From: Bacteroidetes bacterium ADurb.Bin145
GTDB lineage: Bacteria; Bacteroidota; Bacteroidia; Bacteroidales; VadinHA17
Length of the DNA: 50,812 bases
Assembly: GCA_002070505.1 (NCBI GenBank)
Contig: MWDJ01000024.1
Location: 1-50,812 of the forward strand
Direction: 5' to 3'
Position 1 is the stretch's first letter; the number at the start of each line of letters is the position of its first letter. Positions 1 through 50,812 of the stretch are shown in pieces. The notes under the pieces were generated by a model. It was given only the letters and a program-made list of their open reading frames with translations. It was not told the DNA's origin and made no database searches. The translations under genes were made by a program, and so were the position numbers.

Positions 1-312
1 AACTGCTGTCGCATCCTGACAGTATAAAACTGGTGTTGTAACTAAGGGCGCTCCAGGCAGAGCATTTACTGTTACTACGATTTCTGATCTTGGTCCTTCA
101 CAGCCACTGACTGTCTGACTTACCCAGTAGGATGTGCTCCCTAATGCCGCTGTTGATGGCGTTGGAGCTGTTGTACTCCCTGTACCCCCAACTGCATCTG
201 TATACCACAAAAGATTTGTGCCTGTAGCTGTCAAAGGAACTGCTGTCGCATCCTGACAGTATAAAACTGGTGTTGTAACTAAGGGCGCTCCAGGCAGAGC
301 ATTTACTGTTAC
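1..312 (-). repeat. 237-bp in-gene tandem repeat (Ig-like module)
   Basis: Bases 1-75 are identical to 238-312, giving a 237-bp (79-codon) direct repeat inside the surface-protein gene. Perfect identity over the visible 75 bp suggests recent duplication or gene conversion between modules. Only one full period is inside the window. Confidence 0.85.
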
Positions 313-690
313 AGTTACACCTTGCTCCGTGAAATAAGCCCAAGAATTATTCCCATCCCTTAAACTGTCAAGAGTAAATAGGTAAGTGCCCGGTACTAAT
401 GTTGAAACACTTAAAGTACATGTGTTACCAGTAGTAGTTTTAACAGAATCAACACTTTCACTATTGACATTATAATAAAAAGTATAAGGTTCCGTACCGC
501 CGATTCCGGTAAAAATCAATTCCGGAGACACTGCATTCTGGCAAACAATTGTATCTTTTGCTATTGTTCCATCCAACTGCCCCCACCCCTCCGCACTCAC
601 CAACAAAAAAAGAGTCCCCAGGAGCAATGCCCTGAACACTCTTCTTAATATCGTATAATGATTAATAATCGAATGAAAACTGTGTTTCAT
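1..690 (-). CDS. Secreted Ig-like-repeat surface protein (partial, N-terminal part)
   Basis: An open frame of 230 codons starts with ATG at 690 and runs without a stop off the left edge, so only the N-terminus is present. Residues 1-38 form a Sec signal: a basic start, then a hydrophobic stretch (ALLLGTLFLLVSA) ending in GWGQ. The mature part starts with a domain containing VCQNAVSPEL. Residues from about 128 on form Ig-like modules of the type CQDA..PLTATGT..LWYT..GGTGS..PTPST..G..SYWVSQ, as found in large Bacteroidota cell-surface and gliding-type adhesins. The module repeats with a 79-residue period. Such proteins usually carry a type IX secretion signal at the C-terminus, which would lie outside the window. 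No enzymatic domain is visible. Adhesion or a structural surface role is inferred from the architecture only. Confidence 0.8.
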   Translation of the reverse strand, partial: MKHSFHSIINHYTILRRVFRALLLGTLFLLVSAEGWGQLDGTIAKDTIVCQNAVSPELIFTGIGGTEPYTFYYNVNSESVDSVKTTTGNTCTLSVSTLVPGTYLFTLDSLRDGNNSWAYFTEQGVTVTVNALPGAPLVTTPVLYCQDATAVPLTATGTNLLWYTDAVGGTGSTTAPTPSTAALGSTSYWVSQTVSGCEGPRSEIVVTVNALPGAPLVTTPVLYCQDATAV

Positions 691-776
691 ATCGGTTGTT
701 TTAAACCCTGAATAATTCTTTATTTTTTGATGGTGAGATATAGAGGTCAGCATACCCCCTTTAACAACTCACTACT

Positions 777-1243
777 CACCTCTCATCGCTCATCACTTAC
801 CTCTCACTACTCACCTTCCGCTTTCGCGGAATCTCCACTGCGTTTCGAGCTCCCCGCCCCCTGCTCCCCGCCCCAACCTTCCGGTCAGGGCACGCTTCCG
901 CCCCGTCAGTCACAGAGAATTGACCAACAAAAAAAGTCTGATAACCTCATCCTAAAAGGCTGACCAGGCAAAATATCCCATAAAATCGGACAGATATTCC
1001 TTTCTCCCTGGTTAATTAGAGAAAGACTAAATAAAGTATAATTTGCTCAGCCTTCTTTTTAAATACTGACCTCTAAATTAAAGTTTTTGCAGCATTTAGC
1101 AACTTTAATTTGACCAAATAATTGAATTCATACACCAACCGGCTTTTTTTAGAAACAGAAGAAATAGCGGGGAGCAGGGGGCGTGGGGAGTGGAGCAGGG
1201 AGACAGGGGGCTCTATGAGGTGATCGGTGAGCGATGAGCGGTG
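777..1243. repeat. Nested inverted repeats, possible small non-autonomous element
   Basis: The outer arms are CACCTCTCATCGCTCA at 777-792 and TGAGCGATGAGCGGTG at 1228-1243, which match in 15 of 16 positions as reverse complements. The inner arms are CGCCCCCTGCTCCCCG at 855-870 and its perfect reverse complement at 1168-1183. Outer and inner arms nest correctly, so the roughly 470-bp segment could fold into one long hairpin or be a degenerate element with terminal inverted repeats. The inner-arm 15-mer also occurs at 14473-14487. No transposase is present. Confidence 0.5.
1075..1111. repeat. 11-bp perfect inverted repeat
   Basis: AAATTAAAGTT (1075-1085) and AACTTTAATTT (1101-1111) are perfect reverse complements with a 15-base spacer. 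It could be an AT-rich operator-like palindrome or a weak hairpin. It lies about 400 bp upstream of the minus-strand surface-protein gene. Function unknown. Confidence 0.45.
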
Positions 1244-1432
1244 ATTTTCCATTTTATGACTGGATCAACCGCACGCAAAGCCCCCCTATTGGGGGGATGG
1301 GCGGCAAAGTCAAGGTGCAAGATGTTAACTCTCATCAATTCTAACGGAATCGTAAAATATCCACTGCGGGTGCCTGCCCCCTTGGGGGTAGGTCGGGAAG
1401 GAGGTGTTTCCTATAATGCAGGATGCAATACC

Positions 1433-2875
1433 CTATACCGAATACTTAACCTTCTTCTGAAAATTAAAGTAGTAAAGGAGGAATCCTGCCAATGATGCTG
1501 CTGTCGCAACTCCTCCAATGGCATAGGATATTCCCCCGGGGAGCGAAAAACCTTCGGGGGCGAAAAATATGTAGGTGATCGTGACTGCCGTCATGAACAA
1601 GGCTGGTATCAGTGTAACCCAGAAGAATTTCCCGGTCTGGGTAAGATATACGGTTATCGCCCATAACACTACCATCGCAAGCGTCTGGTTCGACCAGGCG
1701 AAATATCTCCATATCACACTGAAATCCATTCGTGTGATCAGAAACCCCACAAGGAACAGAGGTATACTTATTAACAGGCGGTTCTTTATTGGTCCCTGTT
1801 TTGATTTCAGGAAATCTGCAACAATCAGTCTCGCACTTCTGAACGCCGTATCTCCTGAAGTTATGGGAGCTGCTACCACCCCGAGCAATGCAATGATCCC
1901 GCCGAATTTACCAAGGAGTGAATTCGAGATTTCATTAACAAGATATGCAGCATTGCCTTCGTGCGCTGTCATCATATCATTCAGTTCCCTGACGCCTCCA
2001 TAAAAACTCATCCCTATTGCTGCCCATATCATTGCCACTATTCCTTCAGATATCATCGCCCCGTAAAATACTCTTCTCCCAAGATTCTCATTCTTAAGAC
2101 ACCTGGCCATCAGCGGCGATTGAGTCGAATGAAATCCTGAGATAGCTCCGCAGGCTATCGTAATGAACATCATCGGGAAAACAGGAAATTTCTCCCCATC
2201 AGCATGAAAATTCTTCAGTGTTGAAAATGTTAGATCAGGAATTTTATAGCCTTTGATAATCAGTGTAGTTATCAGCCCCAATGCCATAAATAAAAGTGCG
2301 AACCCGAATAAAGGATATATTTTCCCGATTATCTTGTCGATCGGTAACAATGTTGCCAGAATGTAATATGCAAATACAACCCATACCCAAAAAGTCATAT
2401 TAAGTGATTGCGGGGTAATTCCTGCAAGGATACCAGCCGGTCCCATTATGAAAACCGCTCCGACAAGTACCATAAGCAACACAGTGAATCCTCTCATGAA
2501 CTGCTTTACTTCCTTCCCAAGATAAATACCAACTATCTCGGTAATACTCAACCCATTGTGCCTGATTGACAGCATTCCGGAAAAATAGTCGTGCACAGCT
2601 CCCGCAAAGACCGAACCCAGAATTATCCAGAGAAATGCAACCGGACCCCACATAGCTCCTGCCATCGCTCCAAAAATAGGTCCGAGTCCGGCTATGTTCA
2701 GAAACTGAATTAGAAATGCCCGCCACCATGGCAGGGGGACATAATCCACTCCGTCATTTAGTTTGTAGGCTGGAGTCTGACGTTGAGGGTCAACACCTTC
2801 AATCCTTTCAATAAACCTGGAATAAAACAAATAACCAAGAATTAAAATTCCAATAGAAAGGATAAATGTGATCAT
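1433..2875 (-). CDS. cstA: CstA-family carbon-starvation/pyruvate transporter
   Basis: A 480-residue polytopic inner-membrane protein with many hydrophobic segments along its length. Family hallmarks seen are FLIQFLNIAGLGPIFGAMAG near residue 55-75, the DYFSGMLSIRHNG segment near 97-110, CGAISGFHSTQSP near 240-255 and APITSGDTAFRSARL near 340. CstA proteins import peptides or pyruvate and are induced on carbon limitation in enterobacteria. The length fits the short CstA form common in Bacteroidota rather than the roughly 700-residue enterobacterial form. It is a single gene with its own upstream gap; a TAAATTTG element lies just before the start. Substrate here is not determinable from sequence. 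Confidence 0.88.
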   Translation of the reverse strand: MITFILSIGILILGYLFYSRFIERIEGVDPQRQTPAYKLNDGVDYVPLPWWRAFLIQFLNIAGLGPIFGAMAGAMWGPVAFLWIILGSVFAGAVHDYFSGMLSIRHNGLSITEIVGIYLGKEVKQFMRGFTVLLMVLVGAVFIMGPAGILAGITPQSLNMTFWVWVVFAYYILATLLPIDKIIGKIYPLFGFALLFMALGLITTLIIKGYKIPDLTFSTLKNFHADGEKFPVFPMMFITIACGAISGFHSTQSPLMARCLKNENLGRRVFYGAMISEGIVAMIWAAIGMSFYGGVRELNDMMTAHEGNAAYLVNEISNSLLGKFGGIIALLGVVAAPITSGDTAFRSARLIVADFLKSKQGPIKNRLLISIPLFLVGFLITRMDFSVIWRYFAWSNQTLAMVVLWAITVYLTQTGKFFWVTLIPALFMTAVTITYIFFAPEGFSLPGGISYAIGGVATAASLAGFLLYYFNFQKKVKYSV

Positions 2876-2893
2876 GACATTGTTTTAAAGAAA

Positions 2894-2901
2894 CAAATTT
2901 A
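2894..2901 (-). promoter_or_regulatory. Candidate -7 promoter element for cstA
   Basis: On the minus strand this reads TAAATTTG, matching the Bacteroidetes TAnnTTTG -7 consensus, about 20 bases before the cstA start at 2875. No clear -33 TTTG is present, so this is a weak call. Confidence 0.4.
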
Positions 2902-2977
2902 TTAAAAGACTTATAATACACCGACTCTATTAATTAAAATGAACCAGGCATTAATATTATGGCGATCTTTTTACTTT

Positions 2978-4237
2978 TTATCTGCTGTCCGGTGTTGCAT
3001 TAAATACGAGATTCCCCTTTACGTATGTTTTGCTTATAACAATTTCTGAACCAACAAGCCGGAACAATATAATATCAGCTCTCTTACCAACTGCAATAGA
3101 GCCTCTGTCAGAAAATCCGTACAGCTTTGCAGGATTTGTACTTGCCATCATGACCGCATCTGAAAGTGAGCATCCGGTCAGGTTCATCAGATTTGCTACC
3201 CCGTCTTTTATTGGCGATGCTGAACCATAAACAATGTTCTGACCTGCATAAATCAACCTTCCTTCACTTGTAAGTTCAACTGAATCACCGTTATCAGTTA
3301 CAAATTTCCCTGGCTGCAGAGAAGCATATTTTGTCACATCCGATGCTATTATTATCCTTGATGGTCCTTTTACTTTATAGAAAACCCTTAATTCCTCAGG
3401 CGGCAAACTGAATTTATCACATACCAGACTGATCAGTAAACGGTCGTCAGACAACTGAGGCCACAAAGGGTTATCACTTTTATCAATAAAGTTAGCCAGT
3501 CCGCTTCCAATACTTGTAACAATTCTCGCCCCTCTTGCAACTGCCTCAGAAATGATCTCAGAAGAGGCATTATGATGTCCGAGTCCAACAATGATACCAT
3601 TTGATTTGCATTTATCGATGAATTCCATTGCTCCCACAAGTTCCGGTGCAAGAGTGATCTGAAGTATGCTTCTTTCTGATAACTCATACAGATCCTGAAA
3701 CTCCTCCCAATCTGGTTTTCTTATGTATTTAAGGGGATGCGATCCTCTGAATCCGTCGACAGGAGAAATATAGGGCCCTTCCAGATGGATTCCCGGGATG
3801 GATCCCAATAGCGCAGGTTCATCTTTCATATGAGCCAAGGCGACTATATTCCTTTTTATCAGTTCGCGGTCGTTTGTATTGATATTCGGAAGAAATGTTG
3901 TAACTCCTGTTCTCCATATAGCATATGTTGCATTTCTGATTCCTTCCGCAGTCAATTCTGAATTTCCAACGGAAAAAGAAACTCCGGCGAATCCATTAAT
4001 TTGATTATCAATGAATCCTGGTGCTATTATTAATGGCTGGCTTCCTTTCGGAAGCTTATTCATCCTTTTTACATTTCTTATCAGACCGTCGCGGATCGTT
4101 ATCTCCACAGGCATCATATCTGTGTATAACAAGCCATAGATTTTCTCCTGACTGTATGACAGACAGGGAGATAAAACGAATAATACTGCCAGGCAGATCC
4201 TGAAAAGATTGTTTTTTATTAACCTGATTATATTCAC
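2978..4237 (-). CDS. Exported NagA-like amidohydrolase with altered metal site
   Basis: A 419-residue amidohydrolase resembling N-acetylglucosamine-6-phosphate deacetylase. It starts at GTG (4237), which directly abuts the fucosidase stop; this start is needed to include an N-terminal signal (about 1-29, ending SLSYSQ-like). Visible family motifs are PGFIDNQINGF (73-83), HLEGP (151-155, Glu153), LAPE (197-200), GHHNAS (220-225, His221) and SD (299-300, Asp300). The usual THLFNAM motif is replaced by TSIGSGLAN (241-249) and the usual DGxH by CDKFSL (273-278), so two expected histidines are missing. NagA is normally cytosolic and acts on a phosphorylated sugar; an exported version would have to act on something else. 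It is probably co-transcribed with the GH29 gene. Activity and substrate are uncertain. Confidence 0.75.
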   Translation of the reverse strand: MNIIRLIKNNLFRICLAVLFVLSPCLSYSQEKIYGLLYTDMMPVEITIRDGLIRNVKRMNKLPKGSQPLIIAPGFIDNQINGFAGVSFSVGNSELTAEGIRNATYAIWRTGVTTFLPNINTNDRELIKRNIVALAHMKDEPALLGSIPGIHLEGPYISPVDGFRGSHPLKYIRKPDWEEFQDLYELSERSILQITLAPELVGAMEFIDKCKSNGIIVGLGHHNASSEIISEAVARGARIVTSIGSGLANFIDKSDNPLWPQLSDDRLLISLVCDKFSLPPEELRVFYKVKGPSRIIIASDVTKYASLQPGKFVTDNGDSVELTSEGRLIYAGQNIVYGSASPIKDGVANLMNLTGCSLSDAVMMASTNPAKLYGFSDRGSIAVGKRADIILFRLVGSEIVISKTYVKGNLVFNATPDSR

Positions 4238-5758
4238 TTAATTATCTTTGAATTCAATCCTGAATCCGAGAACCTGCCACTGAGGAAGTTTTGATGGTTT
4301 CCTTATGATCAACCCGTTCTCGGAACGTGACCACCTGATTTTCACGTCACTCCCAAGCATCTTCACTGAAGCAACCTGTCTGGTAGTTAACTTCGAATTC
4401 TTACCCAATGATTTTATCACTATGTCTTCTTTCGGAGCGCCCAGACAGAAGGCGTACAATATACCGTCTTTTGTTGTAAACCGGATATCTTTTGCATTGA
4501 AAGCATAGTTTTCGTTGAATCTTCCGCGTTTGACAGCTTTCGACTCAGGAGATCTCTCGCCGAATGTAAGCCATGGCCTTGTTCCGTAAATACCTTCTCC
4601 GTTCGCAGATGTCCATACTCCAACTTCTTCAAGTATCTGAAGCATATCAGGTTCAAGATCTCCCTCCGGTGTCTGGACAACATTAAGAAGCAGATTCCCA
4701 TTCTTGCTTACGATGTCAACAAGCATCTGAATAACTTCATTTGCAGATTTGTATTTCTGCCCTGTCCTGTAATACCAGTCTCCTATCGATGTATCTGTCT
4801 GCCATGGATAAGGACTTACAGTATCCAATACACCCCTTTCAACATCCTGAATCCATTTCCCTCCTGATTCCTGTTTGCATGTGTAAACAACGTTAAGAGT
4901 ACCATTATTTGCCGCTATATCCTGGTTATAATAATGAGCTATAAGGCTTCTCCCCACATCCTCAAAAGGCATCGCGCTGTCAGAATAGAGAAGATCCGGA
5001 TGGTAGTTATCTATCAGTTCCTTAATACTGCTGAACCATTCAATCTGGAAAACAAGATTGTTGGTGAGCCATGCTTTGTCGTCGGGCATCGTTGGTGCAT
5101 GATACAGATCGCTGAACCGGGGATCAGCACCATCATAGGGTACTCCTTTTTTGTCACCCTGGCTGTCAGATCCGTGAGCTGCCTGGAACCAGGTAAAACT
5201 GGCTCCAAGATGTTCCGACACTCCGAACTTAAGGCCCTGCTTTTGAGCTGCTGCCTTCCACAGACCAACTACATCCTTTTTCGGTCCCATATTCACGGCG
5301 TTCCATTTATGGATCCTGGAATCCCATAAGAAGAAATTATCATGGTGCGATCCCATGCTGACAAAATATTTTGCCCCGGCTTTCTTATATAGAGCCATTA
5401 ACTTTTCCGGATCCCATCTTTCAGCTTTCCATAGAGGAATGATGTCTTTATAGCCAAATTCCGACGGATGACCATAATGTTCAAGGTGATATTTATAAGC
5501 CGGGTCCTTTTCCTGGTACATCCTCCTGGCATACCAGTCGCCCTGCCGTGGCACAGCCTGAGGACCCCAGTGTGACCAGATACCAAATTTTGCATCACGG
5601 AACCATTCCGGACATTGGAATTTCTGAAATGATTCATCAGCAGCCTGAAATGGGCCTTCAGCAACGGGTAGTTTCCCTTTCTGTGCAGTAATTGTAACAA
5701 ATGTTACAAATAACAGTGGCAGGAAAACTAATCTGCGGGATTGGAATGCTTTTTTCAT
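4238..5758 (-). CDS. GH29 alpha-L-fucosidase, secreted
   Basis: A 506-residue retaining glycosidase predicted to remove alpha-linked L-fucose from glycans in the periplasm or outside the cell. Residues 1-25 are a Sec signal ending ITAQ. The GH29 TIM barrel covers about 45-390: EWFRDAKFGIWSHWGP (51-66), the SHHDNF substrate-binding segment (137-142), and PDLLYSD (254-260), whose Asp260 occupies the catalytic nucleophile position. A smaller C-terminal beta domain (about 400-506) follows, as usual for the family. It is the first gene of a pair with the exported NagA-like protein (no gap), suggesting joint processing of fucosylated, possibly amino-sugar-containing, glycans. A 24-bp tandem array lies immediately upstream. 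Confidence 0.88.
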   Translation of the reverse strand: MKKAFQSRRLVFLPLLFVTFVTITAQKGKLPVAEGPFQAADESFQKFQCPEWFRDAKFGIWSHWGPQAVPRQGDWYARRMYQEKDPAYKYHLEHYGHPSEFGYKDIIPLWKAERWDPEKLMALYKKAGAKYFVSMGSHHDNFFLWDSRIHKWNAVNMGPKKDVVGLWKAAAQKQGLKFGVSEHLGASFTWFQAAHGSDSQGDKKGVPYDGADPRFSDLYHAPTMPDDKAWLTNNLVFQIEWFSSIKELIDNYHPDLLYSDSAMPFEDVGRSLIAHYYNQDIAANNGTLNVVYTCKQESGGKWIQDVERGVLDTVSPYPWQTDTSIGDWYYRTGQKYKSANEVIQMLVDIVSKNGNLLLNVVQTPEGDLEPDMLQILEEVGVWTSANGEGIYGTRPWLTFGERSPESKAVKRGRFNENYAFNAKDIRFTTKDGILYAFCLGAPKEDIVIKSLGKNSKLTTRQVASVKMLGSDVKIRWSRSENGLIIRKPSKLPQWQVLGFRIEFKDN

Positions 5759-5764
5759 AATATA

Positions 5765-5853
5765 TAGTCTTAGAGTCTTCTAGTCTGCTAGTCTTAGAGT
5801 CTGCTAGTCTGCTAGTCTTAGAGTCTGCTAGTCTGCTAGTCTTAGAGTCTTGG
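5765..5853. repeat. 24-bp tandem array in intergenic DNA
   Basis: Three full units (5765-5788, 5789-5812, 5813-5836) and a partial fourth (to about 5853) of a 24-bp word. Each unit is built of two related halves, TAGTCTTAGAGTC and TGCTAGTCTGC; the first unit has one base change. It begins 7 bases upstream of the fucosidase start. The rest of the gap (5854-5989) is C-rich with short near-palindromes and no gene. Confidence 0.9.
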
Positions 5854-5989
5854 AGTTGCCCCCTTCCGCTGCCCGGAACTTCGTCTCCCGGATTCGCGGG
5901 ATTTCGTCACTTCGTTCCTCAAACTGCGTTCCTCGTCTCCCCCCCGCCCCCTTCTCCCCCTCTTTCTTCCAGCCTTCTTCCATCCCTCT

Positions 5990-7126
5990 TCAACACCTAA
6001 CCTTTACCCTCACTGCTCCCTCGATCGGTTTCTCCGAAACAACAATCACATATCCTCCGCCGCTTCCCGATGTTATGGCTCCCGGATAATCCGGAAAATA
6101 CTTCGTCTCCAGTTCATCCATCACATAATCGGGTACTGTAAGAGGGAGGATCTTCTTCCACGATAAAATAGTATCGGTAACCGATCTGCCCAAACCAACA
6201 ATATCTTTTTTCAGAATAGATTTCCAGCATCTGTTTCCCGATTCACCAAGTTCTTTAATAAATGGTTTCTCAAGATGCATGATTTTCAGCGGATCATATC
6301 CCTGGGGCCTGGGTTCCAGTGGTATAAGATGTAATACATTTGAAAGCCAGTTACATATTTCCGGATCAATGGTTGAATCAATCTTCTCCGGCCAGTAATC
6401 ACCGTTGTAATAAAGCCTGTTTATGCCCGGAAAAAGAAGACCGATATGGTCCTGGGAACCAGAGATATATTCTTTGCCAGGAGGATTCTCCGCTCCAAAG
6501 AGAAGCTTAGCATTCACTTCATGATCTCCCTCAGGATATCTGTCGCCCCAAAGTTTGATCGCTACATTTCTTGAGCTTGTCGCCAGTCCCGAACGGTCAT
6601 TGAAATCCATTGTCGGCCATATCTGTGCGACGACAACTGATCCGGGGCAGATCTTTGAGACCCAGGGCTGATCCACCCAGCCACCTGCCAGGCAAAGCCT
6701 GTAGGGAAATCTGAGCTCTTTCTTGATACCTGAGCTTGCACGTGCCGGCAAACCGGTCTCGGGAATACGTTCCAGGATAATGTATTCCACTCCCAGCTTA
6801 TTACAGAGTCGTTTTTTTTCTTCAGTATGCCCATCACTGTTAACTATGAAAATATCAGGTTTTAACCTTATCATATCAGGCTCAAAATCAAGCATTCCGG
6901 AACCTGATGACAGAAAGGCATCTTCAACAAATCTGATTGATTTAATTATATAGAGACGCTCTTCCTGTGAAAAAAAAGGTCTCTTGCCCTTTAACATGAA
7001 CAGGTTATCGTCAGTTCCAACACTTACAAAGACTTTTCCATACGAAGCAGCGGTCTTGAGAAATGCTATGTGCCCGCCATGCAACAGGTCAAAGCAGCCG
7101 CTTACAAGTACTTTCTTGCTTTTCAT
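5990..7126 (-). CDS. Cytidylyltransferase-like / GHMP sugar-kinase fusion
   Basis: A 378-residue two-domain protein. Residues about 4-137 are a cytidylyltransferase-fold domain: SGCFDLLHGGH (9-19, with the nucleotide-binding HxGH at 16-19) and ASSGIKKEL (130-138) at the place of the family's C-terminal signature. Residues about 140-378 resemble a GHMP kinase of the fucokinase/heptose-kinase type: RLCLAGGWVDQP (143-154), SGLATSSRNVA (179-189) in the ATP-loop position, and a glycine-rich GAITSGSGGGYVI near 349-361. This suggests kinase plus nucleotidyltransferase activity making an NDP-sugar, by analogy with FKP and HldE, which have other domain arrangements. The kinase half is shorter than usual. 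It lies 13 bp after an epimerase gene, so the two are probably one transcript. The exact sugar and nucleotide are unknown. Confidence 0.7.
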   Translation of the reverse strand: MKSKKVLVSGCFDLLHGGHIAFLKTAASYGKVFVSVGTDDNLFMLKGKRPFFSQEERLYIIKSIRFVEDAFLSSGSGMLDFEPDMIRLKPDIFIVNSDGHTEEKKRLCNKLGVEYIILERIPETGLPARASSGIKKELRFPYRLCLAGGWVDQPWVSKICPGSVVVAQIWPTMDFNDRSGLATSSRNVAIKLWGDRYPEGDHEVNAKLLFGAENPPGKEYISGSQDHIGLLFPGINRLYYNGDYWPEKIDSTIDPEICNWLSNVLHLIPLEPRPQGYDPLKIMHLEKPFIKELGESGNRCWKSILKKDIVGLGRSVTDTILSWKKILPLTVPDYVMDELETKYFPDYPGAITSGSGGGYVIVVSEKPIEGAVRVKVRC

Positions 7127-7139
7127 TATACCGGCTGCT

Positions 7140-8141
7140 TTATTTATTGAATCTGCTCTTGCTTTTCTTGCTTTCAGTACTATGCAGCATCTGATCTTTT
7201 ATCCAGTCGTATGTCTTTTTCATTCCTGTTCTGAGGGGGATTGAAGGTTCCCATCCAAGGTATTTTTTTATCAAAGTGTTTTCGCTGTTCCTTCCGCGAA
7301 CACCTTTCGGCGCATCAGGGTCATACTTCCTGACAAGCTTTACACCGGCAATTTCTTCAACTATATCTACAAGTTCGTTTATTGATACCATCTCACTGCT
7401 GCCCAGATTGATGGGTTCAATAATATCGCTGTACATAATATCCAGGATGCCTTTTATGCAATCGTCGATATACATAAAGCTCCTTGTCTGATGTCCGTCG
7501 CCCCAGATCACAATCTCTTTGTTACCGGTGATTGTTGATTCAATGACCTTACGGCAGATAGCAGCAGGTGCCTTTTCCCTTCCTCCGTCGTAGGTGCCGA
7601 AGGGCCCGTAGACGTTATGGAAGCGCGCTACACGAGCCGTTAATCCGAAATCTTCCATAAAATGGCGGCACATACGCTCACTGAACAGTTTCTCCCAACC
7701 ATACCCGTCTTCGGCAAGTGCCGGATAGGCATCGGATTCCTTTAGTCCGGGATTATTGGGATCAGTCTGTTTCTCACCATTATAGACACATGCTGATGAT
7801 GCGTAGAAAAACCTGCTGATACCGCAATCCCTCGAAGCAATTAACAAATGAGTATTTATAAGTACGCTTATCATGCAGGCAGCCTTGTTGTTCTCAATGA
7901 AACCCATTCCACCCATATCGGCAGCCAGATTGAATACTTCATTGTAACCATTCACCGCTTTATAACAGTTCTCCCTGAGCCTGAGATCAAGCACCAGATT
8001 GTCAGCCTCCGGTGAAAGCTGGTACCATTCATTCAATGGTTTTATGTCGACTGCCCTGACCTTATGACCTTTCTTCAGTAACTCTTTTACAAGGTGTCCG
8101 GCAATAAACCCACCCGCTCCTGTAACAACAATTTTTTGCAT
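7140..8141 (-). CDS. GDP-mannose 3,5-epimerase-like SDR sugar epimerase
   Basis: A 333-residue extended short-chain dehydrogenase. The NAD-binding glycine motif TGAGGFIAG is at 7-15, the catalytic YxxxK at Tyr147/Lys151. Several stretches match the GDP-mannose 3,5-epimerase family closely: NLAADMGGMGFI (71-82), YASSACVY (113-120, epimerase Cys118), LKESDAYPA (133-141), GGREKAPAA (186-194, epimerase Lys190) and GVRGRNSEN further on. Both acid/base residues of that family (Cys and Lys) are retained. The family interconverts GDP-mannose with GDP-L-galactose or GDP-L-gulose. Its partner 13 bp downstream is the nucleotidyltransferase-kinase fusion, which could make or recycle a related NDP-sugar. 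Cytosolic, no signal peptide. Other NDP-sugar substrates remain possible. Confidence 0.8.
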   Translation of the reverse strand: MQKIVVTGAGGFIAGHLVKELLKKGHKVRAVDIKPLNEWYQLSPEADNLVLDLRLRENCYKAVNGYNEVFNLAADMGGMGFIENNKAACMISVLINTHLLIASRDCGISRFFYASSACVYNGEKQTDPNNPGLKESDAYPALAEDGYGWEKLFSERMCRHFMEDFGLTARVARFHNVYGPFGTYDGGREKAPAAICRKVIESTITGNKEIVIWGDGHQTRSFMYIDDCIKGILDIMYSDIIEPINLGSSEMVSINELVDIVEEIAGVKLVRKYDPDAPKGVRGRNSENTLIKKYLGWEPSIPLRTGMKKTYDWIKDQMLHSTESKKSKSRFNK

Positions 8142-8181
8142 ATCAAATAAGAATTTAATTCTTTGAAATTTATTTTATGAT

Positions 8182-9600
8182 TTAATTCGAAATTTTATAT
8201 AATCCTGCACCATGCATCCTGATTTTCTGAGAAAATGAACCCGTGAACTTCCCGATTTTCTTGCCTGTCCACAGATCTTTTACATTATGGGATCCGCTCA
8301 GACCTATCTGATCAAATTTTACCGAGACCTCAGCGTCAGGAGTATCCGATGCGTTAAAAAGAGCAACGTATTTATCCCCTGTTTTGGGATCATCTGCTGT
8401 CCAGACGATCAGATCATTTTCCCTGGTAACCTGCCTGTTATTTGAACTTTGCTGATTCACTTTCAGAACCTCTTTATTTGTTATCAGGGATAATGTAAAC
8501 TGATCATTATCAGGGAGGTTACCGCCAAACATCAAAGGAGATCTGAAAATAGCGAACAGTGTCATTAAGGTGTACTGTTCATCCGGGGTGAAAAGGGTCA
8601 TCCTGGGTTCTCCTCTTTCCGCCCTGATACCTATCTTCCCAAGGGGAAGCATATCGGCATCTGGATAATAACCTTTCCCCCTGAAGGCTGTCCACCTGTT
8701 ACAAACCTCAAATTCATTTTTCAGATCGACCCACCTGTCCCAAAAATCGCCGGTGGTACGCCACATATTTGCGTTGTTCTTAAGGAATTCAGCATTTTCG
8801 GTTCTGTTACCGCTTGGCGAAAGACTCAGTACGATAGGCCTTCCGCAATTATCAATTGCTTTCCTTACCAGTGCGATCTCATCAAGCCGGCCCGAAAGGT
8901 CATCGACCTTTACAAAATCGACACCCCATGATGCATAGAGCTGAAAAATAGAGTTATAGTATTCCTGAGCTCCTTCCCTGTCAGAAACAATTGTATACAT
9001 ATCCCTCAGCCATCTGCACTGCCTCTCGGTTGTGTAGATATCCTGAGCCCTGGCATTGCTGCCCAGGATGGGGGAATTTTTCTGAACAGCTATTACGGGT
9101 ATGCCCCTCATTATATGGATCCCGAACTTCAGACCTTTGCTGTGGACATAATCAGCCAGGGGCTTAAATCCTTTCCCGTCAGCTGCAGAAGGGAAACGGT
9201 TGAGTGCGGGAATTAATCTCCCGTATTCATCCATTACGTACCTGGGATCATTCTGGTTATAGCCTCCGGCTTTATCATTTTCGACATACCATCTGATATC
9301 AACCACGATATATTGCCATCCCGCTTTCCTGAGATACTTTGCCATATAATCGGCATTTGCTTTAACCTCCTGTTCCACGACTGTTGGTCCGAAACAATCC
9401 CAGCTGTTCCATCCCATAGGCGGGACAGGAGCCCATTTGTGAAATTCAGGTTCGTCAGTCTGAGGCGATCCGGCATCCGGAATTTTCGATTGGGTCAATA
9501 ACAGCAATAAAGCCGGAAGGACAGATAGGAACAACAAGCGGATATAAGTGTACTTTTTACACTTTAATAATGAAAATAAGCTGAGTGAATTCTTTTTCAT
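8182..9600 (-). CDS. GH27 alpha-galactosidase-like glycosidase, secreted
   Basis: A 472-residue protein with an N-terminal membrane/signal segment (about 20-37) followed by a GH27 TIM barrel. Visible motifs are PPMGWNSWDCFG (60-71), the start-of-barrel signature of the family; DFVKVDD (228-234), with Asp233 in the nucleophile position; and WRTTGDFWD (280-288), which supplies the acid/base. A C-terminal antiparallel beta domain follows (about 385-472). Expected activity is release of terminal alpha-D-galactose (or a related sugar) from oligosaccharides in the periplasm. It is transcribed in the same direction as the epimerase gene (40-bp gap) and an upstream isomerase-like lipoprotein (36-bp gap), so the set may be one operon for glycan breakdown. 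Confidence 0.83.
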   Translation of the reverse strand: MKKNSLSLFSLLKCKKYTYIRLLFLSVLPALLLLLTQSKIPDAGSPQTDEPEFHKWAPVPPMGWNSWDCFGPTVVEQEVKANADYMAKYLRKAGWQYIVVDIRWYVENDKAGGYNQNDPRYVMDEYGRLIPALNRFPSAADGKGFKPLADYVHSKGLKFGIHIMRGIPVIAVQKNSPILGSNARAQDIYTTERQCRWLRDMYTIVSDREGAQEYYNSIFQLYASWGVDFVKVDDLSGRLDEIALVRKAIDNCGRPIVLSLSPSGNRTENAEFLKNNANMWRTTGDFWDRWVDLKNEFEVCNRWTAFRGKGYYPDADMLPLGKIGIRAERGEPRMTLFTPDEQYTLMTLFAIFRSPLMFGGNLPDNDQFTLSLITNKEVLKVNQQSSNNRQVTRENDLIVWTADDPKTGDKYVALFNASDTPDAEVSVKFDQIGLSGSHNVKDLWTGKKIGKFTGSFSQKIRMHGAGLYKISN

Positions 9601-9636
9601 TTTTGCAGAGAATTTATGCAGAGAATTAAGTCCGGT

Positions 9637-10512
9637 TTATTTTGGCATTACGATGTATTCAGCAGCATTCAGGAAATCAATGCTTTTCTTGCAGCTAGTG
9701 AACTCGTCAAAGTCATATCGTTCAACCTCAACAATACCGTATTTCATACCGGAAATCTCTTTGGCAGCCCAGATCGACTGAAAATCCATCATACCGCTGG
9801 CGCCGATCTCTTTCTCATCCTTGATATGCCACAGTTCGAATCTGCCAGGATATTTCTTAAAATAATCTACAGGGTTTTTACCTCCCACAACGCACCAGTA
9901 CAGATCAATCTGGAACATAACCTTTGAGGGATCAGTATTCTGAAGCATGAAATCATACATAACAGTGTCACCGTGAACAGTGGAGAATTCGCGGTCGTGG
10001 TTATGGTACCCGAAACGGATGCCTTTGGCATTGCATTTTGCCCCGACCTCATTAAAGTAATCGCACCATTTTTTGAGATTTGCGATGCTCTGATAGGCTG
10101 ATCTTCCCATCGATGGCTGGACGATATATTTAGCTCCGACTGCGAGGTGAGCGTCAATACACTGATCCCACCATGCCATCGTCTCTTCATAATTCTCCGG
10201 TGTAGGCAGCTCATGGCTGGTATGTGAACTGAGTACCGGCATACCATTTTTCTCACAGAGGGCTTTGAAAGCAGCCGGCTCCATGTTGTAGAATTTACCA
10301 TCCCTGTAACTCGCAGGTTCAACAAAAGTATAGCCCATATCGGCTACTTTTTTAATTGCTGCAGGGACGTCCCTGTTGATCGAATCACGGATTGAATAAA
10401 GCTGTAATCCGATGTTTTTCTTCTTTGCTGAATCACATGAACTTACTGTAAAGAAGGTCATGCACAAAAGGCACAGGATGCCTGCTATAAAAAGGAGGCT
10501 AAGTTTTTTCAT
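9637..10512 (-). CDS. Lipoprotein TIM-barrel sugar isomerase/epimerase-like protein
   Basis: A 291-residue protein with a lipoprotein signal (hydrophobic 5-22, lipobox VSSC with Cys26), so probably anchored in a membrane and facing the periplasm. The rest is an AP-endonuclease-2/xylose-isomerase-like TIM barrel: IGLQLYSIRD (34-43), GYHNHDREF mid-protein, FQIDLYW and ELWHIKD toward the C-terminus supply the usual His/Glu/Asp metal ligands. This family is annotated as sugar phosphate isomerase/epimerase, but an exported lipoprotein form is unlikely to act on phosphorylated sugars. In Bacteroidota, exported members often accompany 3-keto-glycoside or sugar-oxidation genes; this is context inference. 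A divergent, Tat-type member of the same fold lies 79 bp away. Confidence 0.75.
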   Translation of the reverse strand: MKKLSLLFIAGILCLLCMTFFTVSSCDSAKKKNIGLQLYSIRDSINRDVPAAIKKVADMGYTFVEPASYRDGKFYNMEPAAFKALCEKNGMPVLSSHTSHELPTPENYEETMAWWDQCIDAHLAVGAKYIVQPSMGRSAYQSIANLKKWCDYFNEVGAKCNAKGIRFGYHNHDREFSTVHGDTVMYDFMLQNTDPSKVMFQIDLYWCVVGGKNPVDYFKKYPGRFELWHIKDEKEIGASGMMDFQSIWAAKEISGMKYGIVEVERYDFDEFTSCKKSIDFLNAAEYIVMPK

Positions 10513-10591
10513 AAGTTACAGGTAAAAGTTTGCGGAAATATACTAATTATTTTTCACGATATTTATACTCTGAAACAAAATCAAGAATAAC

Positions 10592-11479
10592 ATGTTACGT
10601 ACACGAAGGGATTTCCTGAAATACACCGCAATTGCAGGCACAGGCTTCATTCTTCTTCCGGCCGCTTCATGCATGGGCAATAGAAAAAAAGCCTCCTTCC
10701 TGCAAAAAATAGGGGTTTGTACCGGTTATGTTAATAACCGAATCCTTGAGGAAGCCGGCTATTCATATATTGAGGAATCTGTCCAGAACTTCCTCGTCCC
10801 TCTTGATGATGAAGCAATCTTTAATGAAAAGCTTGCAAAATTTAAAGAATCTCATCTTCTTATACCAGCCTGCAACAGCTTCATACCGGGTAAATTGAAA
10901 AGTACTGGTCCTGACGCACAGCATGAAGAGATAATCAGATATGCCGAAACAGCATTCCGCAGAGCTCAGATCACCGGCATTTCGATAATAGTCTTCGGAA
11001 GCAGCGGATCGCGTAACGTTCCTGATGGTTTCCCTCTTCAGGAAGGTCTGGATCAGTTCATAAGCCTTTGCAGTAAGCTCGCTCCCCTTGCTCAGAAATA
11101 CCATGTTACAATAGCCCTCGAGCCGCTCAATAAGGCTGAATCAAATATCATCAATTCTGTCGCTGAAGGAGCTGAGATTGTTAAGACCGTCAACCATAAG
11201 AGTTTCAGACTGCTGGCTGATATCTTTCACATGCGGCGTGAAAACGAGAGCCCCGACAATATTATCAGGAACGGCGATCTGATAAGACACGTTCATATTG
11301 CAGAGAATGCCGGAAGAGAAGCTCCGGGTGTCAATAAGGAGGATTTCACTCCCTTCTTCCGGGCTCTGAAGGAAATAGATTATAAAGGGCTTTTGTCAAT
11401 CGAATGCAGCTGGAAGGACATTTCACTTCAGGCAGGTCCTGCTCTTGCAGAGCTCAGAAGACAGATAGATATGGTCTGA
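10592..11479 (+). CDS. Tat-exported TIM-barrel isomerase/epimerase-like protein
   Basis: A 295-residue protein with a twin-arginine signal: RTRRDFLKY (3-11) followed by a hydrophobic stretch and ASC near residue 27. The mature domain is an AP-endonuclease-2-type TIM barrel: ALEPLNKAESN in mid-protein and LLADIFHMRRE, HVHIAEN and LSIECSW toward the C-terminus provide the metal-binding Glu/Asp/His set. It faces away from the lipoprotein of the same fold at 9637-10512, leaving a 79-bp shared promoter region. Likely periplasmic and metal dependent. Substrate unknown; hydroxypyruvate-isomerase- or tagatose-epimerase-like chemistry is possible. Confidence 0.75.
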   Translation: MLRTRRDFLKYTAIAGTGFILLPAASCMGNRKKASFLQKIGVCTGYVNNRILEEAGYSYIEESVQNFLVPLDDEAIFNEKLAKFKESHLLIPACNSFIPGKLKSTGPDAQHEEIIRYAETAFRRAQITGISIIVFGSSGSRNVPDGFPLQEGLDQFISLCSKLAPLAQKYHVTIALEPLNKAESNIINSVAEGAEIVKTVNHKSFRLLADIFHMRRENESPDNIIRNGDLIRHVHIAENAGREAPGVNKEDFTPFFRALKEIDYKGLLSIECSWKDISLQAGPALAELRRQIDMV

Positions 11480-11501
11480 TCTGTTCTCTTAAGTTAAATA
11501 T

Positions 11502-14132
11502 CTACTGACTTATGAATTTTAATTCCGGTATAAGGATTGGTTTACCCTTTTCAGCATTATAGATTATCCTTGTAACCTCAGCTCCGTTAACGATCTCTTT
11601 AATTGTCTCAACTTTAACATAAGGGTTCATCTTACCGACAAAAGTAAGAGCTCTTTCCCTGGCTTCATTGTTATATTTTACAAAGACAGGATGAACAGCG
11701 GCGATAAGATCTTCCAGCCGGGACTTATTTGTAACTACTGTACCCCTGGGCCATGATTTGCCACCCGGATCCTGGGAAATTACAACTATCCCGCCTGACG
11801 GGATCCAGTTCATCCAGTTCATCTCATCACCGGCATTTTTTTCGCTGCCCCTGCTGATAATGGCTTCGGCATAATACTTCCTTAATCCTTCCTTGAACAG
11901 CGCAGGAAGCTTCGTTGCATTGATATATCCCGATATCAGACGACAATTGTTGAAATGATCAACACTGAAATTATAATCGTAAGCAACAAGGAGGCCTTTA
12001 TTATTCCTCATCTGGGAAGAAAACAGATTTACCAATTCCCTGAATTCGACTGTAGTTGAGTCGACATCCGGATTATTCCTTATCAGATAATCTCTTAGCA
12101 TCTTTGGATATTCTTTTTCTTCTGCTTTACTGAAATCAATATCTGTATTTGTCTGACGGATCTCGACAGGGACATCTTCTATTCTGTCAACCCCGAATTG
12201 AAGCCTTGTCACAGCCCTTCTTCCCTCATTCTTCAACTCAGGTTCGGTAACTATTGAATTATCTGGTTTGCTTTTCGCTGCCTCAATTTCAGCAACACCT
12301 GATGATATCCCGCTTGCTGATGCAGTAACAGTTATCTTTCCGGCTTCACCCGATGACCTGATAATATTGACTACAGGCATTTCTGTATACCAGGAATTAG
12401 TAACCTTCCCTGAACTGCCGGAAACTGATTCATACACGGCTGGACCGGCAAGTGAAGCAGGTCCGGATACGGACCATTTGACAGTGTTTGCAGCTCCTTC
12501 CACATGGTCACCCTGTGAATCAACAATATCAGCTGTAACTATTACTACTGAAGCGCGGTCAGCCTCTATTTTATTATGAGAGGCTTTGAGAACTATCCTG
12601 GATGCTACCCTTTTTTCTGTCTGCCTGTTATCTGCTGACCGATCAGTATAACCCGGAGAAGACAGTCTCCGGAACTCATCAATTACAATATTGTCGTAAG
12701 TATGTTTAGCATAAGGACCTGCTGAATTGTTCAAGGCTTTACGTGATGTAATTATCCTGGTTGTATCTTCGGCGATCGCAAATCTTGAATCCACCGCATG
12801 ATCAGTCTCATTTCCCATACTCCAAAAGAAAATGCCGGGGTGATTGCGGTCGCGCCTTATCATTTCTTTCGCCTGCTTCTCCTGCACTTCCGGGGCGAAA
12901 GGCAGGTTTCCCGTGCTTGGAGCTTCTTCAATTACTATAAGACCGTTCTTATCTGCGAAGTCATATACAAGAGAGGTGCCAGGATATGGAGTCTTTAGCA
13001 GGTTATATGATTTCTCCTTTTTGAGGTTTTCAAGCCCTATCAGCGTAATCCATTCTGGTAAGGCTCCTCCGAGCCAAGTATACTCCTCATTTATTTCAAT
13101 ACCATTAAGATCAACCTTCTTACCGTTAAGATACAGACTGCTATCCTTATTATTCCATCTGAACCATCTGAAAGCCAGGGGAGACGACTGCGAATCTGCA
13201 ATCCGTCCTCCGTCAGTGAGCTCAGAAGTTATTTTATACAGGTAAGGATCCTCCGGTGACCACAGATGAGGCCGGGGAAGAGGCTTGAAAATCTGGTCGA
13301 ACAGATATAATTGTCCGGAACTGAGGGTAAATTTTGATTTCATCGCCTTCAGCGGTCTTCCTGTTGCATCATATATTGTTGTAACGAGCATACAAGGCTT
13401 CGCCTGAGGATGATCATTTTTTACCCAGGTTCTCACCCTCACCACTGCCGAACTTTCAGTTAAACGGGGTGTTGTAATGACTGTTCCTCCTTCATGCTCT
13501 GACGAGCCCTGAACCGGGATATAGAGTTTATCCTTAATCACAAGCTTTACATTCCGGTATATTCCTCCATAGACGTTGAATCTGCCGGCCTGCATGGGAG
13601 GTATTTTGAATCTGTCATTCTGATTATTGCTGACTGCCACAGCCAGAACATTTTCCTTTCCCTTGTTAATATGATCAGTAAGATCAAAGTCGAAGCGACC
13701 GTAACCGCCCTTGTGGTCACCAAGATATTTTCCATTTATCCAAACCTTACAGTATTTCTGTACTCCTTCAAATACAACGAATATCTTTCTTCCTGCGTAT
13801 TCCGGATTGACAGTGAACCTCTTGCGATACCAGCCCCAGCCATTCCACCAGTAAGGATTCTCTGTTTCAGAAGTGAACTTTATATATGGATGAATGTCCC
13901 CTGTTGTTTCATATGTATTCCACGTATGAGGAAGGCTGACGGCAGGCCAGCCGTAGTCGTCAAAGCCGGGTGACTCATAGCCGCTCTCAGCTGTCGCTTC
14001 GGGAAAATAATTGAAGGCCCACTGGGAATTGATTATCTTCTCTATGGCGAAGTTCTTTACATCCTGGCTCCTGCCATTCTGAAATATCAGGAAACTGAAA
14101 ATAAAGAGGGATATTAAGAATTTCTTCTTCAT
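11502..14132 (-). CDS. GH2-like beta-galactosidase family protein with shortened barrel
   Basis: An 876-residue secreted protein (Sec signal 1-22). Residues about 30-200 are the GH2 sugar-binding jelly roll (LPHTWN at 68-72, GWYRKRF near 100-106, VWINGKYLG at 130-138), followed by an Ig-like domain (about 205-320) and the start of a GH2 barrel (LNGIEINEE 342-350; WSMGNE 437-442, Glu442 acid/base). After Glu442 only about 65 residues remain before an Ig-like GH2 C-terminal domain begins (ASRIVLKASHN, 510-520). The barrel part that normally carries the nucleophile Glu is not recognisable, so an internal deletion is likely. Residues about 640-876 form an extra domain I do not recognise. It may be inactive or a binding protein. 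Convergent with the Tat isomerase gene, 22-bp gap. Confidence 0.72.
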   Translation of the reverse strand: MKKKFLISLFIFSFLIFQNGRSQDVKNFAIEKIINSQWAFNYFPEATAESGYESPGFDDYGWPAVSLPHTWNTYETTGDIHPYIKFTSETENPYWWNGWGWYRKRFTVNPEYAGRKIFVVFEGVQKYCKVWINGKYLGDHKGGYGRFDFDLTDHINKGKENVLAVAVSNNQNDRFKIPPMQAGRFNVYGGIYRNVKLVIKDKLYIPVQGSSEHEGGTVITTPRLTESSAVVRVRTWVKNDHPQAKPCMLVTTIYDATGRPLKAMKSKFTLSSGQLYLFDQIFKPLPRPHLWSPEDPYLYKITSELTDGGRIADSQSSPLAFRWFRWNNKDSSLYLNGKKVDLNGIEINEEYTWLGGALPEWITLIGLENLKKEKSYNLLKTPYPGTSLVYDFADKNGLIVIEEAPSTGNLPFAPEVQEKQAKEMIRRDRNHPGIFFWSMGNETDHAVDSRFAIAEDTTRIITSRKALNNSAGPYAKHTYDNIVIDEFRRLSSPGYTDRSADNRQTEKRVASRIVLKASHNKIEADRASVVIVTADIVDSQGDHVEGAANTVKWSVSGPASLAGPAVYESVSGSSGKVTNSWYTEMPVVNIIRSSGEAGKITVTASASGISSGVAEIEAAKSKPDNSIVTEPELKNEGRRAVTRLQFGVDRIEDVPVEIRQTNTDIDFSKAEEKEYPKMLRDYLIRNNPDVDSTTVEFRELVNLFSSQMRNNKGLLVAYDYNFSVDHFNNCRLISGYINATKLPALFKEGLRKYYAEAIISRGSEKNAGDEMNWMNWIPSGGIVVISQDPGGKSWPRGTVVTNKSRLEDLIAAVHPVFVKYNNEARERALTFVGKMNPYVKVETIKEIVNGAEVTRIIYNAEKGKPILIPELKFISQ

Positions 14133-14508
14133 AAATAATTCAATTACTTCTCATAAAAATAATCAATGTAATTTGAATGACAAAATAATATCATTCTCAG
14201 AAATGAGGCTATCCAAATAGTCTGCTTTTCTTTACTTACCCCTGAATTCTGGTTAAGCGGGACATGCATATATTCAGAATTTCAGAGAACCCCCTTATAG
14301 GGGGCAGCTACCCTTTATACACATCTTATAATTCACTACTGTAATAGGCTGGAGATTACCTTCGGTGAGCTCTCCCGACAAGTCGGGATCGGTTCCTCAT
14401 CCTCCTGTCGTAGGATTAACGAGTGAGGGATCTCCCCCTTTCGGCAGAGAATAAAAGAAAGATGTGTATAAAGGGGAGCAGGGGGCGACTGGCTTTTGAG
14501 ACACAATT
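14133..14508. other. Intergenic region holding an inverted-repeat element, no gene
   Basis: This 376-bp gap lies between the GH2-like start and the penicillin-acylase 3' end. Apart from the inverted-repeat element at 14311-14475, it contains a C5/G5 palindrome (about 14289-14304) and a GGGGAGCAGGGGGCG word at 14473-14487. No coding frame, tRNA or strong promoter was recognised. Confidence 0.6.
14311..14475. mobile_element. MITE-like element with 17-bp terminal inverted repeats
   Basis: CCCTTTATACACATCTT at 14311-14327 and its perfect reverse complement at 14459-14475 bound a 165-bp non-coding segment. Inside are smaller hairpins (TCCCGACAAGTCGGGA at about 14374-14389) and, on the minus strand, the phrase GGAGATCCCTCACTCGT, related to a repeat at 50401 in the right flank. 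There is no transposase and I could not establish a target-site duplication. It may be a miniature non-autonomous element or a structured intergenic repeat. Confidence 0.5.
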
Positions 14509-16968
14509 CTATTTGCCTGAGACAAGTATTATCTTATGGATTGCCGAACTACGTACAGCATCATCAGAAAAAGCTTCCTTATAGAAGGTTCCGTCGAGAT
14601 ATGACCTGAATTGCGAAAGGTAATATTCACTTCCCGGAACTCCTGAAGCACCTCCGGGGATAACAGAAAAGGATCCATCCCAGTCTGCTGTATTCATTAT
14701 ACATCTTTCGGATGCTCCAAGGTTTGCTTTAAATCCCGGCTGGTATGAAAAATAGGGGCAGACTGTATGATCACTGCCGCCAATCTCATATTTATCCGAA
14801 TTCAGGTTAAAAAGAAATCCGAGGATCTTAACAGAGCCGAGAGGATGCTGTAAAGTAATTGTATGAATCTTCCCCCACCGCCAGTTATGCTGATCTCTCC
14901 CATACTTGCTTTCCAGTGATCTGATGCAATCCTGAAAGCTTTTCATCACGATATCATCCAGGGTTTAATTTTCCGCAGTATTTATATTATCAACCCAGGT
15001 ATTCGTACCTTTAACCAGTATTCTGTAAACAAGGTTCTCGGCAGCCAGATCCCATACATGATCATAAAGCTCACCAAGTTCATCTGCGAGAATATTTCTC
15101 TTAAAATCTATTCTGAAAAACTCAAGGATCGAAGGAGCAATATGGTATTGATCCATTTCGTAATCCCATCCTGAGAGACTATCAAGTGCAGTTTTTTCAT
15201 ACGGTGACAATTCATCCGCGCGTTTCTTAAGGTCTAGAATGTAAGGTGTCAAGAGCCTGGCAAAAGAGGAATGCTGATCAGCCAGCATCATTTTGAAATC
15301 CTCTGTTGAGAACTTATCTTTTTCACTCAGCATTTCCCTTATCCTGTTTATCCTGTAAGGAAGGTCGAAGCTCTGACTAACGAAATACGGGTAATCATTG
15401 TCAATTATCCTGTTATTTGCCGAAGAGACTGTTCCGCCTGACGGGTTAAAGCTAAAGGGGAGCTGATCAGCAGGGACATAACCCTTCCAGTCATATTCAT
15501 CTGTTGTCCCGTCCCGGATGATTATGCCATTACCTTTCCTTATTGGTATTCCTCCTGCAGCTGCTATCCCTATGTTCCCATATATGTCGGCATAGATACA
15601 GTTCGAGCTTATTGATCTGAACGTCTCAAGTCCTGATCTGAAATCATTCCATCCTTCAGCTCTGTTAAGTATATAAACCGATCTTATTTCATCGCTTTTA
15701 TCAAAGCCTGACCATTTAAAGCTCAGCGCATAATCGGTGCTGCAATTCATATTTGTCAGGAATTCATAGCCGAGCCATTTTACCTTGCCTTTTGATCTGG
15801 TTGTTTCTACAAGGCCTGAGATAACAGGGCCGTGGTGAGTATAACGGATGCCGACTGTATCATTTTTGCCCCCTCTTACTCCGAATACTTCAGGTCTGGT
15901 GATTAAATCCCTCCATTCACCATTAAAAAGATATTTCCTGTCTTTGCCGGTATCGATCTTTTCAGCATAAAGATCTATCGCGTCAACACGAAGGTTAGTC
16001 ATACCCCAGGCAATTTTTTCATTATGCCCGGCCACTATAAATGGTTCTCCGGGGATCATGACACCAGTTACATTAAGCTTTCCCGGGACCACCTGATGCA
16101 TCTGCATCCAGATACCCGGGTTACTGAGACTGAGGTGTATGTCATTAGAAAGCAGGGGTTTGCCTGTGATGCTCTTTTCTCCTGAGACTGCCCAGTTATT
16201 GCTGCCCGAAAAAACAGGTATTCCCAGATTACCTATCAGGTTAAATGAAGATAGGAAAGATCTTGTACCTGAGATAAGTGTATCACTTATCTTGAAATCA
16301 GGATAGACAAGGCTATGATCCCTGTTCCAGTCCGGTATTAAATCTGAAGCTATTTCACTGCCAAGTTTTTTTGTTGCCTGGTAAATAAAAAGTTCCGATG
16401 TAAGATTTCTTGAGTCAAGATTCCACCCCAGAAGCCTAATTATACCAGCAATATCTTCGAGAGTCCATGGTTCGGGGGTATAGGAAAGAATCCTGAATTC
16501 GACCGGCAGATCCTTCCCGCAAGAGACAATATAATCATTTACACCATCTATAAATGCCTGCATACAGGCTATAATTTCGGGATTCTCTTCAAAAAGGATC
16601 AGTTTTGATTTTTCATTTATCCTAAGGCTTCGGGTAAAAATATCACTCTGCAGGAAGATCTTGCCAAATATCTCCGAAAGCCTCCCTGTACAACTCCGTC
16701 TGAACAGATCCATCTGCCATAATCTTTCTCTTGCTGAAATAAAACCAGTTGCAAGATAAACATCATGTTCGTTCTTCGCGTAAATATGTGGCATACCCTT
16801 TTCATCTGTATAGATGGTAACACTATCTGTAAGCAGGGGCACGCAAAAAACTCCATCATAAAGAAAAGTGGATCTTCCGTTTTTTTTGTGGGGTGATGAA
16901 GTCCCTGAGATAATCAAAGCGATCAGTAACAAAAATCCGCAGAACAAAGTCCTTCCCGGAGTTTTCAT
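14509..16968 (-). pseudogene. Penicillin acylase family (Ntn hydrolase), interrupted by in-frame TAA
   Basis: One reading frame of about 820 codons, normal for penicillin-acylase-type Ntn hydrolases, is interrupted once by TAA at 14965-14967. Frame is kept across the stop: NTAEN, stop, TLDDIV then KSFQDCIRSLE. The upstream part (14965-16968, 667 codons) has a signal or anchor (about 8-22), the A-chain motif GMPHIYA (58-64), and SGSNNWAVSG (254-263), where Ser256 would become the N-terminal nucleophile after autocleavage. The downstream part carries HNWRWGKIHT and the C-terminal beta-chain. These enzymes cleave amides such as acyl-homoserine lactones or beta-lactam side chains. The missing 146 residues contribute to the core, so the truncated product is probably inactive unless the stop is read through or is a sequence error. 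Confidence 0.8.
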
Positions 16969-17573
16969 TTCTTACCTGGATAATATCCTCATAAGTTACT
17001 AAAATTAAATGGAATAATGGCTTTTTTTTTAGGAAAATCGATTGGTCACAATAAAAATTTATTTATGAAAGAGGAATGTTATTATTAGAAGGTTGGAGGT
17101 TGGAGGTTGGAAGTCGGAAGTCGGAAGTTGGAAGTCGGAAGTCGGAAGTCGGAAGTTGAGGAACAAAGAGACGAAATCCCGTGAAGCGGGATCGGAAGAC
17201 CGAAGAAATACGGGGTAAACTCCGCGACGAAGTTCCGTGCAGCGGAACAGGCGAAAGGACAAGCGGACGAAGCCGCGAAGATGCGATGGTGCGACCGATT
17301 AAGATTCGTCGTAGACGATATAGTATTGTAGCTGAAGATGATTCCCTCATGATAGTTCTACCTCGTAGAGGTTGCAGAGGGAGATCTGCGCTTATCTGCG
17401 GGAAACTTAAAATACAGGCACATTTCATAGTGCATTTCATTAAAAAAGAAGCTGAATATCGTACCAGACTCATTAAATAATGTTAACTAACTGATATTCA
17501 ACAATAAAATAGACATAAAAGGGTTATACGACTACATTGCAGCTAATTATTTTAAAGAAATTTACATTTTTCC
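16969..17573. other. Intergenic region between divergent genes, repeat-rich, no gene
   Basis: About 600 bp between the penicillin-acylase gene (minus) and the ilv promoter (plus). It contains the 7-bp tandem array at 17091-17160, then a purine-rich stretch with short near-palindromes (for example GAAATCCCGTGAAGCGGGAT, about 17173-17192) and ACCTCGTAGAGGT near 17360. Frames open through the array encode only repeated words (such as LPTSDFQ) and look spurious. No convincing gene was found. Confidence 0.6.
17091..17160. repeat. 7-bp tandem array (RGTYGGA)x10
   Basis: Ten consecutive 7-bp units of the form RGTYGGA: three GGTTGGA, then AGTCGGA/AGTTGGA variants, the last degenerate. Non-coding in context. 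The period and word differ from the 9-bp and 24-bp arrays elsewhere in the window, so these are not copies of one repeat. Confidence 0.9.
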
Positions 17574-17603
17574 TTTGATAATATAAATTAATGAGTACCT
17601 TTG
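17574..17603 (+). promoter_or_regulatory. ilv-leu operon promoter
   Basis: TTTG at 17574-17577, an 18-bp spacer, and TACCTTTG at 17596-17603 match the Bacteroidetes -33/-7 pattern. Transcription would start near 17610, leaving roughly 15 bases before the leader-peptide GTG. The sequence from the -7 box onward is nearly the same as at the his promoter (29431). Confidence 0.82.
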
Positions 17604-17624
17604 TCACTTCAATTTAAATTAAAA

Positions 17625-17684
17625 GTGAATAACACATTAATAGTCATTATTGCTCTCGTTCTTATTCTCGTGCCCTGCACCTGA
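17625..17684 (+). CDS. ilv-leu operon leader peptide
   Basis: A 19-residue leader starting at GTG: MNNTLIVIIALVLILVPCT. Four Leu, four Ile and three Val make 11 of 19 residues, the three end products of the downstream operon. It sits between the promoter and an intrinsic terminator, which is the arrangement of classic ribosome-mediated attenuators. When charged tRNA for Leu, Ile or Val is scarce the ribosome should stall in the run, upstream of the antiterminator strand; when abundant it reaches the TGA at 17682-17684, which overlaps that strand. The GTG start is inferred; an in-frame TTG at 17601 lies in the -7 box and is unlikely. Confidence 0.9.
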   Translation: MNNTLIVIIALVLILVPCT

Positions 17685-17752
17685 TCCGGGAGTGATATAT
17701 AAAAAATGAAGATATATAAAAGCTTTCCGGATAAACGGAGAGCTTTTTTTTT
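17684..17752 (+). terminator. ilv-leu attenuator: terminator with competing antiterminator
   Basis: The terminator stem is AAAAGCTTTCCG (17718-17729) with CGGAGAGCTTTT (17736-17747), one G-U pair, 6-base loop, followed by a T run (to about 17752). The antiterminator is ATCCGGGAG (17684-17692) with TTTCCGGAT (17724-17732), 9 bp including two G-U pairs; it uses the 5' arm of the terminator. Its first strand begins at the leader stop codon, so a ribosome finishing the leader would mask it and allow termination. Confidence 0.88.
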
Positions 17753-17768
17753 AATAAAAAATTTAATT

Positions 17769-19595
17769 ATGAAGAATCCGCTAAGAAGTTTAAAGACAGT
17801 AACCGGCAGGACAATGTCCGGGGCAAGAAGCCTGTGGCGCGCCAACGGGATGAAAGAGGAACAGTTTGGCAAACCTATAATTGCAGTAGTAAACTCATTT
17901 TCACAGTTTGTTCCGGGTCATGTTCATCTTCATGAAATAGGGCAGATTGTAAAAAGGGATATCGAAAAACAAGGGTGTTTCGCCCCTGAATTCAACACTA
18001 TCGCAATAGACGATGGTATAGCAATGGGTCATACTGGTATGCTTTATTCCCTGCCGTCGAGGGAACTGATTGCCGACAGCGTCGAGTATGTCTGCAATGC
18101 ACATTGGGTGGATGCAATGATATGCATCACCAACTGCGATAAAATAATCCCCGGCATGATGATGGCAGCCCTGAGACTTAATATCCCGGCTGTTGTCATT
18201 TCCGGAGGCCCCATGGAGGCTGGCCATTACGGAGATAAATATTTTAATCTTGTCGATCAGATGGTATATGGAGGGGATGATTCAATCAGCGACGAGGAAC
18301 TGTTAGAGAGAGAAAGAGTTGCCTGCCCGACCTGCGGGTCATGCGCCGGAATGTTCACAGCAAATTCAATGAACTGCCTCAGCGAAGCACTGGGACTGGC
18401 ATTACCTGGCAACGGAACGATCCTTGCCACCCACGCCAACCGTCTGAAGCTTTTCCATAAAGCTGCAAACCTGATAGTTGAGTTAGCAAATAAGTATTAT
18501 TTTGAAGGTGACAGCAGCGTACTCCCGAGATCTATAGCCTCAAGAAAAGCTTTTCTGAATGCAATGTCAGTCGATATTGCAATGGGCGGATCAACAAATA
18601 CTGTTCTTCATCTTCTTGCTCTTGCACAGGAAGCCAATGTCGATTTCACGATGAAAGATATTGATGCACTATCAAAAAAAATCCCGAATATCTGCAAAGT
18701 GGCTCCAAGTTCGGCGTATCATCTTCAGGATGTGAACCGGGCCGGGGGAATCATGGCAATAATGGGCGAACTTGAACGCCACAAACTTATCGACTCATCT
18801 GTCAGACGTATTGATTATCTTACACTTAAAGAAGCAATCGCCGATTGGGACATCTTGAGCGGCACAGCAAAACCCGAGGCTTTCGATTTTTACCGGAGTG
18901 CGCCTTCGATGAAAATAAACCTCGAAATGGGCTCACATAATACAATGTACAAAGAGCTTGATACCGACAGGGAAAAAGGATGTATAAGAGACCTGAACCA
19001 TCCATATAACAAAGACGGAGGACTGGCTGTACTTTATGGCAACATCGCGGAAAGCGGTTGCATTGTCAAAACTGCTGGTGTAGATCCCTCTTTGTTCACG
19101 TTCACCGGTAGAGCCGTTGTCTTTGAATCACAGGAAGAAGCTGCTTCAGGAATCCTGGAAGGTAAGATAACTGCAGGCGATATCGTTGTAATAAAATTCG
19201 AAGGACCAAAAGGGGGCCCGGGTATGCAGGAAATGCTCTATCCCACCTCCTACCTGAAATCAAAAGGCCTTGGAACCAAGTGCGCACTGATAACAGACGG
19301 CAGATTTTCCGGAGGTACCTCGGGACTGTCAATAGGACACGTTTCGCCTGAAGCAGCAGCCGGAGGAGCAATAGCACTTATCAGAACAGGTGATACAATT
19401 GAGATAAATATCTCAGAAAGAAAGATAAATGTAAATCTTCCTGAAAAGGAACTTAATAAAAGAAGGAAAGAGGAGGAATCCATTGGAAACATGGCTTTCA
19501 AACCCAGAACACGGAACAGGAATATACCGGCATCATTGCGAGCCTATGCTGCTACAGTTACTTCGGCAGATAAGGGAGCAGTGAGGGTTATTTAG
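17769..19595 (+). CDS. ilvD: Dihydroxy-acid dehydratase
   Basis: A 608-residue enzyme converting dihydroxy-isovalerate and dihydroxy-methylvalerate to the 2-keto acids of valine and isoleucine. I chose ATG 17769 ([21 protein letters not shown]) because an upstream in-frame ATG at 17706 lies before and through the terminator hairpin. Fe-S ligands are in [11 protein letters not shown] (Cys about 123) and [11 protein letters not shown] (about 190). Further conserved parts are GGSTNTVLH, the [11 protein letters not shown] segment and [11 protein letters not shown] near the C-terminus. First gene of the branched-chain operon, directly under attenuator control. A 200-bp gap with paired 9-bp arrays separates it from ilvB. 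Confidence 0.96.
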
Positions 19596-19600
19596 CAGAG

Positions 19601-19736
19601 AGGTCTTGCAGGTCTTGCAGGTCTTGCAGGTCTTGCAGGTCTTGCAGGTCTTGCAGGTCCTGGAGGTCCTGCAGGTCATGTGCGATTTAAACGACTTGCA
19701 CGACCTGCACGACCTGCACGACCTGCACGACTTAAA
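19601..19736. repeat. Opposed 9-bp tandem arrays forming a long potential hairpin
   Basis: Nine units of AGGTCTTGC or variants (19601-19681) are followed by five units of CGACCTGCA or variants (19692-19736). The second array is the near reverse complement of the first with about one mismatch per 9 bp, so the transcript between ilvD and ilvB could fold into a hairpin of up to about 40 bp with regularly spaced mismatches. It begins 5 bases after the ilvD stop and is not translated. It lacks a T run, so it is not a standard terminator. Confidence 0.88.
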
Positions 19737-19795
19737 CCCCGTGGTTAAAAAGAATAAAAAAAAACAGATAAAAGAAAACTGACAAAGGAAGAAGT

Positions 19796-21541
19796 ATGAA
19801 AGAACAACATGAGACAAAACAGGCAGAGATCCAGGTTAACGGACTGGAAAATATTACGGGAGCTGAAGCGATACTGAGATGCCTGGTGGAAGAAGGTGTT
19901 GATACTATCTTCGGATACCCCGGCGGAGCAATTATGCCGGTATACGATAAGCTGCTTGATTATTCCGATAAGCTCAGGCATATACTCACCCGTCACGAAC
20001 AGGGAGCAGCACACGCTGCACAGGCATACGCAATGGTGGCCGGCAAACCCGGCGTCTGCTTTGCAACATCCGGACCTGGTGCAACCAATCTTATCACAGG
20101 CATCGCCAATGCCTATCTCGACTCTGTCCCTGTGGTCTTCATAACCGCCCAGGTTGTCTCCGGACTTATAGGTACCGATGCTTTCCAGGAAACTGATATC
20201 CTGGGGGTCTCAATGCCCGTTACCAAATGGAACTGTCAGATCAAAAAATCACAGGATATCCCAGGTACCATAGCAAGAGCCTTCTATATAGCAAAGACAG
20301 GAAGACCGGGACCTGTACTGATCGACATAACAAAAGATGCACAGGTAGATAAGCTATTATTCAGATATAAGAAGTGCAGCTACCTGAGAAGCTACAATCC
20401 TCATCTGCCACTTAAAAAGAAAGCTGTCGAATCTGCTGCAATAATGATCAACCATGCCGAGAAACCATTGATACTCGCCGGTCATGGTATCCTGATCTCA
20501 GGTGCTGAAGAAGAGCTCAGAACATTTGCTGAGAAAACAGGAATACCTGTCGCGGTAACCCTTCTCGGTCTTTCATGCTTCCCATGCGATCACAGGCTAT
20601 ATGCCGGTTTTCTGGGGATGCACGGGAATTATGGCCCTAACCTGCTGACTAATGAAGCCGACCTTATAATAGCTATCGGGATGCGTTTTGATGACCGTGT
20701 CACCGGTAACCTGAAGAAGTACGCTAAAAATGCCAGGATCATACATATCGAGATCGATGAGGCAGAGATCAACAAGAATGTACAGGTCGACCTCGAGATA
20801 CACAGCGATGCCAGGGAGGCATTACAGTATCTTATTCCTCTTGTCAGTGAGAAATCATACGAATCGTGGATCAGGGAATTCAGGATATGCGACAAGGTTG
20901 AATTTGAAAAGGTCATCAAAGCAGAGACGAAACCTGAAAAAGGTGAGATAAGGATGGGTGAAGTGGTCAGGATGGTGTCAGAAATGACTGCAGGGAATGC
21001 CATAATCGTGACTGATGTAGGCCAGAACCAGATGTCAGCTGCGCGCTATTATAAATTTACCTCACCCGGCAGTTTTATAACATCAGGCGGCATGGGAACG
21101 ATGGGATTCGGGCTCCCCGCATCAATAGGAGCAAAGATCGGTAACCCCGATAAACAGGTTATTGGTTTCATTGGTGACGGAGGCTTTCAGATGACAATAC
21201 AGGAACTGGGTACTATTATGCACTACAAAATACCTGCAAAAATTATCATTCTCAACAACGGATTTCTTGGAATGGTAAGACAGTGGCAGCATATGTTCTT
21301 TAACAGAAGATACGCTTCAACAGAGCTTGTCAATCCCGACTTTGAGATAATCGCAAGAGGTTACGGTATACCTGCAAAGACTATTTCAGCAAGGCAGGAT
21401 TTGAAGGAAGGCCTTCAGCAAATGCTTGACGCAGAAGGACCTTTCATCCTTAACATAGCTGTTGAAAAGGAAGGAAATGTTCTGCCGATGGTAGAACCAG
21501 GTGCTTCAGTATCGGATGTGACATTAAATTATAAAGGCTAA
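19796..21541 (+). CDS. ilvB: Acetolactate synthase, large (catalytic) subunit
   Basis: A 581-residue ThDP- and FAD-dependent enzyme that condenses pyruvate with pyruvate or 2-ketobutyrate, the first common step to valine/leucine and isoleucine. The catalytic Glu is in LTRHEQGAAHAA (Glu68). The substrate and FAD domain (about 200-340) contains GMHGNYGPN and MRFDDRVTGN. The ThDP motif GDGGFQMTIQELGTI ... ILNNGFLGMVRQWQ is near 460-500. Length fits the family. The small subunit ilvN follows 1 bp after the stop, so the complex is made from adjacent cistrons. Confidence 0.96.
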   Translation: MKEQHETKQAEIQVNGLENITGAEAILRCLVEEGVDTIFGYPGGAIMPVYDKLLDYSDKLRHILTRHEQGAAHAAQAYAMVAGKPGVCFATSGPGATNLITGIANAYLDSVPVVFITAQVVSGLIGTDAFQETDILGVSMPVTKWNCQIKKSQDIPGTIARAFYIAKTGRPGPVLIDITKDAQVDKLLFRYKKCSYLRSYNPHLPLKKKAVESAAIMINHAEKPLILAGHGILISGAEEELRTFAEKTGIPVAVTLLGLSCFPCDHRLYAGFLGMHGNYGPNLLTNEADLIIAIGMRFDDRVTGNLKKYAKNARIIHIEIDEAEINKNVQVDLEIHSDAREALQYLIPLVSEKSYESWIREFRICDKVEFEKVIKAETKPEKGEIRMGEVVRMVSEMTAGNAIIVTDVGQNQMSAARYYKFTSPGSFITSGGMGTMGFGLPASIGAKIGNPDKQVIGFIGDGGFQMTIQELGTIMHYKIPAKIIILNNGFLGMVRQWQHMFFNRRYASTELVNPDFEIIARGYGIPAKTISARQDLKEGLQQMLDAEGPFILNIAVEKEGNVLPMVEPGASVSDVTLNYKG

Positions 21542-21542
21542 A

Positions 21543-22112
21543 ATGGGAAAACAGGAATTTACAATATCATTGTTCAGCGAGGATCATATCGGGATACTTA
21601 ACCAGATCACGATTATACTGACCCGCCGGCAGATAAACATAGAAAGCATTACTGCATCTGAATCTGCTGTAAAAGGCGTACAGCTTCTCACTCTCGTGGT
21701 GAAAACATCTCCCGACATGGTAAGGAAGGTCGCAAAACAAATGGAAAAGCTGGTTGATGTGCTTAAGGTTTTTGTCCACTCTTCAGATGAGATAATCTAC
21801 CAGGAGATTGCACTTTACAAGGTAAAAACAAACGGATTAATGTCAGGAAATATTATTGATAGTATTGTCAGGAACCATCACGCCAGGATACTTGTTGTAT
21901 CGCCCGAATACACTGTTATTGAGAAGACCGGACACAGATCGGAGATCAACGATCTGCTGAACCATCTTGAGCCTTACGGCATTCTTCAGTTCGTGAGATC
22001 AGGAAGGGTGGCTGTAACTAAACAGGTCAAGGAGCTGAATGCATACCTGAAGGAAATGGATGGAGCTGACAGATACAGGGAAGAAAATATTGAACCTTAT
22101 GAAAAGAATTAA
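21543..22112 (+). CDS. ilvN: Acetolactate synthase, small (regulatory) subunit
   Basis: A 189-residue regulatory subunit. The N-terminal ACT domain (about 4-80) contains FTISLFSEDHIGILNQIT and RRQINIESITASES, the region that binds valine or other branched-chain effectors. The C-terminal half (about 85-170) is the usual ALS_ss_C-like domain that contacts IlvB. It is longer than the E. coli IlvN and fits the IlvH length class. Translation probably couples to ilvB, one base upstream. Confidence 0.92.
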   Translation: MGKQEFTISLFSEDHIGILNQITIILTRRQINIESITASESAVKGVQLLTLVVKTSPDMVRKVAKQMEKLVDVLKVFVHSSDEIIYQEIALYKVKTNGLMSGNIIDSIVRNHHARILVVSPEYTVIEKTGHRSEINDLLNHLEPYGILQFVRSGRVAVTKQVKELNAYLKEMDGADRYREENIEPYEKN

Positions 22113-22145
22113 CGATAATATAATTATAAACTAAAACTTAAAATT

Positions 22146-23198
22146 ATGGCTAAAATAGATTTCGGCGGTGTACTTGAAAATGTTGTCACAAGAGAAGAAT
22201 TTCCTCTTTCAAAAGCTCGTGAAGTGCTTAAAAATGAAGTTGTTGCAGTTATTGGTTACGGAGTCCAGGGACCCGCACAGGCACTGAACATGAAAGATAA
22301 TGGTATCAATGTTATCATCGGTCAGGCTCCTGAATTCAAAAGTGACTGGGACAGGGCAGTAAAAGATGGCTTCGTGCCCGGAAAGACATTGTTCCCGGTT
22401 GAAGAAGCAGTAAAAAAAGGTACTATTATTCAGTACCTCGTCTCAGATGCTGCACAGCGTACTCTGTGGCCGGTTGTTAAATCCAATCTTAAGAAAAGTG
22501 ATGCCCTTTATTTCTCCCATGGCTTTTCAATAACCTATAAAAAGCACACAGGAGTTGTTCCTCCGGAGTATGTTGATGTAATAATGTGTGCTCCCAAAGG
22601 ATCGGGAACCAGCGTTAGAAGGAATTTCCTTGCAGGAGCCGGGATAAATACAAGTTATTGCGTATTCCAGGATTTTACCGGCCGTGCTGAAGAAAGGACT
22701 ATTGCCATTGGCATAGCTATCGGATCAGGTTATCTGTTCCCGACAACATTTGAGAAAGAAGTTTTCAGCGATCTGACAGGCGAGCGCGGCGTTCTTATGG
22801 GTGCTCTTGCCGGGATAATGGATGCACAGTACCAGGTGCTTCGCGAGAACGGCCATTCACCATCCGAAGCATTCAATGAGACTGTCGAGGAACTTACTCA
22901 AAGCCTTATCCGCCTCGTTGATGAGAACGGGATGGACTGGATGTACAGGAACTGCAGCGCCACAGCCCAGAGAGGAGCTCTCGACTGGCGGCCGAAATTT
23001 ATGCAGGCTACACTCCCGGTTTTCAAGGAGCTTTATAAAAAAGTAGCATCAGGAGAAGAATGCGTAAGAGTACTGGAATCGACAGGCACTCCCGATTATA
23101 AGGAAAAACTTGATGTTGAATTAAAGGAACTTGGTAACTCAGAGATCTGGAAGACAGGCGCAGCAGTGAGAAAACTGAGGCCCTCTGTGAAAAAATAA
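22146..23198 (+). CDS. ilvC: Ketol-acid reductoisomerase
   Basis: A 350-residue enzyme that isomerises and reduces acetolactate and acetohydroxybutyrate with NAD(P)H. The Rossmann motif [10 protein letters not shown] is at 37-46; the following loop [13 protein letters not shown] sets cofactor choice and is not the typical NADPH loop, so preference is not assigned. Mg-binding and catalytic parts are in [20 protein letters not shown] and the C-terminal knotted domain ([26 protein letters not shown]). Class I length. Third enzyme of the same operon. Confidence 0.95.
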
Positions 23199-23215
23199 TA
23201 CAAAAAAAAGAAGAA

Positions 23216-24709
23216 ATGGAAGAAAAGGTTTCAATTTTCGACACTACGCTGAGAGATGGCGAACAGGTGCCGGGCTGCCAGCTGAATACGATTGAAAAGA
23301 TCCAGGTGGCCGAAGCGCTTGAGGCTCTTGGCGTTGATGTGATTGAGGCAGGATTCCCGATATCGAGCCCCGGAGATTTCAACTCAGTGGTGGAGATCTC
23401 AAAGGTGATAACAAATCCGGTTATCTGCGCACTGACAAGAGCAGTGAAAAAAGATATAGAAGTTGCTGCTGAAGCTCTTCAGTATGCGAAAAGGAAGAGA
23501 ATACACACCGGAATCGGCACTTCTCCCTATCATATCAAATACAAGATAAAAACCACTCCGGAAGAAATAATAAACAGGGCTGTCGATGCGGTCAAATACG
23601 CCCGTAAATTTGTCGATGATGTGGAATTCTACGCCGAGGACGCCGGGAGAAGTGAAAATGATTACCTGGCAAAGGTCATAGAAGCTGTTATAAAAGCTGG
23701 CGCTACAGTGGTTAATATCCCTGATACAACCGGTTATTGCCTCCCCGAAGAATACGGTGCAAAGATCAGATATCTGAAGGAAAATGTCCCGAACATTGAT
23801 AAGGCTATAATCTCAACCCACTGCCACAATGACCTTGGAATGGCTACTGCCAATACAATGATGGGAGTTATAAATGGTGCAAGGCAGGTTGAGGTCACTA
23901 TGAATGGTATAGGTGAAAGAGCAGGAAACACCTCACTTGAAGAGGTGGCGATGATAATAAAAAGCCATCATAACCTGAATCTTAGAACCGATATAAACTC
24001 CAAACTGATCTATTCAACAAGCAGGCTCGTGTCAACCCTTATGAGCATGCCCGTTCAGGCCAACAAGGCTATCGTCGGGAGGAATGCATTCGCTCATTCA
24101 TCAGGTATCCACCAGGATGGCGTTCTTAAGAACCGTGAGAACTATGAGATCATTGATCCTCACGAAGTTGGAATAAGGGAGTCATCTATCATCCTGACAG
24201 CCCGCAGCGGCAGGGCAGCTCTTAACCATCGCCTTCAGCTGCTGGGTTTCAACTACGACAAGGAAGCTCTCGACGATATCTACCAGCGTTTCCTTATCCT
24301 GGCAGATAAAAAGAAAGAGATAAATGATGAGGATATCAGGATGCTGACAGGTGAAGTCTTCCAGGGGGAAAAATCCCTGAAGCTTGAAGTGCTCCAGGTA
24401 ACATGCGGTAAATCAACTGTTCCGGTAGCTACAGTAGGTTTGAGGATTAACGGGGAAGTTCATACATCAACGGCAGCCGGAAACGGCCCTATCGATGCCG
24501 CTTTCACTGCTGTAAAACACCTTATCAGCAGGACAGTGCACCTGGAAGAGTTCCTTATACAGGCAATAACAAAAGGGAGCGATGACTTCGGGAAGGTGCA
24601 TATCCAGGTTGAACACGAAGGCAAGATATATTATGGCTTCGGAACAAACACAGATATCGTTACCGCTTCAGTTGAAGCGTTTATAGACGCTATATCAAAG
24701 ATCAAGTAG
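23216..24709 (+). CDS. leuA: 2-isopropylmalate synthase
   Basis: A 497-residue synthase condensing acetyl-CoA with 2-ketoisovalerate, the committed leucine step. HMGL-like catalytic barrel in about 1-270: [12 protein letters not shown] (9-20), [12 protein letters not shown], and [13 protein letters not shown] with the metal-binding His pair. Residues about 280-380 are the linker domains ([11 protein letters not shown]). Residues about 385-497 are the LeuA allosteric domain that binds leucine. The length and the VPGC motif fit true LeuA and distinguish it from the second homologue at 26753. It lies 17 bp after ilvC. Confidence 0.93.
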
Positions 24710-24736
24710 ATCTTAAGAACATGATTATAATTTAAT

Positions 24737-26140
24737 ATGGAACCAAAAACTCTTTTTGACAAGATATGGGATAGTCACGTGGTCCAATCAATAAAAGGCG
24801 GACCTGATGTTCTCTATATCGACCGCCATTTCATACATGAAGTAACCAGTCCCCAGGCTTTTGACGGCTTGAGAAAACGTGGCCTGCAGGTATTTCGTCC
24901 TGCAAAAACAATTGCGACAGCCGATCATAATATTCCGACAAGGGACCAGGATAAACCGATAAAGGATGAACTATCAAGGAATCAGGTCGGGACTCTTGAG
25001 AAAAACTGCCGGGATTTCAATATTGAATATTTCGGGCTAAATCATCCGAAAAATGGTATTGTTCATGTTGTCGGCCCGGAACTTGGCTATACGCTCCCGG
25101 GAATGACGATAGTGTGTGGCGACAGCCACACATCAACGCATGGGGCATTCGGTACAGTTGCTTTCGGAATAGGCACAAGCGAGGTCGAAATGGTGCTTGC
25201 CAGTCAGTGCATTATTCAGCCGAAACCAAAAAAGATGAGAATCACTGTAAACGGCAGCCTTCAAAAAGGGGTTACTTCCAAGGATATTATCCTGTATATA
25301 ATCTCCCGCTTATCTGCCGGGGGTGCAACCGGTTATTTCGTTGAATACAGCGGTACGGCAATTGAGTCACTGAGCATGGAAGGCAGAATGACTGTATGCA
25401 ATATGAGCATAGAGATGGGAGCCCGCGGAGGGCTGATAGCTCCCGACATGAAAACCTTCGAATATCTGTCGAAAGTGCTGCCGGCTGATCTGAAGCCTGA
25501 TTTCAATTCTCTTGTAAAAGGCTGGATGAAGCTTAAGACAGATAAGGAAGCAGTATTCGATCTTGAAAAGGAATTTGATGCAGGTGATATTAAGCCGATG
25601 ATCACTTACGGCACCAACCCAGGTTTGGGAATGGCTGTTGATGATACGATCCCGGAGAAAGCCGGGAATAAAGAGGAAAACGCAGCATTCCTCAGGTCGC
25701 TCGATTATATGGGATTCAAACCCGGTGAAAAGTTACTTGGACATCCTGTTGATTATGTGTTTGTTGGAAGCTGTACCAACGGAAGGATTGAAGATCTGAG
25801 GGCTTTTGCTGAACTTGTCAGAGGAAGGAAAAAAGATCCTGGTATTACGGCTCTTATTGTTCCCGGATCAAAGAAGGTGGAACAACAGGCAATTAGTGAA
25901 GGAATAGCCGATACTTTGAAAAAGGCCGGTTTTGAACTCCGTCAGCCAGGCTGCTCGTCATGCCTTGCCATGAACGAAGATAAGATCCCTGCCGGTAAAT
26001 ATGCTGTCTCAACTTCAAACAGGAATTTTGAAGGCAGACAGGGCCCCGGGGCAAGAACCCTGCTGGCGAGTCCGCTAACAGCAGCCGCTGCTGCGGTTAC
26101 AGGAAAAATAACCGACCCGAGAGATCTGTTAAATAATTAA
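24737..26140 (+). CDS. leuC: 3-isopropylmalate dehydratase, large subunit
   Basis: A 467-residue aconitase-family subunit. Fe-S ligands are Cys in GSCTNGR (about 346) and the pair in [13 protein letters not shown] (about 406 and 409). Substrate-side motifs are [13 protein letters not shown] (about 128-140) and [13 protein letters not shown] near the C-terminus. With LeuD it isomerises 2- to 3-isopropylmalate, and can do the same with citramalate if the second synthase in this operon makes it. Confidence 0.95.
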
Positions 26141-26153
26141 CAATAAGACTTTT

Positions 26154-26756
26154 ATGGCAAAAGAAAAATTCGATATACTGGAAACAACCTGCGTGCCGCT
26201 GCCGCTTGAGAATGTCGACACCGACCAGATAATACCAGCCAGGTTCCTGAGTGCGACTACGAGAGAAGGATTTGGTGAGAATCTCTTCCGCGACTGGCGT
26301 TTTGATAAATCAGGGGAAAAAAATGATTCATTCATTCTCAATGATCCTGCTTACAGCGGGAAGATCCTGGTTGCAGGAAAGAACTTCGGCTGCGGATCAA
26401 GCCGTGAACATGCCGTATGGGCTCTCAGCGATTACGGATTCAGAGCCGTGGTCTCAAGCTTCTTTGCAGATATCTTCAGGAACAATTCGCTGAATAACGG
26501 ATTTCTTCCTGTAATGGTGACTGAAGAATTCCTGGGTAACTTATTTGAGTTGATCAGTAAAGACCCTGGTACAAAGGTCAGAATTGACCTTGGCCAACAA
26601 GTGATATCTGTCCCCGGAACAGGAGAATCGATGAAATTTGATATCAATCCATACAAGAAGGAATGCCTTATGAAAGGTCTTGATGATATCGATTACCTTC
26701 TGAGTATAAGGAATATGATAACAGCATACGAATTAAGAAACACTCTTCGGAAATGA
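26154..26756 (+). CDS. leuD: 3-isopropylmalate dehydratase, small subunit
   Basis: A 200-residue swivelling-domain partner of LeuC. Diagnostic segments are [16 protein letters not shown] (about 17-32), [15 protein letters not shown] (about 77-91) and [19 protein letters not shown]. Normal length for the bacterial subunit. It starts 13 bp after leuC and overlaps the next gene by the ATGA of stop and start, so translation of the two is likely coupled. Confidence 0.94.
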
Positions 26757-28333
26757 GAATCGAAATAATGGATACAACCCTGAGGGACGGGGAACAGACA
26801 CAGGGCGTCTCCTACTCTCCTTTTGAGAAGCTGCATATAGCCAGGCTTTTACTGAAGGAACTGAATGTTGACCGGATCGAAATAGCCTCAGCGCGTGTAT
26901 CAAAAGGAGAATTTGAGGCAATAAGACAGATAACCGACTGGGCAAGACACAATAACCTTCACAGAAAAATAGAGGTCCTCGGCTTTGTTGACGGCGATGT
27001 ATCGCTGAACTGGATAAGGGATGCCGGAGGGAAAGTGGTGAACCTGCTCTGTAAAGGTTCCCTGCGTCACCTCGAGAAACAGCTGAGAAAGACTCCGGAA
27101 CAGCATGTGAATGATATCAGGGATATAATAAGAAAAGCCCAGCAGAATGATATGGATGTCAATATCTACCTTGAAGACTGGTCGAATGGGATGATTCATT
27201 CCCCGGATTATGTATTCTACATGATCGACTCACTGAAAGATGACCGGGTTGAGAGGTTCATGCTACCAGACACCCTGGGGATCCTGAATCCGGATCAGAC
27301 ATATGAATACTGCAAAAAGATAACCGAACGTTATCCAAACCATCACTTTGACTTCCACCCGCATAATGATTATGACCTCGCGGTAGCAAACATTTATTCT
27401 GCGGTAAGAGCCGGTATCAGGGGTGTCCATGCTACAGTTAACGGTATGGGAGAAAGAGCAGGTAACGCCCCTCTTTCAAGCGTAATAGGGATACTGCACG
27501 ACCAGCTGAAAGCAGAGACGGGCATAAACGAATTTGAAATAACAAAGGTCAGCAAGATTGTCGAGACTTACAGCGGCATAAGGATTCCCGTCAATAAACC
27601 GGTTATCGGGGAGAATGTTTTTACCCAGACCTCGGGGGTCCATGCTGACGGCGACAGCAAGGATAAGCTGTATTACAACAACCTCCTTCCTGAGCGTTTC
27701 GGGAGAAGAAGGAAATACGCCCTCGGGAAACAGTCCGGTAAAGCAACAATACGTAAGAATCTTGAAGAATTCGGACTCTCACTGAGTCCCGATTCAATTG
27801 ATAAGATAACCCAGAGGGTGATCGAGCTGGGCGACAAGAAAGAGAATGTGACAACGGAAGATCTTCCTTTTATAATTGCCGATGTTCTTGGTAACGATAC
27901 TTCTGACTATAAGATCTTTATAAAGAACTACTCTCTTTCATTGTCATATGGTCTTAAACCATCAGCCAGTGTACAGATCGAGATCGACGGCAACCTGTAT
28001 CAGGAGACTTCATCAGGCGACGGACAATACGACGCCTTTATGAAAGCCCTGAGAATTATCTATGAGAACCTGAATAAAGAGCTGCCCAACCTTATTGATT
28101 ACCAGGTATCAATTCCTCCTGGAGGAAAGACCGATGCTCTCGTTGAAACGATAATAACATGGAATCTGAACGGTAAGGAATTCAAGACTAAAGGACTCGA
28201 TGCCGACCAGACAGAATCGGCTATCAAGGCTACGGAAAAAATGCTTAACATTGTTGAGAACAGCGAACTCAAGATTGGCACTAACGGAAAAAGTGAAATA
28301 ATAATTGATAATCAAGCATCACATATTTTATGA
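26753..28333 (+). CDS. cimA: Second isopropylmalate-synthase-like enzyme, probable citramalate synthase
   Basis: A 526-residue HMGL-like enzyme with the [12 protein letters not shown] motif at 7-18, a metal-binding [12 protein letters not shown] segment and a C-terminal LeuA-type allosteric domain (about 395-510). It differs from the operon's LeuA at substrate-side residues (TQGV in place of VPGC; HPHND in place of HCHND), resembling the CimA/LeuA2 group. A citramalate synthase would condense pyruvate with acetyl-CoA; LeuCD and LeuB could then produce 2-ketobutyrate for isoleucine without threonine deaminase. No ilvA is seen in the window, which fits but does not prove this. It is flanked by leuD and leuB with 4-bp overlaps. 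A second leucine-sensing LeuA or a homocitrate-type enzyme is the alternative. Confidence 0.78.
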
Positions 28334-29391
28334 GTAAAAACTACAACATCGCGGTAATCCCGGGCGACGGTACAGGTCCGGAAGTGGTAAGGGAAAGTAA
28401 GAAAGTCCTCAAAGCCGCAGCTTCAAAATTCGGTTTTAAACTCAATTTTGAAGACTTCGATTTCGGAGGAGAAAGATACCTCAGGACGGGTGAAATCCTT
28501 CCTGATTCAGCTCCTGAGCAGTTAAAGAAGTTTGATTCAATCCTGCTTGGCGCAATAGGTCATCCGGATGTCAAACCAGGTATCCTGGAAAAAGGTATTC
28601 TGCTGAAGCTTCGCTTTGAGCTGGATCAATATATCAATCTGAGACCTGTGAAACTCTACCCCGGTGTCAGCTCACCCCTTAAGGATAAAGGCCCTGAACA
28701 TATTGATTATGTTGTCGTCAGGGAAAATACCGGTGATGTCTATACAGGAAGCGGCGGTGTCACTATGAAAGGGACTCCCGGTGAAGTGGCGATCCAGAAC
28801 ATGGTGTACACAAGGATGCAGGTTGACCGTTGCCTTAAATATGCCTTTGAATACACCCGTAAGAGAAACAGGAAGAATACTCTTGCCCTGTGCGGCAAAA
28901 CAAATGTTCTTACTTACGTCTTCGACCTGTGGGAAAGGGCCTTTCATGAAATTGGGAAAGCATTATATCCCGAGATCAAACGGGAGTATTACCATGTCGA
29001 TGCAACCTGTATGTGGATGGTCAAGAACCCGGAATGGTTCGATGTTATCGTTACAAGCAATATGTTCGGCGATATCATCACTGACCTGGGTGCTATAACG
29101 CAGGGTGGGATGGGTATCGCTGCCGGAGGTAATATCAATCCCGAAGGTGTCTCTATGTTCGAGCCTATCGGAGGATCTGCACCAAAATATACCGGTAAGA
29201 ATATTATCAATCCCCTTGCTGCAATATCATGCGGTTCAATGATGCTTGAACACCTCGGCGAAGATAAAGCTGCCAGGGCTGTCGAAGAAGCTATAATGGA
29301 TGTCACGGCAAATAAAATAAAGGATCTCGGAGCCGGGAAAATGGGATATTCAACATCTGAAGTGGGTGATCTGGTAGCAGAAAGAATTTAA
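28330..29391 (+). CDS. leuB: 3-isopropylmalate dehydrogenase
   Basis: A 353-residue NAD-dependent beta-decarboxylating dehydrogenase. Visible motifs are PGDGTGPEVV (about 10-19), the substrate loop region LRFELDQYINLRPVKL, VVRENTGDVY, the metal-binding SNMFGDIITDLGA and the nucleotide motif GSAPKYTGKNIINP. It overlaps the previous gene by ATGA. It is the last gene of the branched-chain unit; only 39 bp separate its stop from the his promoter and no terminator lies between. Some members of this family also accept methylmalate, as the citramalate route would require. Confidence 0.93.
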   Translation: MSKNYNIAVIPGDGTGPEVVRESKKVLKAAASKFGFKLNFEDFDFGGERYLRTGEILPDSAPEQLKKFDSILLGAIGHPDVKPGILEKGILLKLRFELDQYINLRPVKLYPGVSSPLKDKGPEHIDYVVVRENTGDVYTGSGGVTMKGTPGEVAIQNMVYTRMQVDRCLKYAFEYTRKRNRKNTLALCGKTNVLTYVFDLWERAFHEIGKALYPEIKREYYHVDATCMWMVKNPEWFDVIVTSNMFGDIITDLGAITQGGMGIAAGGNINPEGVSMFEPIGGSAPKYTGKNIINPLAAISCGSMMLEHLGEDKAARAVEEAIMDVTANKIKDLGAGKMGYSTSEVGDLVAERI

Positions 29392-29430
29392 AAAAATAAC
29401 TCTTTTTATAGTTTTTATTAATTTTTTCCC

Positions 29431-29438
29431 TACCTTTG
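29431..29438 (+). promoter_or_regulatory. his operon promoter (-7 element)
   Basis: TACCTTTG matches the Bacteroidetes -7 consensus; the -33 region is T-rich but has no clear TTTG. The 5' untranslated stretch to the leader ATG at 29457 is short. From the -7 box on, TACCTTTGT and ACTTCAATTTAAA are shared with the ilv promoter, offset by one base. Confidence 0.72.
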
Positions 29439-29456
29439 TACTTCAATTTAAAAGAA

Positions 29457-29516
29457 ATGTACAGGAATATGTCACATCATCATCATTTTCGCTCTTGCTC
29501 TCAGGCGAGGAGATAA
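29457..29516 (+). CDS. his operon leader peptide
   Basis: A 19-residue leader, MYRNMSHHHHFRSCSQARR, with four consecutive His codons (all CAT). A second in-frame ATG at 29469 could start a 15-residue version; both include the His run. The run sits upstream of the antiterminator strand at 29495-29507. Low charged tRNA-His should stall the ribosome there and allow antitermination into hisG. It is functionally like the enterobacterial his leader but differs in sequence. Confidence 0.93.
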   Translation: MYRNMSHHHHFRSCSQARR

Positions 29517-29576
29517 TGATATTTGTGCATATTAAACAATATTTGAACCCGTCTGAGCAAAGCAGGCGGGTTTTTT
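29495..29576 (+). terminator. his attenuator: terminator with competing antiterminator
   Basis: The terminator is AACCCGTCTG (29546-29555) with CAGGCGGGTT (29563-29572), one G-U pair, 7-base loop, then T's to 29576. The antiterminator pairs TTGC plus TCAGGCG (within 29495-29507, two bases bulged) with CGTCTGAGCAA (29550-29560), which contains the 5' arm of the terminator. The first strand is inside the leader reading frame, after the His codons, so an unstalled ribosome would cover it. It also appears to be the first terminator downstream of leuB. Confidence 0.88.
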
Positions 29577-29589
29577 AATTATTAAGGAA

Positions 29590-30447
29590 ATGACTGAACT
29601 GAAAATTGCAATTCAAAAGAACGGAAGACTGAGCGACAACTCTCACAAGTTGCTCGAGGAGTGTGGCATAAAATTCTCAAATGGTGCTGGTGTCCTTAAA
29701 ACAAAAGCACGGAATTTCCCTGTGGAGATACTCTTCCTGAGGGATGATGATATACCTCAGTATGTAGAGCAGCAGGTAGCCGATATCGGCATCCTCGGAG
29801 AGAATATGGTCCACGAAAAAAACAAGGATGTTGATATTCTTGAGCAGCTGGGATTCGCCCAGTGCCGCCTGAGCCTTGCGATCCCTAAAGAGGATAAGTA
29901 TTCAGGCCCCGCTTACTTTAAAGGCAGGAAGATAGCAACAAGTTATCCCAGGCTGCTTTCTGAATACCTTGAAAAGAACGGTATAAAGGCTGAGATAGAA
30001 GAAATAAGCGGAAGTGTTGAGATAGCTCCGGGAATCGGACTGGCAGATGCGGTTTGTGATATAGTAAGCTCAGGCAGCACTCTCATGACAAATGGTCTGC
30101 GCGAAGTGACAACTATACTTAAGAGCCAGGCAGTTATAATAGGTAATAAATACCTGTCCGAGGAAAAAAAAGGCATCCTTGAAAAACTTCTTTTCAGGAT
30201 CCGTGCTGTCAGGAGCGCAAAAGAAAATAAGTATATACTTCTCAATGCTCATGAATCATCGGTTCCGGAAATATGCAGAATACTACCCGGAATGAAAAGC
30301 CCTACAATCCTCCCGCTTGCAGAAAAAGGATGGTGCTCACTGCACTCAGTTGTGAAGGAAGACGAGTTCTGGGAGCGGATCTATCAGCTTAAGAAAGCCG
30401 GAGCTGAAGGAATACTGGTTATCCCGATCGAAAAAATGATACTCTGA
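29590..30447 (+). CDS. hisG: ATP phosphoribosyltransferase, long form
   Basis: A 285-residue enzyme joining ATP and PRPP, the first histidine step. The catalytic domain covers about 1-210: AIQKNGRLSDNS near the start and IVSSGSTLMTNGL, the PRPP-binding loop. Residues about 212-285 form the HisG C-terminal regulatory domain that binds histidine, so this is the long form that needs no HisZ. First gene after the his attenuator. Its TGA overlaps the hisD ATG by one base. Confidence 0.95.
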   Translation: MTELKIAIQKNGRLSDNSHKLLEECGIKFSNGAGVLKTKARNFPVEILFLRDDDIPQYVEQQVADIGILGENMVHEKNKDVDILEQLGFAQCRLSLAIPKEDKYSGPAYFKGRKIATSYPRLLSEYLEKNGIKAEIEEISGSVEIAPGIGLADAVCDIVSSGSTLMTNGLREVTTILKSQAVIIGNKYLSEEKKGILEKLLFRIRAVRSAKENKYILLNAHESSVPEICRILPGMKSPTILPLAEKGWCSLHSVVKEDEFWERIYQLKKAGAEGILVIPIEKMIL

Positions 30448-31736
30448 TGAAAACAATCCTTTATCCGCCTGGAGAAACATGGCCGACGCTTTGCCGGAGA
30501 CCTGTATCAGATACCTCAAGCCTTACCGCGAGTGTAAATGATATTATCTACAGGGTAAGGGCAGAAGGGGATAAAGCCCTCCGGGAATTTACTCTGAAAT
30601 TCGATAAAATCGCTGCCGCCGGTCTTAAAGTATCTGAAAGAGAGATCGAATCTGCTGTCAGTCTTGTTCCTGATGATCTCAGGAAAGCCATCATCCTGGC
30701 TGCAGAAAATATTGAGAAATTTCACCGATCGCAACTTATTAAGGAAGAACCCGTTATCACTTCTGCAGGAGTCACATGTATGAGAAAAAATGTACCGCTT
30801 GAGAAGGTGGGACTATACATCCCGGGAGGATCCGCCCCTCTTTTCTCAACTGTGCTTATGCTGGCCATACCTGCTAAAATAGCCGGATGTGAGAAAGTGA
30901 TACTTTGCACACCTCCGGGTAAAGACGGGAAAATAAATCCGGTGATACTTTATTCTGCAAGGCTGTCCGGGATCACTGAAATTTACATGGTTGGAGGAGC
31001 CCAGGCTATTGCAGCAATGGCTTACGGGACGGAAACAATCCCCCGGGTGGATAAGATCTTCGGCCCCGGTAACCAGTTTGTCACCAGGGCGAAAGAGATC
31101 GTACAGTCTTCAGGAGTTGCGATCGACCTTCCTGCCGGACCGAGCGAAGTGCTTGTCATTGCAGATTCGTCAGCTGATCCCTCTTTCGTGGCAGCTGATC
31201 TGCTGTCACAGGCGGAGCATGGCCCTGACAGCCAGGTAGTTCTTGCGACCGATAACGAAAAGACACTCAGAAGTGTGAAGGATGAAATAAAAAGTCAGCT
31301 TGATAAACTTCCCCGTAAGGATATCGCAGCGAAATCGATGAATAACAGCCTCTTCCTGCTTTTCAACAACCTTCAGGATTGTGTATCCTTCAGCAATGAA
31401 TATGCGCCGGAACATCTGGTAATAAACACATCTGAACCATGGACAGTTGCCGGACAGGTAAAAAATACAGGTTCGGTGTTTGTCGGAAGATACAGCTGCG
31501 AGAGCGCCGGTGATTATGCTTCAGGAACAAATCACACACTCCCGACAAATGGTTATGCCAGGAGCTACAGCGGAGTTTCTACAGACAGCTTCATTAAGAA
31601 GATCACTTTTCAGGAGATCTCTTCAGAAGGGATCCGCAATATTGGTCCTGCAATACAGGTAATGGCTGAAGCTGAAGGACTTGAAGCCCACAAAAATGCA
31701 GTAAGTATAAGATTAAAAAGTATTGATAATGTTTAA
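30447..31736 (+). CDS. hisD: Histidinol dehydrogenase
   Basis: A 429-residue Zn- and NAD-dependent enzyme that oxidises histidinol to histidine in two steps. Motifs are YIPGGSAPLFSTVLMLAIPA, GGAQAIAAMAYGT, IFGPGNQFVTRAK, LPAGPSEVLVIAD and AEHGPDSQ in the central domain, and EYAPEHLVI and GTNHTLPTNG toward the C-terminus, which carry metal and catalytic His/Glu residues. Normal length. One-base overlap with hisG. Confidence 0.96.
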   Translation: MKTILYPPGETWPTLCRRPVSDTSSLTASVNDIIYRVRAEGDKALREFTLKFDKIAAAGLKVSEREIESAVSLVPDDLRKAIILAAENIEKFHRSQLIKEEPVITSAGVTCMRKNVPLEKVGLYIPGGSAPLFSTVLMLAIPAKIAGCEKVILCTPPGKDGKINPVILYSARLSGITEIYMVGGAQAIAAMAYGTETIPRVDKIFGPGNQFVTRAKEIVQSSGVAIDLPAGPSEVLVIADSSADPSFVAADLLSQAEHGPDSQVVLATDNEKTLRSVKDEIKSQLDKLPRKDIAAKSMNNSLFLLFNNLQDCVSFSNEYAPEHLVINTSEPWTVAGQVKNTGSVFVGRYSCESAGDYASGTNHTLPTNGYARSYSGVSTDSFIKKITFQEISSEGIRNIGPAIQVMAEAEGLEAHKNAVSIRLKSIDNV

Positions 31737-32760
31737 TCCGGATTATCTGGTTCGGCCTAATGTAAAGGCCCTTGTACCTTATTTATGTGCAAGAGATGAA
31801 TTTCAGGGAAAAGAAGGCGTGTTCCTTGATGCAAATGAGAATCCCTACGGATATCTTAACAGATATCCTGATCCTTACCAGAGGGATCTGAAAATTGCAA
31901 TAAGCAAGCTTCGGAAAATACCCGCTGAAAGGATCTTCCTGGGAAACGGGAGCGACGAGATCATTGACCTTACCTTCAGGATATTCTGCAACCCCGGCAT
32001 AGACAAAGCACTTACCTTCTCCCCAAGCTACGGTATGTACCAGGTATCCGCTTCCGTGAATGATGTTCAGATAATAAAGATCCCTCTTAATAAAGATTTT
32101 CAGATCGATTTTGAAGATGTCAGTAGTCACCTTTCTGATAAAAACCTGAAGCTTATCCTTATCTGTTCACCAAATAATCCCACAGGTAATTCTATGAACA
32201 GGCAGACCGTCGAAAGGATTATTTCTCAGTTCCAGGGGGTAGTGCTTGTTGATGAAGCCTATATGGATTTTTCGGATAAACCGTCACTTCTTGAAAAGAT
32301 CGCTGATTACCCGAACCTGATCGTAATGCAGACTTTCAGCAAAGCATTCGGCCTGGCTTCGGTGAGAGTTGGTGTGGCTTACACAAGTCCTGAAATAGTT
32401 GCCTATTACAACAAGATGAAACCCCCGTATAACATCAGCACTATCAATCAGAAAGCCGTTCTTCAGAAGCTGACGAAATTCTCAGCTTACACCGGTCAGA
32501 TCAGAAAAATTAAAAAGGAGAGGGAAAGGCTTTCCCGTGAGCTTGAGAATATACCTGTAATACAAAAGGTTTATCCTTCAGATGCTAACTTTGTGCTTGT
32601 AAAGGTTGAGGACTCGGGCAAGCTTTATAATTATCTTGTGGATAACGGGATTGTTGTCAGGAACAGGCATAGCGTAATAGATAATTGTATAAGGATCACG
32701 GTCGGCACAAGAGCTGAAAACAGTAAACTATTATATGCATTAAATAATTTCGGTAAATGA
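31729..32760 (+). CDS. hisC: Histidinol-phosphate aminotransferase
   Basis: A 343-residue PLP aminotransferase. I start it at ATG 31729 (MFNPDYLVRPNVK), which overlaps the hisD end by 8 bases; an in-frame TTG two codons earlier is less likely. PLP-site features are GNGSDEIIDL (72-81), SPNNPTGN (147-154), DEAYMDF (175-181) and TFSKAFGLASVR with the Schiff-base Lys205. It converts imidazole-acetol phosphate to histidinol phosphate and may contribute to aromatic transamination, as known for some HisC enzymes. Confidence 0.94.
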   Translation: MFNPDYLVRPNVKALVPYLCARDEFQGKEGVFLDANENPYGYLNRYPDPYQRDLKIAISKLRKIPAERIFLGNGSDEIIDLTFRIFCNPGIDKALTFSPSYGMYQVSASVNDVQIIKIPLNKDFQIDFEDVSSHLSDKNLKLILICSPNNPTGNSMNRQTVERIISQFQGVVLVDEAYMDFSDKPSLLEKIADYPNLIVMQTFSKAFGLASVRVGVAYTSPEIVAYYNKMKPPYNISTINQKAVLQKLTKFSAYTGQIRKIKKERERLSRELENIPVIQKVYPSDANFVLVKVEDSGKLYNYLVDNGIVVRNRHSVIDNCIRITVGTRAENSKLLYALNNFGK

Positions 32761-33845
32761 AGAAAGTATTATTCATTGACAGGGATGGGACAATCATTAC
32801 AGAACCTGAGGATGAACAGGTTGACAGTATCGAAAAGTTCAGGTTCATGCCGGGGGCTATCTGCGGACTGGCAAGGATTGCAAGAGAAACTGATTATGAG
32901 CTTGTTATGGTGACCAATCAGGACGGACTTGGCACTCCATCATTCCCTGAAGACACATTCTGGCCTTCACATAATAAAATGCTTCAGATACTCAAAGATG
33001 AAGGTGTTGAATTTGCTGAGATATTCATCGACAGGTCCTTTCCGGAAGATAAACTGCCGACCCGTAAACCCGGAACTGCAATGCTTACAAAATACCTTGC
33101 CGGCGGAATAGACCTGGAAAATTCATATGTTATCGGCGACCGTATCACCGATGTGGAACTAGGGAAAAACATTGGCTGCAAATCTGTTTTCTTCAGTAAT
33201 AAAAAATCTGACGATGCAATCTTTTCAACGACTGACTGGAATGAGATCTGCAGATTTCTTATATCAAAACCCCGCACTTCAACAGTGATCAGAAAAACAA
33301 AAGAAACTGATATAACTGTCAGGCTGAATCTTGACGGGACCGGAAAGAGTGATATATCGACTGGTATCGGATTCCTTGATCATATGCTTGACCAGGTAGC
33401 CCGCCATGGTGGCTTTGATCTTACGATCGTTGCCCGCGGTGATGAAACAGATGACGGACATCACCTTACCGAAGACCTTGCTATCTGTCTTGGAGAAGCT
33501 TTTTTGAAAGCAAGCGGAAACAAGAAAGGCATTGAACGCTACAGCTTCGTTCTGCCAATGGATGATTCGCTGGCGCAGGTAGCAGTTGATCTTGGAGGAA
33601 GGCCATGGCTTGTATGGGATGCCGAATTCACCGATGTCAGGATCGGAGAAATGCCCACTGAGATGTTTTTCCATTTCTTCAGATCATTCAGCGATAATGC
33701 AAAATGTAACCTTAATATTAAAGTGAACGGGAATAATGATCATCATAAGATAGAGGCTGTTTTCAAATCTTTCGCCAGGGCTCTTAAAGCTGCAGTAAGG
33801 AAGACTGATAATTTTGACCTTCCATCTACCAAGGGTAAGTTATGA
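32757..33845 (+). CDS. hisB: Bifunctional histidinol-phosphatase / imidazoleglycerol-phosphate dehydratase
   Basis: A 362-residue fusion. Residues about 1-165 are a HAD-type phosphatase with FIDRDGT (6-12) and MVTNQDG as acidic nucleophile and phosphate motifs and YVIGDRITDVELG downstream. Residues about 175-362 are the IGP dehydratase: GIGFLDHMLDQVARHGGFDL and DDGHHLTEDLA, plus HFFRSFSDNAKCNL near the end, all with Mn-binding His/Glu residues. This supplies two of the late histidine steps. It overlaps neighbours on both sides by ATGA-type junctions. Confidence 0.96.
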   Translation: MKKVLFIDRDGTIITEPEDEQVDSIEKFRFMPGAICGLARIARETDYELVMVTNQDGLGTPSFPEDTFWPSHNKMLQILKDEGVEFAEIFIDRSFPEDKLPTRKPGTAMLTKYLAGGIDLENSYVIGDRITDVELGKNIGCKSVFFSNKKSDDAIFSTTDWNEICRFLISKPRTSTVIRKTKETDITVRLNLDGTGKSDISTGIGFLDHMLDQVARHGGFDLTIVARGDETDDGHHLTEDLAICLGEAFLKASGNKKGIERYSFVLPMDDSLAQVAVDLGGRPWLVWDAEFTDVRIGEMPTEMFFHFFRSFSDNAKCNLNIKVNGNNDHHKIEAVFKSFARALKAAVRKTDNFDLPSTKGKL

Positions 33846-34420
33846 TAGCAATAATTAAATATAATGCCGGGAACATAAAATCGGTGCAGAATGCCCTTGA
33901 CCGGCTTGGATTTGAGTCTGTTATAACTGATGATAATGAGATCATCCGGAAAGCGGATAAGGTTATATTCCCGGGCGTTGGTGAGGCAGGTTCTGCAATG
34001 AGGTATCTCAGTGATAAAGGTCTCGACAGGCTTATAAGATCACTCAACCAGCCTGTTCTCGGTATCTGCCTGGGTCTGCAGCTTATGTGCAGTCACTCTG
34101 AAGAAAGCGATGCGAAATGCCTTGGCATCTTTGATTCACAGGTACGTATGTTCCCGCTCACTGATAAGGTGCCTCATATGGGATGGAATAATCTCTCTTC
34201 TGTTAAAGGAGAACTTTTCAAAGGTTTTCCTCTTACCGGGAATGTTTATTTCGTCCATAGCTACTATGCTGAAGTTTCAATTGACACTTCAGCTGTTTGC
34301 GAATACATACTGCCATTCAGCGCCGCTATGCAGAAGGATAACTTCTATGCCACCCAGTTCCATCCTGAAAAATCTGCGTCAGAAGGTGAAATCATACTTC
34401 GTAATTTTCTTGGGCTATGA
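33842..34420 (+). CDS. hisH: Imidazole glycerol phosphate synthase, glutaminase subunit
   Basis: A 192-residue class I glutamine amidotransferase that feeds ammonia to HisF. The catalytic triad is visible: Cys in GICLGLQLMC (about 77), and His/Glu in FHPEKSASEG (about 175-178). The oxyanion segment FPGVGEAGSAM is near 42-52. Usual length. It overlaps hisB at its start and hisA at its end by four bases each. Confidence 0.95.
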   Translation: MIAIIKYNAGNIKSVQNALDRLGFESVITDDNEIIRKADKVIFPGVGEAGSAMRYLSDKGLDRLIRSLNQPVLGICLGLQLMCSHSEESDAKCLGIFDSQVRMFPLTDKVPHMGWNNLSSVKGELFKGFPLTGNVYFVHSYYAEVSIDTSAVCEYILPFSAAMQKDNFYATQFHPEKSASEGEIILRNFLGL

Positions 34421-35130
34421 GAATAATAATGGCTATCGATATTCTGGGTGGAAAATGCGTCAGGCTTACCCGTGGTGATTTTGCATCCGGAAAAGTATAC
34501 AATAACGATCCTGTTGATGTCGCCCTTGAAATAGAGGATAATGGTCTGAAATATGTCCACGTTGTCGATCTGGATGGCGCAAGGGAGAAACATATTGTTA
34601 ATTATAAGATACTTGAGAAGATCGCAGCGAAGACAGGCCTGCTGATAGATTTCGGCGGCGGTATACGTTCTGATGAAGATCTGAATATAGCTTTCAATTC
34701 AGGTGTAAAACAGGTGACGGCCGGCAGTATAGCAGTCACTGATCCTTCCATGATGATGAGGTGGCTTAAGGACTATGGTAATGAAAAGATAATACTTGGT
34801 GCGGATTTCATTGGTGATGAGATCGCAACTCATGGATGGACAGAAAGATCTGATAAGAAACTCATCAATTTCATTTCAGATTACTGTTTAAAGGGTGTGA
34901 AATATGTTATCTGCACCGATGTTGATAAAGACGGGATGATGAAAGGTCCTGCTACTGAAATGTACAAAAAGATACTTGAGAATGCGAAGGTGAACCTCAT
35001 AGCAAGCGGAGGCATCTCTTCGCTGAAAGATATTGAAGATATCCGGGATTCAGGCTGCGAGGGCGCTATCATCGGGAAAGCTGTTTATGAAGGTAAACTC
35101 AAACTAAAGGAGCTTAGGGACCTATGCTGA
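34417..35130 (+). CDS. hisA: ProFAR (phosphoribosylformimino-AICAR phosphate) isomerase
   Basis: A 237-residue TIM barrel that performs an Amadori rearrangement in mid-histidine synthesis. It begins [18 protein letters not shown] after a few residues; Asp in IDILGG is the catalytic base position and [11 protein letters not shown] carries the second Asp. [18 protein letters not shown] and [11 protein letters not shown] are phosphate-binding and barrel motifs. It is a close structural relative of HisF, which follows with a 7-base overlap. Confidence 0.94.
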
Positions 35131-35879
35131 AAAAAAGGATAATACCATGTCTCGATATCCGTGATGGACGAACAGTGAAAGGGGTGAATTTTGTTGACAT
35201 CAGGGATGCCGGTGACCCTGTCGAACTGGCAAAGATCTATTCAGACAGGAGTGCCGATGAACTCGTGTTTCTGGATATCACAGCTACTGTTGAGAACCGG
35301 AAAACACTGGCCGCACTTGTCGAAAGAATTGCTGCAGGGATAAACATCCCTTTCACTGTCGGAGGCGGTATAAGCAGGATTAACGATGTGGCCCTTCTTT
35401 TGAAAGCAGGAGCTGATAAGATCACGATCAATAGTGCCGCCGTCAGAAGGCCGGCATTGATAACTGAGATATCAAGGGAATTCGGGAGCCAGTGTGTTGT
35501 TGTAGCTATTGATACCAACATTGTGAATAATGAATGGAGAGTATTTGTCGATGGAGGAAGAACTCCGGTTGATCTTCCGACATTGAAATGGGCCTCAATG
35601 GCGGCTGACCTGGGTGCAGGAGAGATACTGCTTACGTCTATGCAGCGGGATGGAACAAAAGACGGATTCTCGGTGGATATTACATCTGAAGTAAGCCGGC
35701 TGGTCAATATACCTGTAATTGCATCCGGAGGGGCAGGAACGATGGAACATTTCAGAGATGTGTTCATCAGTACAGATTGCAGCGCTGCCCTTGCAGCAAG
35801 CATTTTCCATTATGGAGAGATTGATATAACAGAACTGAAACAATACTTGCGTAAGGAAGGAATTGCGGTGAGAGCGTGA
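35124..35879 (+). CDS. hisF: Imidazole glycerol phosphate synthase, cyclase subunit
   Basis: A 251-residue TIM barrel pairing with HisH to make IGP and [28 protein letters not shown] at the start provides the catalytic Asp11. Other motifs are [47 protein letters not shown] (second catalytic Asp) and [11 protein letters not shown]. Usual length. It overlaps hisA. A 41-bp gap precedes hisIE. Confidence 0.95.
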
Positions 35880-35920
35880 TTGTTATTATAATGAACTAAT
35901 GAATTTATAACCAGGATTTT

Positions 35921-36514
35921 ATGAACCAGATAGATTTTAAAAAAGGTAACGGACTCGTACCTGCTGTGATCCAGGATAATTCAACCCTGCAGGTCCTGAT
36001 GGTGGGATTTATGAATGAAGAATCCTTTCAGAAAACTTTATCGGAGGGAAAGGTGACATTCTTCAGCAGATCAAAAAACAGGCTCTGGACAAAAGGTGAA
36101 ACATCAGGTAACTATTTATATGTTAAAGAAATAACAACTGATTGCGATAACGACTCGCTGCTGATCAGAGTCGATCCGGCTGGTCCTGTCTGTCACACAG
36201 GAAGTACCTCATGTTTTGGGGAAAATACGTCGCCCAGGGGATTTCTCTATAAACTTGAAAAGATCGTTAATGAGAGAATCGATAATGATGTAAAGGATTC
36301 ATATACAAACAAGATCTTCCGCCAGGGAATCAACCGGGCTGCCCAGAAAGTAGGAGAAGAAGCTGTCGAACTCATTATCGAGGCAAAGGATGATAATACT
36401 GAACTATTCCGGAACGAAGCTGCTGATCTTCTTTATCATTTCCTGATATTACTGAAGGCAAAAGGCTCCTCTCTGGCTGAAATTGAGGATATACTTAAGT
36501 CAAGGCACAAATAA
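35921..36514 (+). CDS. hisI: Bifunctional phosphoribosyl-AMP cyclohydrolase / phosphoribosyl-ATP pyrophosphatase
   Basis: A 197-residue HisIE fusion. HisI part (about 1-108): [18 protein letters not shown] and a zinc-binding set from DCDND and CHTGSTSCF. HisE part (about 110-197): RINQ-like [23 protein letters not shown] followed by [13 protein letters not shown], the MazG-like acidic helices. It completes the pathway: with HisG, D, C, B, H, A and F all ten reactions are encoded. Last gene of the his unit; no terminator before the next promoter at 36562. Confidence 0.95.
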
Positions 36515-36561
36515 AAACCCTTTAAATAATTAACTATCCGGCAGATTTTTCTGTAAATTGT

Positions 36562-36591
36562 TTTGTTTTTGCGAATATTAAATTACTTTTG
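36562..36591 (+). promoter_or_regulatory. Aromatic operon promoter
   Basis: TTTG at 36562-36565, an 18-bp spacer, and TACTTTTG at 36584-36591 match the Bacteroidetes -33/-7 consensus, with the same spacing as the ilv promoter. The leader ATG follows 20 bases after the -7 box. Confidence 0.8.
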
Positions 36592-36611
36592 TGAACCAAT
36601 TAAGATCAGAA

Positions 36612-36677
36612 ATGAATATTCTGCACAGCTATTTTGCCCCTTTTTTTTACTTCTACTTTTATTTTAGCAGAAGGTAA
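36612..36677 (+). CDS. Aromatic operon leader peptide (Phe + Tyr)
   Basis: A 21-residue leader with six Phe and four Tyr, mostly in the alternating run FFYFYFYF, preceded by YFAP. It ends SRR and TAA at 36675-36677. Because Phe and Tyr codons are interleaved, shortage of either amino acid should stall the ribosome in the same place. This suits the downstream genes, which serve both branches (pheA and tyrA). No Trp codon is present. The antiterminator strand begins immediately after the stop. Confidence 0.93.
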   Translation: MNILHSYFAPFFYFYFYFSRR

Positions 36678-36744
36678 GGGGATTATTGTGTAGATATAAT
36701 AACTTATAGAAATGCAGGTCCCCGGAAACGGGGACTTTTTTTTT
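36678..36744 (+). terminator. Aromatic operon attenuator: terminator with competing antiterminator
   Basis: The terminator is AGGTCCCCG (36716-36724), GAAA tetraloop, CGGGGACTT (36729-36737), then T's to 36744. The antiterminator is GGGGATT (36678-36684) with GGTCCCC (36717-36723), 7 bp including two G-U pairs. Its first strand starts one base after the leader stop codon, so a terminating ribosome would cover it. Confidence 0.87.
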
Positions 36745-36757
36745 AATAAAGGTAAAA

Positions 36758-37588
36758 ATGAAGATATCAATACAGGGAGAAAAAGGATCTTTTCACGAAG
36801 TTGCGGCAAGACAATACTTCAGGGATGAAACAATTGAGATAGTGCCCTGCTCAACTTTCGATCTGACCCTGATGTCGGTAATTGAAGGGAAAGCTGATTT
36901 TGCTGTAATGGCCATTGAGAATGCCAGATCGGGAAGCATCCTTTACAACTACACTCTTATCAGGGAATCAGGAATGAAGATACTTGGCGAACATAATCTC
37001 AGAGTGGTCCAGAACCTGATGGCCCTCCCGGATCAGTCTTTAATGAGCATCCGTGAAATAAGATCCCATCCGATAGCTCTGGCTCAATGCATGACATTCC
37101 TTAACAGGCTTCACGGTGTTACATTGATTGAGAGTGATGATACTGCAGCCAGTGCAAGACAGATAAGCGAGAACCGGCTCGAAGGTGTTGCAGCTATAGG
37201 CCCCTTGATAGCAGCTGATATATATGGCCTTTCAATACTTGCAAGAGGTATTGAAACTTACAAGAAGAATTATACACGCTTCCTCGTGCTGGGTAATGAA
37301 AAAGATGCGAACACTGACGGGAACAAAGTATCAATATGTTTCTCAACAGGGCACCAGCCCGGGTCACTGGCTGCTGTCCTTGTAAGACTGGCCGAGCTTG
37401 ATGTGAATCTTTCCAAGATCCAGTCGGTGCCCAGACTGAACGGCGACTGGGAATATATGTTCTATGTCGATCTTGAGCTTAATCCCGACCATGACATGGG
37501 TCTTATAAAGAACATGCTTGATAATTACACAACGAACCTGGAGGTATTGGGAGTTTATAATAAAGGAGATAAACTATATGAAAGTTAA
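36758..37588 (+). CDS. pheA: Prephenate dehydratase
   Basis: A 276-residue stand-alone enzyme turning prephenate into phenylpyruvate. The catalytic domain is about 1-180: QGEKGSFHEVAARQYF near the start, AIENARSGSI, and NYTRFLVLG (TRF motif with the essential Thr). Residues about 190-270 are an ACT domain with PGSLAAVLVRLAELDVNL and SKIQSVPR, the phenylalanine-binding ESRP-like segment, so feedback inhibition is expected on top of attenuation. No chorismate mutase is attached; that activity is on the DAHP synthase downstream. Confidence 0.94.
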   Translation: MKISIQGEKGSFHEVAARQYFRDETIEIVPCSTFDLTLMSVIEGKADFAVMAIENARSGSILYNYTLIRESGMKILGEHNLRVVQNLMALPDQSLMSIREIRSHPIALAQCMTFLNRLHGVTLIESDDTAASARQISENRLEGVAAIGPLIAADIYGLSILARGIETYKKNYTRFLVLGNEKDANTDGNKVSICFSTGHQPGSLAAVLVRLAELDVNLSKIQSVPRLNGDWEYMFYVDLELNPDHDMGLIKNMLDNYTTNLEVLGVYNKGDKLYES

Positions 37589-38756
37589 ACCCGCTGAACG
37601 GACTAATGCCGTTAAAGAATACTATTTCTCTCAAAAGCTGAGACAAATTGAGCAGATGCGCAGGAATGGCGCTGATGTGATAAATCTTGGTATAGGCAGT
37701 CCCGATCAGCCACCATCGGAAAACACTATACGCCGGCTTGCTGAGGAAGCTGCAAAACCGAATGCCCATGGATACCAGAGTTATAACGGCATTCCTGATC
37801 TGAGGAAAGCATTTGCCGGATGGTACAAAAAGTATTTCCGTGTTGAACTCGATCCTGACAGTGAAATCCTTCCGCTGATAGGCAGCAAGGAAGGGATAAT
37901 GCATATCAGCATGGCTTTCGTCAACCCCGGTGACGAGGTCCTGGTTCCTGATCCTGGCTATCCTACATACTCTTCCGTCACGAGTCTTATCGGAGGTAAT
38001 ATAATGTATTATGACCTTGATGAGAATAACGGATGGGCTCCCGACCTGAACAGGCTTGAGTCATCTGACCTGAGCCGGGTGAAGCTGATGTGGATCAATT
38101 ACCCTCATATGCCAACCGGTGCAAAGGGTTCTATGAGGCTTTTTGAAAAACTGGTCGGATTTGCTTCAAAATACAACATACTCCTGTGTAACGATAACCC
38201 GTACAGTTTTATCCTTAACAAGGAATATTTAAGTCTCCTTACAGTCGATGGAGCCCGGGAAATAGCGCTGGAACTTAATTCCCTTAGCAAATCGCATAAT
38301 ATGGCAGGCTGGAGAATTGGAATGGTTGCGGGACACAGGGAATACATATCTTCAATACTTAAAGTTAAAAGCAATATGGACTCAGGAATATTTCGCGCCA
38401 TGCAGCTGGCTGCAGTTGAGGCCCTTGGCAATCCTGATCCCTGGTATGATACAGTAAATTTTCATTATGTTAACCGGAAAAAGATAGTTGAATCCATAAT
38501 GGATCTGTTAAATTGCCGGTATGATAAAAACCAGGCCGGACTATTTGTATGGGGAAAGATACCTGATGATATAACAAGCTGCGAGCAATTTGTGGAGGAT
38601 ATCCTTCTGAAAGCAAATGTCTTCATAACTCCGGGATTTATTTTCGGAAATAACGGAAAAAGATATATCCGTATATCCCTGTGTGCTGATGAGAAAACCC
38701 TTGATGAATCAAGAAAAAGGATCGAATTTTACTTAAAGAATCAAATTAAACAATAG
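37578..38756 (+). CDS. Class I PLP aminotransferase (aromatic/aspartate-type)
   Basis: A 392-residue PLP aminotransferase starting at ATG 37578 (MKVKPAERTN), preceded by GGAG, a rare Shine-Dalgarno-like site in this window; it overlaps the pheA end by 11 bases. Motifs are NLGIGSPDQPP (36-46), PDPGYPTYSS (124-133), NDNPYS (205-210) and SLSKSHNMAGWR with Lys238 as Schiff base. Placed between pheA and tyrA, it probably transaminates phenylpyruvate and hydroxyphenylpyruvate (or prephenate). An LL-diaminopimelate-aminotransferase-like role is the alternative by sequence type. Confidence 0.87.
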   Translation: MKVKPAERTNAVKEYYFSQKLRQIEQMRRNGADVINLGIGSPDQPPSENTIRRLAEEAAKPNAHGYQSYNGIPDLRKAFAGWYKKYFRVELDPDSEILPLIGSKEGIMHISMAFVNPGDEVLVPDPGYPTYSSVTSLIGGNIMYYDLDENNGWAPDLNRLESSDLSRVKLMWINYPHMPTGAKGSMRLFEKLVGFASKYNILLCNDNPYSFILNKEYLSLLTVDGAREIALELNSLSKSHNMAGWRIGMVAGHREYISSILKVKSNMDSGIFRAMQLAAVEALGNPDPWYDTVNFHYVNRKKIVESIMDLLNCRYDKNQAGLFVWGKIPDDITSCEQFVEDILLKANVFITPGFIFGNNGKRYIRISLCADEKTLDESRKRIEFYLKNQIKQ

Positions 38757-38760
38757 ACAG

Positions 38761-39606
38761 ATGAAAGTGGCGGTGATTGGAATAGGTCTGATAGGCGGAT
38801 CACTGATGATAGATCTCCGAAAAAGGAAGTTTGCAAGCAGAATAACAGGTGTCGATACAAATGTACAACACCAGAATATTGCATTGCTCTGCGGGCTTGT
38901 TGATGAGATCGGCAATCTTGAAGATGCCATAGACAAGAGCGACCTGATAGTGCTGGCAACACCGGTTAATACAAACTGTTCGATGCTGCCGGTTATCCTC
39001 GACAGGATAGAGGGTACATCAAAAGTGGTAACGGATATGGGATCGACAAAAGGAAGCATCTCGGAGATCTCGAAGGATCATCCTGCAAGGGGAAGGTTTG
39101 TAGCGGCTCATCCGATGGCAGGTACTGAATTCTCAGGACCGCTTGCCTCTATCGGAAGGCTCTTCGATTATAAAACTGCAATAATCTGCGACCCCGAGAT
39201 GAGCGACCCTGATGCTCTTGAAACAGTAAAGAGCATGCTGCAGACACTTAATATGAAGATCGTCTATATGAACTCAGCCGTTCATGATGTTCATGTTGCC
39301 TATGTTTCACATATATCGCATATTACATCTTTCTCATTGGCGCTTAGCGTCCTGGAGAAGGAACAGGAGGAAGAGAATATTCTGACTCTTGCAGGGGGAG
39401 GTTTTGAAAGTACGGTACGACTGGCTAAGAGCAATGGTGATACATGGGCTCCGATCTTTGTAGAGAATTCGGAATATATCCTGGAGGCAATTGACACCTA
39501 TATTGAAAAGATGGAGATCTTCAGGAAAATGATAGCCGCTAAGGATGAAGCCGGATTAAAGTCAATTATGGAAGAAGCAAACAAAATAAGAAAGATCCTG
39601 AATTAA
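38761..39606 (+). CDS. tyrA: Prephenate dehydrogenase
   Basis: A 281-residue NAD(P)-dependent enzyme. Rossmann motif VIGIGLIGGS (4-13), then VDTN after the second strand, favouring NAD. Substrate-side motifs are TDMGSTKG, AAHPMAGTEFSGP and the catalytic His region VSHISHITSF. It oxidatively decarboxylates prephenate to hydroxyphenylpyruvate for tyrosine. No ACT or chorismate-mutase domain is fused. Four bases after the aminotransferase stop. Confidence 0.93.
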   Translation: MKVAVIGIGLIGGSLMIDLRKRKFASRITGVDTNVQHQNIALLCGLVDEIGNLEDAIDKSDLIVLATPVNTNCSMLPVILDRIEGTSKVVTDMGSTKGSISEISKDHPARGRFVAAHPMAGTEFSGPLASIGRLFDYKTAIICDPEMSDPDALETVKSMLQTLNMKIVYMNSAVHDVHVAYVSHISHITSFSLALSVLEKEQEEENILTLAGGGFESTVRLAKSNGDTWAPIFVENSEYILEAIDTYIEKMEIFRKMIAAKDEAGLKSIMEEANKIRKILN

Positions 39607-39621
39607 TTAATTCCAATAAAA

Positions 39622-40734
39622 ATGGTAGTAAAACTTGATACTTCAGGCATTAAAGACTGGGAAGGTTACAAAGGAAGACCTTTCCTAGTCTCAGGTCCGT
39701 GCAGCGCTGAGTCGGAAGAACAGGTGATTGAAACCTCAAAAGCCCTTGCAGTGACCGGTAAGGTAAGTATCTTCAGGGCGGGTATATGGAAACCGCGGAC
39801 AAGGCCAAACAGTTTCGAAGGAGTGGGTAATGCCGGGTTGAAATGGCTCAGAAGGGTGAAACAGGAGACCGGACTGCTTGTGGGGACAGAAGTGGCCAAT
39901 GAAAAACATGTTTACGAAGCATTGAAATATGGCATCGATATGCTGTGGATAGGGGCAAGAACATCTGTTAATCCGATAACCGTACAGGAGATCGCAGATG
40001 CCCTTAAAGGGGTTGATGTAATGGTATTCGTCAAGAACCCTGTCAATCCTGATATTGAATTATGGATAGGCGCTCTGGAAAGAATTGCCAGTGCCGGAAT
40101 AAAAAGACTCGGGGCCATTCACCGCGGGTTTTCAACCTACGAAAAAACAATTTACAGGAACCAGCCTAACTGGCAGCTCCCTATCGAGCTCAGAAGAAGA
40201 ATTCCCGAGATACCGATATTGTGCGATCCGAGTCATATAGCCGGCTCCAGAGAATACCTTCATGAAATTTCCCAGAAAGCCATGGATCTGAATTTCGACG
40301 GACTGATGATTGAATCCCACATTAATCCTGAGAAAGCCCTCAGTGATGCATCTCAGCAGGTAAACCCTGAGGAGCTGAAGGAGCTTCTCAGCAGACTTAT
40401 TTTAAGAAGCCCTTCCACAGATGATCCAAAACTCCTTGATGTTCTTGGAGAACTCCGTCAGCAGATCGATGTTTTTGATGATCATCTGCTCGATCTTCTT
40501 GAAAAACGAATGAAAGTCTCTGAAACTATCGGGCGTTACAAAAAGGAAAACAATATTACTATCTTACAAAGCGCCCGGTGGGATGAAATAGTAAAGAGGG
40601 CAATGATAAAAGGACGTGCCAAAGGACTCAGTGAAGAACTTATAGATTCAATGTTCAAAGCTATACATCAGGAATCTATCAACAGGCAGATGAAGATCAT
40701 GAATGACACAACAGATATTAATTCCCAAACTTAG
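39622..40734 (+). CDS. aroF: DAHP synthase / chorismate mutase fusion
   Basis: A 370-residue bifunctional enzyme. Residues about 1-265 are a type I-beta (KDO8P-synthase-like) DAHP synthase: VSGPCSAES near 23-31, RAGIWKPRTRPNSFEGVG near 52-69, and CDPSHIAGSREYL. Residues about 275-365 are an AroQ chorismate mutase helix bundle: LRQQIDVFDDHLLDLLEKRM, IGRYKKEN and a final ESINRQ. It therefore supplies the first step of the shikimate pathway and the step that commits chorismate to Phe/Tyr. In related enzymes the mutase domain also mediates feedback by prephenate. The gene symbol is one of several in use for this fusion. Confidence 0.93.
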   Translation: MVVKLDTSGIKDWEGYKGRPFLVSGPCSAESEEQVIETSKALAVTGKVSIFRAGIWKPRTRPNSFEGVGNAGLKWLRRVKQETGLLVGTEVANEKHVYEALKYGIDMLWIGARTSVNPITVQEIADALKGVDVMVFVKNPVNPDIELWIGALERIASAGIKRLGAIHRGFSTYEKTIYRNQPNWQLPIELRRRIPEIPILCDPSHIAGSREYLHEISQKAMDLNFDGLMIESHINPEKALSDASQQVNPEELKELLSRLILRSPSTDDPKLLDVLGELRQQIDVFDDHLLDLLEKRMKVSETIGRYKKENNITILQSARWDEIVKRAMIKGRAKGLSEELIDSMFKAIHQESINRQMKIMNDTTDINSQT

Positions 40735-40748
40735 AGTAAATTTGCATT

Positions 40749-41999
40749 ATGGAGATAACAGTTGTGCCATCAGTGGTTAAGGGAACCGTAAGGGCCCCGT
40801 CATCAAAGAGCATGTCGCAGAGGGCTATTGCTGCTGCATTGCTTTCAGATACTGAATGCACTATATTAAATCCTTCATATTGCAATGATTCCCTTGCTGC
40901 CATCCGTATTGCTCAAAACCTCGGTGCCAGTGTTGAAAAAAGCACAACAGAGCTTAAGATACTTAGTTCACACATAATAAAGGACAGAACGCTCAATTGC
41001 GGAGAATCAGGGCTTGCCATCAGGATGTTCTCGCCGATTGCCGCACTTAACCCGGGAGAGATAATAATGACCGGTACAGGATCGCTGAAAAACCGTCCGA
41101 TGAAAATGATCGAAGATACTCTCAACCAGCTCGGTGCAGTATGCAGAAGCAATGCAGGTCTCCTTCCGCTGACAATAAACGGACCAATCAAGGGAGGTAA
41201 TTGCGAGACTGACGGATCGGTCAGCTCACAGCTTCTGACTGGTCTGCTTATGGCGCTGCCTGTGGCTGAAGGAAGTTCGGTAATAAATGTCCTCAACCTC
41301 AAGAGCAAACCATATATCGATATGACACTTCAGGTCCTTGAGAAATTCGGAATAAAGGTCATTAATGATAATTATAAGGTTTTTAAGATTGAAGGCAACC
41401 AGAAATACAAAGCAGCAACATTTGAGGTTGAAAGCGACTGGAGCGGAGGAGCATTCCTTCTCGTTGCCGGAGCTGTAAACGGCGATGTGACTGTAGAGGG
41501 ACTCCGTACCGACAGCCGTCAGAGTGACAAAACAATACTCTCGGCTCTCGACAGGGCCGGAGCTGCAATAACAGTCTCCGAAAACTCAGTGAGGATAACA
41601 AAATCCAGGCTCAGATCATTTGAATTCGATGCAACTGAATCGCCCGATCTCTTCCCGCCTCTTGCCGCTCTTGCAGCTTATTGTAAGGGAGTGACAGGTA
41701 TAAAGGGTGTGTCGCGGCTCATCCATAAGGAAAGCGACCGCGCCAAAGCTCTACTGGAAGAGTTCAGAAAAATGAATATCAAAGTTGAGATCAAGGGTGA
41801 TTATATGCTCGTTACCGGAGGAAAGGTTCATGAAGCCAGGGTTAATTCGCATAATGACCACAGGATAGCGATGGCAGTCGCAGTCGCCGCCCTTGGAGCA
41901 AACGGTAAAATTCAGATTGAAGATCCCCTTTGCATTGCCAAATCATATCCGGGATTCTTTGATGATCTGAAGGCTCTGGGAGCTTCCGTTTCCGGATAG
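40749..41999 (+). CDS. aroA: 3-phosphoshikimate 1-carboxyvinyltransferase (EPSP synthase)
   Basis: A 416-residue two-domain enzyme joining shikimate-3-phosphate with phosphoenolpyruvate. Motifs are APSSKSMSQRAIAAALLS (substrate Lys/Ser/Arg near 17-26), NCGESGLAIRMFSPIAA, TGTGSLKNRPMKMIEDTLNQLG and HNDHRIAMAVAVAALGA near the C-terminus. It has SMSQR where many class I enzymes have SxSxR and lacks the typical LPGS..SN pattern, as in other short bacterial forms. Last gene of the aromatic unit; aroB, D, E, K and C are not in the window. Confidence 0.93.
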   Translation: MEITVVPSVVKGTVRAPSSKSMSQRAIAAALLSDTECTILNPSYCNDSLAAIRIAQNLGASVEKSTTELKILSSHIIKDRTLNCGESGLAIRMFSPIAALNPGEIIMTGTGSLKNRPMKMIEDTLNQLGAVCRSNAGLLPLTINGPIKGGNCETDGSVSSQLLTGLLMALPVAEGSSVINVLNLKSKPYIDMTLQVLEKFGIKVINDNYKVFKIEGNQKYKAATFEVESDWSGGAFLLVAGAVNGDVTVEGLRTDSRQSDKTILSALDRAGAAITVSENSVRITKSRLRSFEFDATESPDLFPPLAALAAYCKGVTGIKGVSRLIHKESDRAKALLEEFRKMNIKVEIKGDYMLVTGGKVHEARVNSHNDHRIAMAVAVAALGANGKIQIEDPLCIAKSYPGFFDDLKALGASVSG

Positions 42000-42064
42000 C
42001 TGACGTTAATGCCATTTAATGATTTTTAATAAATTCATCATTATCATTAAAAAAATCCTGTATT

Positions 42065-42096
42065 TTTGTTTTGATTTGAAAAATTTTATAGTTTTG
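42065..42096 (+). promoter_or_regulatory. trpB2 promoter
   Basis: TTTG at 42065-42068, a 20-bp spacer and TAGTTTTG at 42089-42096 fit the Bacteroidetes consensus. The first leader ATG (42099) is only two bases after the -7 box, so the real leader start is probably a later in-frame ATG (42108 or 42111). Confidence 0.72.
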
Positions 42097-42098
42097 CA

Positions 42099-42143
42099 AT
42101 GATGAAAATGATGAGGATATATAATTGGTGCTGGCGCAGCTGA
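42099..42143 (+). CDS. trp leader peptide
   Basis: A leader of up to 14 residues, MMKMMRIYNWCWRS, with two Trp codons separated by Cys. Given the promoter position, translation may start at 42108 or 42111 and give 10-11 residues. The Trp codons lie shortly before the TGA at 42141-42143, and the antiterminator strand begins 8 bases later. This is comparable to other trp leaders, which also need only two or three Trp codons. Confidence 0.88.
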   Translation: MMKMMRIYNWCWRS

Positions 42144-42151
42144 TGAATTGA

Positions 42152-42226
42152 TGCTGTGAAATAGCCGTTATATACCCTTTTAAAGATATTTAAGTACAGG
42201 CACGCATTTCACGGCGTGCTTTTTTT
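42152..42226 (+). terminator. trp attenuator: terminator with competing antiterminator
   Basis: The terminator is AGGCACGC (42198-42205), 8-base loop, GCGTGCTT (42214-42221), then T's to 42226. The antiterminator is TGCTGTGAAAT (42152-42162) with ATTTCACGGCG (42206-42216), 11 bp including two G-U pairs; it takes up the loop and the beginning of the 3' arm of the terminator. It is the longest antiterminator pairing of the four attenuators. Confidence 0.88.
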
Positions 42227-42262
42227 ATTGGGAAAATTCACTAACATTTAATAATTACAACT

Positions 42263-43624
42263 ATGAAAAAGTCAACAAAAATTTTACTGAGCGAAAAAGA
42301 GATGCCGCGTCAATGGTATAATATCCAGGCAGATATGCCAAATAAACCATTACCTCCACTTCATCCTGTGACACGCGAGCCCATCGGTCCGGAAGCCCTG
42401 GCACCTGTATTTCCCATGGAGCTTATCAAGCAGGAAGTTTCAACAGAGAGATATATCGACATTCCTGATGAAGTGCTGGATCTTTACAAAATGTACCGCC
42501 CCTCTCCCATTTACCGTGCTTATAATCTTGAGAAAGCACTGGGAACGAAAAGTAAGATTTACTATAAATATGAGGGAGGCAACTATTCCGGATCGCATAA
42601 AGCAAATACTGCTATTGCCCAGGCATATTATAACAAGAAAGAAGGTATTAAAAGGATCACTACAGAGACCGGCGCCGGGCAATGGGGTAGTGCAATGAGT
42701 TTTGCCTGCCAGCATTTCGGACTCGAGCTGCTTGTATTCATGGTGAAAGTAAGCTTTAACCAGAAACCGGGGCGGAAACTCTTGATGAACTCTTATGGTG
42801 CCAAGGTCGTTCCATCACCCAGCACTATGACTGAAGCCGGAAGAAAGATCCTGGAACAAGATCCTGACTCACCCGGAAGTCTCGGGATAGCCATTTCCGA
42901 AGCTATGGAAGTAGCTGTACAGGATCCTTATACAAAATATTCCCTTGGCAGCGTGCTTAACCATGTTATCCTGCATCAAACAATAATCGGCGAGGAGGCT
43001 CTTCTGCAAATGGAAAAGGCAGGCGATTATCCCGACGTGGTAATAGGCTGCTTTGGCGGCGGATCAAATTTCTCAGGAATTGCATTTCCATTCCTTCGCG
43101 AGAAACTTGTAAACGGGAAAAATATTAGGCTTCTGACAGTTGAACCGGCCTCCTGCCCGAAACTGACAAAAGGAAAATTTATGTACGATTTCGGTGATTC
43201 TGCTGGTATGACCCCTCTCCTTCCGATGTTCACACTGGGACATAATTTCGTTCCTGAAAAGATCCATGCCGGTGGTCTCAGGTATCATGGTGCCGGTGTT
43301 CTTGTCAGCCAGCTTCTGAAAGATGGATTAATCGAAGCCAGAGCCAAGCTGCAGAGAGAATGCTTTGAAGCCGGAGTGCTGTTCGCTAAAAATGAAGGTA
43401 TTCTGCCTGCTCCGGAATCGAACTATGCTATTGCTGCATCACTTGACGAAGCAAGAAAAGCTGATATAGAAGGTGTATCAAGAACCATACTCTTCAACCT
43501 CAGCGGTCACGGACACATGGATATTTCCGCTTATGAGAAATATTTCGAAGGAAATCTGCCTGACCATGAACTTACTGCAGAAGAGGTGGATAAAGCACTA
43601 TCGGATATCAAGTTCCCTGACTGA
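42263..43624 (+). CDS. trpB: Tryptophan synthase beta-like protein, TrpB2 type
   Basis: A 453-residue PLP enzyme joining indole (or indole glycerol phosphate-derived indole) with serine. GNYSGSHKANTA (107-118) contains the PLP Lys113; ETGAGQWG follows with the catalytic Glu region; CFGGGSNFSG binds the PLP phosphate; LSGHGHMD lies near the C-terminus. The long N-terminus (first roughly 75 residues, with PLHP and EALAPVFP) and the length mark the TrpB2 group, which often lacks a TrpA partner. No trpA or other trp gene is in the window. The Trp-codon leader just upstream ties its expression to tryptophan supply. Confidence 0.94.
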   Translation: MKKSTKILLSEKEMPRQWYNIQADMPNKPLPPLHPVTREPIGPEALAPVFPMELIKQEVSTERYIDIPDEVLDLYKMYRPSPIYRAYNLEKALGTKSKIYYKYEGGNYSGSHKANTAIAQAYYNKKEGIKRITTETGAGQWGSAMSFACQHFGLELLVFMVKVSFNQKPGRKLLMNSYGAKVVPSPSTMTEAGRKILEQDPDSPGSLGIAISEAMEVAVQDPYTKYSLGSVLNHVILHQTIIGEEALLQMEKAGDYPDVVIGCFGGGSNFSGIAFPFLREKLVNGKNIRLLTVEPASCPKLTKGKFMYDFGDSAGMTPLLPMFTLGHNFVPEKIHAGGLRYHGAGVLVSQLLKDGLIEARAKLQRECFEAGVLFAKNEGILPAPESNYAIAASLDEARKADIEGVSRTILFNLSGHGHMDISAYEKYFEGNLPDHELTAEEVDKALSDIKFPD

Positions 43625-43636
43625 CAGATAGCAATG

Positions 43637-43668
43637 AAAAAGGGTGCAATTCGAGAGCACCCTTTTTT
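43637..43668. terminator. Bidirectional intrinsic terminator after trpB
   Basis: AAAAAGGGTGC (43637-43647) pairs with GCACCCTTTTT (43657-43667), 9-base loop, with a T run on both strands. It lies between the convergent trpB and NIPSNAP genes and can serve both. Confidence 0.9.
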
Positions 43669-43722
43669 AATTATCGCTAAATCCCGTTACGGGTAATTAT
43701 TAATTATTCATATTGTCAGTCT

Positions 43723-44514
43723 TCAGAAATCAGAGTAATCTGTCGGATGGAGCAGATATGGGTTGGCTTTTGTTACAGTATTCTTATACTCATCTTTTGC
43801 CGATAATGTCTTCCAGTCTGGATGAGCCCTGAAAGCGGCCCAATGTTCATCATGCGATTTCATGTCGGCATAGGTGGTCATATACATCAACCTTGGTTTA
43901 AGGCTTCCGAATAAAACCTGTGCGTAAAAAACTGCATTGGCGCCAATCTTCTCAAATATCAGCATCTCTCCTCCCTCATTGAACATCTGGATCTTCTTAC
44001 GGGCCTTTTCAATAGTGGCGCTCTCATAACTGCGAAGCTCATAGATCCTTTCATTGCGGGGTGTGGTATAGGTCGGTATTTTCATCTCCGGCATATGTGA
44101 AAAAGCTTTCATGAAAACACTTTCATATCTTGTAAAAGGCGGATCATTATAGGGAGCATCAAGGAATTCTTTGCCAGCTTCTGAGTATATTTTGTCCTTT
44201 TCAAGTGTTGTAAGAACACTGAAATATTGTTCTGATGTCTTGTATGGTATAAAGACATAAACCATTTTACCGGCAGCAGTGTCTTTTTCAATTGGTTTAA
44301 AGACCCCGATGTTATTCACTCCCGCCCGGTGCATGGCAGGAATAAATGCTTCCTTAAGATACTTGTCAATGACAGCATTCTTTGCAGGGTCTTTTAACCT
44401 GTAGATCTTAAGCTCGTAATACATCTGCTTTGCATCCGCCGGACCTTTTCCGTATAGGAATGAGGGTGCTGACAGCAGGGAGCAGATAAGTAATGATATT
44501 AGTGTTTTTTTCAT
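43723..44514 (-). CDS. NIPSNAP family protein, exported
   Basis: A 263-residue protein with a Sec signal (1-22, ending FLYGK). Two NIPSNAP-type ferredoxin-like domains follow: YYELKIYRLKD at about 32-42 and ERIYELRSYES at about 160-170 mark their starts. Proteins of this family are small dimeric alpha/beta barrels of unclear function; exported double-domain members are frequent next to oxidoreductases in Bacteroidota. It lies 63 bp downstream of a Gfo/Idh/MocA gene on the same strand, so co-transcription is likely. No catalytic residues can be named. Confidence 0.85.
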   Translation of the reverse strand: MKKTLISLLICSLLSAPSFLYGKGPADAKQMYYELKIYRLKDPAKNAVIDKYLKEAFIPAMHRAGVNNIGVFKPIEKDTAAGKMVYVFIPYKTSEQYFSVLTTLEKDKIYSEAGKEFLDAPYNDPPFTRYESVFMKAFSHMPEMKIPTYTTPRNERIYELRSYESATIEKARKKIQMFNEGGEMLIFEKIGANAVFYAQVLFGSLKPRLMYMTTYADMKSHDEHWAAFRAHPDWKTLSAKDEYKNTVTKANPYLLHPTDYSDF

Positions 44515-44577
44515 TTGTGTTTATTATCAGTTGCTATAAAGTTCTCATATCCTTGTCGGTATTATAATTTGGCTCTT

Positions 44578-45909
44578 TCAATACTGAAATACTTTTCCGC
44601 CCGCAAGGACTTCCTGTCTTTCTTCGTCGAATGATGCCTTCTCACCTGTTCTTATCGCAGCTGTGCACATTATGCAGGCAATTGAATGATTGTATCCTGC
44701 AACAACATCGGCATTTGGTTTCTTCCTGTCCCTGACGCATTCCATCCAGTTCCTCATATGGGCAGTAGTCATAGGATCTCCGCCGGTATCGGCAGCTGTT
44801 TCAACTCTTAATGTAGGAAGATCGAAAGGTTCAAGAAGATTAGCTTTCATGTTCATGGCTCTGGCTTCTCTTTCAACCAGCCCGCCCTCGGATGTGACTT
44901 TGTTAGTATCAAGATTAAGCATCCCGCCATTTGAATAATATAGCTCCTTTGTTCCTCCTGCAGAGTTCGTGAATCTCGATGAATAAACTACCTGGAATCC
45001 TACATCCGGATTATTCGGATCACCGTAATCCATGACAGCGGTCATAGTATCGAAGTTGGTGCGCCCGTCTTTCCAGAGATAAATACCTCCGTTTGCTGCC
45101 ACACTGCGCGGATGAGCAAGGTCTGTGAACCAGTGGACAGTATCGATCTGATGAGCCATCCATTGCCCGGGTATTCCTGAGGAATATGGCCAGAAGAGCC
45201 TGAACTCAAGGTATTTTCTCGGATCAAATGCTGCCGGCGGCCGGTTAAGCTGAAATCTCTTCCAGTCAGTGTCGGCTTCCCTGAGAAGAGGTACAACACC
45301 AGGTCTCCGCCATCTCCCAGGCTGATTTACGTTCCATGTCATCTCGACAATTACGATCTTGCCGAATTTGCCCGATTTGATATATTGATCAGCAGCAATA
45401 TAGTTTGCAGCGCTCCTGCGCTGAGACCCTATCTGCACTATTTTTCCGGTCTGCTGAACCGCCTTGAGGGCTGTCCTTGCATCTGACATTGTTTCGGCAA
45501 AAGGCTTTTCGCAGTAAACATCGCGACCGGCATTTACAGCTTCAGCACAATGCAAGGCGTGCTGGAAATCGGCAGTGCTTAAAATGACCGCATCTGTGTC
45601 TTTCCCGCTGTACAGCTCGTCGTTGTTGCGGGCAAGCCGCAGATTGATGCCTTTCGATTTATAGAATTTATCAGCCTCTTCCCTTCTCATGCTCCAAAGA
45701 TCCGAAACAGCTGTAAATTCAAAATTAAGTTCACCGGCCAGTGAAAGAAAAGCCGGTGACAGAGAGCTTCTGAAACGATCAGAAAAACCAACAATGCCTA
45801 CACGGATCCTGTCATTTGCTCCAAGGATGCGTCCGTAGCTTTTCGCACTGAATGTAACAGCTGCTGTCCCTAATGCAGCGTTACGGATAAATTCTCTTCG
45901 GGATGTCAT
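44578..45909 (-). CDS. Tat-exported Gfo/Idh/MocA family oxidoreductase
   Basis: A 443-residue protein with a twin-arginine signal (SRREFIRNAALG, 3-14). The NAD-binding part starts with IRVGIVGFSDR (about 35-45), where a usual GxGxxG is altered to GFSD; the family signature VYCEKPFAET is at about 130-140. The C-terminal beta-sheet domain has the metal-free substrate cleft (QIGSQRRS; WMAHQIDTVHWF). Exported members in Bacteroidota typically hold their cofactor tightly and act on sugars or glycosides in the periplasm. Probably in one transcript with the NIPSNAP gene. Substrate unknown. Confidence 0.87.
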   Translation of the reverse strand: MTSRREFIRNAALGTAAVTFSAKSYGRILGANDRIRVGIVGFSDRFRSSLSPAFLSLAGELNFEFTAVSDLWSMRREEADKFYKSKGINLRLARNNDELYSGKDTDAVILSTADFQHALHCAEAVNAGRDVYCEKPFAETMSDARTALKAVQQTGKIVQIGSQRRSAANYIAADQYIKSGKFGKIVIVEMTWNVNQPGRWRRPGVVPLLREADTDWKRFQLNRPPAAFDPRKYLEFRLFWPYSSGIPGQWMAHQIDTVHWFTDLAHPRSVAANGGIYLWKDGRTNFDTMTAVMDYGDPNNPDVGFQVVYSSRFTNSAGGTKELYYSNGGMLNLDTNKVTSEGGLVEREARAMNMKANLLEPFDLPTLRVETAADTGGDPMTTAHMRNWMECVRDRKKPNADVVAGYNHSIACIMCTAAIRTGEKASFDEERQEVLAGGKVFQY

Positions 45910-46279
45910 AGTGTGATTTATTTAATATTTTTTCAGATACCATATTTTTTAGGATCACCGGGAATAAATTGATTCTGATAATAATGTATTAATCGCGGCA
46001 CTCACAAAAGGTAAAAATAAATTAAATACCTGTAACATCCGCTTCCGAATGCACGGTTTTTATTAAATTTATCTTCATTCAACATGATAAAAATATAGTT
46101 GTCAGAGACCATGGACAATTTTGCATTGATTTTCTTCGTCTACCCCGACCCCAAGGGGAGCGAAGAAAATCAATTTACTCCCCCCTCGCCTTCGCGTAGC
46201 CGCTTCGGCGGAGCAAGGTTGGGGTTGGGGTAAATAAATTGATTTTCAAGCGATTTATAAACTCATTAACAAATCATAT
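45910..46279. other. Intergenic region with three-arm palindromic element, no gene
   Basis: This 370-bp gap lies between divergent genes. The left half is AT-rich without a clear gene or promoter; the right half holds the palindromic element at 46125-46247 with GC-rich words (ACCCCGACCCCAAGGGG; GGTTGGGGTTGGGG). No coding frame was recognised. Confidence 0.6.
46125..46247. repeat. Palindromic element with three competing arms
   Basis: Arm A, ATTGATTTTCTTCG (46125-46138), is the reverse complement of CGAAGAAAATCAAT (46161-46174). Arm B, GAAAATCAATTTA (46165-46177), is also the reverse complement of TAAATTGATTTTC (46235-46247, arm C). A:B and B:C hairpins use overlapping bases of B and cannot form together. 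The element ends 32 bases before the acyltransferase-like gene. It may be a small mobile repeat or a structural switch in the leader. Confidence 0.65.
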
Positions 46280-47402
46280 ATGGAAAAAGAGAATAAGCTT
46301 GGTTCGGAACGTCTGGTCTCCCTTGATGCATTACGCGGTTTCGATATGTTCTGGATAATGGGAGGAGAAGGGATCTTCATTGCCCTGGCCTCTATCACCG
46401 GATGGCCGGTATTTAAATGGTGTGCCGAACAGCTCGAACATGTTCCCTGGAATGGCTTTCACTTTTATGATATGATATTCCCGCTTTTCCTTTTTATTGC
46501 AGGAATATCCTTCCCTTTTTCCCTTCGGCGGCGCCTGGAGAGAAACGAAAATACTGCTTCTCTTTACAGGCATATAATTTTCAGGGGCCTCATCCTTGTC
46601 TTACTGGGCATCCTCTTTAATAACGGCCTGAGATTCAATCTCCCGGAATTAAGATATGGCAGTGTCCTCGGCCGTATAGGTTTGGCGTGGATGTTCGCAG
46701 CCATTATCTTCATCAATACAAAAAAAAACAGCAAGAATGATCTGGTGCTGCAGCTTATTAATAGGTTATTACCTCCTGCTCTTGCTTTTCCCTGCTCATG
46801 ACCTTGGTTCGAATGATATTTTCTCACGGGAAGGGAACCTCGCAAGTTATATTGACAGGATCCTGCTTCCCGGAAGACTTTATCTCGGGAACCACGATCC
46901 GGAAGGCATCCTCAGCACTATACCTGCTGTCTCAACAGCCCTTCTCGGAATGTTCACCGGAGAGTTCCTGCTTTCAGATTATCTGAAGGACAAACCTCTG
47001 AAAAGGGTGCTGCTGATGGGCATCGCAGCAATAATACTTATGGCAGCAGGTAAACTGTGGAACCTTGTATTCCCCATAAATAAGAACCTGTGGACAAGCT
47101 CATTTGTCTGCTGGGTCGGAGGATTGAGCCTCCTGCTCTTTGCCGTTTTCTATCTCATAATTGATGTCTGGCACTTTAAAAAGTGGGCCTTCTTCTTTGT
47201 CGTTATAGGGATGAATCCCATAACTATTTACCTTGCTGAAAGGATCATAAATTTCAGATCAGCCTCAAACTTTTTCTTTGGAGGGATATCAGATCTCCTG
47301 CCAGAAACATGGGCCCCTCTGGTAAATGCAATTGGTGTTACAGCTATTGGCTGGGTTTTTCTGTATTTCCTCTATAAAAGGAAAATCTTTCTCAAAGTAT
47401 AG
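46280..47402 (+). pseudogene. Membrane acyltransferase-like (DUF5009/heparan-glucosaminide N-acetyltransferase type), frameshifted
   Basis: Two overlapping frames together make one polytopic membrane protein of about 370 residues. The first (46280-46801) begins RLVSLDALRGFDMFWIMGGE, the signature of this family, and holds several membrane segments up to INTKKNSK. The second frame continues IWCCSLLIGYYLLLLLFPAHDLG (from about 46740 to 47402) with the remaining segments, including IGMNPITIYLAE near the end. The change of frame falls at a run of nine A (46720-46728): one extra base there explains it. Family members transfer acetyl groups to sugars across a membrane. This may be a pseudogene, a sequence error, or a gene expressed through slippage on the A run. 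It is followed 25 bp on by a glycosidase. Confidence 0.8.
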
Positions 47403-47427
47403 GATTAAAATAATTGACTGAAAAAAT

Positions 47428-50277
47428 ATGACAAGACGATTAATATTGATCATTCTGTTTGCCTTTCAGGCTTTTTTCGCCACAGCTCAGAAAACAGAAC
47501 TCAGATGGCCTGAGCTTACCCGTGAAAGCAGGCCGTGGACGCGCTGGTGGTGGCCCGGCAGTATTGTCACCAAAGAAGACCTGACAGCTGCTATGGAGAA
47601 ATATAAAAAGGCCGGTCTCGGAGGTATGGAAATAGCTGTTATCTATGGTGTCAGAGGACAGGAAGATAAATTCATCAGCTACCTTTCGCCTCAATGGCTG
47701 GAAATGTTCAGTCATACCCTTAAGGAAGCTGACAGACTCGGACTGGGTATTGATCTCTCAAATGCATCCGGGTGGCCTTTCGGTGGTCCCTGGGTGGATA
47801 CTGACAACGCATGCAGGAATATAAAATACAGGACATACTACCTTGCCGGAGGGCAGAGACTGGAAGAGAAGATCGGATTTACCCAGGAACCCCTGATAAG
47901 AGCCGTCGGACAGAAACCGGAAATAGCACAGCTCGTTGAACCCATAAGCAAAAATAAAGACCTTCAGCTTTATGCCATCGACCAGATAAGGTTTGAGAAG
48001 CCTCTCCCGCTCTATTCCCTGATCGCATATTCCGATTCGGGTGAGATCGTTGATCTCTATGACTATGTTACTCCTGAGAGCACCCTTGACTGGACAGCGC
48101 CTCCGGGCAACTGGACAATCTATGCCCTCTTTGAGGGATGGCATGGAAAGATGGTTGAGCGTGCCGGTCCGGGTGGTGAAGGAAACGTGATCGATCATTT
48201 CTCGGGAATAGCGATCGACAACTACCTGGATCATTTCACTGAATCGTTCAGGGATCAGGATTTACGGTCACTGAGGGGGTTTTTCAACGATTCTTATGAA
48301 GTTGATGATGCTTCCGGGCAATCAGACTGGACGGATCAGCTGTTCTATGAGTTCTACCTGCGGCGGGGTTATAACCTGGGTGAGAACCTGCCGGCTCTTT
48401 TTGGCAAAGATGATCCTGAAAAGAATGAACGTGTCCTTTCCGATTACCGCCAGACAATGGGGGAACTGATTCTTGAGAAATTTACAATGCACTGGACGCA
48501 ATGGGCCAACAGGCAGGGAAAAACAACCCGTAACCAGGCTCACGGCTCCCCGGGAAATATTCTCGACCTTTATGCGGCTTCCGATATTCCCGAAACCGAG
48601 GGCGATGACATAACAAGGCTTAAATTCGCCTCATCAGCCGCTAATGTGACCGGAAGGAGACTTGCCTCCTGTGAAGCTGCAACATGGCTAAATGAGCATT
48701 TTCTCTCAACACTGGGTGATATCAAAAAAGCTTCAGACAAGTTTTTCCTGAGCGGAATAAATCATCTCTTTTATCACGGAACATGCTTCTCGCCGCAAAA
48801 CGAACCATGGCCGGGCTTCCTTTTCTATGCCTCAGTCGAACTGACGCCTTCAAATCCGCTTTGGAACGACTTCAGAGGTCTTAACAGCTATATCACCCGG
48901 GTCCAGTCTTTCCTTCAGCAGGGAGTGGCTGATAATGACATACTTCTCTATTTCCCGATCTTCGACAGATACGCAGCATCAGGCAGCGGACTGCTTGAGC
49001 ATTTCGACGGAATAAGTCCGGCATTTGATGGTTCTCCTTTTAAAGCAGCTGCGGAATTGATGCTTGAGAAGGGTTATCCTTTCGATTATATCTCCGACCT
49101 TCAGATCAAGAATACCGAAGTGCTTGAAGGATTCCTTCAGACAGAAGGTAACATTTACGAAACTCTGATCCTGCCCGGATGCAAATATATACCGGTCGAG
49201 ACTTTTTCACATATTCTGAAGATGGCTAATGAAGGGGCTATTATATTAGTATACGATGATCTGCCGCAAAGTGTTGCAGGATGGGCCGATATTGAGGAAA
49301 AAACGACAGTCTTCAACCAGTTGAGAAATGGTATCCGTTTCGCTCCGACAAATAACCTCCAGGTCATGAAAGCCACATATGGACATGGCGCCATACTAAT
49401 GGCAAAAGATCTTAATGAATTGCTTTCTTTCGCCGGCGTAAGACGGGAACAAATGACCGGTAAGGGGATCCGCTTCATTAGACGCGCGACCTCCGATGGT
49501 TATAACTATTTTGTTTTGAATCAGGCAAAAGAAAAGTTCGAAGGATGGCTACCACTGAAGGCAGAAGCCTCCTCAGCAGCAATTTTTAATCCGATGACCG
49601 GAAAATCGGGAATCGCCGGATCAAGAACCGGCAATGATGGACGGACTGAAGTTTATGTGGTTCTGAACCCTGATGAGTCGCTTATCATAACCACTTATAA
49701 TAAAATTATAAAAGGCATACCTTATGTTTTTTATGATGCGATTTCAAAACCATTGGAAATCAAAGGAACCTGGAAAGTAGATTTCATTGAAGGAGGACCA
49801 GTTCTTCCACCTTCATCAGAGATTGCAGCACTGAATTCATGGACGGACATCGGACCTGAGGAATTCCGGAATTTCTCAGGTACGGCCCGGTATGCTATAA
49901 GGTTTTCCCGACCGGCAGTTAAGGCTGATTCATGGCTGCTGGACCTTGGAAGAGTGGCTGAGAGCGCCACTGTTATCCTCAACAGCCGGGAGATCGCTGT
50001 TCTGACCGGTCCGGATTTTAAAATTGAAATAGATAAGAAACTGGTACAATCCCAAAACACCCTTGAAGTAAAAGTCTCCAACCTGATGGCCAACAGGATA
50101 GCATATATGGACAGGAATAAAATTGAATGGAAGAAATTTTATAACGTCAATATGGCTGCAAGGCTAAAACAAAACTCCCTGAACGGTGTTTTTGATGCAT
50201 CATCGTGGCAGCCTCTGGAATCGGGATTAATAGGCCCTGTAACTATAAGTGCTCTGAAGAAAAAGAAAATCAATTAG
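47428..50277 (+). CDS. GH106-like alpha-L-rhamnosidase family glycosidase, secreted
   Basis: A 949-residue protein with a Sec signal (1-20, ending FATAQ). The beginning of the mature part, SRPWTRWWWPGSIVTKEDL (about 34-52) and KAGLGGMEIAVIYG (about 60-74), plus DLSNASGWPFGGPWV (about 109-123), is characteristic of the GH106 group found in Bacteroidota. The catalytic region runs to roughly residue 620; a middle domain follows; the C-terminus (about 800-940) is a GH2-like sugar-binding jelly roll (WLLDLGRVAESATVILN; NTLEVKVSNL). Expected to release terminal L-rhamnose from plant or bacterial glycans. It follows the frameshifted acyltransferase gene closely and may share its transcript. Exact catalytic residues were not assigned. 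Confidence 0.75.
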   Translation: MTRRLILIILFAFQAFFATAQKTELRWPELTRESRPWTRWWWPGSIVTKEDLTAAMEKYKKAGLGGMEIAVIYGVRGQEDKFISYLSPQWLEMFSHTLKEADRLGLGIDLSNASGWPFGGPWVDTDNACRNIKYRTYYLAGGQRLEEKIGFTQEPLIRAVGQKPEIAQLVEPISKNKDLQLYAIDQIRFEKPLPLYSLIAYSDSGEIVDLYDYVTPESTLDWTAPPGNWTIYALFEGWHGKMVERAGPGGEGNVIDHFSGIAIDNYLDHFTESFRDQDLRSLRGFFNDSYEVDDASGQSDWTDQLFYEFYLRRGYNLGENLPALFGKDDPEKNERVLSDYRQTMGELILEKFTMHWTQWANRQGKTTRNQAHGSPGNILDLYAASDIPETEGDDITRLKFASSAANVTGRRLASCEAATWLNEHFLSTLGDIKKASDKFFLSGINHLFYHGTCFSPQNEPWPGFLFYASVELTPSNPLWNDFRGLNSYITRVQSFLQQGVADNDILLYFPIFDRYAASGSGLLEHFDGISPAFDGSPFKAAAELMLEKGYPFDYISDLQIKNTEVLEGFLQTEGNIYETLILPGCKYIPVETFSHILKMANEGAIILVYDDLPQSVAGWADIEEKTTVFNQLRNGIRFAPTNNLQVMKATYGHGAILMAKDLNELLSFAGVRREQMTGKGIRFIRRATSDGYNYFVLNQAKEKFEGWLPLKAEASSAAIFNPMTGKSGIAGSRTGNDGRTEVYVVLNPDESLIITTYNKIIKGIPYVFYDAISKPLEIKGTWKVDFIEGGPVLPPSSEIAALNSWTDIGPEEFRNFSGTARYAIRFSRPAVKADSWLLDLGRVAESATVILNSREIAVLTGPDFKIEIDKKLVQSQNTLEVKVSNLMANRIAYMDRNKIEWKKFYNVNMAARLKQNSLNGVFDASSWQPLESGLIGPVTISALKKKKIN

Positions 50278-50400
50278 GAATTACGCCTAAAAATCTGTAT
50301 ATTAAATATTTAAAAGATGTTGGCTGAAAATTTATGGTTTTTGTAAGGTCAGCAAAAATCCTTTACTCAGGTTTATTATATGGTATTCGTTGTTGGGATG

Positions 50401-50522
50401 GAGATCCCTCTCTCGTCAATCCTTCGCCTGCTCAGGGAAGATTCACTTTGCTGAAACCCCTTATGGTATTTCTGGAATGGGAAGGAGATTCTTCACTCGT
50501 CAATCCTTCGCAAGCTCAGAAT
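50401..50522. repeat. Two diverged copies of an imperfect-palindrome repeat
   Basis: Copy 1 (about 50401-50441) and copy 2 (about 50483-50522) share GGAGAT, CTCGTCAATCCTTCGC and GCTCAG. The parts that differ change together: ATCCC with GGGA in copy 1, ATTCT with AGAAT in copy 2, keeping the ends complementary. A related minus-strand phrase lies inside the element at 14311-14475. Confidence 0.7.
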
Positions 50523-50609
50523 ATCCTCGATCGGGATAAGACAGCCTCTTTAGGGTATGGGGAAATATTCATATCTGGCCGAGAATGGATGAGCCTTAGC
50601 AACTTTCCA

Positions 50610-50735
50610 GCTCTGAAAGAGCTTGATGTGAATAGCCCCAAATCAATCTGATTATGATATCCACTGTGCTACTCCGCTCTGAAAGAGCTTGATGTGAATA
50701 ACCCCAAATCAATCTGATTATGATATCCACTGTGC
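50610..50735. repeat. 66-bp-period direct repeat
   Basis: Two copies (starting at 50610 and 50676) of a word beginning GCTCTGAAAGAGCTTGATGT and ending ATATCCACTGTGCT, with one base difference over about 60 bp. Each begins with a small hairpin (GCTCT GAA AGAGC). Non-coding; it resembles intergenic repeats rather than a gene duplication. Confidence 0.85.
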
Positions 50736-50812
50736 TATGAGATGGTCTAGAAGGACTGGACAATTTATTTATCAAATATAAGTGTTTATGTTGAAATGAG
50801 GGGGTTTGGGGG

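Follow-up and report, generated by a model that had tools for sequence, protein, structure and literature searches.

Enterobacteria control their ilv, his, phe and trp operons by attenuation, in which a leader peptide rich in the operon's own product is combined with 1:2, 2:3 and 3:4 pairings and a terminator with a U run. The attenuated operons of enterobacteria are scattered in the genome. In the aro-trp supraoperon of Bacillus subtilis, transcripts from the upstream promoter reach the trp attenuator of the next unit, and this attenuator is single and protein-mediated (TRAP). Within the Bacteroidota, Bacteroid-trp (RF01692) is listed in a table (PMC2864571), an attenuator is predicted before the B. 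thetaiotaomicron pheA operon (Table 7 of PMC1173090), and attenuation at amino-acid operons is described in Flavobacterium psychrophilum (PMC9723704). Elsewhere there is a Streptococcus pneumoniae supraoperon with two attenuator units (PMC1173090), and mgtCBR has tandem attenuators within one shared leader (PMC3641672).

The locus we discuss lies in a window of 50,812 nucleotides, the whole of the stretch analysed (contig MWDJ01000024.1, Bacteroidetes bacterium ADurb.Bin145). The host belongs to a group of Bacteroidales that is known through environmental DNA. The + strand carries four units in a row: ilv-leu, his, phe/tyr/aro and trpB2. Each has a -7 box of the Bacteroidota type, then a short ORF in which the unit's own amino acid is abundant, and then an intrinsic terminator against which an antiterminator pairing competes. 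An earlier note had proposed a promoter, a leader and a terminator/antiterminator for each of the four units, and every one of these parts was found in its place.

Unit 1
17596..17603, + strand: ilv promoter -7 box, TACCTTTG
17625..17684, + strand: ilv leader peptide, VNNTLIVIIALVLILVPCT, GTG start, I/L/V in 11/18 residues after the start
17685..17692, + strand: 5' strand of the ilv antiterminator (region 2), 98.2% of cells paired in 48 genomes
17718..17752, + strand: ilv attenuator terminator and T run (terminator scan; 99.2% paired)
17769..29391, + strand: ilvD ilvB ilvN ilvC leuA leuC leuD cimA leuB (NCBIfam); the listed ilvD ORF start, 17706, falls inside the leader, so the ATG at 17769, where homology matches begin, is taken as the true start

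Unit 2
29431..29438, + strand: his promoter -7 box, TACCTTTG, starting about 40 nt past the leuB stop
29457..29516, + strand: his leader peptide, MYRNMSHHHHFRSCSQARR, alternative start 29469
29497..29510, + strand: 5' strand of the his antiterminator (region 2), overlapping the end of the leader ORF, 98.6% paired and nearly invariant
29545..29576, + strand: his attenuator terminator and T run (terminator scan; 96.2% paired)
29590..36514, + strand: hisG hisD hisC hisB hisH hisA hisF hisIE (NCBIfam)

Unit 3
36584..36591, + strand: phe promoter -7 box, TACTTTTG
36612..36677, + strand: phe/tyr leader peptide, MNILHSYFAPFFYFYFYFSRR, F/Y 10/21
36676..36683, + strand: 5' strand of the phe antiterminator (region 2), predicted duplex of -8 kcal/mol or better in 46/46, a count that includes G008, which is not valid because its segment overlaps the terminator
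36717..36744, + strand: phe attenuator terminator and T run (terminator scan; Rfam Phe_leader below cut-off at 36626-36744, 29.7 bits against 55)
36758..41999, + strand: pheA, aminotransferase, tyrA, aroF-aroQ fusion, aroA (NCBIfam)

Unit 4 and cluster end
42089..42096, + strand: trp promoter -7 box, TAGTTTTG
42099..42143, + strand: trp leader peptide, MMKMMRIYNWCWRS, alternative start 42111
42153..42162, + strand: trp region 2, pairing with the leader codons (1:2) or with the terminator arm and loop (antiterminator)
42199..42226, + strand: trp attenuator terminator and T run (terminator scan, aligned pairing)
42263..43624, + strand: trpB2 (TrpB-like; NCBIfam TIGR01415)
43638..43668, + strand: ordinary intrinsic terminator at the cluster end, with no leader, 13 nt past the trpB2 stop

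These leaders resemble enterobacterial attenuators in their product-rich leader peptides, their alternative pairings and their terminators. They differ in that Rfam has 0 matches in the window at the gathering cut-off and finds only Phe_leader and Trp_leader below it: Phe_leader (RF01859) reaches 25.8 of 55 bits on the ilv leader, and Trp_leader (RF00513) 22.4 of 41 bits. Bacteroid-trp (RF01692), which we take to be a leader-peptide attenuator, has no match in the window with E up to 5. A threonine leader was looked for by eye in 500 nt before the longest aspartokinase gene, and none was seen.

The operons here stand in series, whereas in enterobacteria they are scattered; the B. subtilis cluster has one TRAP attenuator, and here there are four leader-peptide ones. 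The Bacteroidota cases (PMC2864571, PMC1173090, PMC9723704) come from the same phylum and place attenuator candidates before amino-acid operons, but in the available parts of those descriptions there is no attenuator series and no shared use of a terminator, unlike the chain here. S. pneumoniae and mgtCBR have more than one attenuator per cluster or leader, as here, but what is available of those texts mentions no arrangement in which each of four adjacent gene sets has its own gate for a different amino acid. Our literature search, whose coverage is incomplete and so is not proof of absence, found no description of neighbouring operons that are separated by a chain of leader-peptide attenuators for amino acids. 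Leader-peptide attenuation in the Bacteroidota is already published; the new part is the conserved series of four.

A leader ORF of the operon's own class lies before ilvD (Ile/Leu/Val) in 49/50 relatives, hisG (His) in 54/56, pheA (Phe/Tyr) in 50/52 and trpB2 (Trp) in 51/56; these counts include up to three genomes of g10, another genus of the same family (hisG, pheA, trpB2), and drop upstream stretches shorter than 200 nt. Own-codon ORFs are thus present in 91-98% of relatives against 1-6% of dinucleotide shuffles for the same class. Non-cognate codon classes occur before each operon at 0-15%; operon and codon class go together almost without exception. We considered chance short ORFs as leaders, and the cross matrix of class by operon together with the dinucleotide shuffles rules them out. 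The -7 boxes are kept as well, in 49/49 relatives for ilv (as TANNTTTG near the leader), 45/51 for his, 50/50 for phe and 48/49 for trp, against 8-17% in shuffles. One leader or another is missing or decayed in G012, G017, G020 and G048. The leader, -7 box, unit-end and outgroup counts all use the G set of genomes; loci L002-L052, which apparently overlap it, were left out.

Translational leaders, too, look like short ORFs dominated by a single type of residue ahead of a gene. The leaders here might act on translation, through coupling or initiation, with the hairpins being incidental, but we consider this very improbable. A GC-rich hairpin with a T run comes after almost every leader, together with a conserved alternative pairing, and the gene start lies at a median of 82-98 nt past the leader stop, which is far for coupling. 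Among genus genomes with the leader, a strong terminator is present in 48/49 for ilv, 51/51 for his, 46/50 for phe (not found in 4/50) and 49/49 for trp, with medians of -16 to -18 kcal/mol.

The mutually exclusive pairings are conserved across relatives and partly covary. They were followed in alignments A1-A4, limited to genus genomes that have a leader together with a terminator at least as stable as -11 kcal/mol, so that 2 (ilv), 3 (his), 4 (phe) and 6 (trp) genomes were skipped; the phe terminator is left uncounted on A3, in which terminators of two types are misaligned. In fold prediction, removing region 1 and the 3' arm brings out the antiterminator in the ilv, his, phe and trp leaders of the window alike. 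The his antiterminator is also strong in an alignment-free duplex test, with at most 5/100 shuffles equally stable in 49/51 genomes. The trp 1:2 helices are 99.3-99.6% paired across aligned genomes and the trp antiterminator 84.5% overall, its first six pairs being present in 47-48/48; the duplex test gives only 7/48 for it (median z -1.0), with a test segment that omitted part of the terminator loop. Leader codons and stems, whose loss in related genomes would have told against the earlier note's reading, are kept. The covariation of the stems, which it suggested testing, is seen in part: the ilv terminator shows compensatory change at 4 pairs and the ilv antiterminator scores as covarying at one pair only, while the near-invariant his sequences show none in antiterminator or terminator in the genus alignment. 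Counts of pairs changed on both sides were equalled by 228/500 shuffles for the ilv antiterminator, 48/500 for the phe 1:2 pairing and 45/500 for trp 1:2 plus terminator. Taken together, conserved codon class, stems and order support the reading of four leader-peptide attenuators, one per unit, as predicted from these sequences.

The same four-leader order, which the earlier note suggested looking for in relatives, is found within this genus only. Order and strand are kept in 50/50 in-genus contigs checked that have at least two of the four marker genes, and all four lie on one contig in 22 genus genomes, in a table that excludes partial or paralogous matches and most family and order rows. 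Four of the excluded in-genus matches (G036:C635, G051:C53, G034:C260, G019:C282) have the same order and strand by eye. In g10 the order is ilvD-pheA-hisG-trpB2 (G079, G086), and loci L036, L037 and L040 have leuB-pheA-trpB2. In G079 and G086 pheA lies 33 nt past leuB and the phe leader is absent, which suggests that a leader accompanies the status of a separate unit. Elsewhere in the order the leaders are present before ilvD in 19/20 (including three g10 genomes, whose units are linked), hisG in 17/20, pheA in 19/20 and trpB2 in 15/20. These outgroup leaders are very different in sequence. Only 3/38 outgroup genomes with at least two genes placed have two on one contig, on opposite strands in G094 and G139 and, with 17 kb between them, on one strand in G088; the list of 38 omits g10 as well as G124 and G133, each with two genes on one contig. 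Since operons with similar leaders are mostly unlinked in the rest of the order, this genus seems to have built the chain by stacking ready-made attenuated modules that look older than the chain itself.

The order itself might be selected, as a one-way hierarchy from ilv through his and phe to trp in which downstream starvation recruits upstream polymerases. The 50/50 contigs speak for this, as does the sighting of long leuB-his insertions in four genomes (G018, G029, G058, G037). However, those four show that insertions of 3 to 12 kb between units 1 and 2 are tolerated, further ones of 1.1 to 1.7 kb occur in G016, G032, G049 and G050, and g10 has a different order. We think selection of this kind unlikely.

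Terminator scans of the window do not by themselves rise above chance (20 found against 18.1 expected in the first, 3 against 7.1 in the second), so the weight lies on the position, strength and conservation of the four hairpins. The terminator-like sites that these scans give on the + strand from 17.4 to 43.6 kb are the four attenuators and three five-pair stems (20039, 25316, 35552), the stems all within coding sequence. The claim that no other intrinsic terminator stands at the three joints agrees with these scans of the window, and among genus genomes only 3/129 unit ends that meet a next leader have one, which is the shuffle background. The ordinary terminator 3' of trpB2, a fifth and not an attenuator, had been overlooked in the earlier note. 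By junction the counts are 0/39 for leuB-his, 3/47 for hisIE-phe and 0/43 for aroA-trp, against 15/54 after trpB2 (p = 9e-7, a value too small, like the others here, because the genomes are related). Leader-less junctions and insertions above 600 nt were dropped, and G043 enters the trpB2 counts twice. A laxer criterion gives 3/42, 8/49 and 4/50 against 29/56. Even trpB2 ends with a terminator in only 28%. This scarcity fits attenuators that double as terminators of the previous unit, and the comparison supports the next attenuator as the probable first intrinsic stop for a polymerase reading through.

The leuB end offers a natural experiment that is suggestive only. Where his does not follow directly, 5/13 leuB ends have a terminator, against 0/39 where it does (p = 0.0005), and of these five terminators only two (G018, G030) look canonical; the sequence after leuB in G030 and G005:C88 lies beyond the contig end. 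Family-level leuB ends have a terminator in 0/6, so the lack need not stem from the next attenuator.

The main competitor is that four independent attenuated operons simply sit side by side, with no cross-gating, and that Rho or processing ends each upstream transcript short of the promoter that follows. Own promoter boxes in every unit and modules at mostly unlinked loci elsewhere are just what independent units would look like, and the six family-level leuB ends agree. Against this, terminators are missing at leader-facing ends when these are compared with cluster ends from the same set of genomes, and the his -7 box so close to the leuB stop would leave little untranslated room for Rho. We give this explanation somewhat less than an even chance.

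We believe it likely that these are four classical ribosome-mediated attenuators stacked end to end as modules, each probably also ending the read-through of the previous unit. The parts, their conservation, their order and the missing terminators come from sequence and comparison. Each unit would be transcribed from its own promoter. When the Ile/Leu/Val, His, Phe/Tyr or Trp codons of the leader are translated slowly, region 2 would be free to pair with region 3, which would block the terminator (3:4) and let the unit's genes be transcribed; with sufficient charged tRNA the terminator (3:4) would form. With hardly any other intrinsic terminator at unit ends, the attenuator probably stops most read-through from the unit before, and some would pass during a shortage of the next amino acid. 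We infer this switching, read-through and gating by the next amino acid. A conserved one-way gate with four inputs, in which upstream polymerases feed the next unit only when its amino acid is short, is a stronger claim that we find doubtful. If it is true, each attenuator would have two roles, as a promoter-proximal switch for its own operon and as a conditional terminator for the preceding one.

This work documents four types of Bacteroidales leader-peptide attenuator for which Rfam, at its cut-offs, gives no match in this window. Any phylum can be examined in the same way, by comparing codon class with operon and by following the loss of terminators at unit ends. The work also points to a lineage with stacked attenuated operons in which switches may replace terminators, and makes it possible to ask whether one attenuator serves two neighbouring operons and how the stacking of operons alters their regulation.

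Leader-peptide attenuation is an established mechanism, and the earlier note had proposed that four consecutive units in the window each carry a promoter, a leader rich in their own product and a terminator with an alternative pairing. This is confirmed in the window and extends to dozens of genomes. The window is a complete contig (C29 being another) of a 3.95-Mb assembly, and the closest relatives of the window within the named collection are metagenome assemblies. All four gene sets are preceded by a -7 box of the Bacteroidota type (consensus TAnnTTTG), a product-rich short ORF, and a GC-rich hairpin followed by a run of T.

Gene sets of the four units
Within 17.6-43.7 kb, + strand: unit 1, ilvD-ilvB-ilvN-ilvC-leuA-leuC-leuD-cimA-leuB
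Within 17.6-43.7 kb, + strand: unit 2, hisG-hisD-hisC-hisB-hisH-hisA-hisF-hisIE
Within 17.6-43.7 kb, + strand: unit 3, pheA-aminotransferase-tyrA-aroFQ-aroA
Within 17.6-43.7 kb, + strand: unit 4, trpB2

Terminator scans of the + strand from 17.4 to 43.6 kb found, beyond the four attenuators, only three intragenic stems of five pairs. A fifth terminator lies 13 nt past the trpB2 stop; its loop has nine bases, and the scan that skipped it had a loop limit of eight. The his -7 box starts about 40 nt past the leuB stop. The mechanical ilvD ORF begins at an in-frame ATG at 17706, which lies 5' of the attenuator hairpin; an automatic annotation could therefore put the ilvD start within the leader. 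Rfam recognised none of the four window leaders at its cut-off; there were weak matches of Phe_leader to the phe leader (E 0.28) and the ilv leader (E 2.1), and of Trp_leader to the trp leader (E 1.9).

Several repeats were seen in passing. Between ilvD and ilvB (19601-19731) are two arrays of 9-base units, AGGTCTTGC x8.6 and ACGACCTGC x4.6, roughly mutual inverts, and further short repeats lie 3' of hisIE in genome G007 and 3' of leuB in G050. Elsewhere the window has tandem repeats at 5765-5851 (8/24-base) and 17095-17158 (7/14/21-base, GGAAGTC), an almost perfect 66-base duplication at 50610-50737, and a NagX-like gene in two overlapping frames, an apparent frameshift, at 46280-47402.

Short ORFs of each codon class were sought up to 330 nt 5' of each gene in the genus genomes and up to three genomes of g10, another genus of the family. 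The codons proved to be conserved: an Ile/Leu/Val ORF precedes ilvD in 49/50 (other classes 0-1), a His ORF hisG in 54/56 (0-4), a Phe/Tyr ORF pheA in 50/52 (0-8) and a Trp ORF trpB2 in 51/56 (0-4). Shuffled upstream stretches gave the matching class in 1-6% and any class in at most 8%. A -7 box lies near the leader start in 49/49 (ilv), 45/51 (his), 50/50 (phe) and 48/49 (trp), and in 8-17% of shuffles. All four places are positive in 19 of the 22 genomes with the four genes on a single contig. The three misses are G006, with two Ns at the expected ilv leader place; G012, where the stretch from leuB to the his terminator is gone, promoter and leader with it, and the terminator is kept; and G048, with an aroA-trpB2 gap of 51 nt holding no promoter, leader or terminator. 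Promoter and leader are also absent from junctions in G017, with the terminator kept, and in G020, with the terminator apparently decayed. These four leader-less junctions may be either real losses or assembly errors.

Attenuators in such systems depend on alternative folds, in which region 1 pairs with region 2, while 2:3 is the antiterminator and 3:4 the terminator. The ilv antiterminator, formed by the strand directly 3' of the leader stop and the 5' arm of the terminator, has 98.2% of cells paired in 48 genomes and a covariation score above 500/500 shuffles; it has a single pair with compensatory change, equalled by 228/500 shuffles, and the ilv terminator has four (0/500). The his antiterminator and terminator are 98.6% and 96.2% paired and show no covariation in the genus alignment because they are nearly invariant. 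Pairing is 96% in the outer 1:2 helix of phe, with compensation at three pairs (48/500), and a phe 2:3 duplex at least as stable as -8 kcal/mol was found in 46/46, although that of G008 is not valid because its segment overlaps the terminator. For trp, pairing reaches 99.2% across the 1:2 helices and terminator, where four pairs are compensated (45/500); the trp antiterminator is 84.5% paired, with its first six pairs present in 47-48 of 48 and five compensated pairs (13/500). Overall, the pairings are conserved and covary in part. An alignment-free duplex test, passed when at most 5/100 shuffles were equally stable, was passed by 49/51 his, 32/48 ilv, 31/46 phe and 7/48 trp leaders. When the window leaders were folded without region 1 and with the 3' arm cut, the 2:3 pairs numbered 8 (ilv), 11 (his), 6 (phe) and 7 (trp).

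A fifth leader lies on another contig of the window's genome (C29, locus L310, 1295-1425), with a Trp-type peptide, MKVFLTNWCWWLSNFHLKM, and a -22 kcal/mol hairpin with a T-rich tail, 5' of an anthranilate-synthase-type gene; it matches no Rfam amino-acid leader family even at E up to 1. That contig also carries a trpB homologue. The tryptophan switch of trpB2 is thus its own, apart from this Trp leader.

Order and strand are kept in the genus: each of the 50 contigs checked that have at least two of the four marker genes keeps them collinear on a single strand. In the pre-his slot the leuB of several genus genomes (e.g. G006, G008, G009, G041, G045) is only 38% identical to that of the window, while other genomes have 85-91% there; this looks like an exchange of two leuB types at one place. 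Genomes G079 and G086 of g10 have the order ilvD-pheA-hisG-trpB2 and are the two misses at pheA, which is there fused to unit 1 with a leuB-pheA gap of 33 nt and no phe leader. Loci L036, L037 and L040 read leuB-pheA-trpB2, with the trp leader present and the phe leader absent.

Among 20 family- or order-level genomes sampled per gene, leaders precede ilvD in 19 (g10 supplying three of the 20), hisG in 17, pheA in 19 and trpB2 in 15, 14 of the last with a terminator; shuffles gave 5/200, 4/200 and 10/200 for hisG, pheA and trpB2. In the two Saprospiraceae loci L048 and L050, too, an ORF rich in Phe/Tyr and a terminator lie 5' of pheA. Two of the genes share a contig in 3 of the 38 outgroup genomes with at least two placed; G124 and G133, found by eye outside that count, are further cases. 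The attenuators thus belong to their operons, and the chain is most likely a later product of stacking.

The earlier note also saw no further intrinsic terminator in the window where one unit meets the next promoter. Under one criterion (a hairpin of -10 kcal/mol or better with 5 T among 8 bases, no more than 100 nt past the stop) terminators occur at leuB in 0/39, hisIE in 3/47 and aroA in 0/43, the same as the shuffle level (2/195, 6/235, 0/215). The trpB2 end has one in 15/54 versus 8/270 shuffles (Fisher p = 9e-7 against the leader-meeting ends), and in-genus leuB ends without his directly after have one in 5/13 versus 0/39 (p = 0.0005), both p values being too small because the genomes are related. 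Only two of those five look canonical, in G018 and G030, and in G030 the gene after leuB is beyond the contig end. Family-level leuB ends have a terminator in 0/6. A laxer criterion on longer stretches gives 3/42, 8/49 and 4/50 at leuB, hisIE and aroA versus 29/56 at trpB2. Each attenuator probably doubles as terminator for the preceding unit, and we regard the interpretation in the earlier note as partly supported.

For the gating of a transcript that comes from upstream, the closest precedent is the aro-trp supraoperon of B. subtilis. It is important to realize that candidates for attenuation are already known in the Bacteroidota. Passages in the literature report a Bacteroid-trp motif (PMC2864571), an attenuator predicted upstream of the B. 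thetaiotaomicron pheA operon (PMC1173090, Table 7), short ORFs resembling leader peptides in the same species (PMC7366714), and strong clues of attenuation upstream of amino-acid operons in F. psychrophilum (PMC9723704). Four such attenuators in series were not found described in the literature searched, and this is what is new here. The terminator would be the default fold when the leader ribosome is not stalled, and a polymerase arriving from the upstream unit would therefore mostly stop at the next attenuator. If a ribosome stalled on the codons of the next amino acid, the incoming polymerase would pass, so we infer that the amino acid of each next unit may gate the polymerase of the unit upstream.
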